From: Clostridiales bacterium
GTDB taxonomy: Bacteria; Bacillota; Clostridia; Monoglobales; WRBX01
NCBI GenBank assembly: GCA_031261985.1
Contig: JAISIR010000020.1
Span: 124,001-188,000, forward strand
Length of the DNA: 64,000 nt
Direction of reading: 5' to 3'
Part shown: in pieces, positions 1-64,000 of the stretch
Numbering within the stretch: the first letter of the stretch is position 1
Layout of the letters: each line of letters starts with the position of its first letter
Program-made: the position numbers and the translations under genes
The notes under the pieces: model-generated
Told to the model about the DNA's origin: nothing
The model's input: the letters and a program-made list of their open reading frames with translations, nothing else
Databases searched by the model: none

Positions 1-1590
1 GCCAGCTTCATCAGCGTTTTTAGCTACGTACGTTAGTACATTGGCAGACAAATTTTCTATATAATTATATATTAGACTTGCACCAAGGAAACTTTCGTCC
101 TTAAAAACATCCTCAAGGTAATGACCGCTAAAGTTATTTTTGATAAATGTTAAAGTAGGTATGTTATACGCAATATCGTTTATACCATGACCAACACTAC
201 GATAATCATGTATTGTATAATTATCGTCTAAGAGTGCGGAATCTGCTACAAATTTTTTGATGGATTCGCTGAACTTAATCGGGTCATCAATAGCGCTCGG
301 TGTATCGTTATTTTGTTTACTAAAAATTGATGTTGTGTATTGTTCAACTAAATTGTAAGTATATTTTTTGATGTTTTCTAAAAGTTCTAAGGAGTTTCTG
401 TTGTTTTCAAACTTATAATCTTTTAAAAAGTAATATTCGTTATGCCTTTTTGCTAAATTAAAGAAAAAAGAGACTTCATCTAGTAATTTTGAAAATCCAT
501 TTTTTGAATAATCGAGGATTTTAAGGGCTTGTGCGTGTTGCTCGGTAATACTATGTAAAATTGTGTGAAATTCTACACGATAATAGTCTGTTGAATGTTT
601 AAAATTGGCATCATGGTTTTTAATAAGTAAATCTTTTACATGAGCGTCGATATTATCTATTAGATAATCAATAGCATCATTTAAATTTTCTACTTTTTTA
701 TCGTTAAAGCTTCTATTAAAAGGCAATTTTTCGTTTATTAAATAAATAAGCTTTATAAAATTATAAGTTTTTAAATCAAATTTTTTACTTAGTTGAAAAT
801 TTATCTCGCCTGGCAGCGCATCGTGTATTTCACCGTTGAAAAATGAGATATAGACATCGAGGAAGCGACCTACATTTTCATCTTTTATGCTGGATGGTCC
901 GTTGTTTTTAACGCTATCATTTAAATATTTTAGTTTATCACTAAGTGCGTTGCAAATAATTTTAAGGGTTGGTTCAGTTTTTGATGGGATTTCGACAGCA
1001 TCATTAATTAAAGCGTATATGTTTGGAAGAGTTTCGTTTGTAAGCTTACATAAATAGTCAAAATCATTTATACATCTATCTAGCTCTTTAATATTTTTTG
1101 TTTGCATGCTTGCCAAAATGGGAGTGACAAGCGCGGAGTATTTATTTATAATTTCTTTTTGCTTGGCAACTAATTTTTTGATATCGTTAAAAAGCGGCTC
1201 GGTATTTTTTATTGATTTAGGGCTAAAATCTAAAATAAGCTGTTCTATGGAGTCTTGTGCCTGGGGAATAAGAGCGGTTGTTTTATCAATCTCATTCTTA
1301 AATATAGCGTTGTACATAAGCGTTTTTGCCTTGGCTTCTTGCTCGGGCGTAACCTGGGATTTGCTGGCTTCGATTACAAAGTGGTCGAGTAGCGTTTTGC
1401 GCGCGTTATTTAGCTCGGCTTGAAGGTGATTAAGGCGTTCTTGTTCTTCTGGGTCGTTTTGATTGGCAGCTAAATCGGGGTGATATTTTTTAGTCAGCTC
1501 TTTATAGGCACTATTAACTTGAGCCTCGGTTGCGCCGAAATCTAGCTCTAGGGTAGCGTATGCGTTTTGGATTTGTTCAGTGTATGTCAT
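1..1590 (-). CDS. J1: J-domain array protein, class A (3' end beyond window)
   Basis: At least 530 aa, running off the left edge without a stop, so the C-terminus is not seen. The N-terminal ~70 residues form a J-domain with HPD at residues 37-39 and the array signature GATEAQVNSAY just before it; J-domains stimulate Hsp70 (DnaK) ATPase. There is no Gly/Phe region or zinc-finger domain, so it is not DnaJ itself. The body is predicted helical and unrecognised; it matches J10 most closely (shared MYNAIFK segment after the linker, and a YFLKDY motif near residue 389). The ATG is the only start that includes helix I of the J-domain. It lies 16 nt downstream of the J2 stop, as part of the same minus-strand transcript. 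Function beyond J-domain recruitment of Hsp70 is unknown. Confidence 0.85.
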   Translation of the reverse strand, partial: MTYTEQIQNAYATLELDFGATEAQVNSAYKELTKKYHPDLAANQNDPEEQERLNHLQAELNNARKTLLDHFVIEASKSQVTPEQEAKAKTLMYNAIFKNEIDKTTALIPQAQDSIEQLILDFSPKSIKNTEPLFNDIKKLVAKQKEIINKYSALVTPILASMQTKNIKELDRCINDFDYLCKLTNETLPNIYALINDAVEIPSKTEPTLKIICNALSDKLKYLNDSVKNNGPSSIKDENVGRFLDVYISFFNGEIHDALPGEINFQLSKKFDLKTYNFIKLIYLINEKLPFNRSFNDKKVENLNDAIDYLIDNIDAHVKDLLIKNHDANFKHSTDYYRVEFHTILHSITEQHAQALKILDYSKNGFSKLLDEVSFFFNLAKRHNEYYFLKDYKFENNRNSLELLENIKKYTYNLVEQYTTSIFSKQNNDTPSAIDDPIKFSESIKKFVADSALLDDNYTIHDYRSVGHGINDIAYNIPTLTFIKNNFSGHYLEDVFKDESFLGASLIYNYIENLSANVLTYVAKNADEAG

Positions 1591-1606
1591 TTTTTATAAA
1601 CTTCCT

Positions 1607-3778
1607 TTATCTAGGTAGATTTTGCGGTGGTAAGTTTTGTGGATTAGAATTTGCGCGGAACTGATTTAATTTTTGCATAATAGAAGCGCGATTTTCGTCG
1701 TTAATTTCCTGCGATTCATTATCTTTAGCCAATTCGTCGAACAATATTTTTTCTAAATTCCAACCATAAATTGTAGTGCAAAAGTTTTTTATAACATCAA
1801 CTTCTTGCTCGGTAAAACCAACAAAACCATCGGGGTACTTTTTTAATACATATGTTGCAAAAGTTTTTTCGGCGGGCAGGGGTATAAAATCGTGCCACTT
1901 TTTATAGAATATATTGTCGAATTTAGTATGGAAAGCATTGTCGTATATACCGAGCTGTCTTTGCAGCGCAAAGGGTTCTTCTATTAGTTCTTCAAAAAAA
2001 TCGCGTGTGTTTTTAGAATCGTTTACATTAAATTGCGTGTTTTTGACATCTTTTAAAAGTTTTAGTTTACTTAAAGTTTTATCTATGCAGTGCGATAGCT
2101 CTTCGACACCATTTAGCCCTTGGCAAAAGCTTGCAGATTCGTTTAAAAATTTGGTTGCGTCTTGTATAAATTTATCCGCTTTTTTATCGGTAAATATGTT
2201 TTTGTTTAAAATTAGTTTAGTTGCATAATCTTCGCATTTTAGGCTGAGTAACGAGAAAAGCCCTAATGAAAACTTGCTTGATTGGGTATCTAACACATAG
2301 GAGCTTATAGTTAAGGTTGTTGATGACTTTAAACTTTTAATTAATTTAGATTTCTCTACATAATCTTTAGCGTAGCGTAAATATACGTTTCTGGTTACTT
2401 TGCGCCCTGCTTTCGAGATTGGGTCAGAGTAGTCTTCACCTAGTTCTTTATAGTGTTTCAAGAATTCGCAGGCAGAGTTGTTGTATTCGATAAAGTCTTC
2501 CATTGATATGTTTAAATCTGGCTTGTTTTCTATTATAAAGTCGAAAATTTGCTCTTTTATATGTTTAAAGGTGTGGGCGTATTTGGGTTTGTAATCCTTT
2601 AAAAAGTATGATTTAGCGAATTTTGTATGTAGCTCAATAAGACATTTAAGTTGTCTTATATCCTCATCAAAATGACGTGTGTCAAAAGTTCTTTTGCCAA
2701 TTTTAAAACGCGTATGCTCGTCAAACCAATCACAAGCAATTGAAGCATTCATAGCTTTTTTAGTTAGCTTAGTTATTTCGTTGATAGCTTCGGTATCTAC
2801 GGTATCCCAACCTTTTATTAGGGTATCAAAAGCTTGCTCAATTTGAGGTGGATAAACGTTTAAGCGATTTTCTAAAATAATTTTAATTGCGTTGATGTGA
2901 CTCATATCGTCTGGTTTTTTCTTTATTGATTTAAGTTCTTCTTCAGTAAGGTCGGGCACGTTGCTTTTAATGTTTGCTAAAAAATAGAATTCGTCTGCAA
3001 ATTCTTCGATGCGTTTAATCCTAATATCAGAATGAAGAGTTTTTTGAAATATTGCCGGTAGTTTTGCAGCAGAATCTTTTGCTTCGTTAACTATATTTCT
3101 TGCTTTATGTGTATTGTCATCAGTAAATTTGTCAGTCTCTTTATTCCAAGTACTAATGCAATAACGGATATAATCGTCTAACTGATTTTCGGTTTTATTT
3201 AACATCTTTAAAAATTGTATAGCTTCGGGAGAAGCTATTATTTCGAGGTCGGCTACGTTATTTTTTAGTTCAAACATAGATGTTTTGTAATTGCTAAAGA
3301 TTACTCCCTTTATATTTTCAATTGCATCTAAAACATTTTTATGGTCTTCGAGATATTTATTGCCCATTTTTATAAAAGTTTCAATCTCAAGCATGGTAGG
3401 TGGGTAAAGCGGAAGACGTGATGAATTAGGATTAAGAATGTCGTTACTTATTTTAATGAGCTTTTTAACCTGTGGGATTTCTTCTCTTACGCTACGAATC
3501 AATAAATTCTTTATAATTTTTTCTTCTTCCTCGGGGGTAACTTGGGCTTTCTCGGCTTCGATTGCAAAGTAATCGAGCAGGGTCTTGCGGGCGTTATTTG
3601 CCTCGGCTAAAAGCTCGTTGCGATGTTCAATTTCTTCGGGCGTTAAGTTATCGTGGTTAATATCGGGGTGATATTTTTTAGCTATCTCTTTGTAGGCACT
3701 ATTAACTTGAGCCTCGGTTGCGCCGAAATCTAGCCCTAGGGTAGCGTATGCGGTTTTGATTAGTTCGTTGTGAGTCAT
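1607..3778 (-). CDS. J2: J-domain array protein, class B
   Basis: 723 aa. J-domain at residues ~5-70, HPD at 37-39, followed by the linker AQVTPEEEEK that nearly every array member has at about residue 80-90. The remaining ~630 residues are a Lys/Glu/Asn-rich, probably alpha-helical body with no family I recognise. J4 is its closest relative over the whole length. It carries the motif YFLKDY near residue 391, at almost the same position as in the class A proteins, which argues for common descent. The C-terminus is Pro/Asn/Gln-rich and ends in LPR. No signal peptide or membrane segment, so presumably cytosolic. It starts 24 nt after the J3 stop, with an AAAGGAG ribosome binding site. Confidence 0.88.
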   Translation of the reverse strand: MTHNELIKTAYATLGLDFGATEAQVNSAYKEIAKKYHPDINHDNLTPEEIEHRNELLAEANNARKTLLDYFAIEAEKAQVTPEEEEKIIKNLLIRSVREEIPQVKKLIKISNDILNPNSSRLPLYPPTMLEIETFIKMGNKYLEDHKNVLDAIENIKGVIFSNYKTSMFELKNNVADLEIIASPEAIQFLKMLNKTENQLDDYIRYCISTWNKETDKFTDDNTHKARNIVNEAKDSAAKLPAIFQKTLHSDIRIKRIEEFADEFYFLANIKSNVPDLTEEELKSIKKKPDDMSHINAIKIILENRLNVYPPQIEQAFDTLIKGWDTVDTEAINEITKLTKKAMNASIACDWFDEHTRFKIGKRTFDTRHFDEDIRQLKCLIELHTKFAKSYFLKDYKPKYAHTFKHIKEQIFDFIIENKPDLNISMEDFIEYNNSACEFLKHYKELGEDYSDPISKAGRKVTRNVYLRYAKDYVEKSKLIKSLKSSTTLTISSYVLDTQSSKFSLGLFSLLSLKCEDYATKLILNKNIFTDKKADKFIQDATKFLNESASFCQGLNGVEELSHCIDKTLSKLKLLKDVKNTQFNVNDSKNTRDFFEELIEEPFALQRQLGIYDNAFHTKFDNIFYKKWHDFIPLPAEKTFATYVLKKYPDGFVGFTEQEVDVIKNFCTTIYGWNLEKILFDELAKDNESQEINDENRASIMQKLNQFRANSNPQNLPPQNLPR

Positions 3779-3802
3779 AGGTATGACTCCTTTGTTTTAA
3801 AT

Positions 3803-6235
3803 TTATCTTGCCATGCTTATGGGAGGTGGAGCAGGTGGCGCAGGCGTGGGTTTAATATCTAAACCTGTAGAGACATTCATTCTTTCGATAATCTTTTCGT
3901 CTAGTTTATCTTTATATTTATCAAGTATAGGAACTAACTCTTCGCGCGGAATTTTTATTTTCCAGATGATTTGAAGCGACAGCGCATCGTACACATCGGG
4001 GCGGTGCTTTATATCGTACTTAATAGAAGGCTCTAACATCATGAGTGCGATTTTTTCGGCGGCGGTACGGTCATAATTAGCATTCGCTCTTCCTATAATT
4101 GCCTCGGGCGTTTTATAAATAGCTTGGTCAAATCTATCAACAATAAATTTTTCTAACGCTTTAGAATCGTTAATGTCTACACCTGAGTTTTTTAAACCTT
4201 GAAGCATCTCTTGAATATAGATTGCGGATTTATAAGCTTCTTTAAAATATATATCAGGCAGATGTTTATTAACTTTAGCTAAATATTCTTTGCTAAATTC
4301 TAAAAAATGAGCTTCGCTTTCGGTTAAAGTTTTATTTTTATCGAACAAAATTTTGACTAATAAATCTTTATAAAATTTATCGATGTTTCGTGTAACTTTT
4401 TGCGTTAAAGTTATATAACAGGGAGAATCTTCAAAGTAAAAACCTTCATAGATTTTTTTGCAAACCTCGTTATAATATGGAAGATTCATCATTTTTTCTA
4501 TCTCTTCAAAAACTTCTAGGCAATTTCTTAGATTACGCAAAGAGGATTTCTCGTAAGTGGCAGCATTGTTTTTATTTTCAAAATTTTCTACCTTATTAGC
4601 AAAATCACCTATTGAAGCGATAATTTCGCGTAACTCTTTGTGAAAAGTCGACGCATCGGCGTTGCCAAACATACCAGTTATCCATTTTATATGGCGACAA
4701 CACCATTTACTTATGTCATAATATATATCATAAGCATTAACGTAACCATCGCTTCTAAGAAATTCGGCAGGATAGAGATTTTTAAAGTTATTCTTCATAA
4801 ATGCAAGAGCAGGTACATTTTGCGCGTGACTGTTTAAATGTATACCGATTCTACGATATTTGTTTTTTGTAATATTATCACTAAAGGCAAAATCTGATAT
4901 AAATTTATGGATAGATTCGGCAAACTTGCTTGGGTCTTCTATTGCCGATTTTTCGTCGGCAGGAGTATCGAATATTGAAGTTGTGTATTGTTTAAGTGTT
5001 TCTTCGGTATGATTTTTAATGCTTTCTAAAATTTCTAACGTGGTTTTATGCTTTTCTAATTTGAAATCTTTTAAAAAGTAATATTGGTTATATGATTTTG
5101 CTAATCTAAAGAAAAGTGACGAGTCATGCAGGTGTTGCAGGAATTTTTCATTAATAAGTCTCTGGAGTTCTTGCCAATTTACGTAGTCTATTCTAAGATT
5201 ATTTAGAATTTCGCGAAACTGTTCTTCATAAAGGTCTTGTAAATATGAAAAATTAGGACTAGGATTATCTACAAGTGAATCTAACACATTAATATTAATG
5301 TTATCTAGCAGATAATCGACGCCGGCATTTACAAGTTGTATATTTGAACTAGAACTAAAATTTCTAGTAAAAGGCAGCGTTTCGTTTGTTGTGGTGATAA
5401 GTCTTAAGTGTGTATAAGAATCTTGGTAAAAAAGGTCACTACCTATCACTCCAGGAATCATCTCGCGTATTTTACCTTTAAAAAACGAGCTGTAAACGTC
5501 GAGGAAGCGACCCACCTCTTTACTATTTAAATTAGCCGGACCACCATTTTTTTGCACACTATCGTGTATAATTCTTAATTCGTTGGTAAGCGCATTATAT
5601 AGCGTGTTAAGCGTGGGGTTATCATGTGGTGGAGCTTTGACAACGTCATTAACCTCTTTTATTATTTTGGGCATAATTATGCTTGCAACTTCTGAGAAAT
5701 AGTCATAAGAATTTATATGTTTTTCTAGCTCTTCAATATTTTTTGCTTGCATTCTTACTAATAGAGGCGTGGCAAAGGCGGAGCATTTATTTAAAATCTC
5801 TTTTTGCTCGGCAACTAATTTTTTGACGTCATTAAAAAGTGGTGTGGCATTATTTATTCTTCGTTCGCCAAAATCAGCGATTATGCGTTTTATAGAAGTT
5901 TCAGCTTTGCTCATGACGAGTTTTGTTTTGTCGATTTCGGTTTTTAATGCGCTAGTGTACATAAGCCTTATCGCTTTATCTTGTTCCTTTTGTGAAACTT
6001 GTTCTTTAGCCTTTTGAAGGTCGAAATATTCTTGTAACGTATTGCGCGCGCCATTTAGCTCGGCTTGAAGGTGCCCAAGATGTTCTAACTCTTTTTGGTC
6101 GACCTTATTTTCACTTAAGTCGGGGTGATATTTTTTAGAAAGTGTTCTATAGGCAGCTTTAACTTGAGCCTCGGTTGCGCCGAATTCTAGCCCTAGGGTA
6201 GCGTATGCGGTTTTGATTAGTTCGGCATGTGTCAA
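3803..6235 (-). CDS. J3: J-domain array protein, class A, TTG start
   Basis: 810 aa. J-domain with HPD at 37-39; the body is class A and closest to J8 (shared TEIDKTKLV-type segment and IIADFG). YFLKD lies near residue 384. The C-terminal ~80 residues form the module shared by J3, J8, J9 and J10 (IPREELVPIL, then a TGLDI-type segment), leading to a Pro-rich tail ending SMAR. The start codon is TTG: it aligns with the ATG of all paralogues (MTHAELIK) and has AAGGAG nine bases upstream. The other members start at ATG, so this copy may be translated less. No known domain beyond the J-domain; function unknown. Confidence 0.88.
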   Translation of the reverse strand: MTHAELIKTAYATLGLEFGATEAQVKAAYRTLSKKYHPDLSENKVDQKELEHLGHLQAELNGARNTLQEYFDLQKAKEQVSQKEQDKAIRLMYTSALKTEIDKTKLVMSKAETSIKRIIADFGERRINNATPLFNDVKKLVAEQKEILNKCSAFATPLLVRMQAKNIEELEKHINSYDYFSEVASIIMPKIIKEVNDVVKAPPHDNPTLNTLYNALTNELRIIHDSVQKNGGPANLNSKEVGRFLDVYSSFFKGKIREMIPGVIGSDLFYQDSYTHLRLITTTNETLPFTRNFSSSSNIQLVNAGVDYLLDNININVLDSLVDNPSPNFSYLQDLYEEQFREILNNLRIDYVNWQELQRLINEKFLQHLHDSSLFFRLAKSYNQYYFLKDFKLEKHKTTLEILESIKNHTEETLKQYTTSIFDTPADEKSAIEDPSKFAESIHKFISDFAFSDNITKNKYRRIGIHLNSHAQNVPALAFMKNNFKNLYPAEFLRSDGYVNAYDIYYDISKWCCRHIKWITGMFGNADASTFHKELREIIASIGDFANKVENFENKNNAATYEKSSLRNLRNCLEVFEEIEKMMNLPYYNEVCKKIYEGFYFEDSPCYITLTQKVTRNIDKFYKDLLVKILFDKNKTLTESEAHFLEFSKEYLAKVNKHLPDIYFKEAYKSAIYIQEMLQGLKNSGVDINDSKALEKFIVDRFDQAIYKTPEAIIGRANANYDRTAAEKIALMMLEPSIKYDIKHRPDVYDALSLQIIWKIKIPREELVPILDKYKDKLDEKIIERMNVSTGLDIKPTPAPPAPPPISMAR

Positions 6236-6253
6236 CTAAAGTGACTCCTTTAT

Positions 6254-8428
6254 CTATTGTCTGCGTGGATTTTGTTGTGGCGGGTAAGGCGCGGCTTCGC
6301 TAATTTCGCTTAGTTTTTGTCTGATTGATTCCCTACCATCACCATCTCTTAGTGATTCTTTTTGCAAGAAAGCATCGATTTTTTCTTTATTAGTTAAAGA
6401 ATCATCTTTTAATATTGATACAACATTGGTGTCATAAAGTGTTGCTGCAAAGCTTATTATATCGGCTAAATCTTGCTCGGTAAAAGTATGTGGGCGTAGA
6501 GAATGTTGTGCCAATAAATACTTAGTAAAAGTTTTGTACGATGGTATAGGTTTAAGGTCGCATTTGCGCAGGTCGATATTAGTAAATTTATCGAAAAAAT
6601 CATCGTCTTTTGTATCTAGCCTATATGTTAAGTTTATGGGGTTTTCTAAAAAGCCTTTTATGAAGTCTTGCGTAGTTTTAGAATCGTTTATATTAAACTT
6701 TGCATCCCTGATTTCTTTTAAATATGCTACCGAATCTTCGACATCGATTAAATCATTTAATAAGTCTGTAACACCAAGTAATTTATTGTAAAAAGCTTTG
6801 GAATCGCTTACAAACTTTTCGGCTTCTTTTATAAATTTATCTATCTTTTTAGTGGTGAATATATCCTTTTTTAAAATCGATTGTATCGCGTAATCTTCGC
6901 ACCGTAAGTTAATTAATTTAAAAAGTCCTACTAAATATCCGCCTATTTTAGAATCTAGCAACGATTGGTTTACTGTTACATATTTATTTGGTTTTAAACT
7001 TTTAATGAAGCCAGATTTTACTATATGGTCAGCGGCGTAGCGTAAAAAGACGAATGTGTTCAACTGCTCGCTTGCTTTTGTGATTGTATCATAATGCATG
7101 GCTCGCTTTAAACCATACGCATTTAAAAATTCGCGAGCAGAGTTGTTATACTCTACAAAATGTTCCATAGGTTCTTTTAAATCTAGCTTTTTATCTATGA
7201 TAGTTTGAAGGATTTCGTCTTTTACATCGTCAAATTTTTCGGCATTTTTTGGATTAAAGCCTTTTAAAAAGTACGATTTAGAAGATTTTGCGTGCAACCT
7301 TACCAATGCTTTTAATTCTTTTAAATTTTCGTTATAGTAATTTGTATTTATTGTTTTTAAATTGGCTGCAAGTTTTTCAAGATGTTTATTAAAGTCAAGT
7401 AAAGCAGGGAAAACACTATCAACTTCGGTAATTAGTTTATTAATGCTGTCGATATCTACGGTATCCCAATTTTTAATGATGGAATCGTATGCTTGCTTCA
7501 TTTTTGGTGGATAAATGCTTATGCGATTTTCTAAAACGTTCCTAATTGCTGTGGCATAAGTAATATCGTTTGGCTTGTTTTTTATAGCCTCGATTTCTTG
7601 TTTAGTAAGGTCGGGAACGTCTGATTTAACTTTAAGCAAAAAAACTAACTCGTTTATTTTAAGCTGAATAAACGCGACATCTTTAGGAATGTTAAGCTTC
7701 CCTTTGATATCTTGCGCCAGGTTATAATTAAAAGTGTTTGCTTCTTTAATCAAGCCTTCTGCCTTAGATACAATTTGCGCTACCGAACTTTCGGTATCTT
7801 CGTTCCAATTATCTAGACAATAATCGGTTGACTTTAACAATAATTTATTGACCTCGTGAAGAGATTTTTTATATTGAAGGACATCGGGCGATAAAATGTA
7901 AGCAAGTGTATTTAAACCACCTTCTAATTCGGCAAAAAGTTTTTCGTAATTACGGAAGAGTAATCCTTTTTTATCGGCAATTGTGTCTAAATTTTTTGTA
8001 TGCTCGGCTATGTATTTATCGCCAAAGTCTAAAAACTTTCTAAGCTCTTGTTCGCTATCTTCAAAACCGTCAATCGAGAAAGCGTTGAATATATTATCGC
8101 ATTTGGTGTTGATTTCTTTAATTTGAGAGATTTCTGATTTAATACTATGTAATAATAAATCCTTTACAATATCCGCTTCTTCCTCGGGGGTAACTTGCTC
8201 TTTAGCCTCTTTAAGTTCAAAATAGGTTTGTAGAATTTCGCGTGCGTTGTTTGCCTCGCCTAAAAGGTCGTTGAACTTATCGATATTTTCTGGGGTATCG
8301 TTCATGTGTAAATCGGGGTGATATTTTTTAGCAAATTTTTTGTAGGCACTATCAACTTGAGCCTCGGTTGCGCTATCTTTAAGACCTAAAGTGTTAAATG
8401 CGTTTTTAATTTGTTCATCGTATGTCAT
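6254..8428 (-). CDS. J4: J-domain array protein, class B
   Basis: 724 aa, the full-length partner of J2 (723 aa). J-domain with HPD at 37-39, linker EQVTPEEEAD, then a helical body with a YFLKG variant of the YFLKDY motif near residue 389. The tail is Pro/Gln-rich and ends PRRQ, the one complete member whose last residue is not Arg, although Arg-Arg is one residue from the end. It starts 13 nt after the J5 stop, with an AGAGGT ribosome binding site. No membrane segment or signal peptide. Function unknown. Confidence 0.88.
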   Translation of the reverse strand: MTYDEQIKNAFNTLGLKDSATEAQVDSAYKKFAKKYHPDLHMNDTPENIDKFNDLLGEANNAREILQTYFELKEAKEQVTPEEEADIVKDLLLHSIKSEISQIKEINTKCDNIFNAFSIDGFEDSEQELRKFLDFGDKYIAEHTKNLDTIADKKGLLFRNYEKLFAELEGGLNTLAYILSPDVLQYKKSLHEVNKLLLKSTDYCLDNWNEDTESSVAQIVSKAEGLIKEANTFNYNLAQDIKGKLNIPKDVAFIQLKINELVFLLKVKSDVPDLTKQEIEAIKNKPNDITYATAIRNVLENRISIYPPKMKQAYDSIIKNWDTVDIDSINKLITEVDSVFPALLDFNKHLEKLAANLKTINTNYYNENLKELKALVRLHAKSSKSYFLKGFNPKNAEKFDDVKDEILQTIIDKKLDLKEPMEHFVEYNNSAREFLNAYGLKRAMHYDTITKASEQLNTFVFLRYAADHIVKSGFIKSLKPNKYVTVNQSLLDSKIGGYLVGLFKLINLRCEDYAIQSILKKDIFTTKKIDKFIKEAEKFVSDSKAFYNKLLGVTDLLNDLIDVEDSVAYLKEIRDAKFNINDSKTTQDFIKGFLENPINLTYRLDTKDDDFFDKFTNIDLRKCDLKPIPSYKTFTKYLLAQHSLRPHTFTEQDLADIISFAATLYDTNVVSILKDDSLTNKEKIDAFLQKESLRDGDGRESIRQKLSEISEAAPYPPQQNPRRQ

Positions 8429-8441
8429 AATAATTTACCTC

Positions 8442-10517
8442 TTATCTTAAATAATAATTTGGTATGGTGTAGCGTGAAGGTGGCGGTTTTGGAGTAAGAC
8501 GCTTGCTATATGTAATTTCTGGCAATTTTTCTGTATTGCAATTGTAGCGACCTTGTAAAAAGGGTTCAGCCATCTTCTTCACTTGCTCTGAGCCTAAACG
8601 TGTCATGGCAATTAAAGTTTGTTTGGTGGCGGTTCTGCCAAAAAGTTCTTCGCTTGTTTCGACCATTCCATGGAAATCGCTATAAAGTGGGTCGTCGTCA
8701 AACAGCTTAGTCAGCATTACTTCGGCTTGCTCTTGCGTGGTTAATTGGTCGATAGAGTTTTTGAATTCGATTAAATCGCTCACATAACCTTTAATAGTTG
8801 TTGGCATTCTACTAGGGCGAAAATGAGTTTCGAGTACTAATGGCTTTATTTTTTTGAAAAAATCGTTGGCAGAGTCTGCAAATTTTTGGATATCGTCTAA
8901 AATGCCTTCATCATCGCTAAGTATTAGCCTTATTGCGTATAAATCACATTTATTTTTAATGACATCTACTCCGTTCTCGATAATATAATCGTCCTTAGTA
9001 ATTTTGCCGGTAGCAAAACTTACGCCCTCTAGTGCGTAGGTGTCGATTCTATTGCCAAGTATAAATTTATGTGTTTTAAGACCATATTTATCGCGCTTAA
9101 TTGGTTGATATGTTTTCATAAGTTCTTTGACTTCGTTAACCTGTTGAACCACTTGAGAATGATTGTATTCGGCAGGTAATATATTAATCCATTTTTCGAG
9201 CTCTGGCTTAGGTAAAAGCCTGGTTTTTGCAACACGAGCGAAGGGTGCTAATTCAAACCAGTTGTTTAGACTGTTGGATTTTTTATAGGCAGCGCCTTTA
9301 GCTATATCGTAGTATAAAAATTCATCTATTTTATCGGGATTATTCAACACTTTATCGAACATAAAGCTTTCGGTTGAATCGTACAGGTACGTAAATATAG
9401 CATAAGTGCCAAGTGCCTTTTTAAAGTCTTTTATCTCTGGCGACATCTCAATTGTAGGCAATTTGCCGGTGGTTGCGTTATCTACATAGTCATAAAAATC
9501 TTTGATAGAATCTAGGAAACGGCCTTTTAAGATAATATCTGAAGTAGTCGAGTTGGCTTCGTTTCTTAGTATTTCGTCAGTGCGTTCGCATATTTTGTTA
9601 ATTATGGCAGGCAATGTTTCATGTAATATTTGATAGTTTTTACTTAAACCAATTTCTTCGTAAAAGTCTTTATTGTAAACGGTTGCAAAGACTTCTTTAA
9701 TTGCTGGCTTAGCTTTGACCAAATCATTGAGCATATCATTGGCAGCTGTTAATTTGTCGCGAATCCCCTTGAACCTGTAATACTTACTATACGCTTGGTC
9801 TTTTTTATTAATTTCTTCCCAACTTGAGCGTTTTTCGGCTATGTAATTCTTGTTCTCATCAATTAAAGCATTTAACTTAGGCACCATTTGGTTGTTAAAG
9901 CCAGATTTTACGTACGAGTTCATGAGTGCAATAGTTTTACCTGCTTTTATTGATATTTCTGCAGTTTCTCGCGTAATCTCCTGTGATTTTTTTATGCTGT
10001 TGAACATAGTTTTTAAATCGTCTAATTTAGATTTATAAGTGTTAAAACCTATACCTTTTTTATCCGAAATTTTTTCTAAAAAAGCATCTTGAACATTAAT
10101 GTACGCCTCGGTATTTTTAATGTACTCTTCAATTTCGGCTTGATTATTGGCATATTTATTGTTTGAAAAGTACCTGTCAATTTTTCTACTTTGCTTGATG
10201 AAACTCTCTAACGTGGGAATTTCCTTCTTAGCTACATACATTAAACTGATGGTGGCGGCTTTTTCTGCTTCCTCAGGGGTAACTTGGGCTTTAGCCGCCT
10301 CGATTTCTATATAATCCAGCAAAATTTTGCGGGCGGTGTTGGCTTGGGCTAGCAATTCGTTAAGGTGCGCAATTTCGTCTGGAGTATCGTTCATGTGTAA
10401 ATCGGGGTGATATTTTTTAGCTATCTCTTTGTGAGCACTATTAACTTGAGCCTCGGTTGCGCCGAGCTCTAGCCCTAAAGTTTCATATGCGTTTTTAATT
10501 TGTTCAGAATAAGTCAT
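8442..10517 (-). CDS. J5: J-domain array protein, class C
   Basis: 691 aa. J-domain with HPD at 37-39 and linker AQVTPEEAEK. The body begins with a segment (KKEIPTLESFIKQSRKI) shared with J12 and more weakly with J11, then diverges; it has no clear YFLKDY motif. The segment YQPIKRDKYGLK in the second half matches the point where the shorter J12 ends. The C-terminus is Pro-rich and ends YYLR. Its ATG follows AGAGGT and lies 23 nt after the J6 stop. No known domain besides the J-domain. Confidence 0.87.
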   Translation of the reverse strand: MTYSEQIKNAYETLGLELGATEAQVNSAHKEIAKKYHPDLHMNDTPDEIAHLNELLAQANTARKILLDYIEIEAAKAQVTPEEAEKAATISLMYVAKKEIPTLESFIKQSRKIDRYFSNNKYANNQAEIEEYIKNTEAYINVQDAFLEKISDKKGIGFNTYKSKLDDLKTMFNSIKKSQEITRETAEISIKAGKTIALMNSYVKSGFNNQMVPKLNALIDENKNYIAEKRSSWEEINKKDQAYSKYYRFKGIRDKLTAANDMLNDLVKAKPAIKEVFATVYNKDFYEEIGLSKNYQILHETLPAIINKICERTDEILRNEANSTTSDIILKGRFLDSIKDFYDYVDNATTGKLPTIEMSPEIKDFKKALGTYAIFTYLYDSTESFMFDKVLNNPDKIDEFLYYDIAKGAAYKKSNSLNNWFELAPFARVAKTRLLPKPELEKWINILPAEYNHSQVVQQVNEVKELMKTYQPIKRDKYGLKTHKFILGNRIDTYALEGVSFATGKITKDDYIIENGVDVIKNKCDLYAIRLILSDDEGILDDIQKFADSANDFFKKIKPLVLETHFRPSRMPTTIKGYVSDLIEFKNSIDQLTTQEQAEVMLTKLFDDDPLYSDFHGMVETSEELFGRTATKQTLIAMTRLGSEQVKKMAEPFLQGRYNCNTEKLPEITYSKRLTPKPPPSRYTIPNYYLR

Positions 10518-10540
10518 TGGTAATTACCTCTCTTACAATT

Positions 10541-12754
10541 TTATCTTGCCATGCTCAACTTAATAGTAGGTTTTGTTAGCATGCCCGAAATTTTTTTAGA
10601 AGCATTTTTGCCATAAGTTGCATACGTTGAATTTATAAGTTGCTCGGGTTTTTTATAAGTAGCTTTGTTAAATCTATTGGTAAAAAATTTTTCTACCTCT
10701 TTAGCGTTGTTAATATTTATCCCTGAGGTTTTTAAACTCGAGAGCGTTTCTAAAATATAATTTACAGATTCATAATTTTCTTTATAATGGTAGTCGCGAA
10801 TATCATTATTTGTTTTAGCTATATATTCTTGGCTAAATTCTAAAAATTTCGCTTCATTTTCGGTTAAAGTTTTTTTATTATCGAACAAGGCTTTACTCAA
10901 TAATTTTTGGCAGAATTTATTGATATTTTTTGTTACGTCCATAATTAAAAAATGATTATCGGGAATGCCGCAGATGGAAACACCCTCATAAATTTGTTTA
11001 TAAACTTCGTTGTAATGTGGGAGCTTCATCATTTTTTCGATTTCGTCTGCAACTCCAAGATATTTTTTGGTTTCATCTAAAGGGTCTATATCGTAATCGC
11101 CAATTTCATCGTTGATTTTAAAATTTTCTACTTTACAAATAAAATCTCTTACAGAATCAATAACTTCACGCATATACTCAGGTGTAAGCGGAGTATCGAT
11201 ATCGTCGATGTGTTTACTTGCGTGCTCTATTAAACGACGCAACCAATCGCGTAACGAATAACAAATTCCATATACATTACTACAACAATATTGTCTAAAA
11301 GTTTTAGGAATATAATATTTTGGGAAGTTATTTTTAATAAAGTTTATGGCGGGCATGTTTTTTGCTGCTTCGTCTAAAGATTCACCAACAGAGTTAAAAG
11401 TGCTTTTGCTCATATAATAAAAGAGCCTGAAATCTTCTATAAATTTGTAAATAGATTTATAGAATTTGTCTACGTCCTCGATAGGCGATTTTTCATCAGC
11501 GTTGTTGTCGAATATTGAATCTATGTATCGTTCAATAGTGTCCCAACAGTGTTTTCGGATGCTCCATAAAGTTTCTTGATTATTTTCATTTCTATCAAAA
11601 TTGTAATCCTTTAAAAAATAGTATTTATTATACGTTTTGCCTAGCTTAAACATAAAAGGCGCGTCATGTGTGTATTGCCAAATTCTAGACTTAGAATATT
11701 CTAGAATGTTATTTCCATTTTTTTCATCCTGCTTTGCAACACAGTTTAAAAATTTCTCAAATTCTGCTTGATATTGCTCATGTAAATATTCGATGTCTGA
11801 CTTGGCGTCATGGTTTTTTATAAGTGAATCTAGTACATTAACATTAATGCTTTCTAATAAATATTCGATGGCATTCTCGGAAAAATGCCCGTCGATTCTG
11901 GTTGATAAATTTCTACTAAAAGGTAGTGTTTTGTTTGTTATGTCCATAAGCTTTAAAAAATTATATTTCCTTGAATCGAATTTTAGCGTATCGGATGTTA
12001 AACTGTTAGAAAACAATGAGTAGGTAAGCAGGAAGTTTTCTACGTTATTATCCTTTATGCTGTCTGGGCCACATCTTAGCACACTTTTATATAAAGATTC
12101 TAACTCATTATAAAGTGCGTTTGAAAGACTTTCAATGGTTGGTTCGGTACTTGGTGCAATATCACTAATAGATGCGAATATATCTGACGGAGCTCCTTGT
12201 ACAAATTTTGATAAATTGTCATAAAGCACTATATAATCAGCTAACATTTTGATATTATTTGTTTGCCTTTTTATCATAATAGGTGAGAGAGGCGGGACAA
12301 TTGCGGCGTATACATTTAGATTCTTTTTTTGCTCTTTAACTAATTTTTTAACATCGTCAAAAAGTGGCGCGGTGTTGTTTATTGCATTCTCGCCGAAATT
12401 ATTAATTATTTTGATTATGGCGTTATTTGTTTGGGCAACAAGGGAGCTTGTTTTTTCGATTTCGTTTTTTAACGCGCTGGTGTACATAAGCGTTATTGCC
12501 TCGGCTTCTTGTTGGGGGGTAACTTGGTTTTTTTCGGATTCCATTGCAAAATAATCCAGCAAAATTTTGCGGGCGTTGTTGGTTTGGGCTAGCAATTCGT
12601 TAAGGTGTACAATTTCGTCTTGGGTATTGTTCATGTGTAAATCGGGGTGATATTTTTTAGCTATCTCTTTATAAGCATTATTAACTTGAGCCTCGGTTGC
12701 GTTTGGCTCGAGACCTAAAGTGTTAAATGCTTTTACGATTGATTCGGTTAACAT
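10541..12754 (-). CDS. J6: J-domain array protein, class A, lacks distal module
   Basis: 737 aa. J-domain HPD at 36-38. The class A body is closest to J9 over the segment after the linker (TNNAIIKIINNFG). YFLKDY lies near residue 384. Compared with J3, J8 and J10 the protein lacks about 75 residues: it stops right after the KKISGML segment, where the others continue into an IP-EEL module and a Pro-rich tail. It nevertheless ends SMAR, the same last four residues as J3. So the distal module was lost while the terminus was kept. Start ATG with AAAGGT upstream; 15 nt after the J7 stop. Confidence 0.87.
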   Translation of the reverse strand: MLTESIVKAFNTLGLEPNATEAQVNNAYKEIAKKYHPDLHMNNTQDEIVHLNELLAQTNNARKILLDYFAMESEKNQVTPQQEAEAITLMYTSALKNEIEKTSSLVAQTNNAIIKIINNFGENAINNTAPLFDDVKKLVKEQKKNLNVYAAIVPPLSPIMIKRQTNNIKMLADYIVLYDNLSKFVQGAPSDIFASISDIAPSTEPTIESLSNALYNELESLYKSVLRCGPDSIKDNNVENFLLTYSLFSNSLTSDTLKFDSRKYNFLKLMDITNKTLPFSRNLSTRIDGHFSENAIEYLLESINVNVLDSLIKNHDAKSDIEYLHEQYQAEFEKFLNCVAKQDEKNGNNILEYSKSRIWQYTHDAPFMFKLGKTYNKYYFLKDYNFDRNENNQETLWSIRKHCWDTIERYIDSIFDNNADEKSPIEDVDKFYKSIYKFIEDFRLFYYMSKSTFNSVGESLDEAAKNMPAINFIKNNFPKYYIPKTFRQYCCSNVYGICYSLRDWLRRLIEHASKHIDDIDTPLTPEYMREVIDSVRDFICKVENFKINDEIGDYDIDPLDETKKYLGVADEIEKMMKLPHYNEVYKQIYEGVSICGIPDNHFLIMDVTKNINKFCQKLLSKALFDNKKTLTENEAKFLEFSQEYIAKTNNDIRDYHYKENYESVNYILETLSSLKTSGININNAKEVEKFFTNRFNKATYKKPEQLINSTYATYGKNASKKISGMLTKPTIKLSMAR

Positions 12755-12769
12755 AATTTTAATCTACCT

Positions 12770-14014
12770 TTAACGTGATATTGCTTGAGCGGGAGGAGGG
12801 GGCGAGGGCGAAGAATCGGGAGTGGGCTGGGGCTGGGGCTGGGGCGCGTTAGATATGGTATAATATTTATAAAGTGATAAATCGAGATTTTTAAGTATTT
12901 TGCTATAATCATCACCAGATGCGTTAACAAGTAGGGAAGTAGCAATTTTGGTGTAGCGTTGACAAGTTTTTATATTACGATTATCAGCTTTATCGGCAAA
13001 GATTTTCAAAAACTCTATAGCCTGGTCGGGTGAAATTTCGTACTGATTCTTTTCAATGATAATAGAAATTACATCATGATTACTTGGCAACAATTTATAA
13101 ATAGCGATTAATTCTTGAGTGGTCGCAGCGGTTTCGAGGATGTTTAAGCAAGTTTTAAGGTGAGGGATTATGCCTGCGCCGCTCCAATCGCTAAATGCCC
13201 AAGAAATATCGGAATTTGCTGTGTTTATCGTTTGTTGATTTAAGCCCATGGAGGGATATTTTGGTGCTGCTTTGTCTAGCAATGCTCTAAGTTCATTTTG
13301 TGAATGAGGGTCTTTTATCCCGTTAATTAAAGAATCTTTAATGCGTGAGATATCTACTTCGGCTAGAGTTTTACTTTGCATAGCAGCCTTGCCGATTTTT
13401 AGTGACTGTTCCAATGTAAAGTTTTTTGAGCAGTGAAACACATGCCCAAGCGTTACCACTTCGCATCTGCCAAGGTTTTTATTAGAATCTTCAATTTTGT
13501 AGAAATATACTTCAAGAGCAGGGCTTTTAGGCAAAAGAGCTTCAAGCCTTTTGCGGCTATTTTCAGCATTGCTTATATATTGACATATTTTTGGTTGCAC
13601 ATTGTTGATGAACTCTACAATATAATTGAAAATAATGTCGATTTGATTAGGGTTATAATCAAGCTGCAAGGGAATTGTTGACGAATTATCTATAATAGCG
13701 TTTGCTTCTTGCAAATTAGCTTTGATGTTTTGGATTAAAATGTTAATTTCTTCTTTTTTAGCTTCTTTAGGCGTAACTTTGGCTTTTTCGGATTCGATTT
13801 CTAAATATTTTAGCAAAAATTTGCGCGCGGAATTTAGCTCAGCTTGAAGTTTGTTAAGACGCTCTTGTTCTTCTGCGTCGTTTTTATTGGCAGCTAAATC
13901 GGGGTGATATTTTTTAGTCAGCTCTTTATAGGCACTATTAACTTGAGCCTCGGTTGCGCCGAACTCTAGCTCTAGGGTAGTATATGCAGTTTTGATTAGT
14001 TCAGCGTGTGTCAT
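12770..14014 (-). CDS. J7: short J-domain array protein, class E
   Basis: 414 aa, one of the two short members. J-domain with HPD at 37-39 and linker AKVTPKEAKK. The ~270-residue body has no obvious counterpart in the other members and no domain I recognise. The C-terminus is a striking Pro/Gln/Ser tail (PQPQPQPTP followed by SPSPPPP) ending AISR. The repetitive tail DNA also leaves a spurious long reading frame in another phase. Start ATG with AAAGGA upstream, 22 nt after the J8 stop. Confidence 0.86.
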   Translation of the reverse strand: MTHAELIKTAYTTLELEFGATEAQVNSAYKELTKKYHPDLAANKNDAEEQERLNKLQAELNSARKFLLKYLEIESEKAKVTPKEAKKEEINILIQNIKANLQEANAIIDNSSTIPLQLDYNPNQIDIIFNYIVEFINNVQPKICQYISNAENSRKRLEALLPKSPALEVYFYKIEDSNKNLGRCEVVTLGHVFHCSKNFTLEQSLKIGKAAMQSKTLAEVDISRIKDSLINGIKDPHSQNELRALLDKAAPKYPSMGLNQQTINTANSDISWAFSDWSGAGIIPHLKTCLNILETAATTQELIAIYKLLPSNHDVISIIIEKNQYEISPDQAIEFLKIFADKADNRNIKTCQRYTKIATSLLVNASGDDYSKILKNLDLSLYKYYTISNAPQPQPQPTPDSSPSPPPPAQAISR

Positions 14015-14036
14015 TAGTACGTTCCTTTGTTTTAAT

Positions 14037-16481
14037 TTATCTCGTCATATTCATAGCAGGCGCGGGTGGAGGAGGCGCAGGCTGAATGTTTAGCCCTGTA
14101 TATTCATTAATTCTTTTGATGATATTGGTGTCTAGGTTATTTTTATATTTTTCGATTATTGGAATTAATTCTTCAGCGGGGATTTTTGTTGCCTTGATGG
14201 CTGCAAGAGACAGCCAATGTACATCAGGCGAGCGTTTTATATCGCGCTTAATATAAGATTTTAACAGCATAAGCGCAATTTTTTTAGCGGCGGTTTCGCC
14301 ATAAGTAGTTGTAGCTAGTTCAATAATATCCTCGGGGTATTTATAAAGGCTTTTGTTAAATTTATTGGCAACAAATTTTTCTACCTCATTAGCGTTGTTA
14401 ATATCTATCTCTGAATCTTTTAAGTTTTCAAGTGTTTTTAATAAATAAATTGCAGATTCATGCTCTTTTCTAGAATTAAAGTATGCAACATCTTTATATA
14501 CATTAGCTAAAAATTCTTTAGTAAATTCTAAAAAATGCTCGTCGGTTTTTGTTAAAGTTTTATCGCTATCGAACAAAGCTTTAATTAATAACTTTTGGTA
14601 GAACTTATTGATATTTCCTGTAACTGATGCAATTATCTGTTTATAATTAGGATAAGGATTATGTAATGAAAAATTGTCATAGATTTTTTTATGAATCTCG
14701 TTATAGTGTGGAAGTTTCATGATTTTTTCCATTTCTTCAGCAAGTTTTAGGTAACTATTTATAGTGTAAAATTCGTTACGATTACTACAAAGACTCGGAT
14801 TATCAAAGTAATAGGACGGCTCATTTTTTTTATTAAAATCCTCTGCTTTATTGCTAAAATCGCGTACGGAATCAATAAATCTACTAAAATCTTCAGGGTT
14901 ATTTTGATTCCCTGCTTTATCAGCGTTTTTAACCTCGTGTTTTATTACATTGAAAGTTAAATTGGCTATCGCGGCGTATAATTCAGTTGAATTGATACAA
15001 CTTCTGTTCTTAAATTGCTTTTCAAAGTAAAAACCGCTAAAGTTATTTTTGATAAATGCAAAAGTAGGTAAGTTATTTGGAATCTGTCTTAATTCATACG
15101 CAATTTTACTATAATTGCGGTCATCAGATAGTTTAAAATCTGCTAAAAATTTGCTGACTGATTCGCTGAATTTAATCGGGTCATCTATAGCGCTGGGGTT
15201 ATCATTATTCTGCTTGCTAAATATTGATGTTGTATATTTTCTAAATAAATTGTAAGTATATTTTTTGATACTTTTTAAAACTTCTAAGGTGTTTCTGTTA
15301 TTTTCAAACTTATAATCTTTTAAAAAATAGTATTCTTTATGTGATTTTGCTAATCTAAAGAAACGCGACGAGTCATTTAGGTATTTTGGTAATTTATCTT
15401 TAACATAAACGCGGATGCTAAGCCAATCTAAATCTTGCGTTTTAATACAATCTATGAATTTCTTGAATTCTTCTTCATAAGTTTCTTGTAAATTTGCAAA
15501 ATTAGTATTAGGATTATTCACAATGGAATTTAATGCATTAACATTAATGTTTTCTAGTAGATAATCCATGCCTGCAGTTGCAAGTTGCTTCTCTGAATTA
15601 AATGGAAAACACTTAGTAAAAGGTAGCGATAAGTTTGTTATGCTAATAAGTCTTAAGTAATCGTATTCATCTTCGTAAAAATTGTCATGCTCTATCTCTA
15701 TTGGAGTTATATCTCGTATTGCACCTCTAAAAAACGAGTAATAGATATTGAGGAAGTCCCATACCTCTTTACTATTTATATTAGTGGGCCCATTTTTTTG
15801 CACATTATCGAAAATAACTTTTATTTCGTTGTTAAGCACACTAGATAGCATATTAATTGTAGGGTTATCATTTGATGAAGCTTTGGCAATGTAATCAACC
15901 GAAGCTATTATTTCCGGCAGAGTTTCATTTGCAATTTTTGATAAGTAGCTATAAGAGGTTATATGTTCATTTAATTGTTTAATATTTTTTGTTTGCATGT
16001 TTATTAACAGGGGCGTGGCGAAGGCGGAGCATTTATCTAAAATTTCTTTTTGCTCGGCAACTAATTCTTTAGCATCGTTAAAAAGTGGGGCAGCGTTGTT
16101 TATTGATTGATGACCAAAATCAGCAATTATGCGGTTGATAGAAGTTTCTGCTTGGTTAATCACAAGTTTTGTTTTATCGATTTCGTTTTTTAATGCGTTA
16201 GTGTACATAAGCCTTATTGCTTTTTCTTGTTCTTTTTCCGAAACTTCTTGTTTATCCTTTTGAAGGTCAAAATATTCTTGTAGTGTATCGCGCGCGTAAT
16301 TTAGTTCTGCTTGAATGTGACCAAGACGCTCTTGTTCTTCTGTGTCGTTTTTATTGGCAGCTAAATCGGGGTGATATTTTTTAGAGAGGATTTTATAGGC
16401 AGCCTTAACTTGAGCCTCGGTTGCGCCGAACTCTAGATTTAAGGTAGCGTATGCGGTTTTGATTAGTTCAGTGTGTGTCAT
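14037..16481 (-). CDS. J8: J-domain array protein, class A
   Basis: 814 aa and collinear with J3 over its whole length. HPD at 37-39, EVSEKEQEK linker, class A body with IIADFG, YFLKDY near residue 390, a MEKIMKLPHYNE segment, the distal IPAEELIPII module, and a tail APPPPAPAMNMTR. A good reference for the complete class A architecture. Start ATG with GAGGAA upstream. The 33-bp gene junction upstream of its start is almost identical to the junction between J9 and J10, a footprint of tandem duplication. Confidence 0.88.
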   Translation of the reverse strand: MTHTELIKTAYATLNLEFGATEAQVKAAYKILSKKYHPDLAANKNDTEEQERLGHIQAELNYARDTLQEYFDLQKDKQEVSEKEQEKAIRLMYTNALKNEIDKTKLVINQAETSINRIIADFGHQSINNAAPLFNDAKELVAEQKEILDKCSAFATPLLINMQTKNIKQLNEHITSYSYLSKIANETLPEIIASVDYIAKASSNDNPTINMLSSVLNNEIKVIFDNVQKNGPTNINSKEVWDFLNIYYSFFRGAIRDITPIEIEHDNFYEDEYDYLRLISITNLSLPFTKCFPFNSEKQLATAGMDYLLENINVNALNSIVNNPNTNFANLQETYEEEFKKFIDCIKTQDLDWLSIRVYVKDKLPKYLNDSSRFFRLAKSHKEYYFLKDYKFENNRNTLEVLKSIKKYTYNLFRKYTTSIFSKQNNDNPSAIDDPIKFSESVSKFLADFKLSDDRNYSKIAYELRQIPNNLPTFAFIKNNFSGFYFEKQFKNRSCINSTELYAAIANLTFNVIKHEVKNADKAGNQNNPEDFSRFIDSVRDFSNKAEDFNKKNEPSYYFDNPSLCSNRNEFYTINSYLKLAEEMEKIMKLPHYNEIHKKIYDNFSLHNPYPNYKQIIASVTGNINKFYQKLLIKALFDSDKTLTKTDEHFLEFTKEFLANVYKDVAYFNSRKEHESAIYLLKTLENLKDSEIDINNANEVEKFVANKFNKSLYKYPEDIIELATTTYGETAAKKIALMLLKSYIKRDIKRSPDVHWLSLAAIKATKIPAEELIPIIEKYKNNLDTNIIKRINEYTGLNIQPAPPPPAPAMNMTR

Positions 16482-16495
16482 TTAGTTATTCCTCA

Positions 16496-18358
16496 TTATC
16501 GGCTTAGTGTTTGAGCAGGAGCAGGAGGGGGTGTGGGCGGAGGGGGCGTGGGTTCGATATTTAAATCTTTAGTTTCGTTTATACCTTTGATAACAATATC
16601 GATTTGCAGGTTATCTTTGTATTTATAAATTATTGGAAACAATTCTTCAAGGGGAATTACTTCAACCCAGTTGAATTTACCAGATAGCAGATTAAACGGC
16701 TCGGGGTGGTCAATATCGTACTTAATAGAAGCTTCTATTAGCATAAGCGCCATTTTTTTAGCAGCCTCTTTGCCATAATCATGCTTTGTTATATTTATAA
16801 TTTCTTTTGGCAAGTTGTAAACGGATTTGTTAAACTTATCGGCAACAAATTTTTCTACCTCTTTAGCGTTGTTAATATCTACCCCAGAGCTTTTTATACC
16901 ATCTAACGTTTCTAAAATATAATTTGCAGACTCATAAGCTTTTTTATATTCCTCTTTATAATCTTCGTTGAAAACTCCCCCCCAATTTGGGTCGTTGATA
17001 TATTTATCTGCATAAGCTAAATATTCTTTGCCAAATTCTAAAAATTGCTGTTCACTTTTTGTCAAAGTTTTTTCTTTATCGAACAAGGCTTTAATCAATA
17101 GTTTTTGACGGAATATGTTGATATTCTCTATAACCTCTGTAATTAAAAATTCATAAGAATCGACATTGCCAAACCAAACATCATTATAAATTTGTTTAAA
17201 AATATCATTATAGTGTGGAAGCTTCATCATTTTTTCTATTTCTTCAGCAGTTTTAACGGAAGCATTTATTTCGTCTAATAGAGTTATATTGTGGTCGACC
17301 TCTTCAAAACTTTTTGCTTTATCAACAAGTCCTCCTAGCGATTCAATATATTCGCGAATATATTTTGGGGTAAGCGGAGTTTTTTCGGGCGTGGTGTTAT
17401 CAAACGCATAATCTAGAAAATTCTTACACCATTTATTTAGTTCATAATAAATTCCATACGACTGGTCCCTATCGTATTTTCCAAAAAGTTCATTAATTTT
17501 TAAATCATCTGGCATTTTGTTTATTATGCTGACAAGTTTTAAAAAATTGCCTAGCTCTGAATCGAATTCTTCTCTTGTCCATCTTGGCAGCATATCGGAT
17601 ATTGGACCCCTAAAAAACGAGAAGCAGGTATCTAGGAAGGAATCTAAGCTTTTCATATCTTTTATGTCGGCTAACCCATTCTCTTGCACTCTATCGTATA
17701 GATATGTTAGACCGTCATTTAGTCTAGTTGAAAAAAGGTCAATGGTAGGTATGGCATCTATTTGAGGCTCGGCGAATATGTCTGGCAGAATTCCTTTTAA
17801 AAATTTTGATAAATTGTCATAAACAGTTATATATTCACCTAGCGATTTGATATTATTTGTTTGAGCTTTCAACCAACTAGGTGAGACACGAGGGATATGT
17901 GCGGAGTATTTATTAAGATTCTCGCTTTGCTCGTTAAATAATTTTTTAGCATAGTCAAAAAGTGGCGCAGCGATGTTTATTGTTTGCGCACCAAAATCAT
18001 TGATTATTTTCCTCATGGCATTATTTGTTTGGGTAAGGAAGTAACTTACTTTTTTCATATCACTTTTTAGTGCACTAGCGTACATAAGAGTTATTGCCTC
18101 GGCTTCTTCTTCGGGAGTAACTTGAGCTTTTTCGGCTTCGATTGCAAAATAATCGAGCAGAGTTTTGCGCGCGGCATTTGCTTGGACTAAAAGGTCGTTG
18201 CGGTGCTCAATTTCTTCGGGAGTTAAGTTATCGTGGTTGATATCGGGATGATATTTTTTGGCTATCTGTTTATAGGCACTATTAACTTGAGCCGCGGTTG
18301 CACCGACCTTTAACCCTAAAGTTTCATATGCGGTTTTGATTTGTTCAGAGTATGTCAT
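16496..18358 (-). CDS. J9: J-domain array protein, class A with internal deletion
   Basis: 620 aa. HPD at 37-39; J-domain and flanking segments are class A, closest to J6. Aligned by eye with J6 and J8 it lacks roughly 190 residues in the middle: after an IINK segment it jumps directly to the region equivalent to the GICYSLRDW part of J6, so the YFLKDY motif is gone. The frame is maintained, the distal module (IPLEELFPII) is present, and the Pro-rich tail ends TLSR. This looks like a natural in-frame deletion rather than decay. Start ATG, GAGGAA ribosome binding site, 14 nt after the J10 stop. Confidence 0.87.
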   Translation of the reverse strand: MTYSEQIKTAYETLGLKVGATAAQVNSAYKQIAKKYHPDINHDNLTPEEIEHRNDLLVQANAARKTLLDYFAIEAEKAQVTPEEEAEAITLMYASALKSDMKKVSYFLTQTNNAMRKIINDFGAQTINIAAPLFDYAKKLFNEQSENLNKYSAHIPRVSPSWLKAQTNNIKSLGEYITVYDNLSKFLKGILPDIFAEPQIDAIPTIDLFSTRLNDGLTYLYDRVQENGLADIKDMKSLDSFLDTCFSFFRGPISDMLPRWTREEFDSELGNFLKLVSIINKMPDDLKINELFGKYDRDQSYGIYYELNKWCKNFLDYAFDNTTPEKTPLTPKYIREYIESLGGLVDKAKSFEEVDHNITLLDEINASVKTAEEIEKMMKLPHYNDIFKQIYNDVWFGNVDSYEFLITEVIENINIFRQKLLIKALFDKEKTLTKSEQQFLEFGKEYLAYADKYINDPNWGGVFNEDYKEEYKKAYESANYILETLDGIKSSGVDINNAKEVEKFVADKFNKSVYNLPKEIINITKHDYGKEAAKKMALMLIEASIKYDIDHPEPFNLLSGKFNWVEVIPLEELFPIIYKYKDNLQIDIVIKGINETKDLNIEPTPPPPTPPPAPAQTLSR

Positions 18359-18372
18359 TTAGTTATTCCTCA

Positions 18373-20811
18373 TTATCGGCTGAGTGTTTGAGTAGGCGCG
18401 GGTGGAGGGGGTGTAGGTTGAATGTTTAGCCCTGTAAATTTGTTTATTTGTTCAATGAAACGTGTGGCGATTTTATCTTTATATTTATTAATTATTGGGC
18501 TGAGCTCTTCAGAGGGGATTGCGTTAGTCCAGATGATTTCGATAAATGGCGGATGAAAATAATCATCATCGTTTTTAATGTTATACTCAAGAGAAGGCTC
18601 TAGCAGCATAAGTGCAATTTTTTTAGCGGCATCGTCGCCATAAGTGCTACTCGTTAGTTTTATAATATCTTGGGGACGTTCAAAAATATTTTTGTTAAAT
18701 CTATTGGCAACAAATTTTTGTATCTCTTTAGAATTGTTAATATCTAGCCCAGAGTTTTTTAAACTATCTAGAGTTTCTTGAATATGTGTTGCAGATTTAT
18801 AATGCACTTGAAAATCCCTATGAATAAAATCTTTATCTGCATTAGATAAATACTCTTTGCTGAATTCTAAAAAATGCTCGTCGTTTTCTGTTAAAGTTTT
18901 ATCGCTATCGAACATGGCTTTAATCAATAACTTTTGGTAGGATTTATCGATGTTTGCTGTAACAGTTTTTATTAAAAACCAATCTTCAATACTATAGAAA
19001 GCATCTTTATAGATTTGTTTGCAAACGTCATTATGGTGCGGAAGTTTCATCATTTTTTCCATTTCCTCGGCAGTTTTGAGGATTTTTCTTATTCTACTAA
19101 AGTAGCCTTCATGAGAAAAGTTTTTGGAATACACATTTGCAATCTCCCAATCTTCTACTGTTTTAGTAAAATTGCTTACAGTGTCAATAAATTCGCGTAA
19201 ATATTTAGGGGTAATTGGATTCCCTGATGCATTGGTGTTTTCCCATGCGTATCTTATTAGATGGGAAGATAAGGTTGCTATGTTCTCATATAATTTATCT
19301 GCGTAGGTATAACATTTATCCTTAAAATCATTCTCAAGGAGAAAACCGCTAAAGTTATTTTTGATAAATGCCAAAGATGGGAAGTTAAGTGCAATAAAAT
19401 ATAAGCGAGCTCCAACATTTACATATTCAGATATTCTTTTATTAGCTTGCAGTTCAAAATCGGCTATAAATTTGTTGATGGATTCGCTGAATTTAAACGG
19501 GTCGTCTAGAGCACTTGGTGTATCGTTATTCTGTTTACTAAATATTGATGTTGTATATTGCTTAACTAAATCTTCGGTATAATTTCCGATGCTGCTTAAA
19601 AGTTCAAAGGAATTTTTTGGGGTTTCTAAATTGTAATCCTTTAAAAAATAGTATTGCTTATTAGCTTTTGCAAATTTAAAAAAGTGAGAAACTTCATCTT
19701 GTAATTCTGTGAAGGCGTTATCGGCGCGATAAAGGATGTCGCTGCCCTTTGGATGCTGTTCTGCAATACTATTTAAAATTTTGAAAAATTTTACACGGTA
19801 ATACTGTTCTGAAAGTTGAGGATTAACATAATCGTTTTTTAGAAGCGAGTCTTTTAGATGAGCGTCGATATTTTGTAATAGATAATCGATGGCATCATTA
19901 AAACTTTCGACCTTTGTGTTATTGTTGAAACTTTTATTTAAGGGTAGTTTTTCGTTTATTAAGTTAATAAGTCTTATAAAATCATATGTGTATTTATCAA
20001 AGTTATCATTTACGTTAGATACTATCTCTTTTGGCAATCTAAGTGCACCTAAACATTTTAAAAACGAGTAATAATCATCTAGAAAGCGACCGACATTTTT
20101 ATCTTTTATGCTGGCTGGACCGTTGCTTTTCACACTATTTTTTAAGGCTTCTAATTCATTCTTAAATGCGTCTAGAACAACTTGAATAGTGGGTTCAGTT
20201 TCTGGCGGAATTTTGGCAGCATCATTAAACAAATTTAATGCTTTTGGCAGAGTTTCGCTTGCGGTATATGAAAAATAATCAAAAAAACTTATATATTCCT
20301 CTAGCTGTTGAATATTTTTTGTTTGCATGCTTACAAAGATAGGGCTGGCAAGTGTGGAGTATTTATTTAAAATCTCTTTTTGCTCGGCAACTAATTTTTC
20401 GGCATCGTTAAAAAGCGGCTTGGCATTGTTAAATGCTTGCGCACCAAAATTTACAAGCATGTGTTTTATAGAATCTTCTGTTTTGCAAATAAAAGATTTT
20501 GTTTTGTCAAGCTCTTGTTTAAATATAGCGTTATACATAAGCGTTATTGCTTTGGCTTGTTCTTTTTCGGAAACTTGTTCTTTATCCTTTTGAAGGTCGA
20601 AATATTCTTGTAGTATATCGCGCGCGTAATTTAGTTGGGCTTGAAGGTTGTTAAGCCGCTCTTGTTCTTTTGCGTCGTTTTTATTGGCAGCTAAATCGGG
20701 GTGATATTTTTTAGAAAGGGTTTTATAGGCAACTTTAACTTGAGCCTCGGTTGCGGTTGGCTCTAAACCTAAAGTGTTAAGAGCGTTTTGGATTTGTTCA
20801 GAGTATGTCAT
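18373..20811 (-). CDS. J10: J-domain array protein, class A
   Basis: 812 aa from the ATG chosen here. An upstream in-frame GTG, three codons earlier, overlaps the GAGGTG ribosome binding site and is unlikely to be used. HPD at 37-39; class A body closest to J1; YFLKDY near residue 390; distal module IPSEELSPII; tail PTPPPPAPTQTLSR, nearly the same as J9. The gene is preceded by the only sizeable gap inside the array, which holds a MITE-like repeat, so expression of J10-J1 could be uncoupled from the upstream genes. Confidence 0.88.
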   Translation of the reverse strand: MTYSEQIQNALNTLGLEPTATEAQVKVAYKTLSKKYHPDLAANKNDAKEQERLNNLQAQLNYARDILQEYFDLQKDKEQVSEKEQAKAITLMYNAIFKQELDKTKSFICKTEDSIKHMLVNFGAQAFNNAKPLFNDAEKLVAEQKEILNKYSTLASPIFVSMQTKNIQQLEEYISFFDYFSYTASETLPKALNLFNDAAKIPPETEPTIQVVLDAFKNELEALKNSVKSNGPASIKDKNVGRFLDDYYSFLKCLGALRLPKEIVSNVNDNFDKYTYDFIRLINLINEKLPLNKSFNNNTKVESFNDAIDYLLQNIDAHLKDSLLKNDYVNPQLSEQYYRVKFFKILNSIAEQHPKGSDILYRADNAFTELQDEVSHFFKFAKANKQYYFLKDYNLETPKNSFELLSSIGNYTEDLVKQYTTSIFSKQNNDTPSALDDPFKFSESINKFIADFELQANKRISEYVNVGARLYFIALNFPSLAFIKNNFSGFLLENDFKDKCYTYADKLYENIATLSSHLIRYAWENTNASGNPITPKYLREFIDTVSNFTKTVEDWEIANVYSKNFSHEGYFSRIRKILKTAEEMEKMMKLPHHNDVCKQIYKDAFYSIEDWFLIKTVTANIDKSYQKLLIKAMFDSDKTLTENDEHFLEFSKEYLSNADKDFIHRDFQVHYKSATHIQETLDSLKNSGLDINNSKEIQKFVANRFNKNIFERPQDIIKLTSSTYGDDAAKKIALMLLEPSLEYNIKNDDDYFHPPFIEIIWTNAIPSEELSPIINKYKDKIATRFIEQINKFTGLNIQPTPPPPAPTQTLSR

Positions 20812-20840
20812 ATAATTCACCTCATTTGTAAAAGAATCTA

Positions 20841-20939
20841 TGTCATTGCGGGCTCGACCCGCAATCTACACACTATGTCGTAATCGTCTGCTATCATTCG
20901 TTTTTTGCGTGTAGATGCCGGATCAAGTCCGGCATGACA
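20841..20939. repeat. MITE-like element, copy 1
   Basis: A 99-bp element with imperfect ~30-bp terminal inverted repeats beginning TGTCATTGCGGGCTCGACC on the left and ending in the complement of TGTCATGCCGGACTTGATCC on the right. Each end is itself a small hairpin, so the whole can fold as a cloverleaf. It lies between J10 and J11. The core shares TATCATTC and the TAGAT ends with the copy at 40712-40812. It encodes nothing; such elements are usually mobilised in trans. If transcribed it may act as a processing site or weak terminator in the array mRNA. Confidence 0.8.
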
Positions 20940-20955
20940 GGATTTCTATAATTAT

Positions 20956-23379
20956 TTATCTTGACTTGTTCATGGCAGGCAAAGGTTGCTTTTGCTGAGT
21001 GTAGATTTCATCGATTTTTTGAGAAGCTATAGGGAGTGCATGTTTATAATATGGGTACTCTTTATGTTCTGTAAGTCTTTCTAAAGTATCGTCTAATGTA
21101 TCACGCGGGAGTAATTTTGTTTTGGCGATATCTAGCAATAAGTCAGGCGAATCGCACGAGGTAGATAAATCGCAATGTGATTTTAAAATAAGCTCGGCAA
21201 CACTTTTAGCCTTTTGCTCGCCATAAAATTTGGTAACGGTATCGATAATTTCGGTTATATCGTTATTGGCAGAGAAGTACCTAAAGCAATTGTTGTATTT
21301 ATCGCCGCCCGTCGCATCTGCATGCAGGGAAAGGTAGATACTAACCGTTTGATTATCTTTACTAAGCCTTATCATTTGCTCGGCTAAGTCGTTCAAACAA
21401 CGCTCTGTTCCATACGTACTCTCGCAAAAATCTAGCAGATTAATTTTATCTTCGGTGCTAAACTTAGGCAAGGAATCGATAAACTCATGAGAAAAAGTGT
21501 TATAATCGGGCATTAGCTTAAGCCCTAATTCTTCAACGTTTATCCCAAAAACCTCGGGATTATTGTAAGTTAGTGAGGCGGGATATTGTTTTGCTTTCTC
21601 GTAGAAATTTTCGATTAAATCTTTAATAAACTCGCGCGAGCCAGGCGATTCGTTTACTTTATGCCCGGCGTTCATTGCTTCTTCTAGCAGGTTTAGATTC
21701 TTTCTATGCGACTCAAAATCGAATTTATAATCGCCTAGTGGACATTTTTCTAGCTTATCGAGGAAGTTATTGGCATCATAAATATAATCGTCGACCAGCA
21801 TTTTTGTAATATCGTCATTCTTCAAAATTATCTTTGAGTTATAATGGCTGCTGCGTAAAATCAAAATTTGTGCGAATTTAGTTAAAGCCCAATCGGGATT
21901 ATGCAGGTTGCCTTTTGGCAAGTAATTTACAACGGCGCGGTGATTTGCTAAAAAGGTGTTCATGTATTGCATGGGCAAAAGGTTTTTAATATCGTTGCGC
22001 GCTAGGTTATAATCTACGTTTGAATACTTATTACTTGCCAGCGTGTTGCAAAAATCTAAAAACCCGGTTGCATTTTTGACGAAACGTTTAGCATCCTCGA
22101 CATCGTCGGATTTAGCCAGTTTTTTGGAGCGCTCGCTAATATTGTTAAAAATTCGTGCGGTTACTTCTAATAAGCCGACATCGTTTTTAAAAAATATATC
22201 GTCTGCATGCCTAACATACCAATTCGATTTTATTTTAATTAAAGCTTCCAATTCGTCAATTTTTTCTAGCGTATCGCGTGTTACAGCAGGGGTTAAGCCA
22301 ATGTTGATGTTGTGCAGCGACCTAATATAATCTTGAGCGCGTTCGCAATATGATTCAGCTTTTTGGATAGCATCGGCAGCCATGCCAAGATACAGATTAT
22401 CGGTATCACAATCCCAATTTTTTATTACAAGGTTAAATTTATCATATAAGTTGTCTGAGTTCCACTGGTTCTTCCTAGCTAAAATCTCTTTTATTATAAT
22501 TAATGTATCATCTTTATTATTGTAAAGGTTGGTCAAGAGTGCTATTTCACTGGCACTACGTATAGGGAATTTTGCGTTTAAATTGGATAATGCAATTAAG
22601 TTGTCTAGCTTAGAGCGGATTCTTTTGCTAAAATCTATCTTAGTGCCGTTTGGCAATGTATTAGCTAAATTAGGGTTCATTTGTAAAAATAGGTCGTAAT
22701 TTGATATAAAAATTTTGATTTCATTAATAAAGTCGTCACCTGGGGCGATAATGTCGCCCCAATGTTCTAGGTGATAATCTATGGATTTATCAATTTTATT
22801 TGATAAAGTTTCAAAATGATTTTGGAATTGTTGCAACTCTTTAGGTATTTCTAGACAATTAATTTTATCGTGTAATTCTTTTATAAGAGCTCTATATTTG
22901 TTGAAAAATGGATTCTTTTTATCGGCAATTGATTCAAAAATGCTATTGTGCATGTTTAAATATTTATTGGTTTCTACAATAAATTCGCTGACTTGGTTAG
23001 GGTTTTGATGCCTCTCGTTGCATACAAAATAATCAACCAAATCTTTAGTTTGCTTGATTAACGATTCTATTTTAGGAATCTCGTTTTTTATAGTATAAAT
23101 TATGCGTTTAGTGTTGGCTTTGTCTTCTTCCTCGGGGGTAACTTGGGATTTGGCTGCCTCAATTTCAAAATAGTCTTGCAGAATTGCGCGCGCGAAATTT
23201 AGTTGGGCTTGAAGGTTGTTAAGACGCTCTTGTTCTTTTGCGTCGTTTTTATTGGTAGCTAAATCGGGGTGATACTTTTTAGAAAGGGTTTTATAGGCAG
23301 CTTTAACTTGAGCCTCGGTTGCGCCTGGCTCAAGACCTAGTGTAGTAAATGCTTCTATAATTTTAGGCGATATATACAT
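20956..23379 (-). CDS. J11: J-domain array protein, class D
   Basis: 807 aa. J-domain HPD at 37-39, linker SQVTPEEEDK. The first segment after the linker (KNEIPKIESLIKQTKD) resembles J5 and J12, but the rest is distinct; an FFKND segment near residue 395 may be a degenerate YFLKDY motif. Tail QQKQPLPAMNKSR. Its start context (AAAAGGAGTTTTTAGCA before ATG) is almost identical to that of J12, another trace of unit duplication. The ATG starts 15 nt after the J12 stop. Function unknown. Confidence 0.87.
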   Translation of the reverse strand: MYISPKIIEAFTTLGLEPGATEAQVKAAYKTLSKKYHPDLATNKNDAKEQERLNNLQAQLNFARAILQDYFEIEAAKSQVTPEEEDKANTKRIIYTIKNEIPKIESLIKQTKDLVDYFVCNERHQNPNQVSEFIVETNKYLNMHNSIFESIADKKNPFFNKYRALIKELHDKINCLEIPKELQQFQNHFETLSNKIDKSIDYHLEHWGDIIAPGDDFINEIKIFISNYDLFLQMNPNLANTLPNGTKIDFSKRIRSKLDNLIALSNLNAKFPIRSASEIALLTNLYNNKDDTLIIIKEILARKNQWNSDNLYDKFNLVIKNWDCDTDNLYLGMAADAIQKAESYCERAQDYIRSLHNINIGLTPAVTRDTLEKIDELEALIKIKSNWYVRHADDIFFKNDVGLLEVTARIFNNISERSKKLAKSDDVEDAKRFVKNATGFLDFCNTLASNKYSNVDYNLARNDIKNLLPMQYMNTFLANHRAVVNYLPKGNLHNPDWALTKFAQILILRSSHYNSKIILKNDDITKMLVDDYIYDANNFLDKLEKCPLGDYKFDFESHRKNLNLLEEAMNAGHKVNESPGSREFIKDLIENFYEKAKQYPASLTYNNPEVFGINVEELGLKLMPDYNTFSHEFIDSLPKFSTEDKINLLDFCESTYGTERCLNDLAEQMIRLSKDNQTVSIYLSLHADATGGDKYNNCFRYFSANNDITEIIDTVTKFYGEQKAKSVAELILKSHCDLSTSCDSPDLLLDIAKTKLLPRDTLDDTLERLTEHKEYPYYKHALPIASQKIDEIYTQQKQPLPAMNKSR

Positions 23380-23394
23380 TGCTAAAAACTCCTT

Positions 23395-24603
23395 TTAGCG
23401 TATCATGTTACTTTTAAGTGCTTGTTTATTGGGTTTAAGTACATATTGTTTTGGCTTAATTGGTTGATGTGTTTTTAACTTTTCAATTGCTTTTTTAAAA
23501 TCTTTTATATCATCTGAGGTTTTAATTATGTTTCTAGAAGTTAAGCTTTCTACATGATTATAAAAATCCTCGATAGAATTTAAAAAGTCGTCAGTTTCAA
23601 TTTTTTCATCAGGCGATTCAAAATTTTCCCTTATTCTGTAGTACACGCGTTCGCATATTTCGTCTATCATGCTAGGCAAATCTAAATTTAAGGTTTCTTT
23701 ATTTAAAATATCAATATCGTTGGTGAACCCAATTTCTTTGAAAAAGTGTTTATCGTAAAATGTTGCGAAGGCTTTTTTAACTTTTGGCTTGACACTCATT
23801 AATTTCTCGAATAAAGAAATTGCATCATATAATTTATTATAAGGCGAATCGAGTTTTGAAAACAACATATACTCTTCCCATTCGCGATATTGATGATGAT
23901 CCCACCAGCGACTGGGCGCGGCAGCCAAATGTACTATGTCTTTTTCGATTAAAGCTTGTATCTTAGGCAATATTAGTTTTTTGAATCCCGATTTTATATA
24001 CAAGTCCATAAGGCTTTTAAATTCATCTGATTTTTGCAGCCATTTTTCAAATTCTGAAACAAATTTACGCGAAATTTTTGTTTCTTGGTAAATCATATTT
24101 AATTCATATAATTTCCATTTATAATCGGCAAGACCCATAATTTTTTGGTCGCCAATTTTCTCTAAAAGACTATGTTGCATTTTAATGAACTCTTTTGTTT
24201 TTTGAGTGTATTCTTGCATTTCAACCATGTTATTTATATAGTCTTCGTTCTTAAAGTAGGATTTAATCCTTTGGCCCTGTTGAATTAATTCATCTATCTT
24301 GGTAATCTCATTTCTTATTGCATAAAGTAAAGTTATTTTGAGGGCTTTTTCTTCTTCATCGGGGGTAACTTGGGTTTTTGCCGCCTCGATTTCTAAATAA
24401 TCTAGCAGAATTTTGCGGGCGGTGTTGGTTTGCGCTAACAATTCGTTAAGGTGCGCGATTTCGTCTTGGGTATCGTTCATGTGTAAATCGGGGTGATACT
24501 TTTTAGCTATTTCTTTATGGGCAGCGTTGACTTGAACCTCGGTCGCGCCTGGCTCAAGACCTAAGGTAGTAAATGCATCTGCAATTTTAGGAGATAAATA
24601 CAT
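23395..24603 (-). CDS. J12: short J-domain array protein, class C
   Basis: 402 aa. HPD at 37-39, linker TQVTPDEEEK. It matches the first ~470 residues of J5 with gaps: same RNEITKIDELIQQ segment, same EEICERV-type segment and same HQPIKPKQYVLK segment. It then stops, lacking the ~200-residue distal part of J5. The end is SNMIR, so a hydrophobic residue plus Arg is again the terminus. This looks like a shortened paralogue with an array-type ending, not a random truncation. ATG with AAAAGGAG upstream, 15 nt after the J13 stop. Confidence 0.86.
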   Translation of the reverse strand: MYLSPKIADAFTTLGLEPGATEVQVNAAHKEIAKKYHPDLHMNDTQDEIAHLNELLAQTNTARKILLDYLEIEAAKTQVTPDEEEKALKITLLYAIRNEITKIDELIQQGQRIKSYFKNEDYINNMVEMQEYTQKTKEFIKMQHSLLEKIGDQKIMGLADYKWKLYELNMIYQETKISRKFVSEFEKWLQKSDEFKSLMDLYIKSGFKKLILPKIQALIEKDIVHLAAAPSRWWDHHQYREWEEYMLFSKLDSPYNKLYDAISLFEKLMSVKPKVKKAFATFYDKHFFKEIGFTNDIDILNKETLNLDLPSMIDEICERVYYRIRENFESPDEKIETDDFLNSIEDFYNHVESLTSRNIIKTSDDIKDFKKAIEKLKTHQPIKPKQYVLKPNKQALKSNMIR

Positions 24604-24618
24604 TGCTTAAAACTCCTT

Positions 24619-26727
24619 TTAGCGTCCCCAACCATAACTAGGTATATCTCGTATAGCTTTTATCAATTTGTCCTGGTTTGTCTTGATTTTTGATAACTCG
24701 GCTATAACAGATGCGTCGGGCTCTTTTGGTGCCATATAATCTTTGTAACCTCTATTGTAAATAGTATTTACCGCGCTACGCATATGTTGAACTTCCGTCC
24801 AGTTAAAACCTTTGTGTGAATCTTCGATTACTTTTGTAAACTGCTCGTATTTAAGAAGCTCGGTCTGGGCTAGGGCTATAACGGTCTCGGCATTATGGGT
24901 TTTATTAAGTATTGCGTAGCAAATTTTTCCTTTATGCTCTTCTGGCACAGAGTTGATAAGCCTTAAAGCGTTGCCAGGGCTGGTTTTATATGGCATGCGA
25001 TGTTCTATAGTGTACTTTAAATTTTCTGGCTCGTTTTGCCATAACGTGTTTAGGTATGCAAATTGGTTCTCGTCGTAGGAAACACCATACATAAAATCGT
25101 CTGCCATATCTTTAGCCTTATACTCGCTAAATAGCATGCCAACAAGCTCGATAACATGAATTTTTTCGTTTATAGAAAAATCGGTGCCGAACCTAGTGAC
25201 GCAAGTTTCGATGTCGTTATAGGTGATATTTGGGTAGGCGTCTTTGTGTTTTTCGGCAATTGCTTTAAACGCGGCGGCGTTATCTAAATTTTGTGCGATA
25301 TCATTTGCAGGTGCATCGCCATATAGCAGACGAGCAATCTGCACAAACTCGTTTTTGTCTTTACCAGAATAGTTTTTAATTTTAGGCGCAAAATAGTTGC
25401 AAAAGGCTGTAAAATTGCGACCAGAATCGTTGCCAGAACCTATGTGTAAAAACTCGTAATAATCGGGGCGTTGGTAGGGGATATTGTCGGTTAATTTTGT
25501 TTCGTGCAATAGTGATAAAAAGCTACTTGTATTATGCAAAAACTCGTGGTTAATGGTGTTGTTTAAGTATTTTTTTAGCGAACTTATAGTATTTTCGAGT
25601 ATACTATTTTGCACAGAAGATGTGTATTCTTTTAAAAAGTTTAGCACGCGCTCGGCTGACAGCACAAAATTATTATCCTCGTCGGTTGATTCGACAACGC
25701 CTTGGTTAAACGATATTAGGTAGGCATAAGTTTTATCACAAAGGTGTTTTAGAATTTTGTCTTCTATGTGATAAGTATTTGTGGTAGCGGGCAAATCTTT
25801 TAAACATGGTTCGTTGCGCAAAAACTCGTTAATCTGTATTCTTCGTTTCGCCTCTTGGCTTGCTTCTTGTAAGTCATCTAGACTGTGCAAAAGTTTATTG
25901 ACGATTAATTTATGAGTTGCTTTATTTAAACCTTCAATAACATTCTTTGACGAATTTACAAAATTATCGAGCCTTTCGGGGGACGGATTAATGTTATTTT
26001 TAGATTCTGCCAAAAGTTTCGCGGAATTTTCATCGATTTGCTTAAGAATTTGTTGTTCTAAATCTCGGTATGGAAGGCTATTTTCATCTAAATAATCTGC
26101 CCTATATGTAGGAATAAAACCTTTTAAGCATTCTTCATTACTCATTTTGCACCAAGATTGGTTGAAATTTTGTGCAAGCTCTAACCTTTCAACAAGAGTG
26201 CTATATGGTGCCACACGATTCTCTTTTACTTTTTGTAAATTGCCAATGAATTCTCTGTTGTTATTAAAAAATTCGATGTATTTATTTTTAAAACTTTTAA
26301 CCTGTTTAATAGCATTTGAGGCGATTTCGGAGGTATCCTTACCCCAATTGTTATAAATGTAATTTAGGGCATCGTTGCCTAGTTGTTCGACCTCTTTACC
26401 TTTTGTGATAAATATTTTTTTAGCGGCGTTGTATTCTTCGCGGGGGGTTACATTTTCTTTATCCTTTTTTAAAGCCGCCGCTTGGGCTAAATTAGTGTCA
26501 ATCTCTTTTTTGCTATCTGGGTCAGATAAATGTTGGTATGCTAAGTTGATTTCCTTTTGAAGCTCTTCGTACTTTTTGATATTCTCTTCGGTATCGTTCA
26601 TGTGTAAATCGGGGTGATACTTTTGCGAAAGTGTGCGATAGGCAGACTTAATCTCTGTCATGGTAGCGTTTGGATTTAGCCCCAAGATTGTGTATGGGTT
26701 ATATAGTTTGTTGATAGGCAAAAACAT
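24619..26727 (-). CDS. J13: J-domain array protein, class F, adjacent to the vWA genes
   Basis: 702 aa from the ATG at 26727; an overlapping GTG one codon upstream sits in the AAGGCGG ribosome binding site. The J-domain is the most divergent of the set (NPYTILGLNPNATMTEIKSAY, HPD at 38-40) and looks most like a generic DnaJ-family J-domain. The linker is ENVTPREE. The ~600-residue body does not align obviously with classes A-E. It ends SYGWGR, keeping the terminal Arg but without a Pro-rich tail. First J-gene after the vWA pair, possibly the founding member. No known domain beyond the J-domain. Confidence 0.87.
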   Translation of the reverse strand: MFLPINKLYNPYTILGLNPNATMTEIKSAYRTLSQKYHPDLHMNDTEENIKKYEELQKEINLAYQHLSDPDSKKEIDTNLAQAAALKKDKENVTPREEYNAAKKIFITKGKEVEQLGNDALNYIYNNWGKDTSEIASNAIKQVKSFKNKYIEFFNNNREFIGNLQKVKENRVAPYSTLVERLELAQNFNQSWCKMSNEECLKGFIPTYRADYLDENSLPYRDLEQQILKQIDENSAKLLAESKNNINPSPERLDNFVNSSKNVIEGLNKATHKLIVNKLLHSLDDLQEASQEAKRRIQINEFLRNEPCLKDLPATTNTYHIEDKILKHLCDKTYAYLISFNQGVVESTDEDNNFVLSAERVLNFLKEYTSSVQNSILENTISSLKKYLNNTINHEFLHNTSSFLSLLHETKLTDNIPYQRPDYYEFLHIGSGNDSGRNFTAFCNYFAPKIKNYSGKDKNEFVQIARLLYGDAPANDIAQNLDNAAAFKAIAEKHKDAYPNITYNDIETCVTRFGTDFSINEKIHVIELVGMLFSEYKAKDMADDFMYGVSYDENQFAYLNTLWQNEPENLKYTIEHRMPYKTSPGNALRLINSVPEEHKGKICYAILNKTHNAETVIALAQTELLKYEQFTKVIEDSHKGFNWTEVQHMRSAVNTIYNRGYKDYMAPKEPDASVIAELSKIKTNQDKLIKAIRDIPSYGWGR

Positions 26728-26749
26728 CACCGCCTTTTAAAATATTTTA

Positions 26750-27763
26750 TTACTTAATAAATTTATGGGCAGAATCCATCAGCTGGGCAAAGTTATTTTG
26801 CACTTGAGCATCTTTATTATTCTGCAAGAATCGTTCGTTTAAGTACTCTGAGATTGAGTTTAGCACTTCGGCAAAGTCTTTATTGTTAGTTTTTGTTATA
26901 TGGTCGTTAGCAATTCCTAAGGAATTTAAATGGTTAGAGAAATCTCGGTCCCAACCATCTGTAGAAACGAATAGAAATTCCCAATCGCTTTGTGGGTTAT
27001 TTTTTATAGTGCTGGTTAACTGTTTAAAGTCTTTTGCGTGGTATGTGCGACTAACCTCAGCATTATACAACATGTCGTGGTCAGAGACAAGGACAACCAT
27101 AGCCTGCCCTGGCGTGCCTTCTTCTGCACACTTAGCCTTATAAACTCTATCGATAGTTTCGTAGCCGGCATCGTAAAAACGTGTGGCGCTTCTTAGTTGG
27201 TAACCAAGTTCCTCAACCTCGTCGATAGGTGTGCGGAAGTTGCTTATGCGAAAATCTTCTGCAAAAAGGCAAGTGGTAATTAAAAGGTTATCGTTGGCGA
27301 TATTCTCGGTAATAAAGTTATTAAAAGCATTCTCGATAATTTGAGGATTTTTTCTAGAAGACTCGCCGCCGTTGCGGATGCTCCCGCTCTCGTCTACTAC
27401 AAAAATAACGTCGATAATACCTGTTGACTCGCCACTTTGACTTTGCTTTTTTAGAGCGGCGACGGTTTTGGCAAAGTCGGATAATTGCTCTTCCCCAAGC
27501 TCGTTAAAAGTTGCTATGTTAAAGCCCTTCATAACGTTGGCAAGGCTAAAGGTGTTGGCACCTTCTTCCATAGTAAAACCATTTTCGCCTTGGTTCGCGG
27601 TTTTAGTTTGGGTGCCTTGTTGCGCGGCTTGCTGCTTGACTGCTTCTTGGTTAGCTTCCTCTTCCATAGCTGCGTTTATCTTCATTTTTTTAAGCTTGTC
27701 GCTTGTTTTTTCCGGAGCTTGCTGGAACGCGGCTCCATAGTTTTTATTTGAATCGTATGGCAT
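26750..27763 (-). CDS. vWA-domain protein 2 of the J-array
   Basis: 337 aa from the ATG at 27763 (AAAGGAG eight bases upstream; an extended frame to 27793 would overlap the previous stop). The N-terminal ~100 residues are Gln/Ala/Lys-rich and probably disordered. A von Willebrand A domain follows, with a complete MIDAS: DESGS (D-x-S-x-S) after the hydrophobic strand VIFVV, a Thr in the SATRFYDAG segment, and an Asp in VLVSDHD. vWA domains bind protein partners through a metal ion and commonly work as adaptors of AAA+ ATPases (for example CbbO with CbbQ). It ends in a helix with KFIK. A close paralogue of vWA 1, from a duplication. No signal peptide, so cytosolic. Confidence 0.85.
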   Translation of the reverse strand: MPYDSNKNYGAAFQQAPEKTSDKLKKMKINAAMEEEANQEAVKQQAAQQGTQTKTANQGENGFTMEEGANTFSLANVMKGFNIATFNELGEEQLSDFAKTVAALKKQSQSGESTGIIDVIFVVDESGSIRNGGESSRKNPQIIENAFNNFITENIANDNLLITTCLFAEDFRISNFRTPIDEVEELGYQLRSATRFYDAGYETIDRVYKAKCAEEGTPGQAMVVLVSDHDMLYNAEVSRTYHAKDFKQLTSTIKNNPQSDWEFLFVSTDGWDRDFSNHLNSLGIANDHITKTNNKDFAEVLNSISEYLNERFLQNNKDAQVQNNFAQLMDSAHKFIK

Positions 27764-27782
27764 TGTAAAGGCTCCTTTATAA

Positions 27783-28817
27783 CTACTTAACAAATTTATA
27801 GGCAGAATCCATTAGCTGGGCAAAACTATGTTCTACCTTAGCGTCTTTATTGTCTTGCATAAACCTCTCGTTTAGGTACTCAGAGATTGAGTTTAGCACA
27901 TCGCCAAAGTTTGTATTGTTAGACTTTGTTATATGCTCGTTGCTGATTCCTAATGAATTTATGTGTCTAGATAATTCTTTGTTATCACCATTTGTGGAGA
28001 TGACTAAAAATTCCCAATCGCTTCCTGGAGATTTTTGTACTTTATCGATTCGCTTTTTAAAATCGCCTGCTTTGTACTTGATGCTCTTTTCCCATGAATC
28101 TACCAAATAAATATCTTGGTCGGTGACAAGAACAAACAAAGCCTTACCTGGCGTGCCTTCTTCTGCACACTTAGCCTTATAAACTTCATCAATAGTATCG
28201 CAGGCGGCGTCGTAACAACGTGTGGTGGATCTGCATTGGTAACCAAGTTCTTCAACCTCGTCGATAGGTGTGCGGAAATTGCTTATGCGATGGTCTTTTG
28301 CAAAAAGACAAGTGGTAATTAAAAGGTTATCGTTTGTGATGTTCTCGGTAATGAAGTTATTAAAAGCATTCTCGATAATTTGAGGGTTCTTGCTGTAATC
28401 CTCGGTACCACCCCAGTTTTTGCGGATGCTCTCGCTCTCGTCTATTACAAAAATAACGTCGATAATCTCTGTTGCCGTGCCATTTTGCCCCTGTCTCTTC
28501 TTTAGCGCGGCAACGGTTTTGGCAAAGTCGGATAATTGCTCTTTGCCAAGCTCGCTAAAGGTTTCTAGGTTAAAATCGTTCATAACGTTGGCAAGGCTAA
28601 AGGGGCTGTAACCTTCTTCCATAGTAAACCCGTTTTCGCCTTGGTTCGCGGCTTTAGTTTGAGTGCCTTGTTGCGCGGCTTGCTGCTTGGCGGCTTCTTG
28701 GTTAGCTTCTTCTTCCATAGCTGCAAGTTGCTTTGCTTTTTTAAGTTTATCGCTTGTTTTCTCGGGAGCTTGCTGGAACGCGTTTGCTCCATTGTTTTTA
28801 TTTGCATTGTATGGCAT
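27783..28817 (-). CDS. vWA-domain protein 1 of the J-array
   Basis: 344 aa. Same architecture as the neighbouring vWA 2: a Gln/Ala-rich N-terminus (QQAAQQGTQTKAANQGENGF) and then a vWA domain with MIDAS DESES near residues 125-129, a Thr in the STTRCYDAA segment, and an Asp in VLVTDQD. The two genes are nearly identical in stretches at the DNA level and differ most between the MIDAS and the C-terminus, so a recent duplication with divergence of the metal-binding face. ATG with AAAAGGAG upstream, 38 nt after the AAA+ stop. Likely partner of the AAA+ protein; client unknown. Confidence 0.85.
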   Translation of the reverse strand: MPYNANKNNGANAFQQAPEKTSDKLKKAKQLAAMEEEANQEAAKQQAAQQGTQTKAANQGENGFTMEEGYSPFSLANVMNDFNLETFSELGKEQLSDFAKTVAALKKRQGQNGTATEIIDVIFVIDESESIRKNWGGTEDYSKNPQIIENAFNNFITENITNDNLLITTCLFAKDHRISNFRTPIDEVEELGYQCRSTTRCYDAACDTIDEVYKAKCAEEGTPGKALFVLVTDQDIYLVDSWEKSIKYKAGDFKKRIDKVQKSPGSDWEFLVISTNGDNKELSRHINSLGISNEHITKSNNTNFGDVLNSISEYLNERFMQDNKDAKVEHSFAQLMDSAYKFVK

Positions 28818-28855
28818 GGTAAAATCTCCTTTTAGTTTTTAAAAAATATTTTGCG

Positions 28856-31339
28856 TTATGCGCCTGGTTTTGAAAATGGCTTAGGAGTAGAGCTGTTTGG
28901 TACATTAGGGTTAGGGTTTGGATTCGGGTTAGCTGGTGCGCTGCCGACGTTAGCGTCTATGTTTCCGTCGCGGCTGCTACCTGGCCCGCCAATAGCAAAC
29001 ATTGGTGGCCCATGCCCTGCACCCGGCTTTGTATCTTCGTTGCCTCTAGGAAGATGAGACTTTATTGAAGGCTTTTTGCTTTTTTCAATTAAATCCTTAA
29101 GTAATTTGCTATATCCAGGGCTTTTAATTAAGTAATCAATACCCTCTGGTCTAATTTCTCTAGTTTCCGAAGGGTCGTCAGGGTTAAGCTTCTTAAACTC
29201 ACCAATTGTTTTAAGGTATTTATTGTTGTATTTAATAATTGCATCTGCCAAGTTAACCGCAAAGCGCGCGTTACCAAACTTAGGAATCTTTTTAGCAGCT
29301 TCCATGATTTCGATAATTTTATCGTCACAACTATCAGGAATAATTTGACGTTTTTTAGCGCAGTTTTTCTTAGCAATCTCTAGCAATTCCCTAGATGTTT
29401 GGTCTTTTATATGAACGTGCATGTCATAAGCTATTCGGCTAAACATACCTTCGTTAACATTTAAAAAATGTTCCATTTCTTTTTCGTATCCTGCAAAAAT
29501 TACTACAACCTCGCGGTCTTCCATGGCTTGAAGAAGGCAGGCTAAAACGTCGCCACCATACCCAGTGAAGCCTGTGCCATCGGCATTGGAACCTGTTAGA
29601 GCATACGCTTCGTCGATGAATAGCACACCACCGCGAGCCTTTTCTATCATCTCTTGCGTTTTAAGCATTGTTTGACCAACATAACCTGCAATAAGGTCGG
29701 AAGGTTTACACGTAACCAGCTTCATTTCTTTGGTGTATCCTGCTTTAAACAATTCGTTTGCGTAAAGGGTAGCGGTTACCGTTTTACCTACACCTGCGCT
29801 ACCTGTTAGAACCATGTGCGCGCAGATATCGTTAATTGGCAGCCCGTCTTCGCGTTGAGTTTGAATGTTTTCTACAAAGTCACGAATCGTCTCTTTTACA
29901 TCTTCCATGCCGACTAAATCGTCAAAGTCAACAGGGCGAGTAATTAGCTGGTTTTTATCGTTCATTTGCTTTAACTCGTTGATGATTTCGTTGGCGGTAT
30001 CTTGCACGTTGACATTAAACAAATCGGTTGGGCTTATAATATTAGATGTACGTTTTGAATGCTCTACAATTGTTTTCTGTACATATTTATCCACAAAGTG
30101 ACCGTTACCAAAGCTATCATAGCGGACAGCCTCTTCAAAGATTTTTTTAGCTGAATCGTAAGTTTTGTTGCCGCTTTCTTCGTCGGGACCGATGCCAATT
30201 TGCATATCGTAAATTTTATTTTGGAAGATAGTAGTTAACTGGTCGGGGGTATAATCGGGGCAATTAACCACTGAAGCAAAGTATTTACGAAGTTTTGGGT
30301 TAAGCTTTAGCAGGGTTTTAACCGCGGCAGGCGAACCATTAAACACAACAGGGGGGTCGTTGGGGTTGTTGTCTATATGGTCCATAATTGCAGCAAGCAA
30401 TGGGTGGATGCCGGTTTTACTATCGGTGTTGCAGAACGAATCGATAGGGTCGACAACTATTAGTTTACCCTTGCTATTTTCTAAGGTTTCCTCTAGCTTT
30501 TTGGCGCCTGTTATATCGTCTAAGGTATCGGTGTTTAAATGCTCTACCTCTAAAGCTTGGCTAGAGTTGCCAATTAGGTTTAGCTCGCCATAGATATCGG
30601 CTAAAATATCGGTTGCAAAACTTTTACCCGAGCCACTGTTACCCGAGATTATCATGTTTAAGTTAGGCGTTTTAATATTAGAGTTATCCTTAACTTTATC
30701 GGTAAATAGGGCGTAATCGATTAACGCGTTAACCTCGGATTTAAAATTCTCTAGCCCGACGATGTTTTCCATGCGCTTATTTAACGTGACAGCCTTATGG
30801 TACAATCTACTATTGGCAAAAAGTTCGTAAGTTTCGGGGTCGAGGTTATCTTGTGTGGTAGATTCTTGGTTAACGCTTGGTAATTCGTACTTCAAAATTT
30901 TGAAGTCCTTGCTTAAAACACCTGAAACTTGCTTAAGCTCTTCAAAGAAGTTGTTTAGCTCATCACTATCTTGTCGAAATATAGTAGGCTCGTCGGCTAA
31001 GTATTTTTCTTCATTAAAGAGGGTGCCATTAGAATCGTAGGCTTCAAATAAAATATCTTCAGTGAAAGGTATTTGTTTGACAAATTCAAAGGTGTTAAGT
31101 TCGGGAAAATATTCAAGAGCAATATTAGTTTTATTGCTGAAAATTCTGATGTGCTTATTATTTTTTGCATCATCAAAGACAGCAAAACGAAGAGTATTAT
31201 TTAAATCATAATACCCGTTGGTTAACGGTTCAAAGGTTTGGTTGGGATTGTTAGAATCCGGAAATTGTGGATAAGACTGATGAGTCGTTAAAAATTCGTG
31301 CAATTTTTTAATCGCACTAAAAGTAGCTTCTGAAGCCAT
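28856..31339 (-). CDS. Tandem AAA+ ATPase (CbbX/SpoVK type), first gene of the J-array
   Basis: 827 aa from the ATG preceded by GGGGGAG at good spacing; the open frame extends upstream to a GTG at 31444, but that would run through the promoter. An unrecognised ~200-aa N-terminal region is followed by two AAA+ modules. Module 1 has Walker A GNSGSGKS but a Walker B ending VVDPID in place of DE, so hydrolysis there is probably impaired. Module 2 has Walker A GSAGVGKT, pore-loop-like AGYVGQT, Walker B VLFIDEAYAL and an Arg finger in MFSRI, the CbbX/SpoVK hallmark set. The tail is Asn/Pro-rich (PNPNPNPN). Family members remodel protein complexes. It heads the operon with vWA and J-domain genes. 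Confidence 0.88.
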   Translation of the reverse strand: MASEATFSAIKKLHEFLTTHQSYPQFPDSNNPNQTFEPLTNGYYDLNNTLRFAVFDDAKNNKHIRIFSNKTNIALEYFPELNTFEFVKQIPFTEDILFEAYDSNGTLFNEEKYLADEPTIFRQDSDELNNFFEELKQVSGVLSKDFKILKYELPSVNQESTTQDNLDPETYELFANSRLYHKAVTLNKRMENIVGLENFKSEVNALIDYALFTDKVKDNSNIKTPNLNMIISGNSGSGKSFATDILADIYGELNLIGNSSQALEVEHLNTDTLDDITGAKKLEETLENSKGKLIVVDPIDSFCNTDSKTGIHPLLAAIMDHIDNNPNDPPVVFNGSPAAVKTLLKLNPKLRKYFASVVNCPDYTPDQLTTIFQNKIYDMQIGIGPDEESGNKTYDSAKKIFEEAVRYDSFGNGHFVDKYVQKTIVEHSKRTSNIISPTDLFNVNVQDTANEIINELKQMNDKNQLITRPVDFDDLVGMEDVKETIRDFVENIQTQREDGLPINDICAHMVLTGSAGVGKTVTATLYANELFKAGYTKEMKLVTCKPSDLIAGYVGQTMLKTQEMIEKARGGVLFIDEAYALTGSNADGTGFTGYGGDVLACLLQAMEDREVVVIFAGYEKEMEHFLNVNEGMFSRIAYDMHVHIKDQTSRELLEIAKKNCAKKRQIIPDSCDDKIIEIMEAAKKIPKFGNARFAVNLADAIIKYNNKYLKTIGEFKKLNPDDPSETREIRPEGIDYLIKSPGYSKLLKDLIEKSKKPSIKSHLPRGNEDTKPGAGHGPPMFAIGGPGSSRDGNIDANVGSAPANPNPNPNPNVPNSSTPKPFSKPGA

Positions 31340-31363
31340 AAATAAATCTCCCCCTATATTTAT

Positions 31364-31381
31364 GAGTTGACGTGTCAACTC
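31364..31381. promoter_or_regulatory. Perfect 18-bp palindrome, candidate operator of the J-array
   Basis: GAGTTGACGTGTCAACTC: an 8-bp inverted repeat around a 2-bp centre. It lies in the leader between the array promoter (31446-31474) and the AAA+ start codon, the right place for a repressor site or a leader hairpin. I see no second copy in the window. Confidence 0.5.
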
Positions 31382-31445
31382 GTTGGCTAATAGATATATT
31401 TTCAAATTTTGTAAAAAGGGCAGAATACACCCAATTGTAGCCACT

Positions 31446-31474
31446 ATTATATACCTTTTTTACGTAAATGTCAA
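31446..31474 (-). promoter_or_regulatory. Consensus sigma-A promoter of the AAA+/vWA/J-domain array
   Basis: On the minus strand: TTGACA (31474-31469), 17-bp spacer, TATAAT (31451-31446). Both boxes match the consensus perfectly. The predicted transcript would start near 31438, leaving a ~100-nt leader with an 18-bp palindrome. It is the only strong promoter I see driving the >31-kb array. Confidence 0.8.
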
Positions 31475-31643
31475 TAGAGGTGGAAACGGGTGCCATTGGG
31501 AGTGGTGTAAATAGGGCGAAAAAACGTGATTAAACAAGGGAATTTTGACGAATGTTAAGAGAATGTTAAATTTTTAGGGAGAGAGGGGGAAGTGAAATAA
31601 TGAAGAATGATGAATGAAGAATGATAAATGGCGAATAAAAAAA

Positions 31644-31865
31644 CCTTGCTGAATGCAAGGAAAGGAATTATAGTGAAGTATCTTTGCTAGCGCAAAGAAG
31701 TGAAGTAATTTGCTAGCGCAAATAATGAAGTTTAGCGTAAACGCTAAGTGAAGTTAAGTTTGCCTTTTTCACTGTGAAGCAATTTCATTCGCCGATAGCG
31801 AATTTCATTTCTGAAAGAAACTTTACTTGCCCAAAGGGCAAACTTAGTTGCGCACTTCGTGCGCA
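31644..31865. repeat. String of eight variable hairpins next to tRNA-Thr
   Basis: The gap between the array promoter and tRNA-Thr (31475-31865, no gene) holds simple GAATGA-type repeats (31600-31630) followed by a run of short perfect hairpins: CCTTGC (31644-31660), TCTTTGC (31681-31698), ATTTGC (31708-31723), TTAGCG (31732-31747), ATTCGC (31787-31803), TTTC (31808-31820), TTGCCC (31827-31841) and TGCGCA (31849-31865). They are separated by GAAGTGAAG-like spacers on the left and their complements (TTTCATT, CTTTAC) on the right, so the whole array is roughly mirror-symmetric around 31775. Stem sequences differ while pairing is kept. Not a CRISPR: there are no constant repeats with unique spacers of equal length. 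Confidence 0.75.
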
Positions 31866-31941
31866 TGGAGCTAATGGGCGGATTTGAACCGCCGACCTAC
31901 TGATTACGAATCAGTTGCGCTACCGACTGCGCCACATTAGC
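31866..31941 (-). tRNA. tRNA-Thr (CGT)
   Basis: 76 nt including an encoded CCA. Acceptor GCTAATG pairs with CATTAGC, T-arm GGCGG/CCGCC around TTCAAAT, and anticodon stem ACTGA/TCAGT around a loop with CGT, reading ACG codons. The hairpin-string repeat abuts its 3' end. Confidence 0.93.
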
Positions 31942-32007
31942 GAATGTAGAAATTAATTATATTTGCGTGTTATGTGAAATATTTAAAACAGCGGCGATGT
32001 TACATAT

Positions 32008-32502
32008 CTACCAGTTAAATACTCCATATCTACCTAGAACTTGGGTATAGTTTACGCAACCATTTTCGGCAAAGCGGCTGTCGAAACTTATGTTGCGATT
32101 GTCGCCCATTACAAAATAGCCATGTGGGACGGTATATGGAAAGGTGATATCGCCTACAGATTGCATGTCTTTTTCGTAAATATAGTTCTCAGAAAGTGCG
32201 ACGCCGTCTACAGAAACAGTGTCGTTGTCGTAATCTATATCAACAGTTTGACCAGCTTTTGCGATTATTCTGCTAATTCTAATTGTTTTATCTGGCGCTT
32301 TAAAGACGATGATATCGCCATTTTCGGCAAAAAGGCGATTGCGCTTGTAGTAAAAGATTTTTTCGCCTTCTGTAAAGGTTGTAAGCATTGCATTGCCAGC
32401 GATTTTGACGGTTCCAAACGTAAAAAAATAAGAAATAACACAAACCAAAATCATGGCGGTAATTGCTACGAACCAGACGAAAGGAGGTTGTTTGGTTTTC
32501 AT
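32008..32502 (-). CDS. Signal peptidase I-fold protein lacking the catalytic dyad
   Basis: 164 aa with one N-terminal transmembrane helix (residues ~9-30) and then a type I signal peptidase (S26) domain. Family boxes are recognisable: VKIAGNAM where the nucleophile box normally reads x-G-x-S-M, RISRIIA where the Lys box reads VKRIIG, and an intact GDNRNISFDSR. The nucleophilic Ser is Ala and the general-base Lys is Ser, so the protein should be unable to cleave signal peptides. It could be a pseudoenzyme that binds preproteins or regulates another peptidase. ATG with GAGGT upstream; its own promoter is at 32587-32615. The rest of the fold is intact, which argues against simple decay. Confidence 0.85.
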   Translation of the reverse strand: MKTKQPPFVWFVAITAMILVCVISYFFTFGTVKIAGNAMLTTFTEGEKIFYYKRNRLFAENGDIIVFKAPDKTIRISRIIAKAGQTVDIDYDNDTVSVDGVALSENYIYEKDMQSVGDITFPYTVPHGYFVMGDNRNISFDSRFAENGCVNYTQVLGRYGVFNW

Positions 32503-32586
32503 GTTATTACCTCACTTAACTATAAATTTGAATTAGACACTTGGCAAGCAAAAAGTGGTAGAATAATCAAAATTAACAACATGAAT

Positions 32587-32615
32587 ATTTTACCACATCT
32601 GATATATTTTGTCAA
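32587..32615 (-). promoter_or_regulatory. Promoter of the signal peptidase-like gene
   Basis: Minus strand TTGACA (32615-32610), 17-bp spacer, TAAAAT (32592-32587). It starts just downstream of the stop of the preceding M14 peptidase gene. Confidence 0.65.
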
Positions 32616-32622
32616 GAAATTT

Positions 32623-33894
32623 TTAAACTGTAGCGGCATAAAGGAGCATGGGTAAGTTTTGGCTATATATTTGGTTAAATTGCGATATTGGTAACGGGTT
32701 AGTGCCTAAGCCGACCTCGATTGTATATCCTGGGCGGTTAAAATCTTGGATAAACCAATCTTTATACCCTGCATAAGAGGCGATTCCCGTTGCGTTATCT
32801 AGTGCATAGCCGCTAAGACGCGATAGATTCTCACCGATTATCTTGGCTCCTGCAGGCGCCATGTTTTGAAAGTTCCAATATATCACCTGACCTTGGCTAT
32901 GAAAGGCTAGAACGAGCCTAAAGTTATGGTTGCGTGTGAAGTTGACAAGGCTTTGAGTCTCGGGTTCGGACTCGGGCGAGGGACCAGAATATCGGGTGGG
33001 TCCAGGGCCTGTGATGCCATATGCGCTTTCTGCATCTTTAGATAGCTGCCAAGCGGCATTGTAGTTGTGATTTAAATCCACACCATGGATGTTAGCCTGC
33101 CAATTGGTGCTGAAATCTGTGCTGTTGTTATTCCACTCGATAAGGCGAGAATAGTAGGGGTTATCGGGGTTTAAACCGTTTAGCACAAGGTCGACACCGT
33201 CGGGGTTAACCATTGGAATAATATATATTGAAGTGTTATTGAACAGCTCGTTTATGTTGCGCCCGCCAAGGGTTTGACCGAGAGCGTATGATTTTAAATA
33301 TTGCTCGGCAAATTTCATTAAAAGCGGGGTGGTAATCCATTCTAGCGCATGGTGCGAGGCGTTGTAGAACACTTGATTCTCGCCCTTGCCAAGGCGGAGG
33401 TAGTAGATATCTTTACCCAAAACGCTGCTGCCTGCTGCGCCAATTTCTAGGAAAGGATAGCGCGCTTTAAGCCCTGTGATATCGGTTTTAAGCGCATCGT
33501 AAGTGTAACTAATATTGGTATCTACAACATCGATTCCGTAAGGGACGATTATTTGCGTGCCGATTTGGAGGTCGGTAGCGTTTAGCCCTGGGTTGGCAGC
33601 GATGATTAAGTTGGTATTTGTGTGGTAGCTTTGCGCGATTTTGTAGAATGTGTCGCCCGATTTTATTGTGTAAGTATCGTAGCCTAGAAGGTAGCGGTTT
33701 AGGGTGTTCCAGGTTTGAGTGCCGATGATTCCGTCGGGCGTTAAGCCATTTGACGATTGAAAGCGTTTGATTGCGTCTTCTAATTGTGTGCCAAAAATTC
33801 CGTCGATAGTGGTGATTCTATACCCCATTTTACGAAGAAGAGCTTGGATTTGCATTACATCGGTGCCAGACATGCCAAGTTTTAATGTTCTCAT
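32623..33894 (-). CDS. M14 zinc carboxypeptidase with PG-binding and LysM domains
   Basis: 423 aa from the ATG at 33894; a GTG four codons upstream overlaps the AAGGAG site. Domains: a peptidoglycan-binding type 1 domain (residues ~1-65, with the DGIFG and DGIIG repeats), a LysM domain (~70-120, YTIKSGDTFYKIA), then an M14 peptidase. Zinc and catalytic residues are visible: HHALEW (H-x-x-E), FHSQGQ (His ligand), and Glu in YTIEVG. The substrate-binding box reads DLNHNYN where many homologues have DLNRN. Most likely a gamma-D-glutamyl-diaminopimelate endopeptidase acting on cell-wall peptides. No signal peptide, which suits a spore or lysis-released enzyme. Confidence 0.87.
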   Translation of the reverse strand: MRTLKLGMSGTDVMQIQALLRKMGYRITTIDGIFGTQLEDAIKRFQSSNGLTPDGIIGTQTWNTLNRYLLGYDTYTIKSGDTFYKIAQSYHTNTNLIIAANPGLNATDLQIGTQIIVPYGIDVVDTNISYTYDALKTDITGLKARYPFLEIGAAGSSVLGKDIYYLRLGKGENQVFYNASHHALEWITTPLLMKFAEQYLKSYALGQTLGGRNINELFNNTSIYIIPMVNPDGVDLVLNGLNPDNPYYSRLIEWNNNSTDFSTNWQANIHGVDLNHNYNAAWQLSKDAESAYGITGPGPTRYSGPSPESEPETQSLVNFTRNHNFRLVLAFHSQGQVIYWNFQNMAPAGAKIIGENLSRLSGYALDNATGIASYAGYKDWFIQDFNRPGYTIEVGLGTNPLPISQFNQIYSQNLPMLLYAATV

Positions 33895-33961
33895 TTTACA
33901 ACACACTCCTTAGGGGAAGTATATGCGAGGGAGGGTGAGGAAATGATATAGCGATAAGTGT

Positions 33962-34132
33962 TTAACAGTCGCCGCGGAGTAAATTTTCGGCATAATCGCA
34001 AAGGCTGGCAAATGAGTTTACGTTATCGCCACGAGTTTGAATCTGCGAGCGGACATAATCGGGCAGTCTGTCCCAATAATCTTTAGCGCGTGAGTTGGTA
34101 CTTATTAATTCATCTAAACTTGTGTATTTCAT
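33962..34132 (-). CDS. Small 56-aa protein
   Basis: A short reading frame, MKYTSLDELI to LLRGDC, with a good GAAAGGA ribosome binding site and ATG. The sequence (a YVRSQIQTRGDNVNSF segment, ending in Cys) is hydrophilic and looks like a genuine small helical protein of a type seen in Clostridia, but I cannot assign a function. It sits between the SpoVB-like flippase gene and the M14 peptidase gene on the same strand and may be co-transcribed. Confidence 0.7.
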   Translation of the reverse strand: MKYTSLDELISTNSRAKDYWDRLPDYVRSQIQTRGDNVNSFASLCDYAENLLRGDC

Positions 34133-34200
34133 TATAATTTTTCCTTTCGTTTTAATTTCTCTTTCGTTGCGGTGCGAGTGAATCGCACCTGTTAATCTCG

Positions 34201-35520
34201 TTAGTTACTATTATTTTTACTCTTTTTTATAGTTCTATTCAAATAAAAAATACTAAGCGAGGCGTTTAAAATTTCGCTTGCATACAAAACGCTTAAATAT
34301 CCTTTAATACCAAATATCGGCACGATGAGCCATATCATCGAAATTGTCAGTGCGGTGTCGAAAATATTGATAACAACCACGCTTACATGCGCATTAACGC
34401 CTTTTAACAGCCCGTCAACGATAATATCGAAATAAATTATGGGGATAATAAAAATTAATGCGCGAATATATCCAGCTGATTCGGGGCTTTTATACCATGT
34501 GTTGCCGATAATTGGAGCCAAATGGTACAAAAATGCACCTACTATGATGCCAAAAGTTATGGTTAATGCAAGGATTTTTATTATTGATGTTTTTAGTTTG
34601 CTAATTTTGCCGGTTGCGTGGAACTCGGTTACTTCGGGTACTAAAAGTTGAGCCAGTGAGGTAAGGACGGTGGAAGGGAACATAATTACCGTCATGGCGA
34701 TACCCATTATATTACCATAGTTAGTGTGTGCCATGGCGAGGGTTTGTCCGCTTTTTTGCAAGGCGACGGGTGTTAAAAGTTGTTTGAAGCTAGATAGAGA
34801 GAATTTTATGCAAGAACTTATGGCGACGGGGATGGTTATTTTTAGCAAGGGGGATAGTTGGCTAGGCGCGCCGCTTGAGCGGAATTTGCTACGTTTTAAG
34901 AGTATGCAAAGCGAGATGATGGCGCATAATCCGCTAGAAGTGAAGGCGCCGATAGCGACATATGTAAAAACTATTTGCAGGCTTCTGTTTTTGAATAATA
35001 TAAAGAGGGTTAAGCATACTATTATTCTAGCAGCTTCCTCGAAAATATGTATAATACCGATGGCGGTTATATGGCGGCGGGCGGTTAAGTATCCGCAGAC
35101 CATATTATTTATAGCGATAAAGGGCAGCGAGGCAGCTAGGATTTTTAGCGCGAGCGAAACTTGAGGTGTTTTTAGCCAGATGGTAGAGATGAAGTTTGAA
35201 AATGTTATCAATAAAAAGCTGCTTATAAAGCTGCAAATAATTGAATAGATAAGAGATGTTTTAAGTGTTTTGCCAATGAAATTGGAATTGTTTTTGGCCA
35301 TATGCTCCGAGATGGTTCGTGTTATGCCGATATTTAAGCCAGCTGTGGCAAAAGTGATTCCTAGGATAAAGACCGAGTTTATTAGACTTAAGACGCCTGT
35401 CGACTCGGCGCCTATCATTCGCGTTAGATATATATGGAACAAAAAAGTGAGAGAATTTACGAAAAATTGCGCCCCAGTTAGAATGGCGGTGTTTATTATT
35501 AAAATTTTTAGTTTTCGCAT
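34201..35520 (-). CDS. SpoVB/MurJ-like lipid flippase (MOP superfamily)
   Basis: 439 aa from the ATG at 35520 (AAGGAG six bases upstream; the open frame extends to 35544). About 12 hydrophobic segments spread over the whole length, beginning with LKILIINTAILTGAQFFVNSL, and the polysaccharide-biosynthesis/MATE-like pattern (FLFHIYLTRMIGAESTGVLS) typical of stage V sporulation protein B. Such proteins flip lipid-linked cell-wall or spore-cortex precursors. It is shorter than usual SpoVB (~520 aa). Divergent from the pspC gene. Confidence 0.82.
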   Translation of the reverse strand: MRKLKILIINTAILTGAQFFVNSLTFLFHIYLTRMIGAESTGVLSLINSVFILGITFATAGLNIGITRTISEHMAKNNSNFIGKTLKTSLIYSIICSFISSFLLITFSNFISTIWLKTPQVSLALKILAASLPFIAINNMVCGYLTARRHITAIGIIHIFEEAARIIVCLTLFILFKNRSLQIVFTYVAIGAFTSSGLCAIISLCILLKRSKFRSSGAPSQLSPLLKITIPVAISSCIKFSLSSFKQLLTPVALQKSGQTLAMAHTNYGNIMGIAMTVIMFPSTVLTSLAQLLVPEVTEFHATGKISKLKTSIIKILALTITFGIIVGAFLYHLAPIIGNTWYKSPESAGYIRALIFIIPIIYFDIIVDGLLKGVNAHVSVVVINIFDTALTISMIWLIVPIFGIKGYLSVLYASEILNASLSIFYLNRTIKKSKNNSN

Positions 35521-35530
35521 ATATATCTCC

Positions 35531-35559
35531 TTGACAAATATCAATAATTGTTATAGAAT
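35531..35559 (+). promoter_or_regulatory. Promoter of the pspC-DUF2007-pfkA group
   Basis: TTGACA (35531-35536), 17-bp spacer, TAGAAT (35554-35559), followed after 40 nt by the PspC start codon. Confidence 0.7.
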
Positions 35560-35599
35560 TATATGTGTATGATTTATATAAAATGTGAGGGGTGTATTT

Positions 35600-35833
35600 A
35601 TGGGTAATGGTAAGAAGCTGTGTCAAAGTTCTAAGGATAGAAAAATATTTGGTGTGTGCGGGGGAATTGCTGAATATTTGAATGTTGATTCGACAGTTGT
35701 TAGGCTAGTTGTTGTTGCGTTGGCGATATTTTTTGGCTCGGGGATACTTTTATACATTATAGCTGCGTTGATTATGCCAACTGATACTAATATCTCTGGC
35801 GATGATAATAAAAAAGATGTAATTGATGTATAG
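35600..35833 (+). CDS. PspC-domain protein
   Basis: 77 aa from the ATG at 35600; an upstream GTG overlaps the GAGGGGTG ribosome binding site. The PspC domain is plain: [22 protein letters not shown], then one transmembrane segment ([21 protein letters not shown]) and IMP. PspC-domain proteins are small inner-membrane stress-response proteins; the Asp/Lys-rich tail is cytoplasmic. Own promoter just upstream. Confidence 0.9.
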
Positions 35834-35868
35834 TTGATTTAAATCCTTTAAAGGGGTAGGTTTAATTT

Positions 35869-36054
35869 ATGTGGACGCCTATTTATATGGCACAATCGCT
35901 TAATATTGCAATTAGAATAAAACAAATGTTAGAGCAAAACGATATTTTAGTTTATGTTAGACCTGCTAAAACTAACGGTGAATGTTATGATTTATTAGTT
36001 CCGCGGGCGGAGTTAGAAGAGGCGCAAGGGCTTATATTTGCTAATTTTAGTTGA
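35869..36054 (+). CDS. DUF2007-type putative signal-transducing protein
   Basis: 61 aa: MWTPIYMAQSLNIAIRIK at the start and YDLLVPRAELEEAQGL near the end, the pattern of the small DUF2007 family. The family folds like a PII/ACT-type small domain and its role is unknown. The gene directly precedes pfkA, a neighbourhood I associate with this family in Clostridia. A good GGGG site precedes the ATG. Confidence 0.75.
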   Translation: MWTPIYMAQSLNIAIRIKQMLEQNDILVYVRPAKTNGECYDLLVPRAELEEAQGLIFANFS

Positions 36055-36132
36055 TTTTAGAAAATTAGTGGTCGTTTTAAAAAGTTTGCAACGGTTCGCA
36101 ATGTTAACGAAAGATTCGGGAGGATTTTAACT

Positions 36133-37104
36133 ATGGATAAAATTAGCTCTATTGGTGTGCTAACAAGTGGTGGCGATGCGCCAGGTATGAACGCGGCGAT
36201 TCGTGCAGTGGTGCGGACGGCGATATTTTATGGATTGAAGCCGATTGGCATCCGCAAGGGGTATGCTGGTTTGATACATGGCGATGTGTTTGAGTTTAAA
36301 GCGAGAGATGTTTCGGATATTATGCAGCGGGGCGGTACCGTTTTGCAGACTGCCAGGTGTATGGAATTTAAGACAAAGCCAGGGCTAGAGAAGGCTATTG
36401 ATAGTGCTAAGTATTTTGGTGTAGATGGGTTGGTTGTTATTGGTGGTGATGGGTCTTTCCGTGGTGCGCGCGACCTTTCGTCGCTTGGGCTGCCGACGAT
36501 TGGTATACCAGGGACGATTGATAATGACATACCTTACACCGAGTACACTATAGGTTTTGACACAGCAATAAACACCGCTAAGGATGCTATCGATAAAATT
36601 AGGGACACCGCGACGAGTCATGAGAGATGTAATATAATCGAGGTTATGGGGCATCATTCGGGGCAGATAGCTATTAATGTTGCAATTGCCACAGGTGCGG
36701 AGGCGTGTTTTGTTCCAGAACGCCCTATGCCTGAGATGCCAAGTATTATAGATGCCATTTTAGAGGGTAAAAAGCGGAATAAAAAGCACTTTATTATTGT
36801 ATTAGCCGAGGGTGTAGGTGGCGCGGCAGAGATGGCGGCGCATATAGAGCAGACGACGGGGATGGAGACTAAGGTAAACACGCTTGGGTATATGCAACGT
36901 GGAGGAAGCCCGACGGTGCGTGATAGATGTATGGCGAGTGAGATGGGGGCTAAGGCTGTCGAGCTTTTAAAAGATGGTATAGGTAACAGATTAGTAGGGA
37001 TAAAAGATGATAGGGTATATGATATCGATATTTTTGAAGCGTTAGAGATACAACAACAAGTGCGTGATGATTTAATAGATTTAGCTATAATGCTTTCGAT
37101 ATAA
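36133..37104 (+). CDS. pfkA: ATP-dependent 6-phosphofructokinase
   Basis: 323 aa, normal length for bacterial PfkA. Phosphorylates fructose 6-phosphate to fructose 1,6-bisphosphate, the committed step of glycolysis. Visible motifs: GGDAPGMNAAIRA (ATP-binding Gly loop), IGGDGSFRGA, the catalytic PGTIDNDI, MGHHSG and the MQRGGSP C-terminal signature. The Gly in the GGDG motif, rather than the Asp found in PPi-dependent enzymes, supports ATP use. Ribosome binding site GGGAGG. Confidence 0.95.
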   Translation: MDKISSIGVLTSGGDAPGMNAAIRAVVRTAIFYGLKPIGIRKGYAGLIHGDVFEFKARDVSDIMQRGGTVLQTARCMEFKTKPGLEKAIDSAKYFGVDGLVVIGGDGSFRGARDLSSLGLPTIGIPGTIDNDIPYTEYTIGFDTAINTAKDAIDKIRDTATSHERCNIIEVMGHHSGQIAINVAIATGAEACFVPERPMPEMPSIIDAILEGKKRNKKHFIIVLAEGVGGAAEMAAHIEQTTGMETKVNTLGYMQRGGSPTVRDRCMASEMGAKAVELLKDGIGNRLVGIKDDRVYDIDIFEALEIQQQVRDDLIDLAIMLSI

Positions 37105-37199
37105 AGTGGTAAGCGTGAGTTGCAAGATTAGGAATTTATATGTAAAACATAGTTTATGGCTATAATTAAGGGGAAAAACATACAGGGGGCAACAAATTT

Positions 37200-38681
37200 A
37201 TGAAGAAAATATTCAAAAGGCTAAGCGCGATATTATTAATAATCAGCTTGTGTATAACTGCTTCGGGGTGTACATCTTCGGTTATGCTTAAACCCTTAAA
37301 TGATGCTTTTATGGGCTTTAGGGGGCTAGATTCGTACACCGCAAATTGGACTGTCAAGATGAATATAGACGAAACTAAGTTTTCGCGCTCTGATGAAGCT
37401 AATAAGGCGTGGTTTGAGTATGCTGATAACTCTGTTGCTACGTTTACCGAGAGCGTAGTGTTTGAGAAGCATCGCAAAGTATTGTTGATGAAGTTAGATT
37501 TTAATATTAAGATAACCGATTTAGATGAATCAAAGGCTAATGAAGGGAAGGAGCCTAAACGTCCGCTTGCTGGGACGGCATACTTATCTTATAATTACAC
37601 CGATTTAAATAAGCCATTATGCTCGTTTGCTGTTAGGTTTAATAATTTGCCAGAAGTCTTCTCTAGAAATCTACCAACATCTTTAACTGATGATTTAGAA
37701 ATTGCTGGAATTTTTGATAAAAAAATTGCACAGTATTATTTCACAGCAGATTTTTCGACGAATCCTTATGTAAAGAATTACTTTAATACATTAAGCACGC
37801 GCCCATCGTTTTTCGACTTTTTATCGTCGTTTAAATACGATTTAGAGCAGCCGAATGTATATGGCAAGAATTTTACAGATAGCGATATGAAAACTGCGTA
37901 TAAGGCAATTACCGAAATTTTAGGTGTAGCGGTTGACCCTGCGTGGTTAGAAGAATTCTATAGCACTTTTGAGTTGACAAATACTCATTTTACTACAACT
38001 GTAACAGGCAACTCGGTGGTGGATAACACTGGTGCGATGCTTGGAAGTAATGATATTAATGTTAGTGGATTGTTAGATATAAATAAGTTTATGAACAGAA
38101 TTTTGAATATACCATCGGGGCAATTAGGTATTCTTCCGTTTACCTTAAATTTCAATTGTGTGTATAGTAACCACAACGCTGTTCCTACTTTTTACTATCC
38201 AATAATTTCGCAAAACAACTCGTACGATATATCTATTTTAAAAACCAGGCAATTATGGGCGGATACTTTTAAACCGCTGCCAATTTCGCCTGAGTTTGAG
38301 CAAATAGAAGTGTATATTGATGGGGAGAAGATTTATTTCCACCCTAGTTTATTGCCGAGAATAGTTGATGACAGGGTAATGGTGCCGGTTAGAATTGTCG
38401 GGCAGGCGATAGGCGCGGCGGTGTCTTCTACTTTAGACGAGAATGGCGGGGTAGAGACAGCGGTGTATTACAAGAACTATAATGCGACTATAACTAAGGA
38501 TAGTCTTACCTTAATTAGCATGGGTACAACCGTGGAACTGCCTAAAACGGCGATGATTATTGATGATGCGTTTTTTGTGCCGATTTGGTTCTTTGTAGAT
38601 GGATTTGGTCAGAAGTTAGATACTAAAATAACCGAGACGCCGAACGGGAATCATTTTGTACTAAACTTGAGTTCGGAGTAG
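37200..38681 (+). CDS. Lipoprotein with copper amine oxidase N-domain-like C-terminus
   Basis: 493 aa. A signal peptide with the lipobox TASGC at about residues 20-24, so a membrane-anchored extracytoplasmic lipoprotein. The middle ~350 residues are not recognised. The last ~120 residues look like the copper amine oxidase N-terminal/stalk domain common in Clostridia: VYIDGEKIYF, DDRVMVPVRIVGQAIGA, VFVPIWFFVDGFGQ-type segments. This domain is thought to bind cell-wall or protein partners and does not imply oxidase activity. ATG after GGGGG. Confidence 0.78.
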   Translation: MKKIFKRLSAILLIISLCITASGCTSSVMLKPLNDAFMGFRGLDSYTANWTVKMNIDETKFSRSDEANKAWFEYADNSVATFTESVVFEKHRKVLLMKLDFNIKITDLDESKANEGKEPKRPLAGTAYLSYNYTDLNKPLCSFAVRFNNLPEVFSRNLPTSLTDDLEIAGIFDKKIAQYYFTADFSTNPYVKNYFNTLSTRPSFFDFLSSFKYDLEQPNVYGKNFTDSDMKTAYKAITEILGVAVDPAWLEEFYSTFELTNTHFTTTVTGNSVVDNTGAMLGSNDINVSGLLDINKFMNRILNIPSGQLGILPFTLNFNCVYSNHNAVPTFYYPIISQNNSYDISILKTRQLWADTFKPLPISPEFEQIEVYIDGEKIYFHPSLLPRIVDDRVMVPVRIVGQAIGAAVSSTLDENGGVETAVYYKNYNATITKDSLTLISMGTTVELPKTAMIIDDAFFVPIWFFVDGFGQKLDTKITETPNGNHFVLNLSSE

Positions 38682-38730
38682 GCTTGCGCGTTTAATTTGT
38701 TTGATGGTAATATAAGACGGAGTGATGCGT

Positions 38731-39291
38731 GTGCAATTTTACGAGATATTTTTAATAAGCGTGGCTTTGGCGATGGATGCGTTTGCTATTGCGGTGGCAA
38801 ACGGAATGGCGGTGCGGAAGAATTTAGCCAGGGAATCGCTTAGGTTTGGCGTGTATTTTGGCGTGGCGCAGGCGTTAATGGCGGCTTTGGGCTGGGTGTT
38901 TGGCGCGGCGTTTGAATCTTACATCATCAGTTATGACCATTGGGTAGCGTTTGGATTATTGGCGTTTATTGGTGGGAAGATGATATTTGAGGCTATTGGC
39001 GGCAGCGACGAGGCGGCGACAGGAATTGTAAGCAATAAAAAAATGCTAGTGCTATCGGTTGCTACAAGCATAGATGCGTTAGCGATTGGAATTAGTTTGG
39101 CAGTGGTAAACTCGCCCATTATTGTGCCAGCTATTGTGATAGGTGTAGTTGCGTTTGCGCTATCGGGTATTGGCGTTGTTCTTGGGCGGAAAATAGGCGA
39201 TAAGCTTGCGAATAAGGCAGAGATTATTGGCGGGCTGGTGTTGATACTTTTAGGTGTGAAGATATTGGTGGAACACCTTGGAATATTGTAG
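38731..39291 (+). CDS. mntP: Manganese efflux pump MntP
   Basis: 186 aa from the GTG at 38731, placed eight bases after GGAG; upstream ATG/GTG codons at 38722-38727 are too close to the site. Six transmembrane segments with the paired signature LAMDAFAIAVANG (helix 1) and ATSIDALAIGISLA (helix 4), the acidic residues used for Mn2+ transport. Exports excess manganese. Followed by a strong terminator. Confidence 0.9.
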   Translation: MQFYEIFLISVALAMDAFAIAVANGMAVRKNLARESLRFGVYFGVAQALMAALGWVFGAAFESYIISYDHWVAFGLLAFIGGKMIFEAIGGSDEAATGIVSNKKMLVLSVATSIDALAIGISLAVVNSPIIVPAIVIGVVAFALSGIGVVLGRKIGDKLANKAEIIGGLVLILLGVKILVEHLGIL

Positions 39292-39304
39292 AATGAAAGA
39301 AGAC

Positions 39305-39337
39305 AAAAAAATCCCTTTTTAGCTAAAGGGATTTTTT
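39305..39337. terminator. Bidirectional intrinsic terminator, mntP / SLH gene
   Basis: AAATCCCTTT and AAAGGGATTT pair around a short loop, with A-runs on the left and T-runs on the right, so it can stop transcription from both convergent genes. Confidence 0.88.
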
Positions 39338-39362
39338 ATATTAATAGTGTTGCATAAGTGGA

Positions 39363-40571
39363 TTACTCGATTATTGTGCCATAAACTTTTAATGTGTTAC
39401 CTTCGCCTACCATAAGAATTCGCTTGGTTTGGGAACCTACAGTGGTGTTGCGTGAGTCTATTAAATTATAAGTAATTTTGACAATCCCTGCGCCCATGCA
39501 ATTATCCCAGTTGCCATCTTTGGGAATATAGGTAGATTCGACTTCTACATTTGTAACCGAAACCCTTGCGTTGTATTCAACTAAAATATCTTTCATGTCT
39601 AGCAATCCGTCCCAAAGTGCATTATGTATTGGAGTTTTGCTGTGTACATAGTTTTTAATTTGAGAATCGCTTAGAACAGGTAAATCGTTATAAAGGTTTG
39701 CGATGTCGTTTTTAAGATGTTGGTTTAAAGTTGAACGCCTGCTAGAATCTACCCAGTTACCCGTTTGAAATGTTAGCAGATAAGGGTCTTGGTCAGAGTA
39801 AAAAATGTCATCTGGCAGAGGGCTGGGCGAGGGGCTGGGCGAAGGAGTTGGAGGAGCTGGTGCAGGAGTAGGAGTTTGCTCGCCAGGGGAAAGCGTGTAC
39901 ACATCGCGAATCCAATGAGATAATTTTGCATTTTTTAGGAGTTTTTCGATATTATCGAATACAATTGCCGCTTCGGCACGACGGACATTGCTGGTTGGAT
40001 TGAAGTTTCCGTAATCGTCACCCTTCATTAGCCCTGCATAAACGCATTCGCCAGCTTCATCTTCGCACCAATCTTTAATTTGGCTTCTATCACTAAAGCC
40101 ATTTAAATATTTATCAAAAACTCGGTAGCCGACATATTCGCTACCATAATTAGGGTTGAACGAAGCAAAATAAGAAATCATAACAGCGAGTTCGGCACGA
40201 GTTATAGGTTGCTCAGGGCGGAAAGAACCGTCCTCGTAACCATCTAAATGTAGCAAAGTAGCGGTTTTGCCGATGGCGGTGTAATAATAGCTAGAAGGCG
40301 CGACATCGGGGAAAGTTTTAATTTGGTACTCACCCTCGTCTAATGTTTTTAAAAGGCGGTACATAAGCAAGCAAAGGTCGCCGCGCTTTATGTTGAGGCT
40401 TGGACCATACTCGTTATATCCGATGCCTTGAATAATGCCTCTATTGGCGTAGTTTAAAATGGGTTGGGCTGCCCAATCGAAGCCCGATAAATCGTTGAAA
40501 CTTGCAGCTTTTGCAAAGGTACAACTAAAAATAATTGTGAAAACTAACAGGGGAGAAATTAATTTGCGCAT
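39363..40571 (-). CDS. S-layer homology (SLH) domain protein
   Basis: 402 aa. N-terminal signal peptide (residues 1-~22, ending AKAA). Three SLH repeats in the first ~200 residues (FNDLSGFDWAAQPILNY, then FPDVAPSSYYYTAIGK with FRPEQPITRAELAVM, then NFNPTSNVRRAEAAIVF), which bind secondary cell-wall polymers. A Thr/Pro/Ser linker follows (PSPSPSPSP), then a ~150-residue C-terminal domain I do not recognise. A surface protein anchored to the wall. AGGAG precedes the ATG. Confidence 0.85.
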   Translation of the reverse strand: MRKLISPLLVFTIIFSCTFAKAASFNDLSGFDWAAQPILNYANRGIIQGIGYNEYGPSLNIKRGDLCLLMYRLLKTLDEGEYQIKTFPDVAPSSYYYTAIGKTATLLHLDGYEDGSFRPEQPITRAELAVMISYFASFNPNYGSEYVGYRVFDKYLNGFSDRSQIKDWCEDEAGECVYAGLMKGDDYGNFNPTSNVRRAEAAIVFDNIEKLLKNAKLSHWIRDVYTLSPGEQTPTPAPAPPTPSPSPSPSPLPDDIFYSDQDPYLLTFQTGNWVDSSRRSTLNQHLKNDIANLYNDLPVLSDSQIKNYVHSKTPIHNALWDGLLDMKDILVEYNARVSVTNVEVESTYIPKDGNWDNCMGAGIVKITYNLIDSRNTTVGSQTKRILMVGEGNTLKVYGTIIE

Positions 40572-40611
40572 AAAGTTTGCTCCTAAGTATATGTAGTTTT
40601 TAAGATGATAA

Positions 40612-40701
40612 ATTATAAGCCAGAAGCCAGAAGCTTCTTAAAGCGAGAAGCAATAAGCCAGAAATATTGTAATAAATTTTCGCTAAAGCTCAAATTTATA
40701 G
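40612..40701. repeat. Degenerate short repeats between SLH and smpB genes
   Basis: AAGCCAGAA occurs three times in 40617-40675, and a palindrome-like AAATTTTCGCTAAAGCTCAAATTT follows near 40675-40700, resembling the perfect 18-bp stem at 59490-59529. No gene here. Confidence 0.5.
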
Positions 40702-40711
40702 ATTAGGGCAT

Positions 40712-40812
40712 TGTCATTCCGCGCTCCGACGCGGAATCTATATGCTATTTTGCAATTGACTGATATCATTCAAAACTAGCGTATAGATTGCGGGTCGCAG
40801 CCCGCAATGACA
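40712..40812. repeat. MITE-like element, copy 2
   Basis: 101 bp. Terminal inverted repeats: left TGTCATTCCGCGCTCCGACG, right complement TGTCATTGCGGGCTGCGACC, each also a local hairpin and each ending in a TCTATA-type inner edge. The core shares TGATATCATTC with copy 1 (20841-20939). It lies directly downstream of smpB and may double as its transcription end. Confidence 0.8.
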
Positions 40813-40821
40813 TATAATAAT

Positions 40822-41271
40822 TCATTCTGCATTTTTAATGGCGCGTTCCATTTTGCGTTTAGCGTCTTTTTCTGCCAAAGTTGCGCGTTTATCGTACAAC
40901 TTTTTACCGCGGGCAAGGGCTAGGCTTAGTTTTACATATTTGCCGCTAAAGTGTAAATCTAACGGTATTAGTGTGAACCCTTTTTGCGAGACCGCGCCTA
41001 GGATTCGGTTGATTTCTTGTTTATGAAGCAAGGCTTTTCGTGGGCGAACGGGGTCTTTATTAAATATATTACCTTGTTCGTAAGGCGAAATATGAAGATT
41101 TTTAATCCATACCTCACCACTTGATATGCTTGCATAACTATCTTGCATATTAACTTTACCTAGGCGGACGGATTTAACCTCGGTGCCGCTTAGGGAAATG
41201 CCAGCCTCGTAAGTATCTTCGATAAAATATTCGTGGCGGGCTTTTCGGTTTTGTGCAATTATTTTACTCAT
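40822..41271 (-). CDS. smpB: SsrA-binding protein SmpB
   Basis: 149 aa from the ATG at 41271, preceded by AAGGA. SmpB binds tmRNA and delivers it to stalled ribosomes for trans-translation. Diagnostic segments: [27 protein letters not shown] at the N-terminus, YEQGN, and the C-terminal GKKLYDKR followed by a basic tail. The start overlaps the end of the RNase R gene by 8 nt, so the two are translationally coupled; RNase R degrades the mRNA released by tmRNA. Confidence 0.95.
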
Positions 41272-43015
41272 TGTTGTTTTTCCTTTTTTTATTCTTCTTG
41301 CCAGATTTTGGCTTATGATGATGCGCGCGCTTTGTTTCGCCCTTATTAGATTTTTTGCCGGAATCATTTTTGCCGCTGGCAGATTTTTTTTGCACTACCA
41401 CTTTATCTTTTTTAGAACGCTTGCCAGAATGCTTGCCTTTTTTAGTTTTTTTATTATCGTCGGATTGATTATCATCGGTATCTTCTTTGTTTTTCTTAGA
41501 TTTTTCTTCACTCTTTTTTTCGGTAACTAGGCAAAAATCTATCTGCCGAGCTTCGGGGTTAACTCGAATTAATTTGACATGCAGTTTCTCGCCAATTTGG
41601 TAGACTGCCCCTGTGTGCTTGCCTGTTAGGATATTGCGAACTTCGTCGAAAATATAGTAATCGCCATCTAGCTCGCTCATGTGAACCAAGCCTTGGGCAA
41701 GGTTATCGAGTTGCACAAACAGACCAAACGAGGTGACCGAAACAATGGTGGAATCAAATTCTTCACCAACGTGAGCTTCCATAAATTGGGCGATTTTGTA
41801 TGAATCCCACTCGCGTTCGCACTCGGTGGCATGAACCTCGCGTTCGGAACTTTGAGTAGATGCGTTAATGCAAAAAGCTTCGTAAAATCCTAGCTTGCGC
41901 TCGTTTAAGTTCTTGTGCAGCCAATCTTTGACGATTCGATGCACGACTAAATCGGGATATCGGCGAATGGGCGAGGTGAAGTGGCAATAATACTTTGCAG
42001 CTAAGCCAAAATGCCCTAAGTTTTCCTCGGAATATCGGGCTTTCATCAGCGAACGAAGCATGCAGGTAGAAACGGCTAGGTAATAATCTTTACCCTCAAT
42101 TTGCTCTAGAATTTCTTGTAAATCTTTAGGCTTAACGCCTTTGTCGCCAATTTTAAGTTTAACGCCAAATGTTTTTATCATCTGCGAGAAGTTTTCGATT
42201 TTATCGGTGGCAGGGTTCTCGTGAACTCGGTATACAAGCGGGATATTTAGGTGATTGATATGGCGGGCGATAGTTTCGTTAGCAATTAGCATAAATTCTT
42301 CTATGATGTGATTAGAAACGGTTATAGGATATTTCTCGATTTTTATAGGCACATCGTTTTTATCTAGTGTAATTTTAGGTTCGGGGAAATCGAAATTTAG
42401 TGCGCCGCGTTTTAGACGTTTAGCTTCTAAAATTTTAGACAGTTTTAGCATAAGTTTAAACTCGTCGACTAAATAATCGTAGCGTTTGTAAAGCTCGGGG
42501 TCACCATCTAAAATTTTGGTTACGTTGTTATATGTCATGCGCTCGTTCGAGTTAATAACACTCTCGCAGATTTCGTAATTTATAACGCCGCCTGTGTGGT
42601 CAATCTCCAAAAAAATAGTCAAAGTAAGGCGGTCTACTTGCGGGTTAAGGCTGCAGATTCCGTTGGAAAGCTCTTTAGGCAGCATGGGGATAACGTTATT
42701 GATTAAGTAAACGCTTGTTGCGCGACTAAAAGCCTCGCGGTCTAGCGCGCTATTGGGTGTAACATAGTGACTTACGTCGGCAATATGTACGCCGAGATAA
42801 TAATTTCCATTTTTTAGCATAGATATACTTATAGCGTCATCGAAGTCTTTGCTATCGTCGCCATCGATGGTGACGGTGTTTAAATTGCGCAGGTCACGCC
42901 TACCGTCGATATCTTTTTGTGTAACGCTATTGGGGATGCCATCTACCTGGTCATTCACGTTCTTAGGGAAGTAGGGCAATAAGCCCTTGAATTTTATAAA
43001 CTCTGCGTATGTCAT
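41264..43015 (-). CDS. rnr: RNase R-type exoribonuclease lacking the N-terminal RNA-binding domains
   Basis: 583 aa. The catalytic RNB domain starts almost at once ([16 protein letters not shown] near residue 50, with the metal-binding Asp residues), includes [19 protein letters not shown], and is followed by an S1 domain (residues ~420-500) and a long Lys/Ser/Asp tail. Usual RNase R is 700-800 aa with a winged helix and two cold-shock domains in front; here only the last strand of the second cold-shock domain remains ([13 protein letters not shown]). The start is supported by AGGAG and by a promoter 50-80 nt upstream, so the short form seems real. Couples to smpB. Confidence 0.9.
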
Positions 43016-43068
43016 TTTTTAGTTCACTCCTAGTGAGTGCAAATTTAGTGTAACACTAATATGTTTTT

Positions 43069-43097
43069 ATTATATCATAATACGCTAAAAAATGCAA
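43069..43097 (-). promoter_or_regulatory. Promoter of the RNase R-smpB operon
   Basis: Minus strand TTGCAT (43097-43092), 17-bp spacer, TATAAT (43074-43069). It supports a transcription start just upstream of the short RNase R frame and argues against a missing 5' part. Confidence 0.7.
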
Positions 43098-43166
43098 GGA
43101 AAATGCGAAAAAACACACTCTTGTAAAAATTTTGTAATGTTTTTGTAAAAAAATTGCAAAAAACTC

Positions 43167-43195
43167 TTTACATTTTTAAAAGTATGTGATATAAT
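43167..43195 (+). promoter_or_regulatory. Promoter of the veg gene
   Basis: TTTACA (43167-43172), 17-bp spacer, TATAAT (43190-43195). Divergent from the RNase R promoter; about 240 nt of leader precede the Veg start codon. Confidence 0.7.
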
Positions 43196-43436
43196 AAGGA
43201 AGAATAAATCAAATAGGGGAAAAATATAGCAAAAGCAAAGGATTTTAAAAGATTTTAGTTTTTTAAAAGCGTAAGGGGGAGAACTGTTGAATATTTATCA
43301 CCCTAGTGGGGCGATAACTCACTCGATTTCGATGTGTGATGACGTTGATGGCTGGTTGTTATCTTCGCCTAAGTTATCGTTTGCTTATAACAGTGTGTCG
43401 CTGCAATTATTACCAAAAAAGGAGCGATTGTTTATT

Positions 43437-43730
43437 ATGGCAACAGCAAAGAAGGATTTAAAATCTATTAAAGAGTATATCGAGGACAACCTTGGTAAGC
43501 CAATTAGCCTATCCGCAAAAATGGGCAGAAACAAAATTATCACACGCACAGGTGTAATAGAAAATGCGCACAATAGTATTTTTATTATTAAGTTAGACAA
43601 CCCTACCCCTGTTGAGACTCCTAATGCTACAAGACGAGTATCGTATAGCTATACCGATATATTAACCAATTCTATTCAGATAGAGTTAGATAAGCAGGAC
43701 GAAGAAGCTAAATCGGATAAAGTTGGGTAA
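43437..43730 (+). CDS. veg: Veg-family protein
   Basis: 97 aa from the internal ATG at 43437, preceded by AAGGAG twelve bases upstream; the open frame reaches back to 43287 but the extra 50 residues are not part of the family. Matches Veg (DUF1021) of Bacillus: IKEYIEDNLGKPISLSAKMGR, a TGVIENAHNSIFII strand pair, then VSYSYTDILT. Veg is a small protein linked to biofilm regulation and cell-wall gene expression in Bacillus, usually strongly expressed. The long leader may carry regulation. Confidence 0.85.
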   Translation: MATAKKDLKSIKEYIEDNLGKPISLSAKMGRNKIITRTGVIENAHNSIFIIKLDNPTPVETPNATRRVSYSYTDILTNSIQIELDKQDEEAKSDKVG

Positions 43731-43849
43731 TTAAGGGCGACCTTATAAAACTTGAGTCAATTAAAAAGTACATAAATATAAAGCTTTTGGTAAGAATCAT
43801 TGAATGTTAATTTATGATTGCTATGATAAAAGTTTTTAAAAGTGTTCAT

Positions 43850-43902
43850 AAAATCTCCTTTTAAGTAATATATTGTTTTATCACAATAGTGAAGGAGATT
43901 TT
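43850..43902 (+). promoter_or_regulatory. Hairpin that can sequester the ribosome binding site of the DUF3794 gene
   Basis: AAAATCTCCTT (43850-43860) is the exact complement of AAGGAGATTTT (43892-43902), which contains the Shine-Dalgarno sequence of the next gene (ATG at 43906). In the mRNA the 11-bp stem would hide the ribosome binding site. Confidence 0.6.
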
Positions 43903-43905
43903 TAA

Positions 43906-45456
43906 ATGTCTATAGAATTAAAGAAGCAAGATTTATCTATAAGCCAAAACATAGCGCAGAACTTTAGCCAAGCGTATGCCGAGGCAGATGTTATTGTGCC
44001 GGATACAAAGCCCGATGTTGCCAAGGTTATTCAGGCGACGGCAATGTGCTATGTAACTGATAAAACAATATCTGGCAACAAAATTTTGCTTGATGGTGTG
44101 CTTAATATTACTATTCTGTATTTAACCGAAAAAGGGTTGGTTAAGTCTATCCATACCAAGCAAGGGTTTAAGCATAATGTAGATGTAGCTAATTTGGTCG
44201 ACAATGCTAAGCTAGATGTGCAATCGGACGTGCAAAATGTAGAGAGCTTAATTTTAAATAGTAGGAAGCTAAACATTAAGGCGTTAATTGGCATAAACAT
44301 TTCGGTTAGTGTTGATAACTCGGTTAGCGTTACAACTGGGGTGGACGAAGATAGTTTGTGTCATTGTCAGCAGAAGTTGAAGCCTTTGGCGGCAATGTGC
44401 GAGAATGTAGTAACAGAGCAGAGTATTTTAGTGCGTAACACGTTTGAGCTTTCGTCTGGTAAGCCGCCGATTGACGATATTTTGCGGTTGGATGTAAAGG
44501 TGTGTAACAAAGAAAGTAAAATAGCGGGTAATAAAATTTTAGCAAAAGGCAACCTAAACATATCCATGCTTTATTGCTCTGATGCGTGTGATGGATTGCA
44601 GACGATGGACACGCAGATTCCGTTTAGCGAGATATTAACATTAGCAGCGGGCAGAGAGATTGATAATTGTAGTTTAGATTATTCGTTAGCCGATGTTAAG
44701 TGGACGTTGCAGCAGGATTTAGACGGTGAGAACAGGGCGGTTAATTTAGAAGTTGGGTTATTAGCTAAGGTTAATGCCTGCACGCAGATTAATATGGATT
44801 TGCTTGGCGATTTATATAGCACCAAAGAGAATATCGATTTAAAGCTTAAGAACGTAGCAATAAACGAAGTGGCGCATAGGCAAAACGCTGTTTTAAATGT
44901 TAATGAGATGCTAAGTTTATCGCCAGATGATGCGCCGATTGAGCAAGTGTACAACTGTTTTGTAACGCCTAAAGTTGGGAAGACTACTTTAAACGGCAAG
45001 CATGTAACCGTCGAAGGCGTGCTAAATGCAATGGTTTTGTATATATCTAATAGCACAGATAATCAGATATCTACTATTAATAAAGAGTTTAAGTTTGCTA
45101 ACACGTTTGAGTTATCTGATACCATGAAACTATCGCAAGATTCGGCGGCTGATGTTAATTTAGATGTAGAGAATATCAATTATATCATTACCGGAGCGGG
45201 AGAGATTGACCTAAGGTGCATGCTGAATATCAGCATTGGTGTGATAGAAAAGCGTGAGTATAGCTATATATCTGACGTTGAAGAAATAGCCGATGAGGAT
45301 GACGGAGGCGCTAAGGCGTATAGGTTGAGGATATATTTTGTTCGCAATGGCGACACGCCTTGGAGCATAGCTAAGAAGTATCGAATGAAAGTTGATGATT
45401 TATTGGCGGCGAATGGTGATAATATAGTGCCAGGGCAAAAGCTGATACTTACTTGA
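43906..45456 (+). CDS. DUF3794 (SPOCS)-LysM protein, spore-coat type
   Basis: 516 aa. Three repeats of the DUF3794 domain (for example KPDVAKVIQATAMCYVTD near residue 35, again near 170-300 and 330-450), a domain found in spore-coat morphogenetic proteins of the SpoVID/SafA type. The C-terminal ~45 residues are LysM (YFVRNGDTPWSIAKKYRM ... PGQKLILT), which binds peptidoglycan. Probably a spore envelope assembly protein. Translation may be controlled by the hairpin just upstream. Confidence 0.85.
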   Translation: MSIELKKQDLSISQNIAQNFSQAYAEADVIVPDTKPDVAKVIQATAMCYVTDKTISGNKILLDGVLNITILYLTEKGLVKSIHTKQGFKHNVDVANLVDNAKLDVQSDVQNVESLILNSRKLNIKALIGINISVSVDNSVSVTTGVDEDSLCHCQQKLKPLAAMCENVVTEQSILVRNTFELSSGKPPIDDILRLDVKVCNKESKIAGNKILAKGNLNISMLYCSDACDGLQTMDTQIPFSEILTLAAGREIDNCSLDYSLADVKWTLQQDLDGENRAVNLEVGLLAKVNACTQINMDLLGDLYSTKENIDLKLKNVAINEVAHRQNAVLNVNEMLSLSPDDAPIEQVYNCFVTPKVGKTTLNGKHVTVEGVLNAMVLYISNSTDNQISTINKEFKFANTFELSDTMKLSQDSAADVNLDVENINYIITGAGEIDLRCMLNISIGVIEKREYSYISDVEEIADEDDGGAKAYRLRIYFVRNGDTPWSIAKKYRMKVDDLLAANGDNIVPGQKLILT

Positions 45457-45513
45457 GTTTGCTCGCTCGCGATTTATACTTAACGAAAAAATTCTATAAA
45501 AGAGGAAAGAACT

Positions 45514-46347
45514 ATGCTTTACATTTGTGCGACGCCGATTGGCAATTTAGGCGACATAACTTTTAGGGCGATTGAGTGCTTGAAAACGGTTGACATAATT
45601 GCTTGCGAAGACACGCGACATACTAAAAAATTGTTAGATAGCTATGATATTAAGGCGAAGACGACGAGTTATCATCAACACAATTATGTTGCTAAAGGCG
45701 ATAAACTGATAGAGATGCTTAAAAATGGGGCAGAGGTTGCGCTTGTATCTGACGCTGGAATGCCTGGAATTAGCGACCCTGGCGAGCATTTAGTTAAGTT
45801 GTGCATACAAAACAATATCGAGTTTACTATTTTGCCAGGGGCATCGGCGGTTACAACTGCCTTAGTGCGTAGTGGTATATCAACCAATGGATTCATATTC
45901 ATTGGTTTTTTGCCTGTTAAAAAAGGTGAGGCGGTTGGCGTGATAAACTCGGTTAAAGGGAACCCTCAGACGCTTGTTTTTTACGAGGCACCGCATAGGA
46001 TTTTGCGTACGTTAGGCTTGCTTGAGCAGACGTTGGGCGATAGGCAATGTTGTGTATCGCGAGAGCTGACGAAGAAATTTGAAGAGGATGTTCGCGGCAA
46101 GATTAGCGAGGTATTGGAACATTTTAATCAGCACGAGCCTAGAGGCGAGTTTGTGATTGTACTAGAGGGCGCGGGGGCTGGTGCAGGTGCGATGCTTGGC
46201 AGCGGGCTTGTGGAGGGAGATATCGATTATTCTGCTGAAGTTGAGAGATTAATTAATAGTGGAATGAAAAAATCTGAGGCTGTTAAAGAGGTTTCGGCTA
46301 TATATGGCATTAAAAAGCAAGATTTGTATAAGAGGATAAAGGATTGA
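45514..46347 (+). CDS. rsmI: 16S rRNA (cytidine1402-2'-O)-methyltransferase
   Basis: 277 aa, full length. SAM-dependent methyltransferase of the tetrapyrrole-methylase fold: LYICATPIGNLGDIT at the N-terminus, ACEDTRHTKKL, LVSDAGMPGISDPG and the LPGASAVTTALV motif are all present. It methylates the ribose of C1402 in the decoding centre. AGAGGAAAG precedes the ATG. The last codons and stop are part of a short direct duplication with the start region of the next gene. Confidence 0.94.
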   Translation: MLYICATPIGNLGDITFRAIECLKTVDIIACEDTRHTKKLLDSYDIKAKTTSYHQHNYVAKGDKLIEMLKNGAEVALVSDAGMPGISDPGEHLVKLCIQNNIEFTILPGASAVTTALVRSGISTNGFIFIGFLPVKKGEAVGVINSVKGNPQTLVFYEAPHRILRTLGLLEQTLGDRQCCVSRELTKKFEEDVRGKISEVLEHFNQHEPRGEFVIVLEGAGAGAGAMLGSGLVEGDIDYSAEVERLINSGMKKSEAVKEVSAIYGIKKQDLYKRIKD

Positions 46348-46582
46348 TGAGGGAAATGATAGAGCTATTGGCACCAGCTTCGTCGCAACAGCTTCACTCG
46401 GCTTGTTTTTGCTCAAAACGCAAAAATGTTGCCTATGTTTCGCGTTGCTCCTCTTATCCCACAAAAGCAAAGTCGGCTTTTGCGGGAGCCCTATTGCCTG
46501 CCTCGTTTGTTTTGAGGTTAGTTATTAGTTACTAAAAAGATAAAGGATTGATGAATATGATAGAACTACTCGCGCCGGCAGG
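46332..46582 (+). repeat. Diverged direct duplication flanking a ~160-bp insertion, rsmI/U32 junction
   Basis: The end of rsmI plus the start of the U32 gene occur twice: GATAAAGGATTGATGA then ATGATAGAGCTATTGGCACC near 46336-46378, and GATAAAGGATTGATGA then ATGATAGAACTACTCGCGCC near 46540-46580. Between them lie ~160 bp with an imperfect hairpin (TCCCACAAAAGC / GCTTTTGCGGGA). The first copy reads MIELLAPAS and then goes out of homology, so it is a dead 5' stub of the U32 gene; the second copy starts the intact gene. Confidence 0.7.
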
Positions 46583-47786
46583 CAATTTAATAAAACTACA
46601 AACTGCGTTTGAATATGGGGCGGATGCGGTTTATTTAGGCGGCGATATGTTCTCGCTTAGGGCGTTAAGTGGCGAGTTTGAGGGCGATAGGCTTGAGCGT
46701 GCAATTGATTATGCTCATTCTATAGGTAAAAAAGTGTATGTAACCGCCAATATTATCCCGCATAATAACGATATACCCGAGCTGGAGGAGTATATTACTT
46801 TTGTAAAAGAGGCGGGGGCAGATGCGATAATTGTTGCCGACCCTGGCGTGGTGGATTTGTGTTTAAAGTGTGGTGTGGGTGGCGGAGCGAGTGGTACGCA
46901 GATTCATCTTAGCACGCAAGCGAATAATATTAACTACGCAAGTTGTAATTTTTGGCATGGAATGGGCGTAAAGCGCGTTATACTTGGGCGTGAGCTGTCG
47001 CTTGATGAGATTCGTGAGATTCGCGAGCGTGTGCCAGACACCTTAGAGCTTGAAGTGTTTGTGCATGGGGCAATGTGCATTGGATACTCGGGCAGGTGCT
47101 TAATAAGTAATTATGTTACATCGCGCGATAGTAATCGTGGCAAGTGCGCGCAGCCTTGTAGGTGGGAGTATAATGTATCGGCTGCAAATTCGACTGATAG
47201 CGATGAGTTTGATTTAGATTTGACCGAGAACGAGCGCGGGACGTTTATATTTAATAGTAAAGATTTGTGCTTGATAAATTATATCAAAGAGTTGGCAGAG
47301 GCAGGCGTGAGCAGTTTTAAGATAGAGGGCAGGATGAAGAGCGAGTATTATTTGGCCACTGTCGTGAAAGCTTATAGAGGCGAGATTGATAGGTATTTAC
47401 AGGAAGGGGCGAAGTATAATCCTAGCAGCGGTGCGCGCGCCGAGTTAGAGAAAGTTAGCCACCGAGTGTATAGCGAGGGATTTATTAATGGGCGGCAGAA
47501 TGATATGCAGATTTATGGGACTTCGAGCTATATTCGCAGCTGTGATTTTGTTGGAGTAGTAGAGGGGTGCGATGGCGGGTTTATAAAGGCGACCCAACGT
47601 GGGAAGTTCTTGCGCGGCGATACCTTAGAAATTTTGCAGCCGCGTGGCGAGAATGTAGTGATTAATAATTGCGAGATTTATGATGAAGATGGCGCTGAAA
47701 TTGATGCTACTCCGCACCCCATGATGACGTTTAAGGTTAAGTATGACGGAGCGGTTGAAAAGGGTTCGTTTATTAGGAAAATTTAG
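46557..47786 (+). CDS. Peptidase U32 family protein (tRNA hydroxylation type)
   Basis: 409 aa from the ATG nine bases after AAAGGA. U32 family: MIELLAPAGNLIKLQTAFEYGADAVYLGG at the start and a Cys cluster motif (MCIGYSGRC ... GKCAQPCRW) near residues 160-205. Bacterial members of this group (YrrO/TrhP) are required for 5-hydroxyuridine in tRNA; older annotations call them collagenase-like proteases. It follows rsmI, another translation-related modifier. The duplicated stub upstream suggests an old insertion event. Confidence 0.87.
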   Translation: MIELLAPAGNLIKLQTAFEYGADAVYLGGDMFSLRALSGEFEGDRLERAIDYAHSIGKKVYVTANIIPHNNDIPELEEYITFVKEAGADAIIVADPGVVDLCLKCGVGGGASGTQIHLSTQANNINYASCNFWHGMGVKRVILGRELSLDEIREIRERVPDTLELEVFVHGAMCIGYSGRCLISNYVTSRDSNRGKCAQPCRWEYNVSAANSTDSDEFDLDLTENERGTFIFNSKDLCLINYIKELAEAGVSSFKIEGRMKSEYYLATVVKAYRGEIDRYLQEGAKYNPSSGARAELEKVSHRVYSEGFINGRQNDMQIYGTSSYIRSCDFVGVVEGCDGGFIKATQRGKFLRGDTLEILQPRGENVVINNCEIYDEDGAEIDATPHPMMTFKVKYDGAVEKGSFIRKI

Positions 47787-47870
47787 GGCTAAAGGCGGGT
47801 TGAGTTGGGCTGGGGGCGTAAGGCGATATAAAAAAAATCAAAAAAGGTTACATAATTTGTGGAACATAAC

Positions 47871-47899
47871 TTGACAAATTTGACATGATGTGATATACT
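47871..47899 (+). promoter_or_regulatory. Promoter of the degenerate recombinase gene
   Basis: TTGACA (47871-47876), 17-bp spacer, TATACT (47894-47899). A ~100-nt leader follows. Confidence 0.75.
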
Positions 47900-48002
47900 A
47901 TATAAGTTGAAAGGTATCGTCTAAATTGTGAATGTTGAATTATTCATGTGTTTTAGCGGCTTTAACAAGTAAAAACCACTGATAAAAATGGAGTGTTTTA
48001 TT

Positions 48003-48755
48003 ATGCAAAATATTATAGAAAAATTTTTGGAGTATTTAAAAACTGAAAAAAGGCGCGCGGATAATACTTTGTATTCTTACAAGTTGGATTTATCTGCCTT
48101 TGTAGCGTTTTTAAATACTAAAAATGTTAAGGATTTTAACGCGGCTACTTTAGAGAATCTTCAAGAATATTGCGAGAAATTGCGTAATTCTGATAAGTCT
48201 AAATCTACAGTTGCGCGTCAAATTGCGTCGCTTAAAACTTTCTATAAGTTTTTGTTAGAGAATGGATATATTGTTACCAATTATGCGCGTCAATTAAATG
48301 GGCAAATGGTAGAGCGTAATGTAAACCGTGAGTTGCTAACCTCGGACGAGATTAAGAGGTTTTTAGCGTGTGTTCAAGGCAACGGAACAAAAGAAATTCG
48401 TGATAAAGCTATGGTAGAAATGTTGGTGCAGACAGGGCTGAACGCTTCTGCAATTACGTCTTTAGATGTTAAGGATTACAACGGCGAGAGCATTGTTGTT
48501 CGTCAGCCAAGGGGCGATAAAGTTTATGGCTTGGTGCAACAGGTGCGCCGACTGGTAGATGATTATTTGGAAAATTCGCGCCCGCGCCTAGTGATGCGTG
48601 ATGGTGTTAAGGCGTTGTTTGTTAACTATAACGGAACTAAAATGACGCGTCAGGGGTTATGGAAGATAATTAAGAACTATCAGGAAATTGCAGGGATAAA
48701 GAAGGAAATTACACCTAGAATGCTTAAAAATTCTGTAGCCGAATTGAGAAAATAA
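48003..48755 (+). CDS. Tyrosine recombinase-like protein without catalytic residues
   Basis: 250 aa from the ATG at 48003; GGAG lies inside the in-frame ATG codon 15 nt earlier. The N-terminal SAM-like core-binding domain is well kept (FLEYLKTEKRRADNTLYSY, ASLKTFYKFL). In the catalytic domain the first Arg is Asn (TGLNASAI versus TGLRVSEL), the H-x-x-R box reads RMLK, and the protein ends before the position of the Tyr nucleophile. A Lys in GDKVYGL remains. So it can probably still bind DNA but not recombine it. Either a decayed integrase beside tRNA genes or a domesticated DNA-binding protein; its strong promoter favours the latter. Confidence 0.82.
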   Translation: MQNIIEKFLEYLKTEKRRADNTLYSYKLDLSAFVAFLNTKNVKDFNAATLENLQEYCEKLRNSDKSKSTVARQIASLKTFYKFLLENGYIVTNYARQLNGQMVERNVNRELLTSDEIKRFLACVQGNGTKEIRDKAMVEMLVQTGLNASAITSLDVKDYNGESIVVRQPRGDKVYGLVQQVRRLVDDYLENSRPRLVMRDGVKALFVNYNGTKMTRQGLWKIIKNYQEIAGIKKEITPRMLKNSVAELRK

Positions 48756-48790
48756 GTTAGTGAGATAAATTTTGAGTTAGCATAATTTTT

Positions 48791-48848
48791 GCCGAATGAT
48801 TGTGGTGATGCACGCTTGGTAAGTGTGGACTCTAATCGAATAATCGGC
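48791..48848 (+). other. tRNA-like folded element (possible tRNA-Thr remnant)
   Basis: 58 nt with GCCGA/TCGGC ends extended outside by AATTTT/AAAATT. Inside, CACGC TTGGTAA GTGTG forms a perfect tRNA-type anticodon arm whose loop has GGT (Thr); the next segment ends with TCGAAT as in T-loops. The D-arm and T-stem are not well formed. It could be a decayed tRNA, an element mimicking one, or merely a long terminator-like stem. Confidence 0.35.
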
Positions 48849-48859
48849 AAAATTTTCGT

Positions 48860-48936
48860 GTCTTCGTAGCTCAGCTGGATAGAGCGACCGCCTCCTAAGC
48901 GGTAGGCCGGGCGTTCAAATCGCCCCGAGGACGCCA
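48860..48936 (+). tRNA. tRNA-Arg (CCT)
   Basis: 77 nt with encoded CCA. Acceptor GTCTTCG/CGAGGAC, anticodon arm ACCGC-CTCCTAA-GCGGT (anticodon CCT, reading AGG), T-arm GGGCG/CGCCC around TTCAAAT. Confidence 0.94.
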
Positions 48937-49062
48937 AAAAGTGCCAAGTAAGCTTGGCAATGAAAAAATGATGAATGATAAATTGTGAATTATAAATGAA
49001 AGGCGCGCTCGCAGGGCACTTTTTGTATTCATCATTTATCATTCATCACTCATCATTTTTCA
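48937..49062. repeat. Inverted simple repeats after tRNA-Arg
   Basis: AAAAAATGATGAATGATAAAT and its near complement (ATTTATCATTCATCACTCAT near 49032-49052) flank a GC-rich segment with AAAAAGTGCC/GGCACTTTTT. It can form a long hairpin and end tRNA-Arg transcription. The same GAATGA-type simple repeat is seen at 31600-31630. Confidence 0.5.
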
Positions 49063-49081
49063 TTAAAGAGGTTATGTTCGT

Positions 49082-49240
49082 GTCAAATATAACATTTTAA
49101 TAGATAAATCGCTTTCGTTTGCCGCTCGTATTTTTAAATTGCAAAAATTTTTAATCAAGGAACATAAAGAGGGAGTAATATCCAAGTAAATTATTCGCTC
49201 TGGAACTGGCATAGGCGCGAATATCAACGAGGCAAATTAG
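49082..49240 (+). pseudogene. Fragment of a four-helix-bundle (23S rRNA intervening sequence-type) protein
   Basis: In frame with position 49103 the translation reads DKSLSFAARIFKLQKFLIK, then EGVISK, a stop (TAA), and IIRSGTGIGANINEAN, then another stop. This matches the four-helix-bundle family motif SKQLLRSG(T/A)SIGANI-EA, with TAA exactly where the family has CAA (Gln). No start codon or rest of the protein is found, so it is a dead fragment. The remainder of the 49241-49353 gap holds no gene that I can support. Confidence 0.65.
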
Positions 49241-49353
49241 GGATTTGCCGCGCCACCTGTTACTCCATTTGTTACATTGCAAAGGTGAAATTGATGGAAT
49301 TATCTTCAGAAATTGAACGCGGGAAAATTTTATTAAATATTGGCTCGAAAGGC

Positions 49354-49382
49354 TTGACAAAATTAGTAATATATGATAGAAT
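49354..49382 (+). promoter_or_regulatory. Promoter of tRNA-Pro
   Basis: TTGACA (49354-49359), 17-bp spacer, TAGAAT (49377-49382), about 55 nt upstream of the mature tRNA. Confidence 0.72.
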
Positions 49383-49437
49383 ATTTGGGTAGGTTAAAAA
49401 CGGTTGTTTGCCTACTTAATGTTTGCTATGTATATTT

Positions 49438-49513
49438 CGGGGTGTGGCGCAGCTGGGAGCGCGCGTGGTTTGGGACCATGAGGCCGCAGGTTCAAGCCCT
49501 GTCACCCCGACCA
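49438..49513 (+). tRNA. tRNA-Pro (TGG)
   Basis: 76 nt with encoded CCA. Acceptor CGGGGTG/CACCCCG, anticodon arm CGTGG-TTTGGGA-CCATG (anticodon TGG), T-loop TTCAAGC. Own promoter and terminator. Confidence 0.94.
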
Positions 49514-49518
49514 ATGAA

Positions 49519-49559
49519 GGTCTTATAAGTTGATAGAAAACTTATAAGACCTATTTTTA
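49519..49559 (+). terminator. Intrinsic terminator of tRNA-Pro
   Basis: GGTCTTATAAGTT and AACTTATAAGACC form a perfect 13-bp stem with a 7-nt loop, followed by TATTTTTA. Confidence 0.88.
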
Positions 49560-49830
49560 TGATTATTTTTAGTCTTATAGCTGTTGTAAGAGTTGAATGC
49601 GCCGCCAAAATGTTTCAAGTTGCCGTGTTTTTATAATACTCAAAACAATTTATATGCTTACCTAAGCCGTGTGAAAAGAGTATTCTTATTATGAGAAGAC
49701 TTGACAAATACGAAATAATGTGTCAAAATGGATATGTAGAAAAAACGCTTTAAGCGGAATTAAAAATTCCAGCTTCAAATAATTTTATAAATTGAACTTT
49801 AAAAACTACCTTACAAGGGGAATGAAAAAC

Positions 49831-51057
49831 ATGCCAGAAAACAATATTGCTAGCAATTTTAACCACTACGCTTATTATGGGGAATATTCAATTAAAAGTT
49901 GGATTGACTTTGTGTTAAACGGTGAAATCAAGCTGCCAGACTATCAACGTAGTTTTGTGTGGAATATTAAACAGTCGACACAATTAGTAGACTCTATAAA
50001 GAGTGGACGATTTGTGCAACCGCTTACAATAGCCTCTACACAGAATGAGTTAGCTGGAATGGATCCTGGTATTTATCTTCTTGACGGACAACAACGAATT
50101 AGCTCTATAATATTATTGATATTAGGTGTATTCCCCAATGGAAAACCTATTTCTTTAACTTTGGAAGATGATGAAGATAATTTGGAATACATAGAGTGGA
50201 ACTTCTCACATTTGCAACTATTGAATAAAAGGTGTGTAACTTTAGAAGAACTCCGAGAGGCTTGCTTAAATAGCGGCGAATATATCGAACTCGAGAAATA
50301 TGATATAAAAAAGAACAAATTATTGAAGGATGCTGATAGAAGAAAGGCAACTCAACTGTATGAAGAAATCTGGCAAGATAAAGACCTCTTATTCAATAAA
50401 AATTTGGGATACTCTTTTGTGAAAAGCATAGGGGATTCAAGTGCTGAGAAAAAATTATTTGCAAATCTATTTCGGGAGATTAATAGTAGCGGTCAAAAGT
50501 TGACTCCTGCTGAATCAAGAAAGGCTTTATATTATTTAGAACCAGAACTAATTAATTTGTTAGAACCTAAGTTTTTAAAGTCATATAAAATCGGTAAAGA
50601 TAAAGCCGTGGATTTTCCACGTTATCTTTCTTATGCATATAGATATAAGGAAATATGTCGTGAAAGTATTGTTCCTGCAAGCAGTATTGCAAAAGGGTAT
50701 AGTAATAAGCAAGAAGAATATATTATTGATTATGTCCATGAGGTCATCAATGAATTTAATCCTCAAAATCCACCAGATTATTTCAATAATTTAGATGAGT
50801 TTGAAGATGCATTCTTGCAAATTTGTCCTCAAGAAAATATTGAAAGTATCGCTAAAATGGAAATGTATTCATTTGGTTTGATATTCTGGTGTCTTTTGGA
50901 TGGCAAAAAGTTTGATGCATCTAGGTGCAACGAACTCATTGGTGAATTAAACAGTAATATGCCAGAAACGTCTCCTTATGAAAAAGTAGGAGGGATTAGA
51001 AATCGTCTTAAAAAATCTGTAGAAATATATGAAAGATATATGTTGGAAGGAGAGTAG
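49831..51057 (+). CDS. DUF262 (GmrSD/ParB-like) protein of a defence-type pair
   Basis: 408 aa from the ATG at 49831 (AAGGGGA upstream). The DUF262 N-terminal ParB/sulfiredoxin-like domain is clear: KLPDYQRSFVW, then LVDSIKSGRF, then LDGQQRISSI near residues 85-95, and later FREINSSGQKLTPAE. DUF262 proteins act in anti-phage and modification-dependent restriction systems as NTP-binding or nuclease subunits. The family's C-terminal HNH domain (DUF1524) is absent; instead a HEPN protein is encoded 4 nt downstream, forming a two-gene unit. AT-rich relative to flanking genes, consistent with transfer. Confidence 0.83.
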   Translation: MPENNIASNFNHYAYYGEYSIKSWIDFVLNGEIKLPDYQRSFVWNIKQSTQLVDSIKSGRFVQPLTIASTQNELAGMDPGIYLLDGQQRISSIILLILGVFPNGKPISLTLEDDEDNLEYIEWNFSHLQLLNKRCVTLEELREACLNSGEYIELEKYDIKKNKLLKDADRRKATQLYEEIWQDKDLLFNKNLGYSFVKSIGDSSAEKKLFANLFREINSSGQKLTPAESRKALYYLEPELINLLEPKFLKSYKIGKDKAVDFPRYLSYAYRYKEICRESIVPASSIAKGYSNKQEEYIIDYVHEVINEFNPQNPPDYFNNLDEFEDAFLQICPQENIESIAKMEMYSFGLIFWCLLDGKKFDASRCNELIGELNSNMPETSPYEKVGGIRNRLKKSVEIYERYMLEGE

Positions 51058-51061
51058 AACT

Positions 51062-51853
51062 ATGGTTAAAGATATGCACGAATATATTTCCTTCGATATT
51101 TTTGAATATCTAAAGGAAATAGAGAGAATTGTTCCCCGAACACTTGATTTTACATTCCAACAGACACTCGGTTTTATTTTCCCCAATATATTCATGAAAA
51201 TGACAGGATGTTTGGAACACAAGCTTGACATGGTTTCTATCCAATTATGTATCGATCATGAGAACTACAAACAAAATAAATTACGTAAAAGTTCAAAAAT
51301 TCCAGAAGGTAGTAGCGAATACGAAACAATAATAAAAGAACTATTGGAAAATGTGAATGGGTTAGGCGGGGCGAACAAATATATTCTTGACCTTGAAAAC
51401 ATAAATGGTACAGTTTTTAGAAATGCACTTTGGAAAGATATTGAAGTTTGGGATTCGGTGATTAATCGTTTATTTGATTGGATTGACTCACCTTTATTTA
51501 GTTGCTATTTTAAAAATAATAGCAACAAATGTAAACACAATTGCGAAATTAGTGAAGTCGATACAATGATTGAAAAATCGGCTAACAGAATAGGAGATAG
51601 TTTGGTTAAAACAAAATATAGAGAATGTCCATTAAAATACTTATTTGACATGGCTTTTCGATTTAGGAATAAATTTGCACATAACGAGAACTCTGTTTAT
51701 TTAGTAGAAAAGACGCCGCTAGGGTTAAGAGCAGTTGAAAATGAATATGATAATTGGTGGATTCGGTTTGCAATACTATTATATGCTGATGAGATACTAA
51801 GGGAATCATTTAAAAAATATCTATTTTGGCGTCGTAAACGCCATTTGATTTAG
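51062..51853 (+). CDS. HEPN-domain protein (MAE_28990-type), putative RNase partner of DUF262
   Basis: 263 aa from the ATG at 51062, nine bases after AAGGAG and 4 nt after the DUF262 stop. Mostly helical. Near residue 205-210 FRFRNKFAHN carries the R-x4-H motif typical of HEPN RNases; an earlier Cys/His cluster (KCKHNC) may bind metal. HEPN proteins of this kind are encoded next to DUF262 genes and are thought to be RNA-cutting effectors released on phage infection. The assignment rests on the motif and the neighbour; overall similarity is weak by eye. Confidence 0.62.
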   Translation: MVKDMHEYISFDIFEYLKEIERIVPRTLDFTFQQTLGFIFPNIFMKMTGCLEHKLDMVSIQLCIDHENYKQNKLRKSSKIPEGSSEYETIIKELLENVNGLGGANKYILDLENINGTVFRNALWKDIEVWDSVINRLFDWIDSPLFSCYFKNNSNKCKHNCEISEVDTMIEKSANRIGDSLVKTKYRECPLKYLFDMAFRFRNKFAHNENSVYLVEKTPLGLRAVENEYDNWWIRFAILLYADEILRESFKKYLFWRRKRHLI

Positions 51854-51913
51854 CACTTATCAGTAACTTTTATATAATTCTAGTTACTTATAAAAAAACA
51901 GTTTGTTTCGTCA

Positions 51914-51942
51914 AAAACCTTGCCGAAGGCAAGGTTTTTTTA
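51914..51942 (+). terminator. Intrinsic terminator between the DUF262-HEPN pair and proS
   Basis: AAACCTTGCC-GAA-GGCAAGGTTT followed by a run of T; the A-run on the left lets it work for the convergent proS as well. Confidence 0.87.
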
Positions 51943-51996
51943 TATTTATCGTTTATATTTATCGTTTAAAAAATTATGTTTTTTTATTTTATAAAA

Positions 51997-53439
51997 TTAA
52001 TATGCCTTGCCCCAATAAACCATGTGTTTTGCAGGCTTGCTGCAACATACGCAAGTGTTGCTAATTTCTTCTTGCTCAAATGGGATGCAACGAGAAGTGA
52101 TTCCGCCGACCGCTTTAATTTCGTCCTCGCACTCTAAATTTCCGCACCACATGGCTTTAATAAAGCCTTTATTATTGGCGTTTTCCTTAAGCTCGTCAAA
52201 GGTTTTAGCAGCGGTCACCGTCATTCGCTTATTAGCGGCATCGTACATTGCATCGTGAATCTCGTCTAACAAAGTTGGAATCGTCGTAGCTAAATCTTCA
52301 AACTTAATCTTACGCTTCTCGCCGCTGAATCTAATGGTTACAAGTGCCTCGCCTGCCTCGATATCTTTAGGACCAATCTCGATGCGAATAGGAACACCAC
52401 GCATTTCGTGCTCGGCAAACTTCCAGCCAGCGGAGTTGTTGCTATCGTCTAACTTAACGCGGGCGATATTTTTTAGCATGGCGGCTACCTCGGTACATTT
52501 TACAAGAACGGCGTCGCTTTTATTGGCGGCAACAGGGATTATAACGCATTGAGTAGGTGCAAGTTTTGGCGGAAGAACCAGCCCGTTATCGTCGCTATGA
52601 ACCATTATAACCGCGCCGATGATTCGGGTAGAAACGCCCCAAGATGTTTGGTGCATGTATTGCAGATTATTATTTCTATCGGTAAATTTCATGTCGAACG
52701 CGCGGGCGAAACCGTCGCCGAAATAGTGCGAAGTGCCAGCCTGAAGAGCCTTGCCGTCGTACATTAGGGCTTCGATTGTGTACGTGTCAACCGCACCGGC
52801 AAATTTTTCTTTTTCGGTTTTTTTACCTTTAATAACAGGGATAGCTAAGAATTCCTTGCAGAAATCGGAATAGACGTTCAACATTTTTATAGTTTCGGTG
52901 CGTGCGTCTTCTTCGTTCTCGTGGACGGTATGACCCTCTTGCCACAAAAACTCACGACTGCGCAAAAATGGGCGGGTAGTTTTCTCCCACCGAACGACGC
53001 TACACCATTGGTTATATAGCTTTGGTAAATCGCGATACGAGTTTACAATTTTAGCGTAAAGCTCGCAAAATAAGGTCTCGGATGTAGGGCGGACGCAAAG
53101 GCGTTCCTCTAATTTATTGCTGCCGCCATGCGTAACCCAAGCAACTTCGGGAGCAAATCCTTCTACGTGGTCTTTTTCTTTTTGAAGCAAGCTTTCGGGG
53201 ATAAAAAGTGGCATATAGATATTCTCGTGACCAGTTTCCTTAAAGCGTTTATCCATCTCGGCTTGGATATTCTCCCACAGGGCATAGCCTGCAGGCTTTA
53301 AAATTACGCAGCCTTGAACGCTAGAATACTCGATTAAATCGGCTTTTTTAACGATATCTGTGTACCATTTTGCAAAATCGTCCTCGCGGCTTGTAATTGC
53401 CTCGACCATTTTTTTATCTTTATTACTCACGCACATCAT
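51997..53439 (-). CDS. proS: Prolyl-tRNA synthetase, short (eukaryote/archaea-like) type
   Basis: 480 aa, class II synthetase charging tRNA-Pro. Motifs: a class II N-terminal part with [22 protein letters not shown], motif 2 region [18 protein letters not shown]-like, and an anticodon-binding domain after ~residue 290. It lacks the editing insertion of the long bacterial form and has the C-terminal zinc-type domain ([22 protein letters not shown]). Start choice is uncertain: two ATGs and a GTG follow AAGGAG within 12 nt. No room for a T-box leader. Own consensus promoter. Confidence 0.94.
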
Positions 53440-53472
53440 GCTCCTTGAGATATTTGTATTAATTATTCTGTC

Positions 53473-53501
53473 ATTATATCATTTATGGCGATGTTTGTCA
53501 A
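53473..53501 (-). promoter_or_regulatory. Promoter of proS
   Basis: Minus strand TTGACA (53501-53496), 17-bp spacer, TATAAT (53478-53473), a perfect match. It overlaps the 3' end of the 120-aa gene upstream, and leaves a leader of only ~30 nt. Confidence 0.82.
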
Positions 53502-53860
53502 CTGTTAATCTGAGTTTTTACACTATCTGCAAGGGCGAGCAAGAACGATTTTTTGGCGAAATCTTTAGAGATATCGGTGCGGGCGGTGTCATACAAGCAA
53601 TCCATATCGGCGGGCAAAGTATTGGCGGCTGCTAGCTCTAGAGTGTTTTCGATGAACTCGCTAAGTGGGCAATCCTTCATGCTGAAATAATCGACGCGAC
53701 GGTTTGTGATGACATAATTAAAGGCTATATTATAGGCGGAATCGAAGTCAACCGAAACGCCACCGTTTTGGGCATCGAGCGCGTTGGCTTTGTTGTAGGC
53801 GTCCTTTGAATCGGCAAGCGATTTTAAAAATATCTCATTGAACAATAGATAATTCATCAT
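53498..53860 (-). CDS. Hypothetical 120-aa protein coupled to the 1003-aa gene
   Basis: 120 aa, acidic and helical, no membrane segment and no family I recognise. Its ATG overlaps the stop codon of the 1003-aa gene (ATGA), so the two are translationally coupled and probably form a functional pair. Ribosome binding site AAAGGAG lies inside the upstream gene. It could be an immunity, chaperone or regulatory partner of the large protein; nothing in the sequence decides. Confidence 0.75.
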   Translation of the reverse strand: MMNYLLFNEIFLKSLADSKDAYNKANALDAQNGGVSVDFDSAYNIAFNYVITNRRVDYFSMKDCPLSEFIENTLELAAANTLPADMDCLYDTARTDISKDFAKKSFLLALADSVKTQINS

Positions 53861-56800
53861 TTGGGGAACACTCCTTTTGCAAAGCCATCTTTTTTAGTCC
53901 AAACTTCCTTTTGAATGCGACTTTTATTATCGCCATATGTTTTTGGCGCGCCTGGATGTTTATACTCGCGAGCTTGTAGAATTTTGCGAGTAGAAGGAAG
54001 CCTATTCCACTGAGTTGTAAGCTTATTATAAGCATCTTCACGGAAGTTTACGATGTTAACCACATGCTCGCCGCGCTTGTTCATTTCCTTCGCCATATCG
54101 GTAACAGCGCGGACGGTTGCCTTGAAAACTTCTTCGTTATTCTGAGCTACCGACTTTTTAGTATCGACAATATCGATATAAATACCATGGGCCTGCTTAT
54201 CGTAATTAACGCGGGTGTAGGCGATAGGCTCGTTATACTCGTTTAGGATAAAGCAGAGTTTAACATCTTTAGAGGTTGCACTTTCCCACAGCCCAGCCTC
54301 GTTTGCATGACCAGGGCGCATGCAGGTGCCGCCTACCTTCATGGCGATTGTATACATTTGAGGGTTGTCTACTTCTGCCCACATATAAGTGATGCCCGAA
54401 CGTTGAGTATCGAATACTTTATCGGCAAAAACTTTGGGCGGGGCTGCCTGCGCGGCATCGTAAATTTCGCACAGGGTATTAACGTCACTATCGCTACCCT
54501 TACCATAACCTGCGCTAATTGCAGCGTTTGCAATGGTTTGATATTTTGCATTGGGGAACTCGACATTGCTAAATGCGCGGTCGAAATATTCAACACTAAT
54601 AGGGTTTTGAGATATTTCGTACTTTTGCAAGAGCGATTGCAAGGTAAAATCACCATTATTATATACCAATGTTTTAAGCGTGGCTTTAGCATCTTGGATG
54701 TTATTGTCGAGAGCTTTTTCTAAACCTTTAGGGTTAACCTTGCCACTATTTTTGCGCCCGATAACCTCGGCGTTGCGTTGGCGGGCGTAATCCCACTTTT
54801 GCGCCGCTGCCTTGATATCTGGATTATCGCTTTCAAGTGCGGCTTGGATATATGCGTTAAGCGAGTCTTTTTTAGAGATGTTAAGGTTGTAACTTTCTTG
54901 CGCAAAATGTGTTAAGGCAAAGTTGGCGATGACAGGGAAGCCAGGCTTATCCAAGTTATTTAAGAAGAAATCGATAGCTTTTTGACCTTTTGGGTCGAAG
55001 CGTTTGCGCACATTGATGGGGTCGATATCTTGCGTTTTATCTTGAAATTTAAGCAAGTTTTCAAGAGCGACACCTTCGGGCAACCCGCCAAAGTTACCAT
55101 GGATTTGCTCGTGCGTGAAGCGTTTGGCAATTTTGTTCATAGCTGATAAATATTTAGCGTTTTGCTGGGGCGTGCCTTGTTTAAGCAAGCCTAAATGAGC
55201 GAATAGTTTAATTGCATCGGTTTTAGAAGGCTCGGGCGCTTGGGTAAACCATTTATGCTTTTTAAAACGTGAATATGCGCTGTTTTTGTTTTGAATGTTT
55301 AAAAATGCTTCGATATCTTTAGCATCGAAACCGACAGCATCTATCTCATAAAACTCAGGTATTTTAGCGGTTTGTTTAGCCTTAGATAATTCAGAGGTGG
55401 CGTATGTCCAAGTACTTAATTTCGTGAATTTATCGTAGTTGATACCTTGGCTATTGTTAATTTCGCATGTTACAGATTTATCGGCAGTTAAATTTGTAAA
55501 ATAGTGTTTATTACCTAATTTTGAGATGATTGTGAAATCTTTTTTACCTCTAACATGTTCGGAGGAAAAAATGTCTATAATTTGCTCGTTCTCGCGTAGA
55601 TTATATTCAATTTTATCTACTTTATTACCTAAACTATTTGCATTGTTTATCAATAATTTTTTAAATGTAGCGTTTGGGGAATAATCGGTTGGGCTGAATC
55701 GGGTAATATCGGCAGGGATTTCTAGTGTACCATTAGGTTCAATCGAGATAACACCTTTTTGCGTATTAAGTTTAAGTTGGTTAAAAGTAGTATTTGTAAG
55801 AGTAGACGCTAAGTTGTTTGTAGAGGTGTTCATCGTGTTAAATTCAGTCGATATTTCGATTTTATCTGCATCTAAGCCCAAAAAAGCAAACTCGGGGAGA
55901 GTAGTGCCTTCGGGGATGGTTATATTGCCAACTTTCGGGCGTGGCTGGTTCAAAAATTCTTGAGGCAAAAGGGATTGTTCGTGGATTTGCAAGGCTTTAT
56001 GAAAGCTGGATTTTCCAAAAGGAATAGCGCCGCTATCGATATTTTGCGTATCGAGGCTTTGCATACTTGAATGCACATAGGCATCTTTAGTATGCGAAGG
56101 GATATTGGGTTCGGTGTAATGAATCCACTCGGTTGAGCCTACTTTAAAGTTTGTGTATTTATTTGTGGCGCTCCGATGCCTGTTGCCTCTATATTCGTTG
56201 TTACTATAACCTTTTTCAATATCATGAACGTAAGTTGTATCTTCTAGTGCAACACCATTTTTGACTAATTTAAATTCTTGTAGATAATCAAGGGTGAAAT
56301 CGCCATTTGGTCGTGATTGGTATGTTGGAAGTGTGCGACCTGTGTACTCGATTGCGTAGGTATCGGGCTTGCGTAAGAAGCCGCGTTTGTGCTTATATGT
56401 ACCATTGTTCTCGAAAACCTGGTTTATAATATTGTCGATATCTCTGGCTGGGGTATCTTTAACCTCGGTGCCAAGGAACGAATTAAACATCTCGTACTCT
56501 TTACCGTCGGCTTCTGAGATATATTTTTCGTGCCAAGTAGTGCTAGGCTGAGGTGATTTAATTGAGGCGTAAAGCGGCATAACAGCGCGGGCGGCCCCAT
56601 AATTAGTGAAAGTATATGATGCGCTGTTCCACGAAACGCTATAATACTTATTGTTACCCTCAGCAGGCGCATAAGTTGATGTTTGAAGCCCACCGCCGCG
56701 GATAATATTGCCAGCGTAATCTTTTGTATCATCGTATCTAGGGTTAATAGTGGCGCCTTGATGAGTAAGCCAATCGCTTCTATCGGCTGCTGCTGAATAT

Positions 56801-56868
56801 TTTTTTGTATAAGGGAAGGCTCTGCCTTTGAAACCGAACTCTTCTGCAATTGTGGATATTCTTAGCAT
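53857..56868 (-). CDS. Hypothetical 1003-aa protein
   Basis: 1003 aa, no signal peptide, no clear transmembrane segment. The first ~330 residues are Tyr/Asn/Ser-rich (WLTHQGATINPRY, STTWHEKYIS). Residues ~330-480 contain beta-rich segments with VGNITIPEGTTLPEFAFLGL, like BspA-type leucine-rich repeats. The C-terminal ~200 residues hold a possible catalytic-type region (GGTCMRPGHANEAGLWESA, then LCFILNEYNEPIAYTRVNYD, then GIYIDIVD) that reminds me of acetyltransferase-like or PcfJ-like C-terminal domains, but I cannot assign it. It has its own promoter and a coupled 120-aa partner. No clear similarity to the J-array proteins. Confidence 0.8.
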   Translation of the reverse strand: MLRISTIAEEFGFKGRAFPYTKKYSAAADRSDWLTHQGATINPRYDDTKDYAGNIIRGGGLQTSTYAPAEGNNKYYSVSWNSASYTFTNYGAARAVMPLYASIKSPQPSTTWHEKYISEADGKEYEMFNSFLGTEVKDTPARDIDNIINQVFENNGTYKHKRGFLRKPDTYAIEYTGRTLPTYQSRPNGDFTLDYLQEFKLVKNGVALEDTTYVHDIEKGYSNNEYRGNRHRSATNKYTNFKVGSTEWIHYTEPNIPSHTKDAYVHSSMQSLDTQNIDSGAIPFGKSSFHKALQIHEQSLLPQEFLNQPRPKVGNITIPEGTTLPEFAFLGLDADKIEISTEFNTMNTSTNNLASTLTNTTFNQLKLNTQKGVISIEPNGTLEIPADITRFSPTDYSPNATFKKLLINNANSLGNKVDKIEYNLRENEQIIDIFSSEHVRGKKDFTIISKLGNKHYFTNLTADKSVTCEINNSQGINYDKFTKLSTWTYATSELSKAKQTAKIPEFYEIDAVGFDAKDIEAFLNIQNKNSAYSRFKKHKWFTQAPEPSKTDAIKLFAHLGLLKQGTPQQNAKYLSAMNKIAKRFTHEQIHGNFGGLPEGVALENLLKFQDKTQDIDPINVRKRFDPKGQKAIDFFLNNLDKPGFPVIANFALTHFAQESYNLNISKKDSLNAYIQAALESDNPDIKAAAQKWDYARQRNAEVIGRKNSGKVNPKGLEKALDNNIQDAKATLKTLVYNNGDFTLQSLLQKYEISQNPISVEYFDRAFSNVEFPNAKYQTIANAAISAGYGKGSDSDVNTLCEIYDAAQAAPPKVFADKVFDTQRSGITYMWAEVDNPQMYTIAMKVGGTCMRPGHANEAGLWESATSKDVKLCFILNEYNEPIAYTRVNYDKQAHGIYIDIVDTKKSVAQNNEEVFKATVRAVTDMAKEMNKRGEHVVNIVNFREDAYNKLTTQWNRLPSTRKILQAREYKHPGAPKTYGDNKSRIQKEVWTKKDGFAKGVFPK

Positions 56869-56914
56869 GATTCATAACACCTCTTGACAAACACAAATAA
56901 TTCCTATTATCTAC

Positions 56915-56943
56915 ATTATACCACAATTTTTAAGGTTTTTCAA
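56915..56943 (-). promoter_or_regulatory. Promoter of the 1003-aa gene
   Basis: Minus strand TTGAAA (56943-56938), 17-bp spacer, TATAAT (56920-56915), about 45 nt before the start codon; AGAGGTG is the ribosome binding site. Confidence 0.7.
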
Positions 56944-57010
56944 GGGCGAAATGGTTAGTTATGTTAAATCAATGTTAAATTTTTGGCGACAAGCTGCCAA
57001 AAACTTAATC

Positions 57011-57946
57011 TTACTTACCCTGCATCAATGTTTTTATCGTTTCTTTTAGCTTTAAATATCCTTCGTATGGGTCATTAATATCCACAACGCTTGCTTCTAG
57101 CGGACACATGCCGTCGCCCTTGCGATTTTTGATTATATCCACTTTTTTACCGAACTCTATTTTGCAATGGTTATTAGTTAAATATTCGTAGGCGCTTTTG
57201 CTTATAACACCTGCGTACACTTTTTTTGCACCGCCTAAAATAATCAACATAGCGGCGGCTTTACCTATGATTTTATCTAGCACATAGGCGTTTTTAAAGC
57301 ACTTTTTATCGGCATCGTATAGTTGAATTAGTGGTTTTACACCGTTGCCTTTAAGCGAGTGGATAATGGCATCGTCGGAGATTACAACACACGTTGCATC
57401 GTTGTTTTTAAGCAGAGATTTTGCCTTGGTTTCGGCTTGCTTGGTATAGGTTTTATCTAACGCTATAATGATTAAAGGGATAAGGGCTAACTGGATGATT
57501 ATCCCAGGGATTCCGCTTAAAATAGCCCCCCATACGCTAAGGGCTTTTAGTGTGCCGCCAGATGCGAATGCGAGTGCGTTGAAGATTATTCCGTAGATGA
57601 TTCTGCCAGATATCATGGCGATTAGCATAGAGGGATACACATTTAGTTTAGTTTTTTTGCGCAAGTAGCCGCTAATTATGCCATAGGTGATAAGCTCGCC
57701 CGACATAATGGGCAGCATGGGGTAGGTGGCGGGCATTCCTGTTAAAAGGCTAGACAGGCAGGGGATAATTGCGCCGCCGATTGCGCCATATAGTGGGCCG
57801 CAGATTAAGCCGATAAGCAGGACGGGAATGTGCATGGGGAGTAAGACGGTGCCAGGGATTCCGAACATGTGAGAGGTTAGGTAGGGGAGTAATAAACCTA
57901 GGCAAATTAATAATGCGCACCATATTGAACGACGAGTTTTAGTCAT
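57011..57946 (-). CDS. ECF transporter S-component fused to a DUF1893 domain
   Basis: 311 aa. Residues ~1-165 have six hydrophobic segments with the ECF substrate-binding component pattern (LLPMHIPVLLIGLICGPLYGA). Residues ~175-311 are a DUF1893 domain, a cytidine-deaminase-fold family: NNDATCVVISDDAIIHSLKGNGV, a GKAAAMLIILGG helix and GDGMCPLEASV. The S-component captures a small molecule (often a vitamin precursor) for an energy-coupling transporter; the fused domain may bind or modify it. Substrate unknown. The promoter is at 58007-58035. Confidence 0.83.
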   Translation of the reverse strand: MTKTRRSIWCALLICLGLLLPYLTSHMFGIPGTVLLPMHIPVLLIGLICGPLYGAIGGAIIPCLSSLLTGMPATYPMLPIMSGELITYGIISGYLRKKTKLNVYPSMLIAMISGRIIYGIIFNALAFASGGTLKALSVWGAILSGIPGIIIQLALIPLIIIALDKTYTKQAETKAKSLLKNNDATCVVISDDAIIHSLKGNGVKPLIQLYDADKKCFKNAYVLDKIIGKAAAMLIILGGAKKVYAGVISKSAYEYLTNNHCKIEFGKKVDIIKNRKGDGMCPLEASVVDINDPYEGYLKLKETIKTLMQGK

Positions 57947-58006
57947 GTTTACAACACCTTCATATAATAAATTTATTAGTTAAAAGTTGGAAGTTATTTC
58001 TACAAT

Positions 58007-58035
58007 ATTTTACAATAAAAACTTAAAAATGTCAA
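58007..58035 (-). promoter_or_regulatory. Promoter of the ECF-DUF1893 gene
   Basis: Minus strand TTGACA (58035-58030), 17-bp spacer, TAAAAT (58012-58007). The remaining gap to the ATG shows no riboswitch-like structure. Confidence 0.68.
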
Positions 58036-58109
58036 ACAAAAAATTTCACACAATAGATATTTTTTCATATTATGAAGTATTAGATAATTAATTAGGAGTT
58101 TGATATCAA

Positions 58110-58346
58110 ATGAAAAGGTATTTTATAGTGTATAGCTCGATTACTCATGCAACAAGGGCGAAAAATTTTTGCGATAGAGTGGCAGGGTGTAATGTTGGTT
58201 TAGTTAATGCGCCTAAGAACTTGCCGATTAATGGTTGCGCCTATGCTTTGCTGGCTAGGAATATGGAGAGCGTTAATAAATGTAAAGAGATTTCTGATAA
58301 ATATCATATTAAAATTAGGGGGGTTTACGAAGATGATATATCTTGA
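58110..58346 (+). CDS. DUF3343 putative sulfur/selenium carrier protein
   Basis: 78 aa. DUF3343 pattern: YFIVYSSITHATRAKNFCDR at the start, then NGCAYALLARNMESV with the conserved Gly-Cys. The family is annotated as a putative Se/S carrier and is commonly next to cysteine desulfurases, as here, with a 14-nt overlap. It probably receives persulfide sulfur from the desulfurase. Ribosome binding site AGGAG. Confidence 0.82.
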   Translation: MKRYFIVYSSITHATRAKNFCDRVAGCNVGLVNAPKNLPINGCAYALLARNMESVNKCKEISDKYHIKIRGVYEDDIS

Positions 58347-59463
58347 TTATGCAGCGACCAGTTACAAAAAGCCGGCGAGTGTGCTAAAGGAGCTAGGTAA
58401 AAGCTATGCTAGTGCAGGGCGTGGTGGGCATAAAATGGCGCTAGAGGCGTCTAACATTGTGTACGAAACGAGGGCGAGTATTGCTCAGTTGTTTAATATA
58501 GATAACCCTTCGCAAATTGCGTTTATGAATAACACGACAGATGCGCTTAATACCGCGATAAAGGGTGTGGTGCGTGCGTTCGACCATATAATTATAAGCG
58601 GAATGGAGCATAACTCGGTTGCGCGGCCTGCGTATTCGATGGATTGTGATGTAACCGTGGTTCCGCCTAATAAGTTTGGTGTGGTAGAGCCAGATGAGGT
58701 GCGCAAGGCGATTAGGGATAACACTAGGCTGATAGTTATGACGCATGCTTCTAATATTTGTGGTAGTGTTAACGATATTAAGGCGATTGGCGATATAGCA
58801 AGTAGTAATGGTGTGATATTCTTGGTTGATGCTGCCCAGAGTGCTGGCGTGGTGGATATTGATGTAGTTGATATGCACATTGACATGCTAGCCTTCCCTG
58901 GGCATAAGATGCTATATGGGCCGCAAGGGACGGGTGCGCTTTATGTTAGAGAGGGTTTGGATATTAAGCCGCTTAAAGAAGGTGGAACGGGTTCGGCTAG
59001 TGAGGATTTGCTTCAGCCTACTTTTATGCCTGATACTCTAGAGAGCGGAACGCTGAATGTGGCAGGGATATCTGCCTTTGGCGAGGGTGTTAGATTTGTT
59101 AGCAAGATAGGTGTAGAGCAGATTCGTGAACACGAGGCGGAACATACTAAAAGTATAATAGAGGGATTAAAAAACATCAGTGGTGTGACGGTGTATGGCT
59201 TGCCTAATGAAAAAGGGCGCGTGGGGGTAGTAGGGTTTAACATAGATGGATACGATTGTAACAAGCTGTGTAATAGGCTTAGTGTTCAGCATGATATTGC
59301 GACGCGCGGGGGATTACATTGTAGTGCGCTAGGGCATAAGAGTATGGGGACGATTAAAGTTGGCATGGCGCGTGCGAGTGTTGGTTGGTGGACGAAGAGT
59401 TATGAGATAGATAAGTTTTTGACAGCGGTAAGGAAGATAGCAGAGGCGGAAAGAGATAATTGA
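58333..59463 (+). CDS. Cysteine desulfurase, SufS/CsdB-like (class V aminotransferase)
   Basis: 376 aa from the ATG at 58333, which overlaps the DUF3343 stop by 14 nt. PLP-dependent removal of sulfur from cysteine. MIYLDYAATSYKKP starts the fold; AFPGHKMLYGPQGTGALY carries the PLP-binding Lys after His; RGGLHCSALGHK carries the active-site Cys. The typical group in Clostridia is desulfurase plus DUF3343, with probable roles in selenium or tRNA thiolation rather than general Fe-S assembly. The open frame extends to 58207, but translation there runs inside the previous gene. Confidence 0.92.
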   Translation: MIYLDYAATSYKKPASVLKELGKSYASAGRGGHKMALEASNIVYETRASIAQLFNIDNPSQIAFMNNTTDALNTAIKGVVRAFDHIIISGMEHNSVARPAYSMDCDVTVVPPNKFGVVEPDEVRKAIRDNTRLIVMTHASNICGSVNDIKAIGDIASSNGVIFLVDAAQSAGVVDIDVVDMHIDMLAFPGHKMLYGPQGTGALYVREGLDIKPLKEGGTGSASEDLLQPTFMPDTLESGTLNVAGISAFGEGVRFVSKIGVEQIREHEAEHTKSIIEGLKNISGVTVYGLPNEKGRVGVVGFNIDGYDCNKLCNRLSVQHDIATRGGLHCSALGHKSMGTIKVGMARASVGWWTKSYEIDKFLTAVRKIAEAERDN

Positions 59464-59489
59464 GAATGTAGAATGTAGAATGCAGAATG

Positions 59490-59529
59490 AAATCAATAAA
59501 TTCGAGCAAAAGCTCGAATTTATTGATTT
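59490..59529. terminator. 18-bp perfect palindromic hairpin, likely bidirectional terminator
   Basis: AAATCAATAAATTCGAGC (59490-59507) pairs exactly with 59512-59529 around an AAAA loop. It is between convergent genes. A similar but imperfect palindrome is at 40675-40700. Confidence 0.7.
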
Positions 59530-59570
59530 AATTATATTAATATTGGAAAATAAAAATTGGTTACAACACA

Positions 59571-59605
59571 GTGTATAGATTCCGCGTCGGAACGCGAAAT
59601 GATGG
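59571..59605. repeat. Half copy of the MITE-like element
   Basis: GTATAGATTCCGCGTCGGAACGCGAAATGA resembles the right terminal repeat of the copies at 20841 and 40712, but lacks the outer CA and the left half. Confidence 0.6.
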
Positions 59606-59652
59606 ATTTAAAATAAAAGTATAATGAAAAATGAAAGAACACATGAGCCCTT

Positions 59653-60507
59653 CTAAAACTTAAAGTTTGCGCTTTTAAGTACTTTTTCGATGATTTTGCG
59701 TGTTACATCTGCACCTGTTATGGTTAATAGCTCTGCATCGTCGAACGAATTTGCGGTGCGGATGGAATGCTCGGTAATGATTTCTTGGAAAAACCTCATG
59801 GCAAAACGTCCATTACCAAAATCGTTGTAGCGAGTAGCGTCGCGGAATACATCTAGCATATTAGCTTTGGCTTCTTCGGTAACGTTGAAGCCTTCTTTTT
59901 GTACCTTTTGAAGCAGAATATAAAGCAGCTCGTCGGGCGTGTAATCTTCAAAAGTAAGGTTAGCGCCAATTCGGCTATGAAGACCAGGGTTGAATGTCAT
60001 GAACTTATACATTTTTTCGGTATATCCTGCAAAAATTACGGCTAGCTCGTTTTGATGTTGCTCCATCTCGGTTAGTAAAACGGCAATAACATCCTCGCCA
60101 ACTCCGCTAGACGACTCGGTAATTGCATACGCCTCGTCGAGTAAAAGTATGCCGCCCATTGCTTCTTCAACCAATTTTTTTGCCTTTGTAGTGGCATCGT
60201 AAGTTAGCAGATTTGCCGAGTTTAAAACGGTAAGTTTAGCGGGCTTGCCATCGGTTACACCTAAAAAACCCAGCTCGCCATATAGTTCGGCAAGTTTAAC
60301 AGCGACGGTGGTTTTACCTGTCCCTGCATTGCCTCTAAAAACCATGTGAAGGTTGGGGGTTTGGGTTGCAATTTTACCCTTTAACTTCTCTTGGAATTTT
60401 AGAACCGCCAAAAAGCTTATAAGAGTGGCTTTAACCTGCTCTAAGCCTATGGTTTGGGTAATAAATTCCTCTATTTTATTAAATTTACTAGAAATATCTT
60501 GAGCCAT
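59653..60507 (-). CDS. Single-module CbbX/SpoVK-like AAA+ ATPase
   Basis: 284 aa from the ATG at 60507 (AGGTG upstream; the open frame extends 3 codons to a GTG). One AAA+ module filling the protein: Walker A GNAGTGKTT near residue 58, Walker B ILLLDEAYAI, sensor-1-type IFAGYTEKM, Arg finger LHSRIG, then a lid with FGNGRFAMRF. CbbX-like proteins remodel or unfold partners (for example rubisco activation; SpoVK in spores; EccA in type VII secretion). Closest relative in the window is module 2 of the array AAA+ protein. No vWA or J gene beside it; the promoter resembles that of the array. Confidence 0.88.
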   Translation of the reverse strand: MAQDISSKFNKIEEFITQTIGLEQVKATLISFLAVLKFQEKLKGKIATQTPNLHMVFRGNAGTGKTTVAVKLAELYGELGFLGVTDGKPAKLTVLNSANLLTYDATTKAKKLVEEAMGGILLLDEAYAITESSSGVGEDVIAVLLTEMEQHQNELAVIFAGYTEKMYKFMTFNPGLHSRIGANLTFEDYTPDELLYILLQKVQKEGFNVTEEAKANMLDVFRDATRYNDFGNGRFAMRFFQEIITEHSIRTANSFDDAELLTITGADVTRKIIEKVLKSANFKF

Positions 60508-60523
60508 AAGAATCACCTAGTTT

Positions 60524-60552
60524 ATTTTAACATTTTTTGATGTAAATGTCAA
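60524..60552 (-). promoter_or_regulatory. Promoter of the single AAA+ gene
   Basis: Minus strand TTGACA (60552-60547), 17-bp spacer, TAAAAT (60529-60524). The -35 box and the first five spacer bases (TTTAC) are identical to those of the array promoter at 31446-31474, and the next nine spacer bases nearly so. Confidence 0.7.
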
Positions 60553-60766
60553 TAATTTGGTGGGATTTGTCATTAAATTGTTAAATAAGTCTATTTGTGT
60601 GATTGAAAATTTAATTTAAAACATGGTGAAAAAAATTTTTTGATATAAAACGACACAATTTATCAATTTTCTACAAAAACTTTTCGTCAAAAATCTATTT
60701 ATTTTTATATTTTTTCTAAACGCGGTTTAAAACTATGATATATTTTTTACAATTTTTTTATACCAC

Positions 60767-60782
60767 TTTTGATATATCAAAA
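60767..60782. promoter_or_regulatory. Perfect 16-bp palindrome in the AT-rich divergent region
   Basis: TTTTGATATATCAAAA. Lies in the ~395-nt gene-free stretch (60508-60902) between the AAA+ gene and the phage regulator, with half-site-like TTTTTTGAT copies near 60531 and 60635. AT-rich context makes chance plausible. Confidence 0.3.
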
Positions 60783-60829
60783 ATGATTTTAGCATAATTT
60801 TTAGTTTTATAAAGATTTATAAATTATGC

Positions 60830-60859
60830 TTGACTTATGTTGTCGCGCTTTGGTATAGT
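60830..60859 (+). promoter_or_regulatory. Promoter of the XRE regulator gene
   Basis: TTGACT (60830-60835), 18-bp spacer, TATAGT (60854-60859), ~40 nt before the start codon. Confidence 0.65.
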
Positions 60860-60866
60860 TCCTTTA

Positions 60867-60882
60867 ACGAGGACGTTCTCGT
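60867..60882. promoter_or_regulatory. Candidate operator, 16-bp near-palindrome
   Basis: ACGAGGACGTTCTCGT: self-complementary but for a G-T pair in the middle. It lies just downstream of the -10 box of the XRE gene, a place suited to autorepression. Confidence 0.5.
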
Positions 60883-60902
60883 CTACTTAAGGAGTGGTAA
60901 AT

Positions 60903-61157
60903 TTGGCTTATATTACTAGGAGTAAACGCAAGATTTCGCCATTGGATAAGTTGCGCGGGCTTAGGGCAGAGCATAGGATTACCCAAAGTATGCTTGCTAA
61001 GGCGTTAGGCGTTTCGGTTCCTACTTATTCGCGAAAAGAAGGTGGGTATAACGAATTTACGCAGCGAGAGATTGACATTATTCTTAAAATATTCCAGGCT
61101 AGTTATGCTGATGTATTTTTACCGAAAGAGAGGGTGTTTACCTTGAATATTGATTAG
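60903..61157 (+). CDS. XRE-family helix-turn-helix regulator
   Basis: 84 aa from the TTG at 60903, eight bases after GGAG; a GTG at 60894 inside the site is less likely. Typical HTH_XRE: LDKLRGLRAEHRITQSMLAKALGVSVPTYSRKE, helices 2-3 of a DNA-binding domain. Such small regulators control phages and mobile elements. It is the first gene of the phage-type module and probably binds the palindrome in its own leader. Confidence 0.85.
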   Translation: MAYITRSKRKISPLDKLRGLRAEHRITQSMLAKALGVSVPTYSRKEGGYNEFTQREIDIILKIFQASYADVFLPKERVFTLNID

Positions 61158-61176
61158 GAGATGAGTATTTTACGAT

Positions 61177-62556
61177 ATGAATAAAAATGATATTTTAAAA
61201 CTTAAAAAGCAAATTAAAAACGAGAGTAGTATTGTTCTAAAGCTAGATGGCAAGCCAAACGCGCGGCAGAGGGAGTTCTTTTTATCGCTAGCGCGGCACA
61301 CAGCCTATGGAGGAGCGAGAGGGGGCGGGAAATCGTGGGCGATGAGGCGGAAGTTTGTTTTGCTAGCGTTTAGGTATGCGGGGCTAAAGTTATTGCTAAT
61401 GAGGCGGACGCTTCCTGAATTGCGCGAGAACCATACCTTGCAATTGCAACAGGAGTTAAATGGTGTGGTTAAGTATAAGGATAGCGAGAAGGTCTTTATC
61501 TTCCCCAACGGAAGCAGGCTAAAGCTAGGGTATTGTGATAATGAGAGTGATGTATTGCAATATCAGGGGCAAGAGTATGATGTGATTGGGCTGGAGGAAG
61601 CGACCCATTTTACCGAGTATCAGCGTAATTTTTTGATGACATGTAATAGGTCGGTGAGGAGTGATTTTAGCCCGCGGATGTATTACACCGGTAACCCTGG
61701 AGGTGTAGGGCATGCCTGGTTTAAGAGGCTGTTTATCGATAAGGATTATAGGACGGGAGAACGGGGGGATGATTATCTGTTTATCCCCGCTAAAGTGTAT
61801 GACAACCCTGTATTGATGCAGAATAATCCTGAGTATGTGGAGAACTTAAAGTCGTTGCCTGAGAGCTTGCGGCGTGCGCATTTAGATGGTGATTGGGATA
61901 TATTTGCGGGGCAATATTTTGCCGAGTTTAAGCGAGATAGGCATGTTGTTAAGCCATTCGAGATTCCGCGATATTGGTACAAGTTTAGGAGTATGGATTA
62001 CGGAATGGATATGCTAGCCTGTTATTTTTGGGCGGTGGATAGCGATGGAGTATGTTATGTGTATCGTGAGATTTATCAAAGCGGGCTAAACCTAAGCGAG
62101 GCGGCACGCATGGTGGTTAATGCTACGCTTAGCAATGAGGAGATTCGGTACACCGTTGCGTCGCCAGATTTGTGGAACAGGCGGCAGGAATCGGGTTTTG
62201 CGGGGCAAGAGATTATGTGTAACGCGGGGCTTAAGGGCTTGATTAAAGCTAACGATAACAGGATAGCTGGCTGGAGGGCGATGAGGGAATATTTGGCGGG
62301 CGACACTCCGCGATTGAAGATATTTGAGAATTGTAATAACTTGATAAGGTGCTTGCCGCAGCTTCAGTTTGATAAGTTTAAGACGGAAGATGTGGCTAAC
62401 ACTCCGCACGAGATAACGCATGCGCCAGAGAGTATTAGGTATGGGATAATGTCGCGACCAGTTTTAAGTAAAAGTGATGACAGTGGTAAGTTTTACACCA
62501 AGACGGAGCGTGAGGATTTAGGTATGAAAAATTATGGGATAAGGAGAGTGTATTAA
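61177..62556 (+). CDS. Phage terminase large subunit
   Basis: 459 aa. ATPase: Walker A GGARGGGKSWA near residue 48, Walker B VIGLEEATHF, and TGNPGGVGHAW as coupling motif. Nuclease domain: RSMDYGMD and VASPDLWNRRQ with acidic residues. It packages phage DNA into capsids. No termination or frameshift; full length. The ATG is 16 nt from the only clear GGAG, a long spacing. Confidence 0.92.
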   Translation: MNKNDILKLKKQIKNESSIVLKLDGKPNARQREFFLSLARHTAYGGARGGGKSWAMRRKFVLLAFRYAGLKLLLMRRTLPELRENHTLQLQQELNGVVKYKDSEKVFIFPNGSRLKLGYCDNESDVLQYQGQEYDVIGLEEATHFTEYQRNFLMTCNRSVRSDFSPRMYYTGNPGGVGHAWFKRLFIDKDYRTGERGDDYLFIPAKVYDNPVLMQNNPEYVENLKSLPESLRRAHLDGDWDIFAGQYFAEFKRDRHVVKPFEIPRYWYKFRSMDYGMDMLACYFWAVDSDGVCYVYREIYQSGLNLSEAARMVVNATLSNEEIRYTVASPDLWNRRQESGFAGQEIMCNAGLKGLIKANDNRIAGWRAMREYLAGDTPRLKIFENCNNLIRCLPQLQFDKFKTEDVANTPHEITHAPESIRYGIMSRPVLSKSDDSGKFYTKTEREDLGMKNYGIRRVY

Positions 62557-62558
62557 AA

Positions 62559-62852
62559 ATGAATGTAAATGGGTTAATGATTGTTGTATTTATCGCTATA
62601 TTTTGGGGCGGTATAATTATTGGGTACATATTCGGCTGGGCGGTGGATAAAAACCGTCAGCAGACCCAGCTAGACGACGAGCTTGAGTTTGAGCAGAACA
62701 ATCCTTACAAGGGGCGGGCTAGTTTTAAGACTCCTTTAAAGAATTATCGTAATTACCAAAGTGCAGAAGATTATGCAGGATACAACCCTAGCTATGACGA
62801 GTATAAGAGTATAAGCGGCAGGTATGCACCTGTTATGCCAAAGGCGGAGTAG
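62559..62852 (+). CDS. Small phage membrane protein
   Basis: 97 aa: one N-terminal transmembrane segment (VNGLMIVVFIAIFWGGIIIGYIFG) and a hydrophilic Tyr/Asn-rich tail. It begins right after the terminase stop, in the same operon. Not recognised. Confidence 0.7.
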   Translation: MNVNGLMIVVFIAIFWGGIIIGYIFGWAVDKNRQQTQLDDELEFEQNNPYKGRASFKTPLKNYRNYQSAEDYAGYNPSYDEYKSISGRYAPVMPKAE

Positions 62853-62855
62853 CAA

Positions 62856-63323
62856 ATGGCTAAGTATGAGGAGTTAAATATAGCGAACAAGTTAAAGGCG
62901 ATAGCTGGGTGGGCGAAAAATGGTGCGTCTAAGGCGGATATTGCACAGAAGCTAGGGGTTAGCGTGAGGCAAGTTACGATGTGGGAGAAGAGTCATGATG
63001 ATTTTGCGATGGCGTTAAGGAATAATAGCGAGGTTGCAGATGGCGAGTTATTAGCGACAGCGTTTGATTGTGCGACGGGGTATTATGTTGAAGAGGAAGA
63101 TGCAATTAAAGTTAAAAGTTATGAGGAAGTAGCAGGTAAAGCCATGGCGGTGGAGAAGGTAAAAAAGGTTAAGGTTAAAAAATATATCCCGCCTAATAAT
63201 ACAATGGCGATGTTTATGCTAAAAAGTAGGTTTAGCGAGTATGGCGAGGATAAATCTGCCAAGGTTGATAAAGTAATAATAAAATCGGAATTTGATGATG
63301 AGTTGGAAGAGTTGTCTAAGTAA
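62856..63323 (+). CDS. Small-terminase-like helix-turn-helix protein
   Basis: 155 aa. An N-terminal HTH (AIAGWAKNGASKADIAQKLGVSVRQVTMWEKSHDDF) and a C-terminal part (KVKVKKYIPPNNTMAMFMLKSRF) typical of the DNA-binding small terminase-type proteins of Firmicutes phages. Four nt separate it from the preceding gene. Lying after the large terminase is the reverse of the common small-large order. Confidence 0.75.
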   Translation: MAKYEELNIANKLKAIAGWAKNGASKADIAQKLGVSVRQVTMWEKSHDDFAMALRNNSEVADGELLATAFDCATGYYVEEEDAIKVKSYEEVAGKAMAVEKVKKVKVKKYIPPNNTMAMFMLKSRFSEYGEDKSAKVDKVIIKSEFDDELEELSK

Positions 63324-63365
63324 AAAATTTAAACATATAAAACTACAAAAGGAGGAAAAAGTAAA

Positions 63366-64000
63366 ATGAGGGATATTGATAACAGGCGAAGAGAGCAAGT
63401 GATGTCGACAGCTGAGCGTGAGTTGGCAGAGAGAATTTTGGGGTATTATAAATCGTCGTGGGAAGATAAAGAGCGGCGCGGGCTGTTTGATTTATGGGAG
63501 AAAGTGGAGAGCTATTGGGAGGGGAACCCTAGGCCTGCACGCAGCGAGAATGACCCTAACAGCAATGTCAATTTTATTCATGCCGGGGTAGAGGGGCAGG
63601 TGGCGTTATTAGTAGAGCAGCCTATAAAAATTAATGTTAAGCCGGTAACACCGTCTGAGGTTAGTTATGCCGGGCAGGTTAAGATTATGCTAGACTGGAT
63701 TAAGGATAAGAATAAAATGCGCAGGAAGATTGATATGCACGAGCGCAGGCGCGAGAAGTTTGGGACGGGGATATTTAGAGTGTTATACGACCCCGATGCG
63801 ATAGAGGGGTTTGGGCTGCCCATTATTGATACCTGTAACCCTGCATACGTTTTTTGCGACCCTGGAGTAAGTGATATTTATAAAATTCAACAGGGTGAAT
63901 TTATAATAGAAACATTGCAAAAGCCTATATCGTTTGCGCGTGAGCAATTTGGTGATGAAAAGGCGGGTTTAATTGTATCGGGCTATGACCCTTTAGATAA
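63366..64000 (+). CDS. Phage portal-like protein (N-terminal part; cut by window edge)
   Basis: At least 211 aa, frame open to the end of the window. It starts MRDIDNRRREQVMSTAERE after a strong GGAGG. Segments such as NVNFIHAGVEGQVALLVEQP, FGTGIFRVLYDP and CNPAYVFCDPG suit a portal protein, through which DNA enters the capsid. The position after the terminase genes fits. The assignment is from order and style, not from a diagnostic motif. Confidence 0.65.
   Translation, partial: MRDIDNRRREQVMSTAERELAERILGYYKSSWEDKERRGLFDLWEKVESYWEGNPRPARSENDPNSNVNFIHAGVEGQVALLVEQPIKINVKPVTPSEVSYAGQVKIMLDWIKDKNKMRRKIDMHERRREKFGTGIFRVLYDPDAIEGFGLPIIDTCNPAYVFCDPGVSDIYKIQQGEFIIETLQKPISFAREQFGDEKAGLIVSGYDPLD

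Follow-up and report, generated by a model that had tools for sequence, protein, structure and literature searches.

What does a single operon achieve by combining an AAA+ ATPase and vWA proteins with a long series of J-domain proteins, and does any described system resemble it? The operon lies mostly within the window analysed here, a stretch of 64,000 nucleotides from the 1.44-Mb genome of a small bacterium that probably lives in the gut.

Organization of the operon

The initial annotation had described an operon of more than 31 kb with at least thirteen J-proteins behind one consensus promoter. The operon is real and larger: it runs from window position 31339 to 4.47 kb past the window start (C17:119,530-155,339) and holds genes for a single tandem AAA+ ATPase, a pair of vWA proteins and 15 J-domain proteins, of which 13 lie in the window. 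J1 extends to window position -854, and beyond it come another two J genes, which brings the count to 15 J genes over 35.8 kb. The open reading frames (ORFs) bear out the annotated order, in which AAA+, vWA, vWA and then 13 J-proteins follow one another on the minus strand as far as position 1:

31446..31474, minus strand: promoter TTGACA-17-TATAAT, consensus at 12/12 positions, the sole such site in the scanned region
31364..31381, minus strand: perfect 8-bp inverted repeat GAGTTGAC-AC-GTCAACTC in the 5' leader, from the sequence
28856..31339, minus strand: tandem AAA+ ATPase, 827 aa (ORFs, Pfam, NCBIfam; the ATG at 31339 now taken as the likely start)
27783..28817, minus strand: vWA1, 344 aa, MIDAS DESES/T/D (ORFs, Pfam, alignment)
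26750..27763, minus strand: vWA2, 337 aa, MIDAS DESGS/T/D (ORFs, alignment)
24619..26730, minus strand: J13, 703 aa, solo body, ends WGR, most divergent J-domain
23395..24603, minus strand: J12, 402 aa, body class C, ends MIR
20956..23379, minus strand: J11, 807 aa, body class B, ends KSR
18373..20811, minus strand: J10, 812 aa, body class A, ends LSR
16496..18358, minus strand: J9, 620 aa, body class A with a central deletion, ends LSR, J-domain common to J2
14037..16481, minus strand: J8, 814 aa, body class A, ends MTR
12770..14014, minus strand: J7, 414 aa, solo body, ends ISR
10541..12754, minus strand: J6, 737 aa, body class A, ends MAR
8442..10517, minus strand: J5, 691 aa, body class C, ends YLR
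6254..8428, minus strand: J4, 724 aa, body class B, ends RRQ (no tag)
3803..6235, minus strand: J3, 810 aa, body class A, ends MAR
1607..3778, minus strand: J2, 723 aa, body class B, ends LPR
1..1590, minus strand: J1, N-terminal 530 of 814 aa, body class A, ends LKR (whole gene L049:4146-6590)
L001:17599-19131, outside the window: J gene, 510 aa, shortened copy, ends LQR
L001:15530-17584, outside the window: last J gene, 684 aa, ends QRI

The promoter at 31474-31446 is a perfect match, as annotated, and an RBS-like GGGGGAGA precedes the ATG at 31339. The inverted repeat in the leader, which matches the window only once at <=2 mismatches (0.1 expected), is by its sequence a possible operator. 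The annotated short gaps of mostly 12-40 nt hold in general (13-38 nt with likely starts) but not between J11 and J10, where 135 nt separate the ORFs, or 144 nt counted to the likely J10 ATG at 20811, with palindromic repeats inside. vWA2 probably starts at 27763 and would therefore not overlap vWA1.

An island at tRNA-Thr was considered and rejected, no copy of the tRNA 3' end being present in 20 kb at the far side. Phage or plasmid origin likewise found no support, with vWA1 unmatched in phages and plasmids and the AAA+ protein, vWA1 and the class A body unmatched in viral contigs.

The AAA+ ATPase

The ATPase carries two Pfam AAA stretches, an AAA_lid_6 domain (51.4 bits against a cut-off of 24.3) and a Pro-rich C-terminus. 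AAA1 is degenerate (Walker A GNSGSGKS, Walker B VVDPID, no GY), and AAA2 is intact, with GSAGVGKT, FIDEAY, FAGY and the pore loop GYVGQT. By family scores and motifs, under the clade definition of PMC10659427, the combination of AAA with AAA_lid_6 and the GY at sensor 1 (FAGY in AAA2) places the protein in the SpoVK/CbbX/EccA clade. Its best NCBIfam families are spore_V_K, cbbX and EccA, although it falls far below their equivalog cut-offs (213 of 423, 183 of 459 and 177 of 467 bits, respectively); with these best families and AAA_lid_6 it does not classify as a MoxR-class AAA+. A search for relatives returned AAA-domain matches only.

The initial annotation had offered CbbQ/CbbO as a model. 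The pairing of an AAA+ with a vWA protein is indeed alike, but the model is imperfect because CbbQ is a MoxR AAA+ (PMC5437159) and the operon protein scores best against SpoVK, CbbX and EccA. More broadly, CbbQ-CbbO, NirQ-NorD and RavA-ViaA resemble the operon as enzyme-remodelling pairs of AAA+ and vWA adaptor (PMC5437159), and differ in having MoxR AAA+ proteins, no J-proteins and a small, fixed client set. Members of the SpoVK/CbbX/EccA clade act as dedicated chaperones (PMC10659427), and CbbX is known to capture a C-terminal tail (PMC5437159); the operon protein differs in being a tandem AAA+ whose AAA1 is degenerate and whose N-terminal region is unassigned, and in having vWA and J-proteins as its operon partners.

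vWA proteins and their linkage to J genes

The two vWA proteins are 74% identical, and although both domains fall below Pfam cut-offs, alignment to the genome's Pfam-positive vWA proteins shows that they keep the MIDAS positions. Searched across the class, a profile of the genome's vWA set detected vWA proteins of ~220 aa in 97 further genomes, which we take to be TerY-like; the window proteins add an N-terminal extension of ~110 aa, and no J-domain was found in the short flanks of the ~30 best matches.

Outside dnaK-dnaJ, a vWA gene stands just upstream of every J gene, at all three separate loci; an AAA+ gene adjoins only the operon and is absent beside the other two. The initial annotation had proposed an AAA+-vWA-J machine and had itself named homologous loci without AAA+ genes as evidence against the linkage. 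By that measure the J genes are tied less closely to AAA+ than to vWA: a diversified, HPD-intact J family linked to vWA, recurring at two other loci, stands, and a fixed AAA+-vWA-J set does not. A 711-aa protein encoded after a fourth vWA gene was considered as a decayed J-protein and left out of the J count because the J profile reached only E 0.25.

Architecture and diversification of the J-proteins

The J-proteins share a layout of J-domain head, variable middle (six body classes) and, mostly, a C-terminal hydrophobic-x-Arg-COOH tag. As the initial annotation had said, each has an HPD J-domain: HPD is intact in 15/15, all above the Pfam DnaJ cut-off, the features by which we assign class C. 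No membrane segments were detected in the 15 proteins. The tag ends 12 of the 15, compared with 5 of 164 background proteins, and occurs in five of the six body classes (P about 1.5e-7), often behind a Pro-rich tail; the full tag is missing from J11 (KSR) and from J4 and the last J gene, which lack the Arg. Two proteins at the sister vWA loci end in -TR as well.

J-domains are shuffled between bodies: the J-domain tree is unrelated to body class, and class A as a single clade is rejected (p-AU 5.6e-38). The bodies are constrained yet fast-evolving, with dN/dS about 0.5 and no window >1, so we make no claim of positive selection. A near-neutral history, in which one J-protein gene was amplified in tandem and the copies hardly function jointly, would account for the tandem order, the shortened copy at L001:17599-19131 and the central deletion in J9; it is nonetheless very improbable, given 15 of 15 open frames with HPD, the dN/dS value, a tag on unrelated bodies and vWA linkage repeated at other loci.

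The AlphaFold2 model of J10 (class A) is all-helical with a mean pLDDT of 80, and that of the class B body is poor (pLDDT 67). Large bodies predicted to be all-helical, the frequent Pro-rich linker with a short constant tail, and the single promoter could also suit structural assembly, in which the J-proteins would build a large cytoplasmic body, the tag would be an assembly or packaging peptide and the AAA+/vWA proteins would control assembly. TopJ, which serves the mycoplasma terminal organelle, is among the NCBIfam matches, but this match covers the J-domain only and the operon has no shell or scaffold gene; we regard the assembly reading as unlikely.

The genome has 18 J-domains and one DnaK, with DnaJ encoded directly downstream. 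The 390 other genomes of the class have 1-8 J-domains each, except for six with none, and the single family relative compared has 2. Class C J-domain proteins elsewhere likewise have an HPD J-domain, no DnaJ core outside it and many members per genome, as in Myxococcus xanthus with a JDP repertoire of 15 (PMC11019930); in this case, by comparison, one operon holds 15, they have a common C-terminal tag and shuffled J cassettes, and the 1.44-Mb genome encodes a single DnaK.

Relatives and known systems

The bodies do lie outside familiar families, as first proposed: Pfam and PADLOC recognised none, and neither did NCBIfam, PHROGs or PDB where these were tested, and the J-protein matches listed fall on the J-domain or are weak and below cut-off. 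The class A body had no credible match among PDB structures (best E 0.019, TM 0.12); in the viral structure library its sole match at E <0.001 has a TM of 0.09, and only J-domain matches were convincing. A pattern-seeded search of limited sensitivity found no relatives of vWA1 or the class A body in genome_contigs, the rest of the order gave weak vWA matches and no body, and J13 from about residue 110 had no relatives in 391 class genomes. No second genome with the operon appeared in the collections searched. Literature searches for AAA+/vWA/J combinations likewise yielded no such system, in agreement with the initial annotation, and no described counterpart of J-proteins with constant ends and swapped middles.

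Among the closest likenesses are the MoxR-vWA ternary conflict systems, in which an AAA+ and a vWA co-chaperone are encoded with diversifying partners (PMC7159879). The operon has the vWA partner of those systems but differs in its SpoVK/CbbX/EccA-clade AAA+, its J-domain partners and the lack of detected effector domains; the single mention of DnaJ in PMC7159879 is a fusion in a GTPase-HSP70 theme. A conflict role, raised in the initial annotation, would cast the bodies as sensors or effectors against phage or rival cells, with the AAA+/vWA pair setting a threshold and the J-domains and DnaK holding them inactive or assembling them. Bodies that diversify and recombine, variable partners resembling the logic in PMC7159879, the apparent lineage restriction and the low G+C would fit. 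Positive evidence did not emerge, however: PADLOC gave weak matches only, all on the generic AAA+ domain, and called no anti-phage system; the scanned proteins have no toxin, nuclease, TIR, protease, TM, VMAP or other effector domain in Pfam, NCBIfam or PADLOC, though the bodies could be unrecognised; and the AAA+ scores as SpoVK/CbbX clade, not MoxR. A conflict function seems improbable.

Proposed mechanism

Our preferred reading, held tentatively and at a little under even chances, is that the operon encodes a modular Hsp70-targeting machine, in which the vWA proteins and CbbX-type ATPase act on a common tail and DnaK is brought to body-bound clients. Each J-protein would be a cytosolic three-part adaptor: the constant J-domain would deliver the cell's single DnaK, the variable alpha-helical body would bind a particular client or partner, and the tail with its hydrophobic-x-Arg-COOH would dock on a shared partner. 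A scaffold role probably falls to the vWA proteins through their MIDAS site, and in the order of action that we infer, the AAA+ would then pull or release the docked tail. It may do so by threading, by analogy with CbbX, which threads the RbcL C-terminus of Rubisco (PMC5437159); AAA2 would be active and AAA1 probably a nucleotide-binding brace. Duplication and J-domain cassette swapping would have widened the body repertoire.

This modular machine is supported by the vWA-J linkage at 3/3 loci, HPD in 15/15, the lack of membrane segments, the single DnaK, the tag, the shuffling and the constraint; it is weakened because the AAA+ is absent at two vWA-J loci and 3/15 J-proteins lack the full tag. 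A related and more doubtful formulation sees an Hsp70-recruiting receptor repertoire, in which recombination joins variable helical recognition bodies to J heads and a constant C-terminal handle, and the vWA/CbbX-type engine processes the engaged receptor, so that one DnaK would serve many evolvable targets.

Significance

If the modular machine is correct, one operon is enough for a bacterium to assemble Hsp70 adaptors as a modular set that recombines, and retargeting of a single DnaK, elsewhere discussed mainly for the large J families of eukaryotes and big bacterial genomes, would extend to this small genome. The SpoVK/CbbX AAA+ clade would be joined to vWA partners and Hsp70, a link not found in the literature searched, and the predicted handle, a C-terminal hydrophobic-x-Arg, would be testable.

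Extent and layout of the operon

The source genome comprises 1.44 Mb in 21 contigs, one of which (C17) contains the window. ORF calls in the window bore out the minus-strand run that the initial annotation had described, in which a AAA+ gene is followed by vWA1, vWA2 and 13 J genes. Its estimate of at least thirteen J genes in more than 31 kb holds for the window; however, the remainder of J1 and two further J genes lie beyond it, and the full operon therefore spans 35.8 kb, with 15 J genes and a single perfect promoter ahead of it. The short gaps also reported there were found for most gene pairs (13-38 nt), but 144 nt separate J11 from the likely start of J10. Repeated genes may introduce assembly errors, yet all 18 operon reading frames are open. 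Features of the operon and its surroundings are as follows.

28856-31339, minus strand: AAA+ gene, start corrected
1-28000: J-gene region, 30-39% G+C vs 40-45% in most sequence beyond the operon
20812-20955: two palindromic repeats (GCCGGACTTGATCCGGC and GCGGGTCGAGCCCGC) in the sole long intergenic gap of the operon (J11-J10), with no further exact copy in the fetched loci searched
31777-31850, minus strand: Rfam Gut-1 RNA (56 bits, cut-off 50), among short hairpins between tRNA-Thr and the operon promoter; this RNA suggests a gut source
53857-56868, minus strand: 1003-aa orphan protein without a credible match in Pfam or PHROGs
59653-64000: single-domain SpoVK/CbbX-type AAA+ gene adjoining a gene whose sequence suggests the large subunit of a phage terminase; this is probably the edge of a prophage

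J-protein heads, bodies and tails

The source genome encodes 18 J-domains above the Pfam cut-off, and 390 other genomes of its class encode 1 to 8, or none (six genomes); 15 J-proteins have been reported for Myxococcus xanthus (PMC11019930). HPD is present in the 15 J-proteins of the operon, none of which has a hydrophobic stretch fit for a membrane segment. By body, the region behind the J-domain, seven of these proteins (two in shortened form) belong to class A, three to class B and two to class C; the remaining three have solo bodies. The predicted class A model is wholly helical and confident (pLDDT 80) and has no credible known fold.

J-domains do not follow bodies. J9 and J2 share 84% across the J-domain but not the body, and J-domains are likewise shared by J10/J11 (76%) and J12/J6 (74%). 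On a codon-aligned J-domain tree, the body-class changes needed are about equal to those for shuffled labels, and class A as one J-domain group is rejected (p-AU 5.6e-38). The bodies are constrained but fast-evolving, with dN/dS near 0.5 and below 1 in every window of a windowed scan. The operon could conceivably serve in conflict, a role for which this diversification is the sole positive sign.

The tails are mostly constant. A C-terminal Arg is found in 13/15 J-proteins vs 15/164 other genes sampled from the genome, the hydrophobic-x-Arg tag in 12/15 vs 5/164, and Pro-rich last 40 residues in 8/15 vs 5/164. Common ancestry accounts for shared tails within a class, which makes counting by body class fairer; the tag then occurs in 5 of 6 classes (P about 1.5e-7). 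This count favors class B, since the full tag is seen in only one of its three proteins.

AAA+ and vWA proteins

The best-scoring families for the AAA+ protein are SpoVK, CbbX and EccA, all far under curated cut-offs. As read from its sequence, the first AAA module retains Walker A, with VVDPID as Walker B and a sensor 1 without GY, and the second has GSAGVGKT, FIDEAY, FAGY and the pore loop GYVGQT. GY is the signature of the SpoVK/CbbX/EccA clade, whose members are dedicated chaperones (PMC10659427). The genome encodes five vWA proteins, and each has the MIDAS positions; the one from contig C6 shows a single S-to-T change there.

Recurrence of the vWA-J pairing

Two vWA searches of the genome yielded four vWA loci, three of them outside the operon.

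C6 locus: vWA gene, 39 nt gap, 665-aa J-protein, then a 281-aa protein ending LSATR
C11 locus: vWA gene, 466-aa protein ending NVTR, 10 nt gap, 186-aa HPD J-protein
Fourth locus, C17:47.9-52.5 kb (7937-12549 of fetched locus L046): vWA gene at C17:49 kb, then a 711-aa protein

The C6, C11 and operon layouts together place each J gene, except the one after DnaK, just downstream of a vWA gene; our own arithmetic, which assumes 4 vWA loci in a genome of some 1,400 genes, puts the probability of three such placements by chance at about one in a million. The initial annotation had linked AAA+, vWA and J genes. The vWA-J part of that linkage recurs at C6 and C11, but no AAA+ gene adjoins either locus; the genome has three more SpoVK-type AAA+ genes, all at other sites. 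The core is therefore vWA plus J, with the AAA+ protein belonging to the large locus or acting in trans.

The C11 466-aa protein (9290-10690 of fetched locus L036) has a weak J-like start (E 6e-4) and repeated NPNAT-like units. Upstream of the C11 vWA gene, the sequence of a 445-aa gene (L036 11615-14041) suggests a fusion of a NadD-type adenylyltransferase with a further domain, and the gene adjoins a DNA methyltransferase-like gene. At the fourth locus, the J-likeness of the 711-aa protein is not significant, and one of its regions resembles the 663-aa protein of C11 (28% over 81 aa, E 0.004). The vWA gene there is preceded by genes for two proteins that are paralogs of each other and contain hydrophobic segments.

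Proposed mechanism and distribution

This organization suggests a division of labor within each J-protein. The head would recruit DnaK, given established J-domain biology and the intact HPD; the body would bring the client; and the tail would be a common handle. CbbX threads the C-terminus of RbcL (PMC5437159), and the J-protein tail may be gripped in a similar way by the vWA and AAA+ proteins.

Pattern-seeded scans of genome_contigs and viral contigs returned no relatives of vWA1 or the class A body; the class A body had none in the remainder of the order, and J13 beyond its J-domain had none in 391 class genomes. AAA+ matches in these 391 genomes fall mainly on the second AAA module. In the class at large, TerY-like vWA proteins are frequent, and those examined had no J-domain within their short flanks. 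With a single relative from the family available for comparison, the system may be restricted to this lineage, or it may have relatives elsewhere that are unsampled or have diverged too far. Its parts belong to known families; the novelty is the system.

What the first reader, a model, noticed from the sequence alone, without database searches (positions are those of the whole stretch)
32008..32502. Signal-peptidase-fold protein with both catalytic residues replaced
Ser to Ala in the GNAM box and Lys to Ser in the ISRIIA box, while GDNRNISFDSR and the membrane anchor are intact and the gene has its own promoter. Decay would not spare the rest. Probably a pseudoprotease that binds preproteins or modulates a real signal peptidase.
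Basis: partly seen in the sequence, partly recalled or inferred. Interest (0 to 1): 0.5.

Follow-up and report, generated by a model that had tools for sequence, protein, structure and literature searches.

The report
Retained catalytically dead signal peptidase
This bacterium keeps a second copy of the enzyme that trims exported proteins; that copy has lost both cutting residues, and a related genus keeps a similarly dead copy, which suggests a job in binding rather than cutting.

Summary
ORF 32008-32502(-), 164 aa, is an S26A signal peptidase I homologue (PF10502 1.5e-26; TIGR02227 1.2e-28). Its nucleophile Ser is Ala38 and its general base Lys is Ser77. A canonical Ser/Lys copy lies elsewhere in the genome. 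The one other family member held (another genus) also has one canonical and one dead copy, with different replacements (Gly, Thr). This speaks against sequencing error and recent decay. Second copies in 12 genomes of another family of the order have the same Lys->Ser, and 10 of them also Ser->Gly. In the 8 of these 12 measured, purifying selection is as strong as on their active partners (dN/dS 0.04-0.11). The AlphaFold2 model (pLDDT 89) fits best to streptococcal SipA, a known dead signal peptidase needed for sortase-built pili. But no sortase was found in either genome of this family (94% and 91% complete), and the gene lacks other marks of clostridial SipA-like proteins. I read it as a membrane-anchored, non-cleaving preprotein-binding pseudoenzyme: retention is well supported, the binding role is inferred, and a regulator of the active peptidase is the main rival. 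Its descent is unresolved. New variant of a known kind.

The parts
32008..32502 (-). CDS, 164 aa, S26A signal peptidase pseudoenzyme (P0001)
32389..32391 (-). codon 38 GCA (Ala) at the nucleophile Ser position, box B GNAM
32272..32274 (-). codon 77 AGC (Ser) at the general-base Lys position, box D RISRIIA
32074..32106 (-). box E GDNRNISFDSR (residues 133-143), intact
32419..32484 (-). N-terminal membrane helix (residues 7-28)
   Evidence: DSSP of the AlphaFold2 model; hydrophobic sequence
32587..32615 (-). promoter-like TTGACA-17-TAAAAT with TG before the -10
   Evidence: consensus match only
32510..32515 (-). putative ribosome-binding site (GTGAGG) upstream of the ATG
   Evidence: my reading of the sequence
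32623..33906 (-). upstream neighbour: LysM/PG-binding M14 zinc carboxypeptidase (context, not part of the claim)
31866..31941 (-). downstream neighbour: tRNA-Thr(CGT) (context)

Best explanation
It is a retained signal peptidase I pseudoenzyme. A single N-terminal helix anchors it in the membrane, and the S26 beta-domain sits outside. It keeps the fold and a hydrophobic S1/S3 groove but has no nucleophile and no general base, so it should bind Ala-X-Ala-type regions or other segments of exported proteins without cutting them. The most likely job is to hold or present a subset of exported proteins at the membrane (a SipA-like mode of action, but independent of sortase), alongside the canonical housekeeping peptidase encoded elsewhere. 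Shown: homology, loss of both residues, predicted fold, a canonical copy in the genome, a doubly dead counterpart in a second genus, no detected sortase. Inferred: external orientation, peptide binding, client-holding role.
For: Own genome: canonical copy (GPSMQPT, IKRVIA) on contig C3, in a neighbourhood (L19-like gene, signal peptidase, RbgA-like gene, names by my reading) shared with the canonical copy of G001. G001, the only other family member held (2 of 2 genomes), has a canonical copy and a dead copy: Ser->Gly, Lys->Thr, and also MGDNR->MEDNR at the Gly that abuts the catalytic Lys. In SipA the same Gly is Asn140 (PMC4049620, section 8 read). The two dead copies form one clade with the catalytic columns masked (99/87; 88/85 in a wider set), are 41% identical over 155 codons, and differ most at third codon positions (identity 0.57/0.65/0.34). 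Parallel case: second copies in 12 genomes of family f5 have Lys->Ser in 12 of 12 and Ser->Gly in 10 of 12. For 8 of these 12 genomes I measured dN/dS: 0.040-0.113 against 0.048-0.091 for the active copies of the same genomes (13 pairs within two groups). Rarity: of 57 further homologous ORFs read outside the order, 56 keep Ser and Lys and 1 has Lys->Arg. Fold: pLDDT 89.1, pTM 0.83; best matches SipA 4n31 (VIA Z 18.1, rmsd 2.3, 128 aligned) and SpsB (Z 16.5, rmsd 6.7, 151 aligned, 4wvj; Z 16.3, rmsd 2.4, 130 aligned, 4wvh). Peptide pockets: by SpsB numbering (PMC4704075, passages) Ile32, Met37 and Val76 correspond to I34, M39 and I76 here (my offset mapping).
Against: No binding partner or client was identified. 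The dead copies of the two f1 genomes share no neighbouring gene in what I fetched, and the hydrophobic protein overlapping G001's dead gene is not found in G000 at E<=10. Cleft positions are not enriched for identity to active enzymes (window: 5/11 against 52/117; similarity 8/11 against 64/117), and in G001 the residue at I34 is Ser. The cleft list came from recall of the E. coli structure. Many positions that are invariant in f5 active copies vary in f5 dead copies, as relaxed constraint would give. In an unmasked quick tree of 70 rows the two f1 dead copies were successive branches, not one clade. In the published SipA work, direct binding to pilin, sortase or peptides could not be shown (PMC4049620, first part of the discussion read). 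dN/dS could be measured only in f5, not for the window gene (dS could not be computed).
Confidence: 0.5

Rival explanations
1. Regulator or non-catalytic partner of the housekeeping signal peptidase: it competes for substrates or pairs with the active copy, as pseudoproteases do with active relatives (CspC with CspB) or with clients (iRhoms).
For: A canonical copy is present in both f1 genomes; in f5, 12 of 13 genomes of g6 and g15 have a canonical plus a dead copy, the exception (G043) being 74% complete. CspC activating CspB and iRhoms as regulators: abstract starts in a search listing.
Against: The dead gene is not next to the active gene and has its own promoter-like site. No co-variation or complex prediction was run.
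Confidence: 0.25
2. Decoy that soaks up signal peptidase inhibitors such as arylomycin-type lipopeptides, protecting the active enzyme.
For: The S26 groove binds arylomycins (3iiq and 3s04, arylomycin complexes of E. coli signal peptidase, are among the fold matches).
Against: No inhibitor cluster was looked for; the Ser and Lys that contact such inhibitors (recalled) are gone.
Confidence: 0.07
3. A slowly decaying duplicate without function.
For: It evolves faster than the active copy (dead pair 41% against active pair 55% identity) and has lost most of the C-terminal FRxWP segment.
Against: Intact ORF with both residues replaced in two genera, third-position-biased divergence, promoter-like sequence upstream of both copies (my reading), and strong purifying selection in the parallel f5 case.
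Confidence: 0.08
4. An enzyme with altered catalysis that uses other residues.
For: Two f5 relatives keep Ser while Lys is Ser (L049, L097), so intermediate states exist; R75 aligns with SipA Lys83.
Against: Here the nucleophile is Ala, and the two dead f1 copies share no new Ser, Cys or Lys at the two sites. In SipA the residues at these places were dispensable (PMC4049620).
Confidence: 0.06

Closest known systems
SipA of Streptococcus pyogenes pilus (FCT) clusters (PDB 4n31), a signal peptidase-like protein; not the Salmonella effector of that name
   Same: S26A fold (best structural match), N-terminal anchor, both Ser and Lys lost, groove retained, basic residue two places before the lost Lys (R75 here, Lys83 in SipA)
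   Different: No sortase detected in this genome; different replacements (Ala/Ser against Asp/Gly); lies outside the 100/100 SipA-like clade; lacks the RxR[GS][IL] C-terminus of the 8 clostridial SipA-like proteins read here
SpsA of Staphylococcus aureus, inactive signal peptidase paralogue
   Same: Dead S26A paralogue kept beside one active enzyme in the genome (PMC12445088, passages)
   Different: SpsA is recalled to lie next to the active spsB gene; here the two genes are inside different contigs. The SpsA sequence was not compared.
Second signal peptidase copies of family f5 (L049, L062, L081-L089, L097)
   Same: Lys->Ser in 12 of 12, Ser->Gly in 10 of 12, loss of the C-terminal FRxWP segment, one canonical copy in the same genome
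   Different: They nest in the housekeeping lineage of families f3/f5/f6 (100/98) and share its ~12-residue insertion, which the f1 dead copies lack

Membership tests
Bacterial type I signal peptidase (S26A, TIGR02227), as a fold family | profile match above the curated cut-off | tested here: met
   100 bits against 47; PF10502 93.8 against 22.9
Bacterial type I signal peptidase (S26A), as an active enzyme | catalytic Ser in box B | tested here: not met
   Ala38
Bacterial type I signal peptidase (S26A), as an active enzyme | catalytic Lys in box D | tested here: not met
   Ser77
Bacterial type I signal peptidase (S26A) | box E GDNR..S.DSR | tested here: met
   GDNRNISFDSR
SipA-like pilus-associated signal peptidase homologues | loss of the Ser/Lys dyad on an S26A fold | tested here: met
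SipA-like pilus-associated signal peptidase homologues | gene beside a sortase in a pilus cluster | tested here: not met
   no sortase in G000 or G001 at E<=1 (genomes 94% and 91% complete). Control: 7 of 8 clostridial SipA-like genes have a sortase match within 2 kb (4 above the Pfam cut-off, 3 below it at E 1.8e-5 to 2.6e-4); the miss is G072
SipA-like pilus-associated signal peptidase homologues | falls inside the SipA-like clade | tested here: inconclusive
   outside the 100/100 clade of 9 rows; sister to it at 71/28 only; grouping with the f1 canonical copies not rejected, p-AU 0.348
SipA-like pilus-associated signal peptidase homologues | C-terminal RxR[GS][IL] seen in 8 of 8 clostridial SipA-like proteins here (my own observation) | tested here: not met
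   ends GRYGVFNW
SpsA (S. aureus) type | located next to the active spsB homologue (recalled) | tested here: not met
   dead copy inside C17, canonical copy inside C3, neither at a contig end
Pseudoprotease of S26 | experimentally shown lack of activity with a retained binding function | not testable with these tools
   no wet experiment

The most novel reading that the evidence does not exclude
This bacterial order has repeatedly turned a duplicated signal peptidase into a non-catalytic partner or client-holding factor. The pair then works as a two-component signal peptidase system (one cutter, one non-cutter), loosely like the non-catalytic subunits of the eukaryotic signal peptidase complex, and independent of sortases and pili.
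Probability: 0.18. Interest if true: 0.72.

Novelty: new variant of a known kind. Interest (0 to 1): 0.47.

Why it matters
Dead signal peptidases are described, in what I read, as pilus-assembly factors (SipA) or as an inactive S. aureus paralogue (SpsA). A dead copy kept in two genera without a detectable sortase, with a parallel case under strong purifying selection in another family, means that losing the dyad can be useful outside pilus assembly. It gives a concrete set of proteins for asking what a signal peptidase fold does when it only binds. It also warns that an annotation model for active signal peptidase I (TIGR02227, equivalog) scores this protein above its cut-off.

Tried and rejected
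Sequencing error or recent loss: judged unlikely (second genus also doubly dead). SipA-type pilus role: no sortase found. Single origin of f1 and f5 dead copies: rejected in one data set (p-AU 0.005, 62 rows) but NOT rejected in a wider, sparser one (p-AU 0.289, 60 rows; f1+f5+SipA-like p-AU 0.298). The ~12-residue insertion favours two origins; I treat two origins as likely, not shown. The first quick tree (70 rows, unmasked) did not join the two f1 dead copies. Before the tree I dropped 8 of those 70 rows (L014 x2, L015, L029, L099 x2, L100, L101) as long or distant; L044 and L093 had been left out already. In one search my 'sipA-like' label included three canonical proteins (L219, L220, L221); one search uses the corrected nine rows. 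Gene neighbourhood: nothing shared between the two f1 dead copies. In f5, 9 of 12 fetched loci hold a gene of one decarboxylase cluster and 5 of 12 a gene of one giant-protein cluster; their family names were checked on L109 only. A scan of named genomes with P0001 alone gave nothing. The scan with the two-row alignment gave 22 loci: 20 canonical, L119 (same protein and contig length as G001's dead copy), and L130 with Lys->Arg. The third S26 match in the genome (L044) is a Ser/His frame of another S26 type and was set aside. The class sample is biased to high-scoring matches and multi-copy genomes: 70 loci taken from the matches in 283 genomes. Literature: the listings of searches of the held open-access library showed no title or abstract start describing this protein group outside SipA and SpsA; subscription journals are not held, and I did not read most listed papers. 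dN/dS used YN00 with a fall-back to NG86, and the script did not record which was used per pair; the pairs share lineages and are not independent.

Full report
What is there. The ORF at 32008-32502 lies on the minus strand and encodes 164 aa. It matches Peptidase_S26 (1.5e-26, 93.8 bits against a cut-off of 22.9) and the signal peptidase I equivalog model TIGR02227 (1.2e-28). The nucleophile position is Ala38 (codon GCA) and the general-base position is Ser77 (codon AGC). Getting from a Lys codon to AGC needs two base changes. Box E (GDNRNISFDSR) and the anchor helix are intact. A promoter-like TTGACA-17-TAAAAT site with TG lies between this gene and the upstream M14 carboxypeptidase gene (consensus only). 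The sequence upstream of the G001 counterpart also reads TTGCAA-17-TATTAT (my reading of the sequence printed).

Active copy. The genome (1.44 Mb in 21 contigs, 94% complete) has two matches by protein search. By family search it has four at E<=10: the window gene, the C3 copy and a third partial frame (L044) pass the cut-off, the fourth does not. The C3 copy has GPSMQPT and FIKRVIA. Its two flanking genes fall in the same clusters as those of the canonical copy of G001 (c104 and c102); I read them as rplS and rbgA homologues from the sequence, without a family search.

Relatives with the same state. The family holds one other genome. It too has one canonical and one dead copy: GEGM (Gly) and HITRII (Thr), plus MEDNR and SGGSR in box E. 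The record behind it is 'MAG: Clostridiales bacterium isolate Gx485_bin226' (L119). With the two catalytic columns masked, the two dead copies form one clade (99/87; 88/85 in a wider set); in the unmasked quick tree of 70 rows they were successive branches. They are 41% identical over 155 codons, with codon-position identities 0.57, 0.65 and 0.34; the active pair is 55% identical over 181. So the dead state predates the split of the two genera or arose on both lineages, and the gene stayed open in both.

A parallel case. From the matches in the order (51 genomes held, 45 with a match) and in nearby class genomes, 73 distinct homologous ORFs were read: 56 have Ser and Lys. The 17 others are the two f1 dead copies, 12 second copies in family f5 (11 of 12 genomes of genus g6 and 1 of 1 of g15), L015 (SipA-like, Thr/Arg), L044 (Ser/His) and one ORF with a gap at both columns. 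All 12 f5 copies have Lys->Ser; 10 have Ser->Gly and 2 keep Ser, which suggests the Lys was lost first. For 8 of the 12 genomes, in two groups, 13 pairwise dN/dS values are 0.040-0.113 for the dead copies and 0.048-0.091 for the active copies. In f5 (12 dead and 13 active rows), 25 positions are invariant and identical in both sets, a few are invariant but different (for example Trp for Leu at window position 49 and Ser for Lys at 77), and many positions invariant in the active copies vary in the dead ones. This looks like changed and partly relaxed constraint, not lost constraint. The 12 f5 dead copies and the two f1 dead copies end shortly after box E and lack the full FRxWP C-terminal segment of most active copies.

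How rare. Outside the order, 57 further ORFs were read from 70 loci (some of which repeat order genomes): 56 have Ser and Lys and one has Lys->Arg. Of 22 named loci found with the two-row alignment, 20 are canonical, one is G001's own dead copy and one has Lys->Arg.

Fold. AlphaFold2 with 19 sequences gave pLDDT 89.1 and pTM 0.83. Foldseek ranks SipA 4n31 first (E 1.4e-8). VIA-align gives SipA Z 18.1 (rmsd 2.3, 128 aligned), SpsB Z 16.5 (4wvj, rmsd 6.7, 151 aligned) and 16.3 (4wvh, rmsd 2.4, 130 aligned), and E. coli signal peptidase 15.1-16.3. A shared fold does not show function. With SpsB numbering from PMC4704075 (passages read) I map S1/S3 residues Ile32, Met37 and Val76 to I34, M39 and I76. 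The pocket stays hydrophobic in the window protein, but identity to active enzymes at 11 recalled cleft positions (5/11) is no higher than elsewhere (52/117).

SipA comparison. SipA is a dead signal peptidase essential for pilus polymerisation (PMC4049620: abstract, introduction, sections 8 and 9 and the first part of the discussion read). Clostridial SipA-like genes were found in 8 genomes (of 11 with hits among 291 searched; the other 3 hits are canonical). 7 of these 8 have a sortase match within 2 kb, 4 of them above the Pfam cut-off and 3 below it (E 1.8e-5 to 2.6e-4); the miss is G072. Neither f1 genome has any sortase match at E<=1. Of the 12 f5 genomes with a dead copy, 7 have a sortase above the cut-off, one (G022) only a weak match and 4 none; no match lies within 100 kb of the dead copy on the same contig, as far as the contigs reach. 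In the tree the f1 dead copies are sister to the SipA-like clade with weak support (71/28), and grouping them with the f1 canonical copies is not rejected (p-AU 0.348). So the window gene works plausibly like SipA in binding without cutting, but I do not file it as a SipA.

Origins. f1 and f5 dead copies as one clade is rejected in one data set (p-AU 0.005) and not rejected in another (p-AU 0.289). f5 dead copies share a ~12-residue insertion with the f3/f5/f6 active copies, which the f1 dead copies lack. Two origins are likely, not proven.

Conclusion. Retention of a doubly dead signal peptidase is well supported (I put it at 0.9). A non-cleaving preprotein-binding role is the most likely mechanism (0.5), a regulator of the active copy the main rival (0.25).

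Noticed in passing
window 1607-26730 (-): Twelve consecutive large ORFs (402-815 aa) all carry an N-terminal DnaJ domain (12 of 12) and otherwise no Pfam match at E<=0.01 except one sub-threshold PX hit. Upstream of them lie a weakly vWA-like protein, a protein without match, and an 862-aa AAA ATPase. A striking co-chaperone array.
   Followed up: partly
window 31446-31474 (-): Perfect 12-of-12 sigma-A consensus promoter (TTGACA-17-TATAAT) right at the listed start of the 862-aa AAA gene upstream of the DnaJ array, so the true start codon is probably further in.
   Followed up: no
L130 (Blautia MAG RGIG513) and L190 (G119): Signal peptidase homologues with Lys->Arg at the general base but Ser kept; possibly further dead or altered copies.
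   Followed up: no
L211-L218: Eight clostridial SipA-like dead signal peptidases, 7 of 8 within 2 kb of a sortase match (3 of these below the Pfam cut-off) and 8 of 8 ending RxR[GS][IL], a tail that may be a family mark.
   Followed up: partly
L033 4509-5003 (-): In the related genome G001 a 164-aa hydrophobic protein overlaps the end of the dead signal peptidase gene; no Pfam match, no match in the window's genome.
   Followed up: partly
L105-L109, L112, L113, L116, L117: In family f5 the dead copy lies near an Orn/Lys/Arg decarboxylase-type gene in 9 of 12 loci, with an AdoMet decarboxylase-type gene between in 6 (Pfam checked on L109 only).
   Followed up: no
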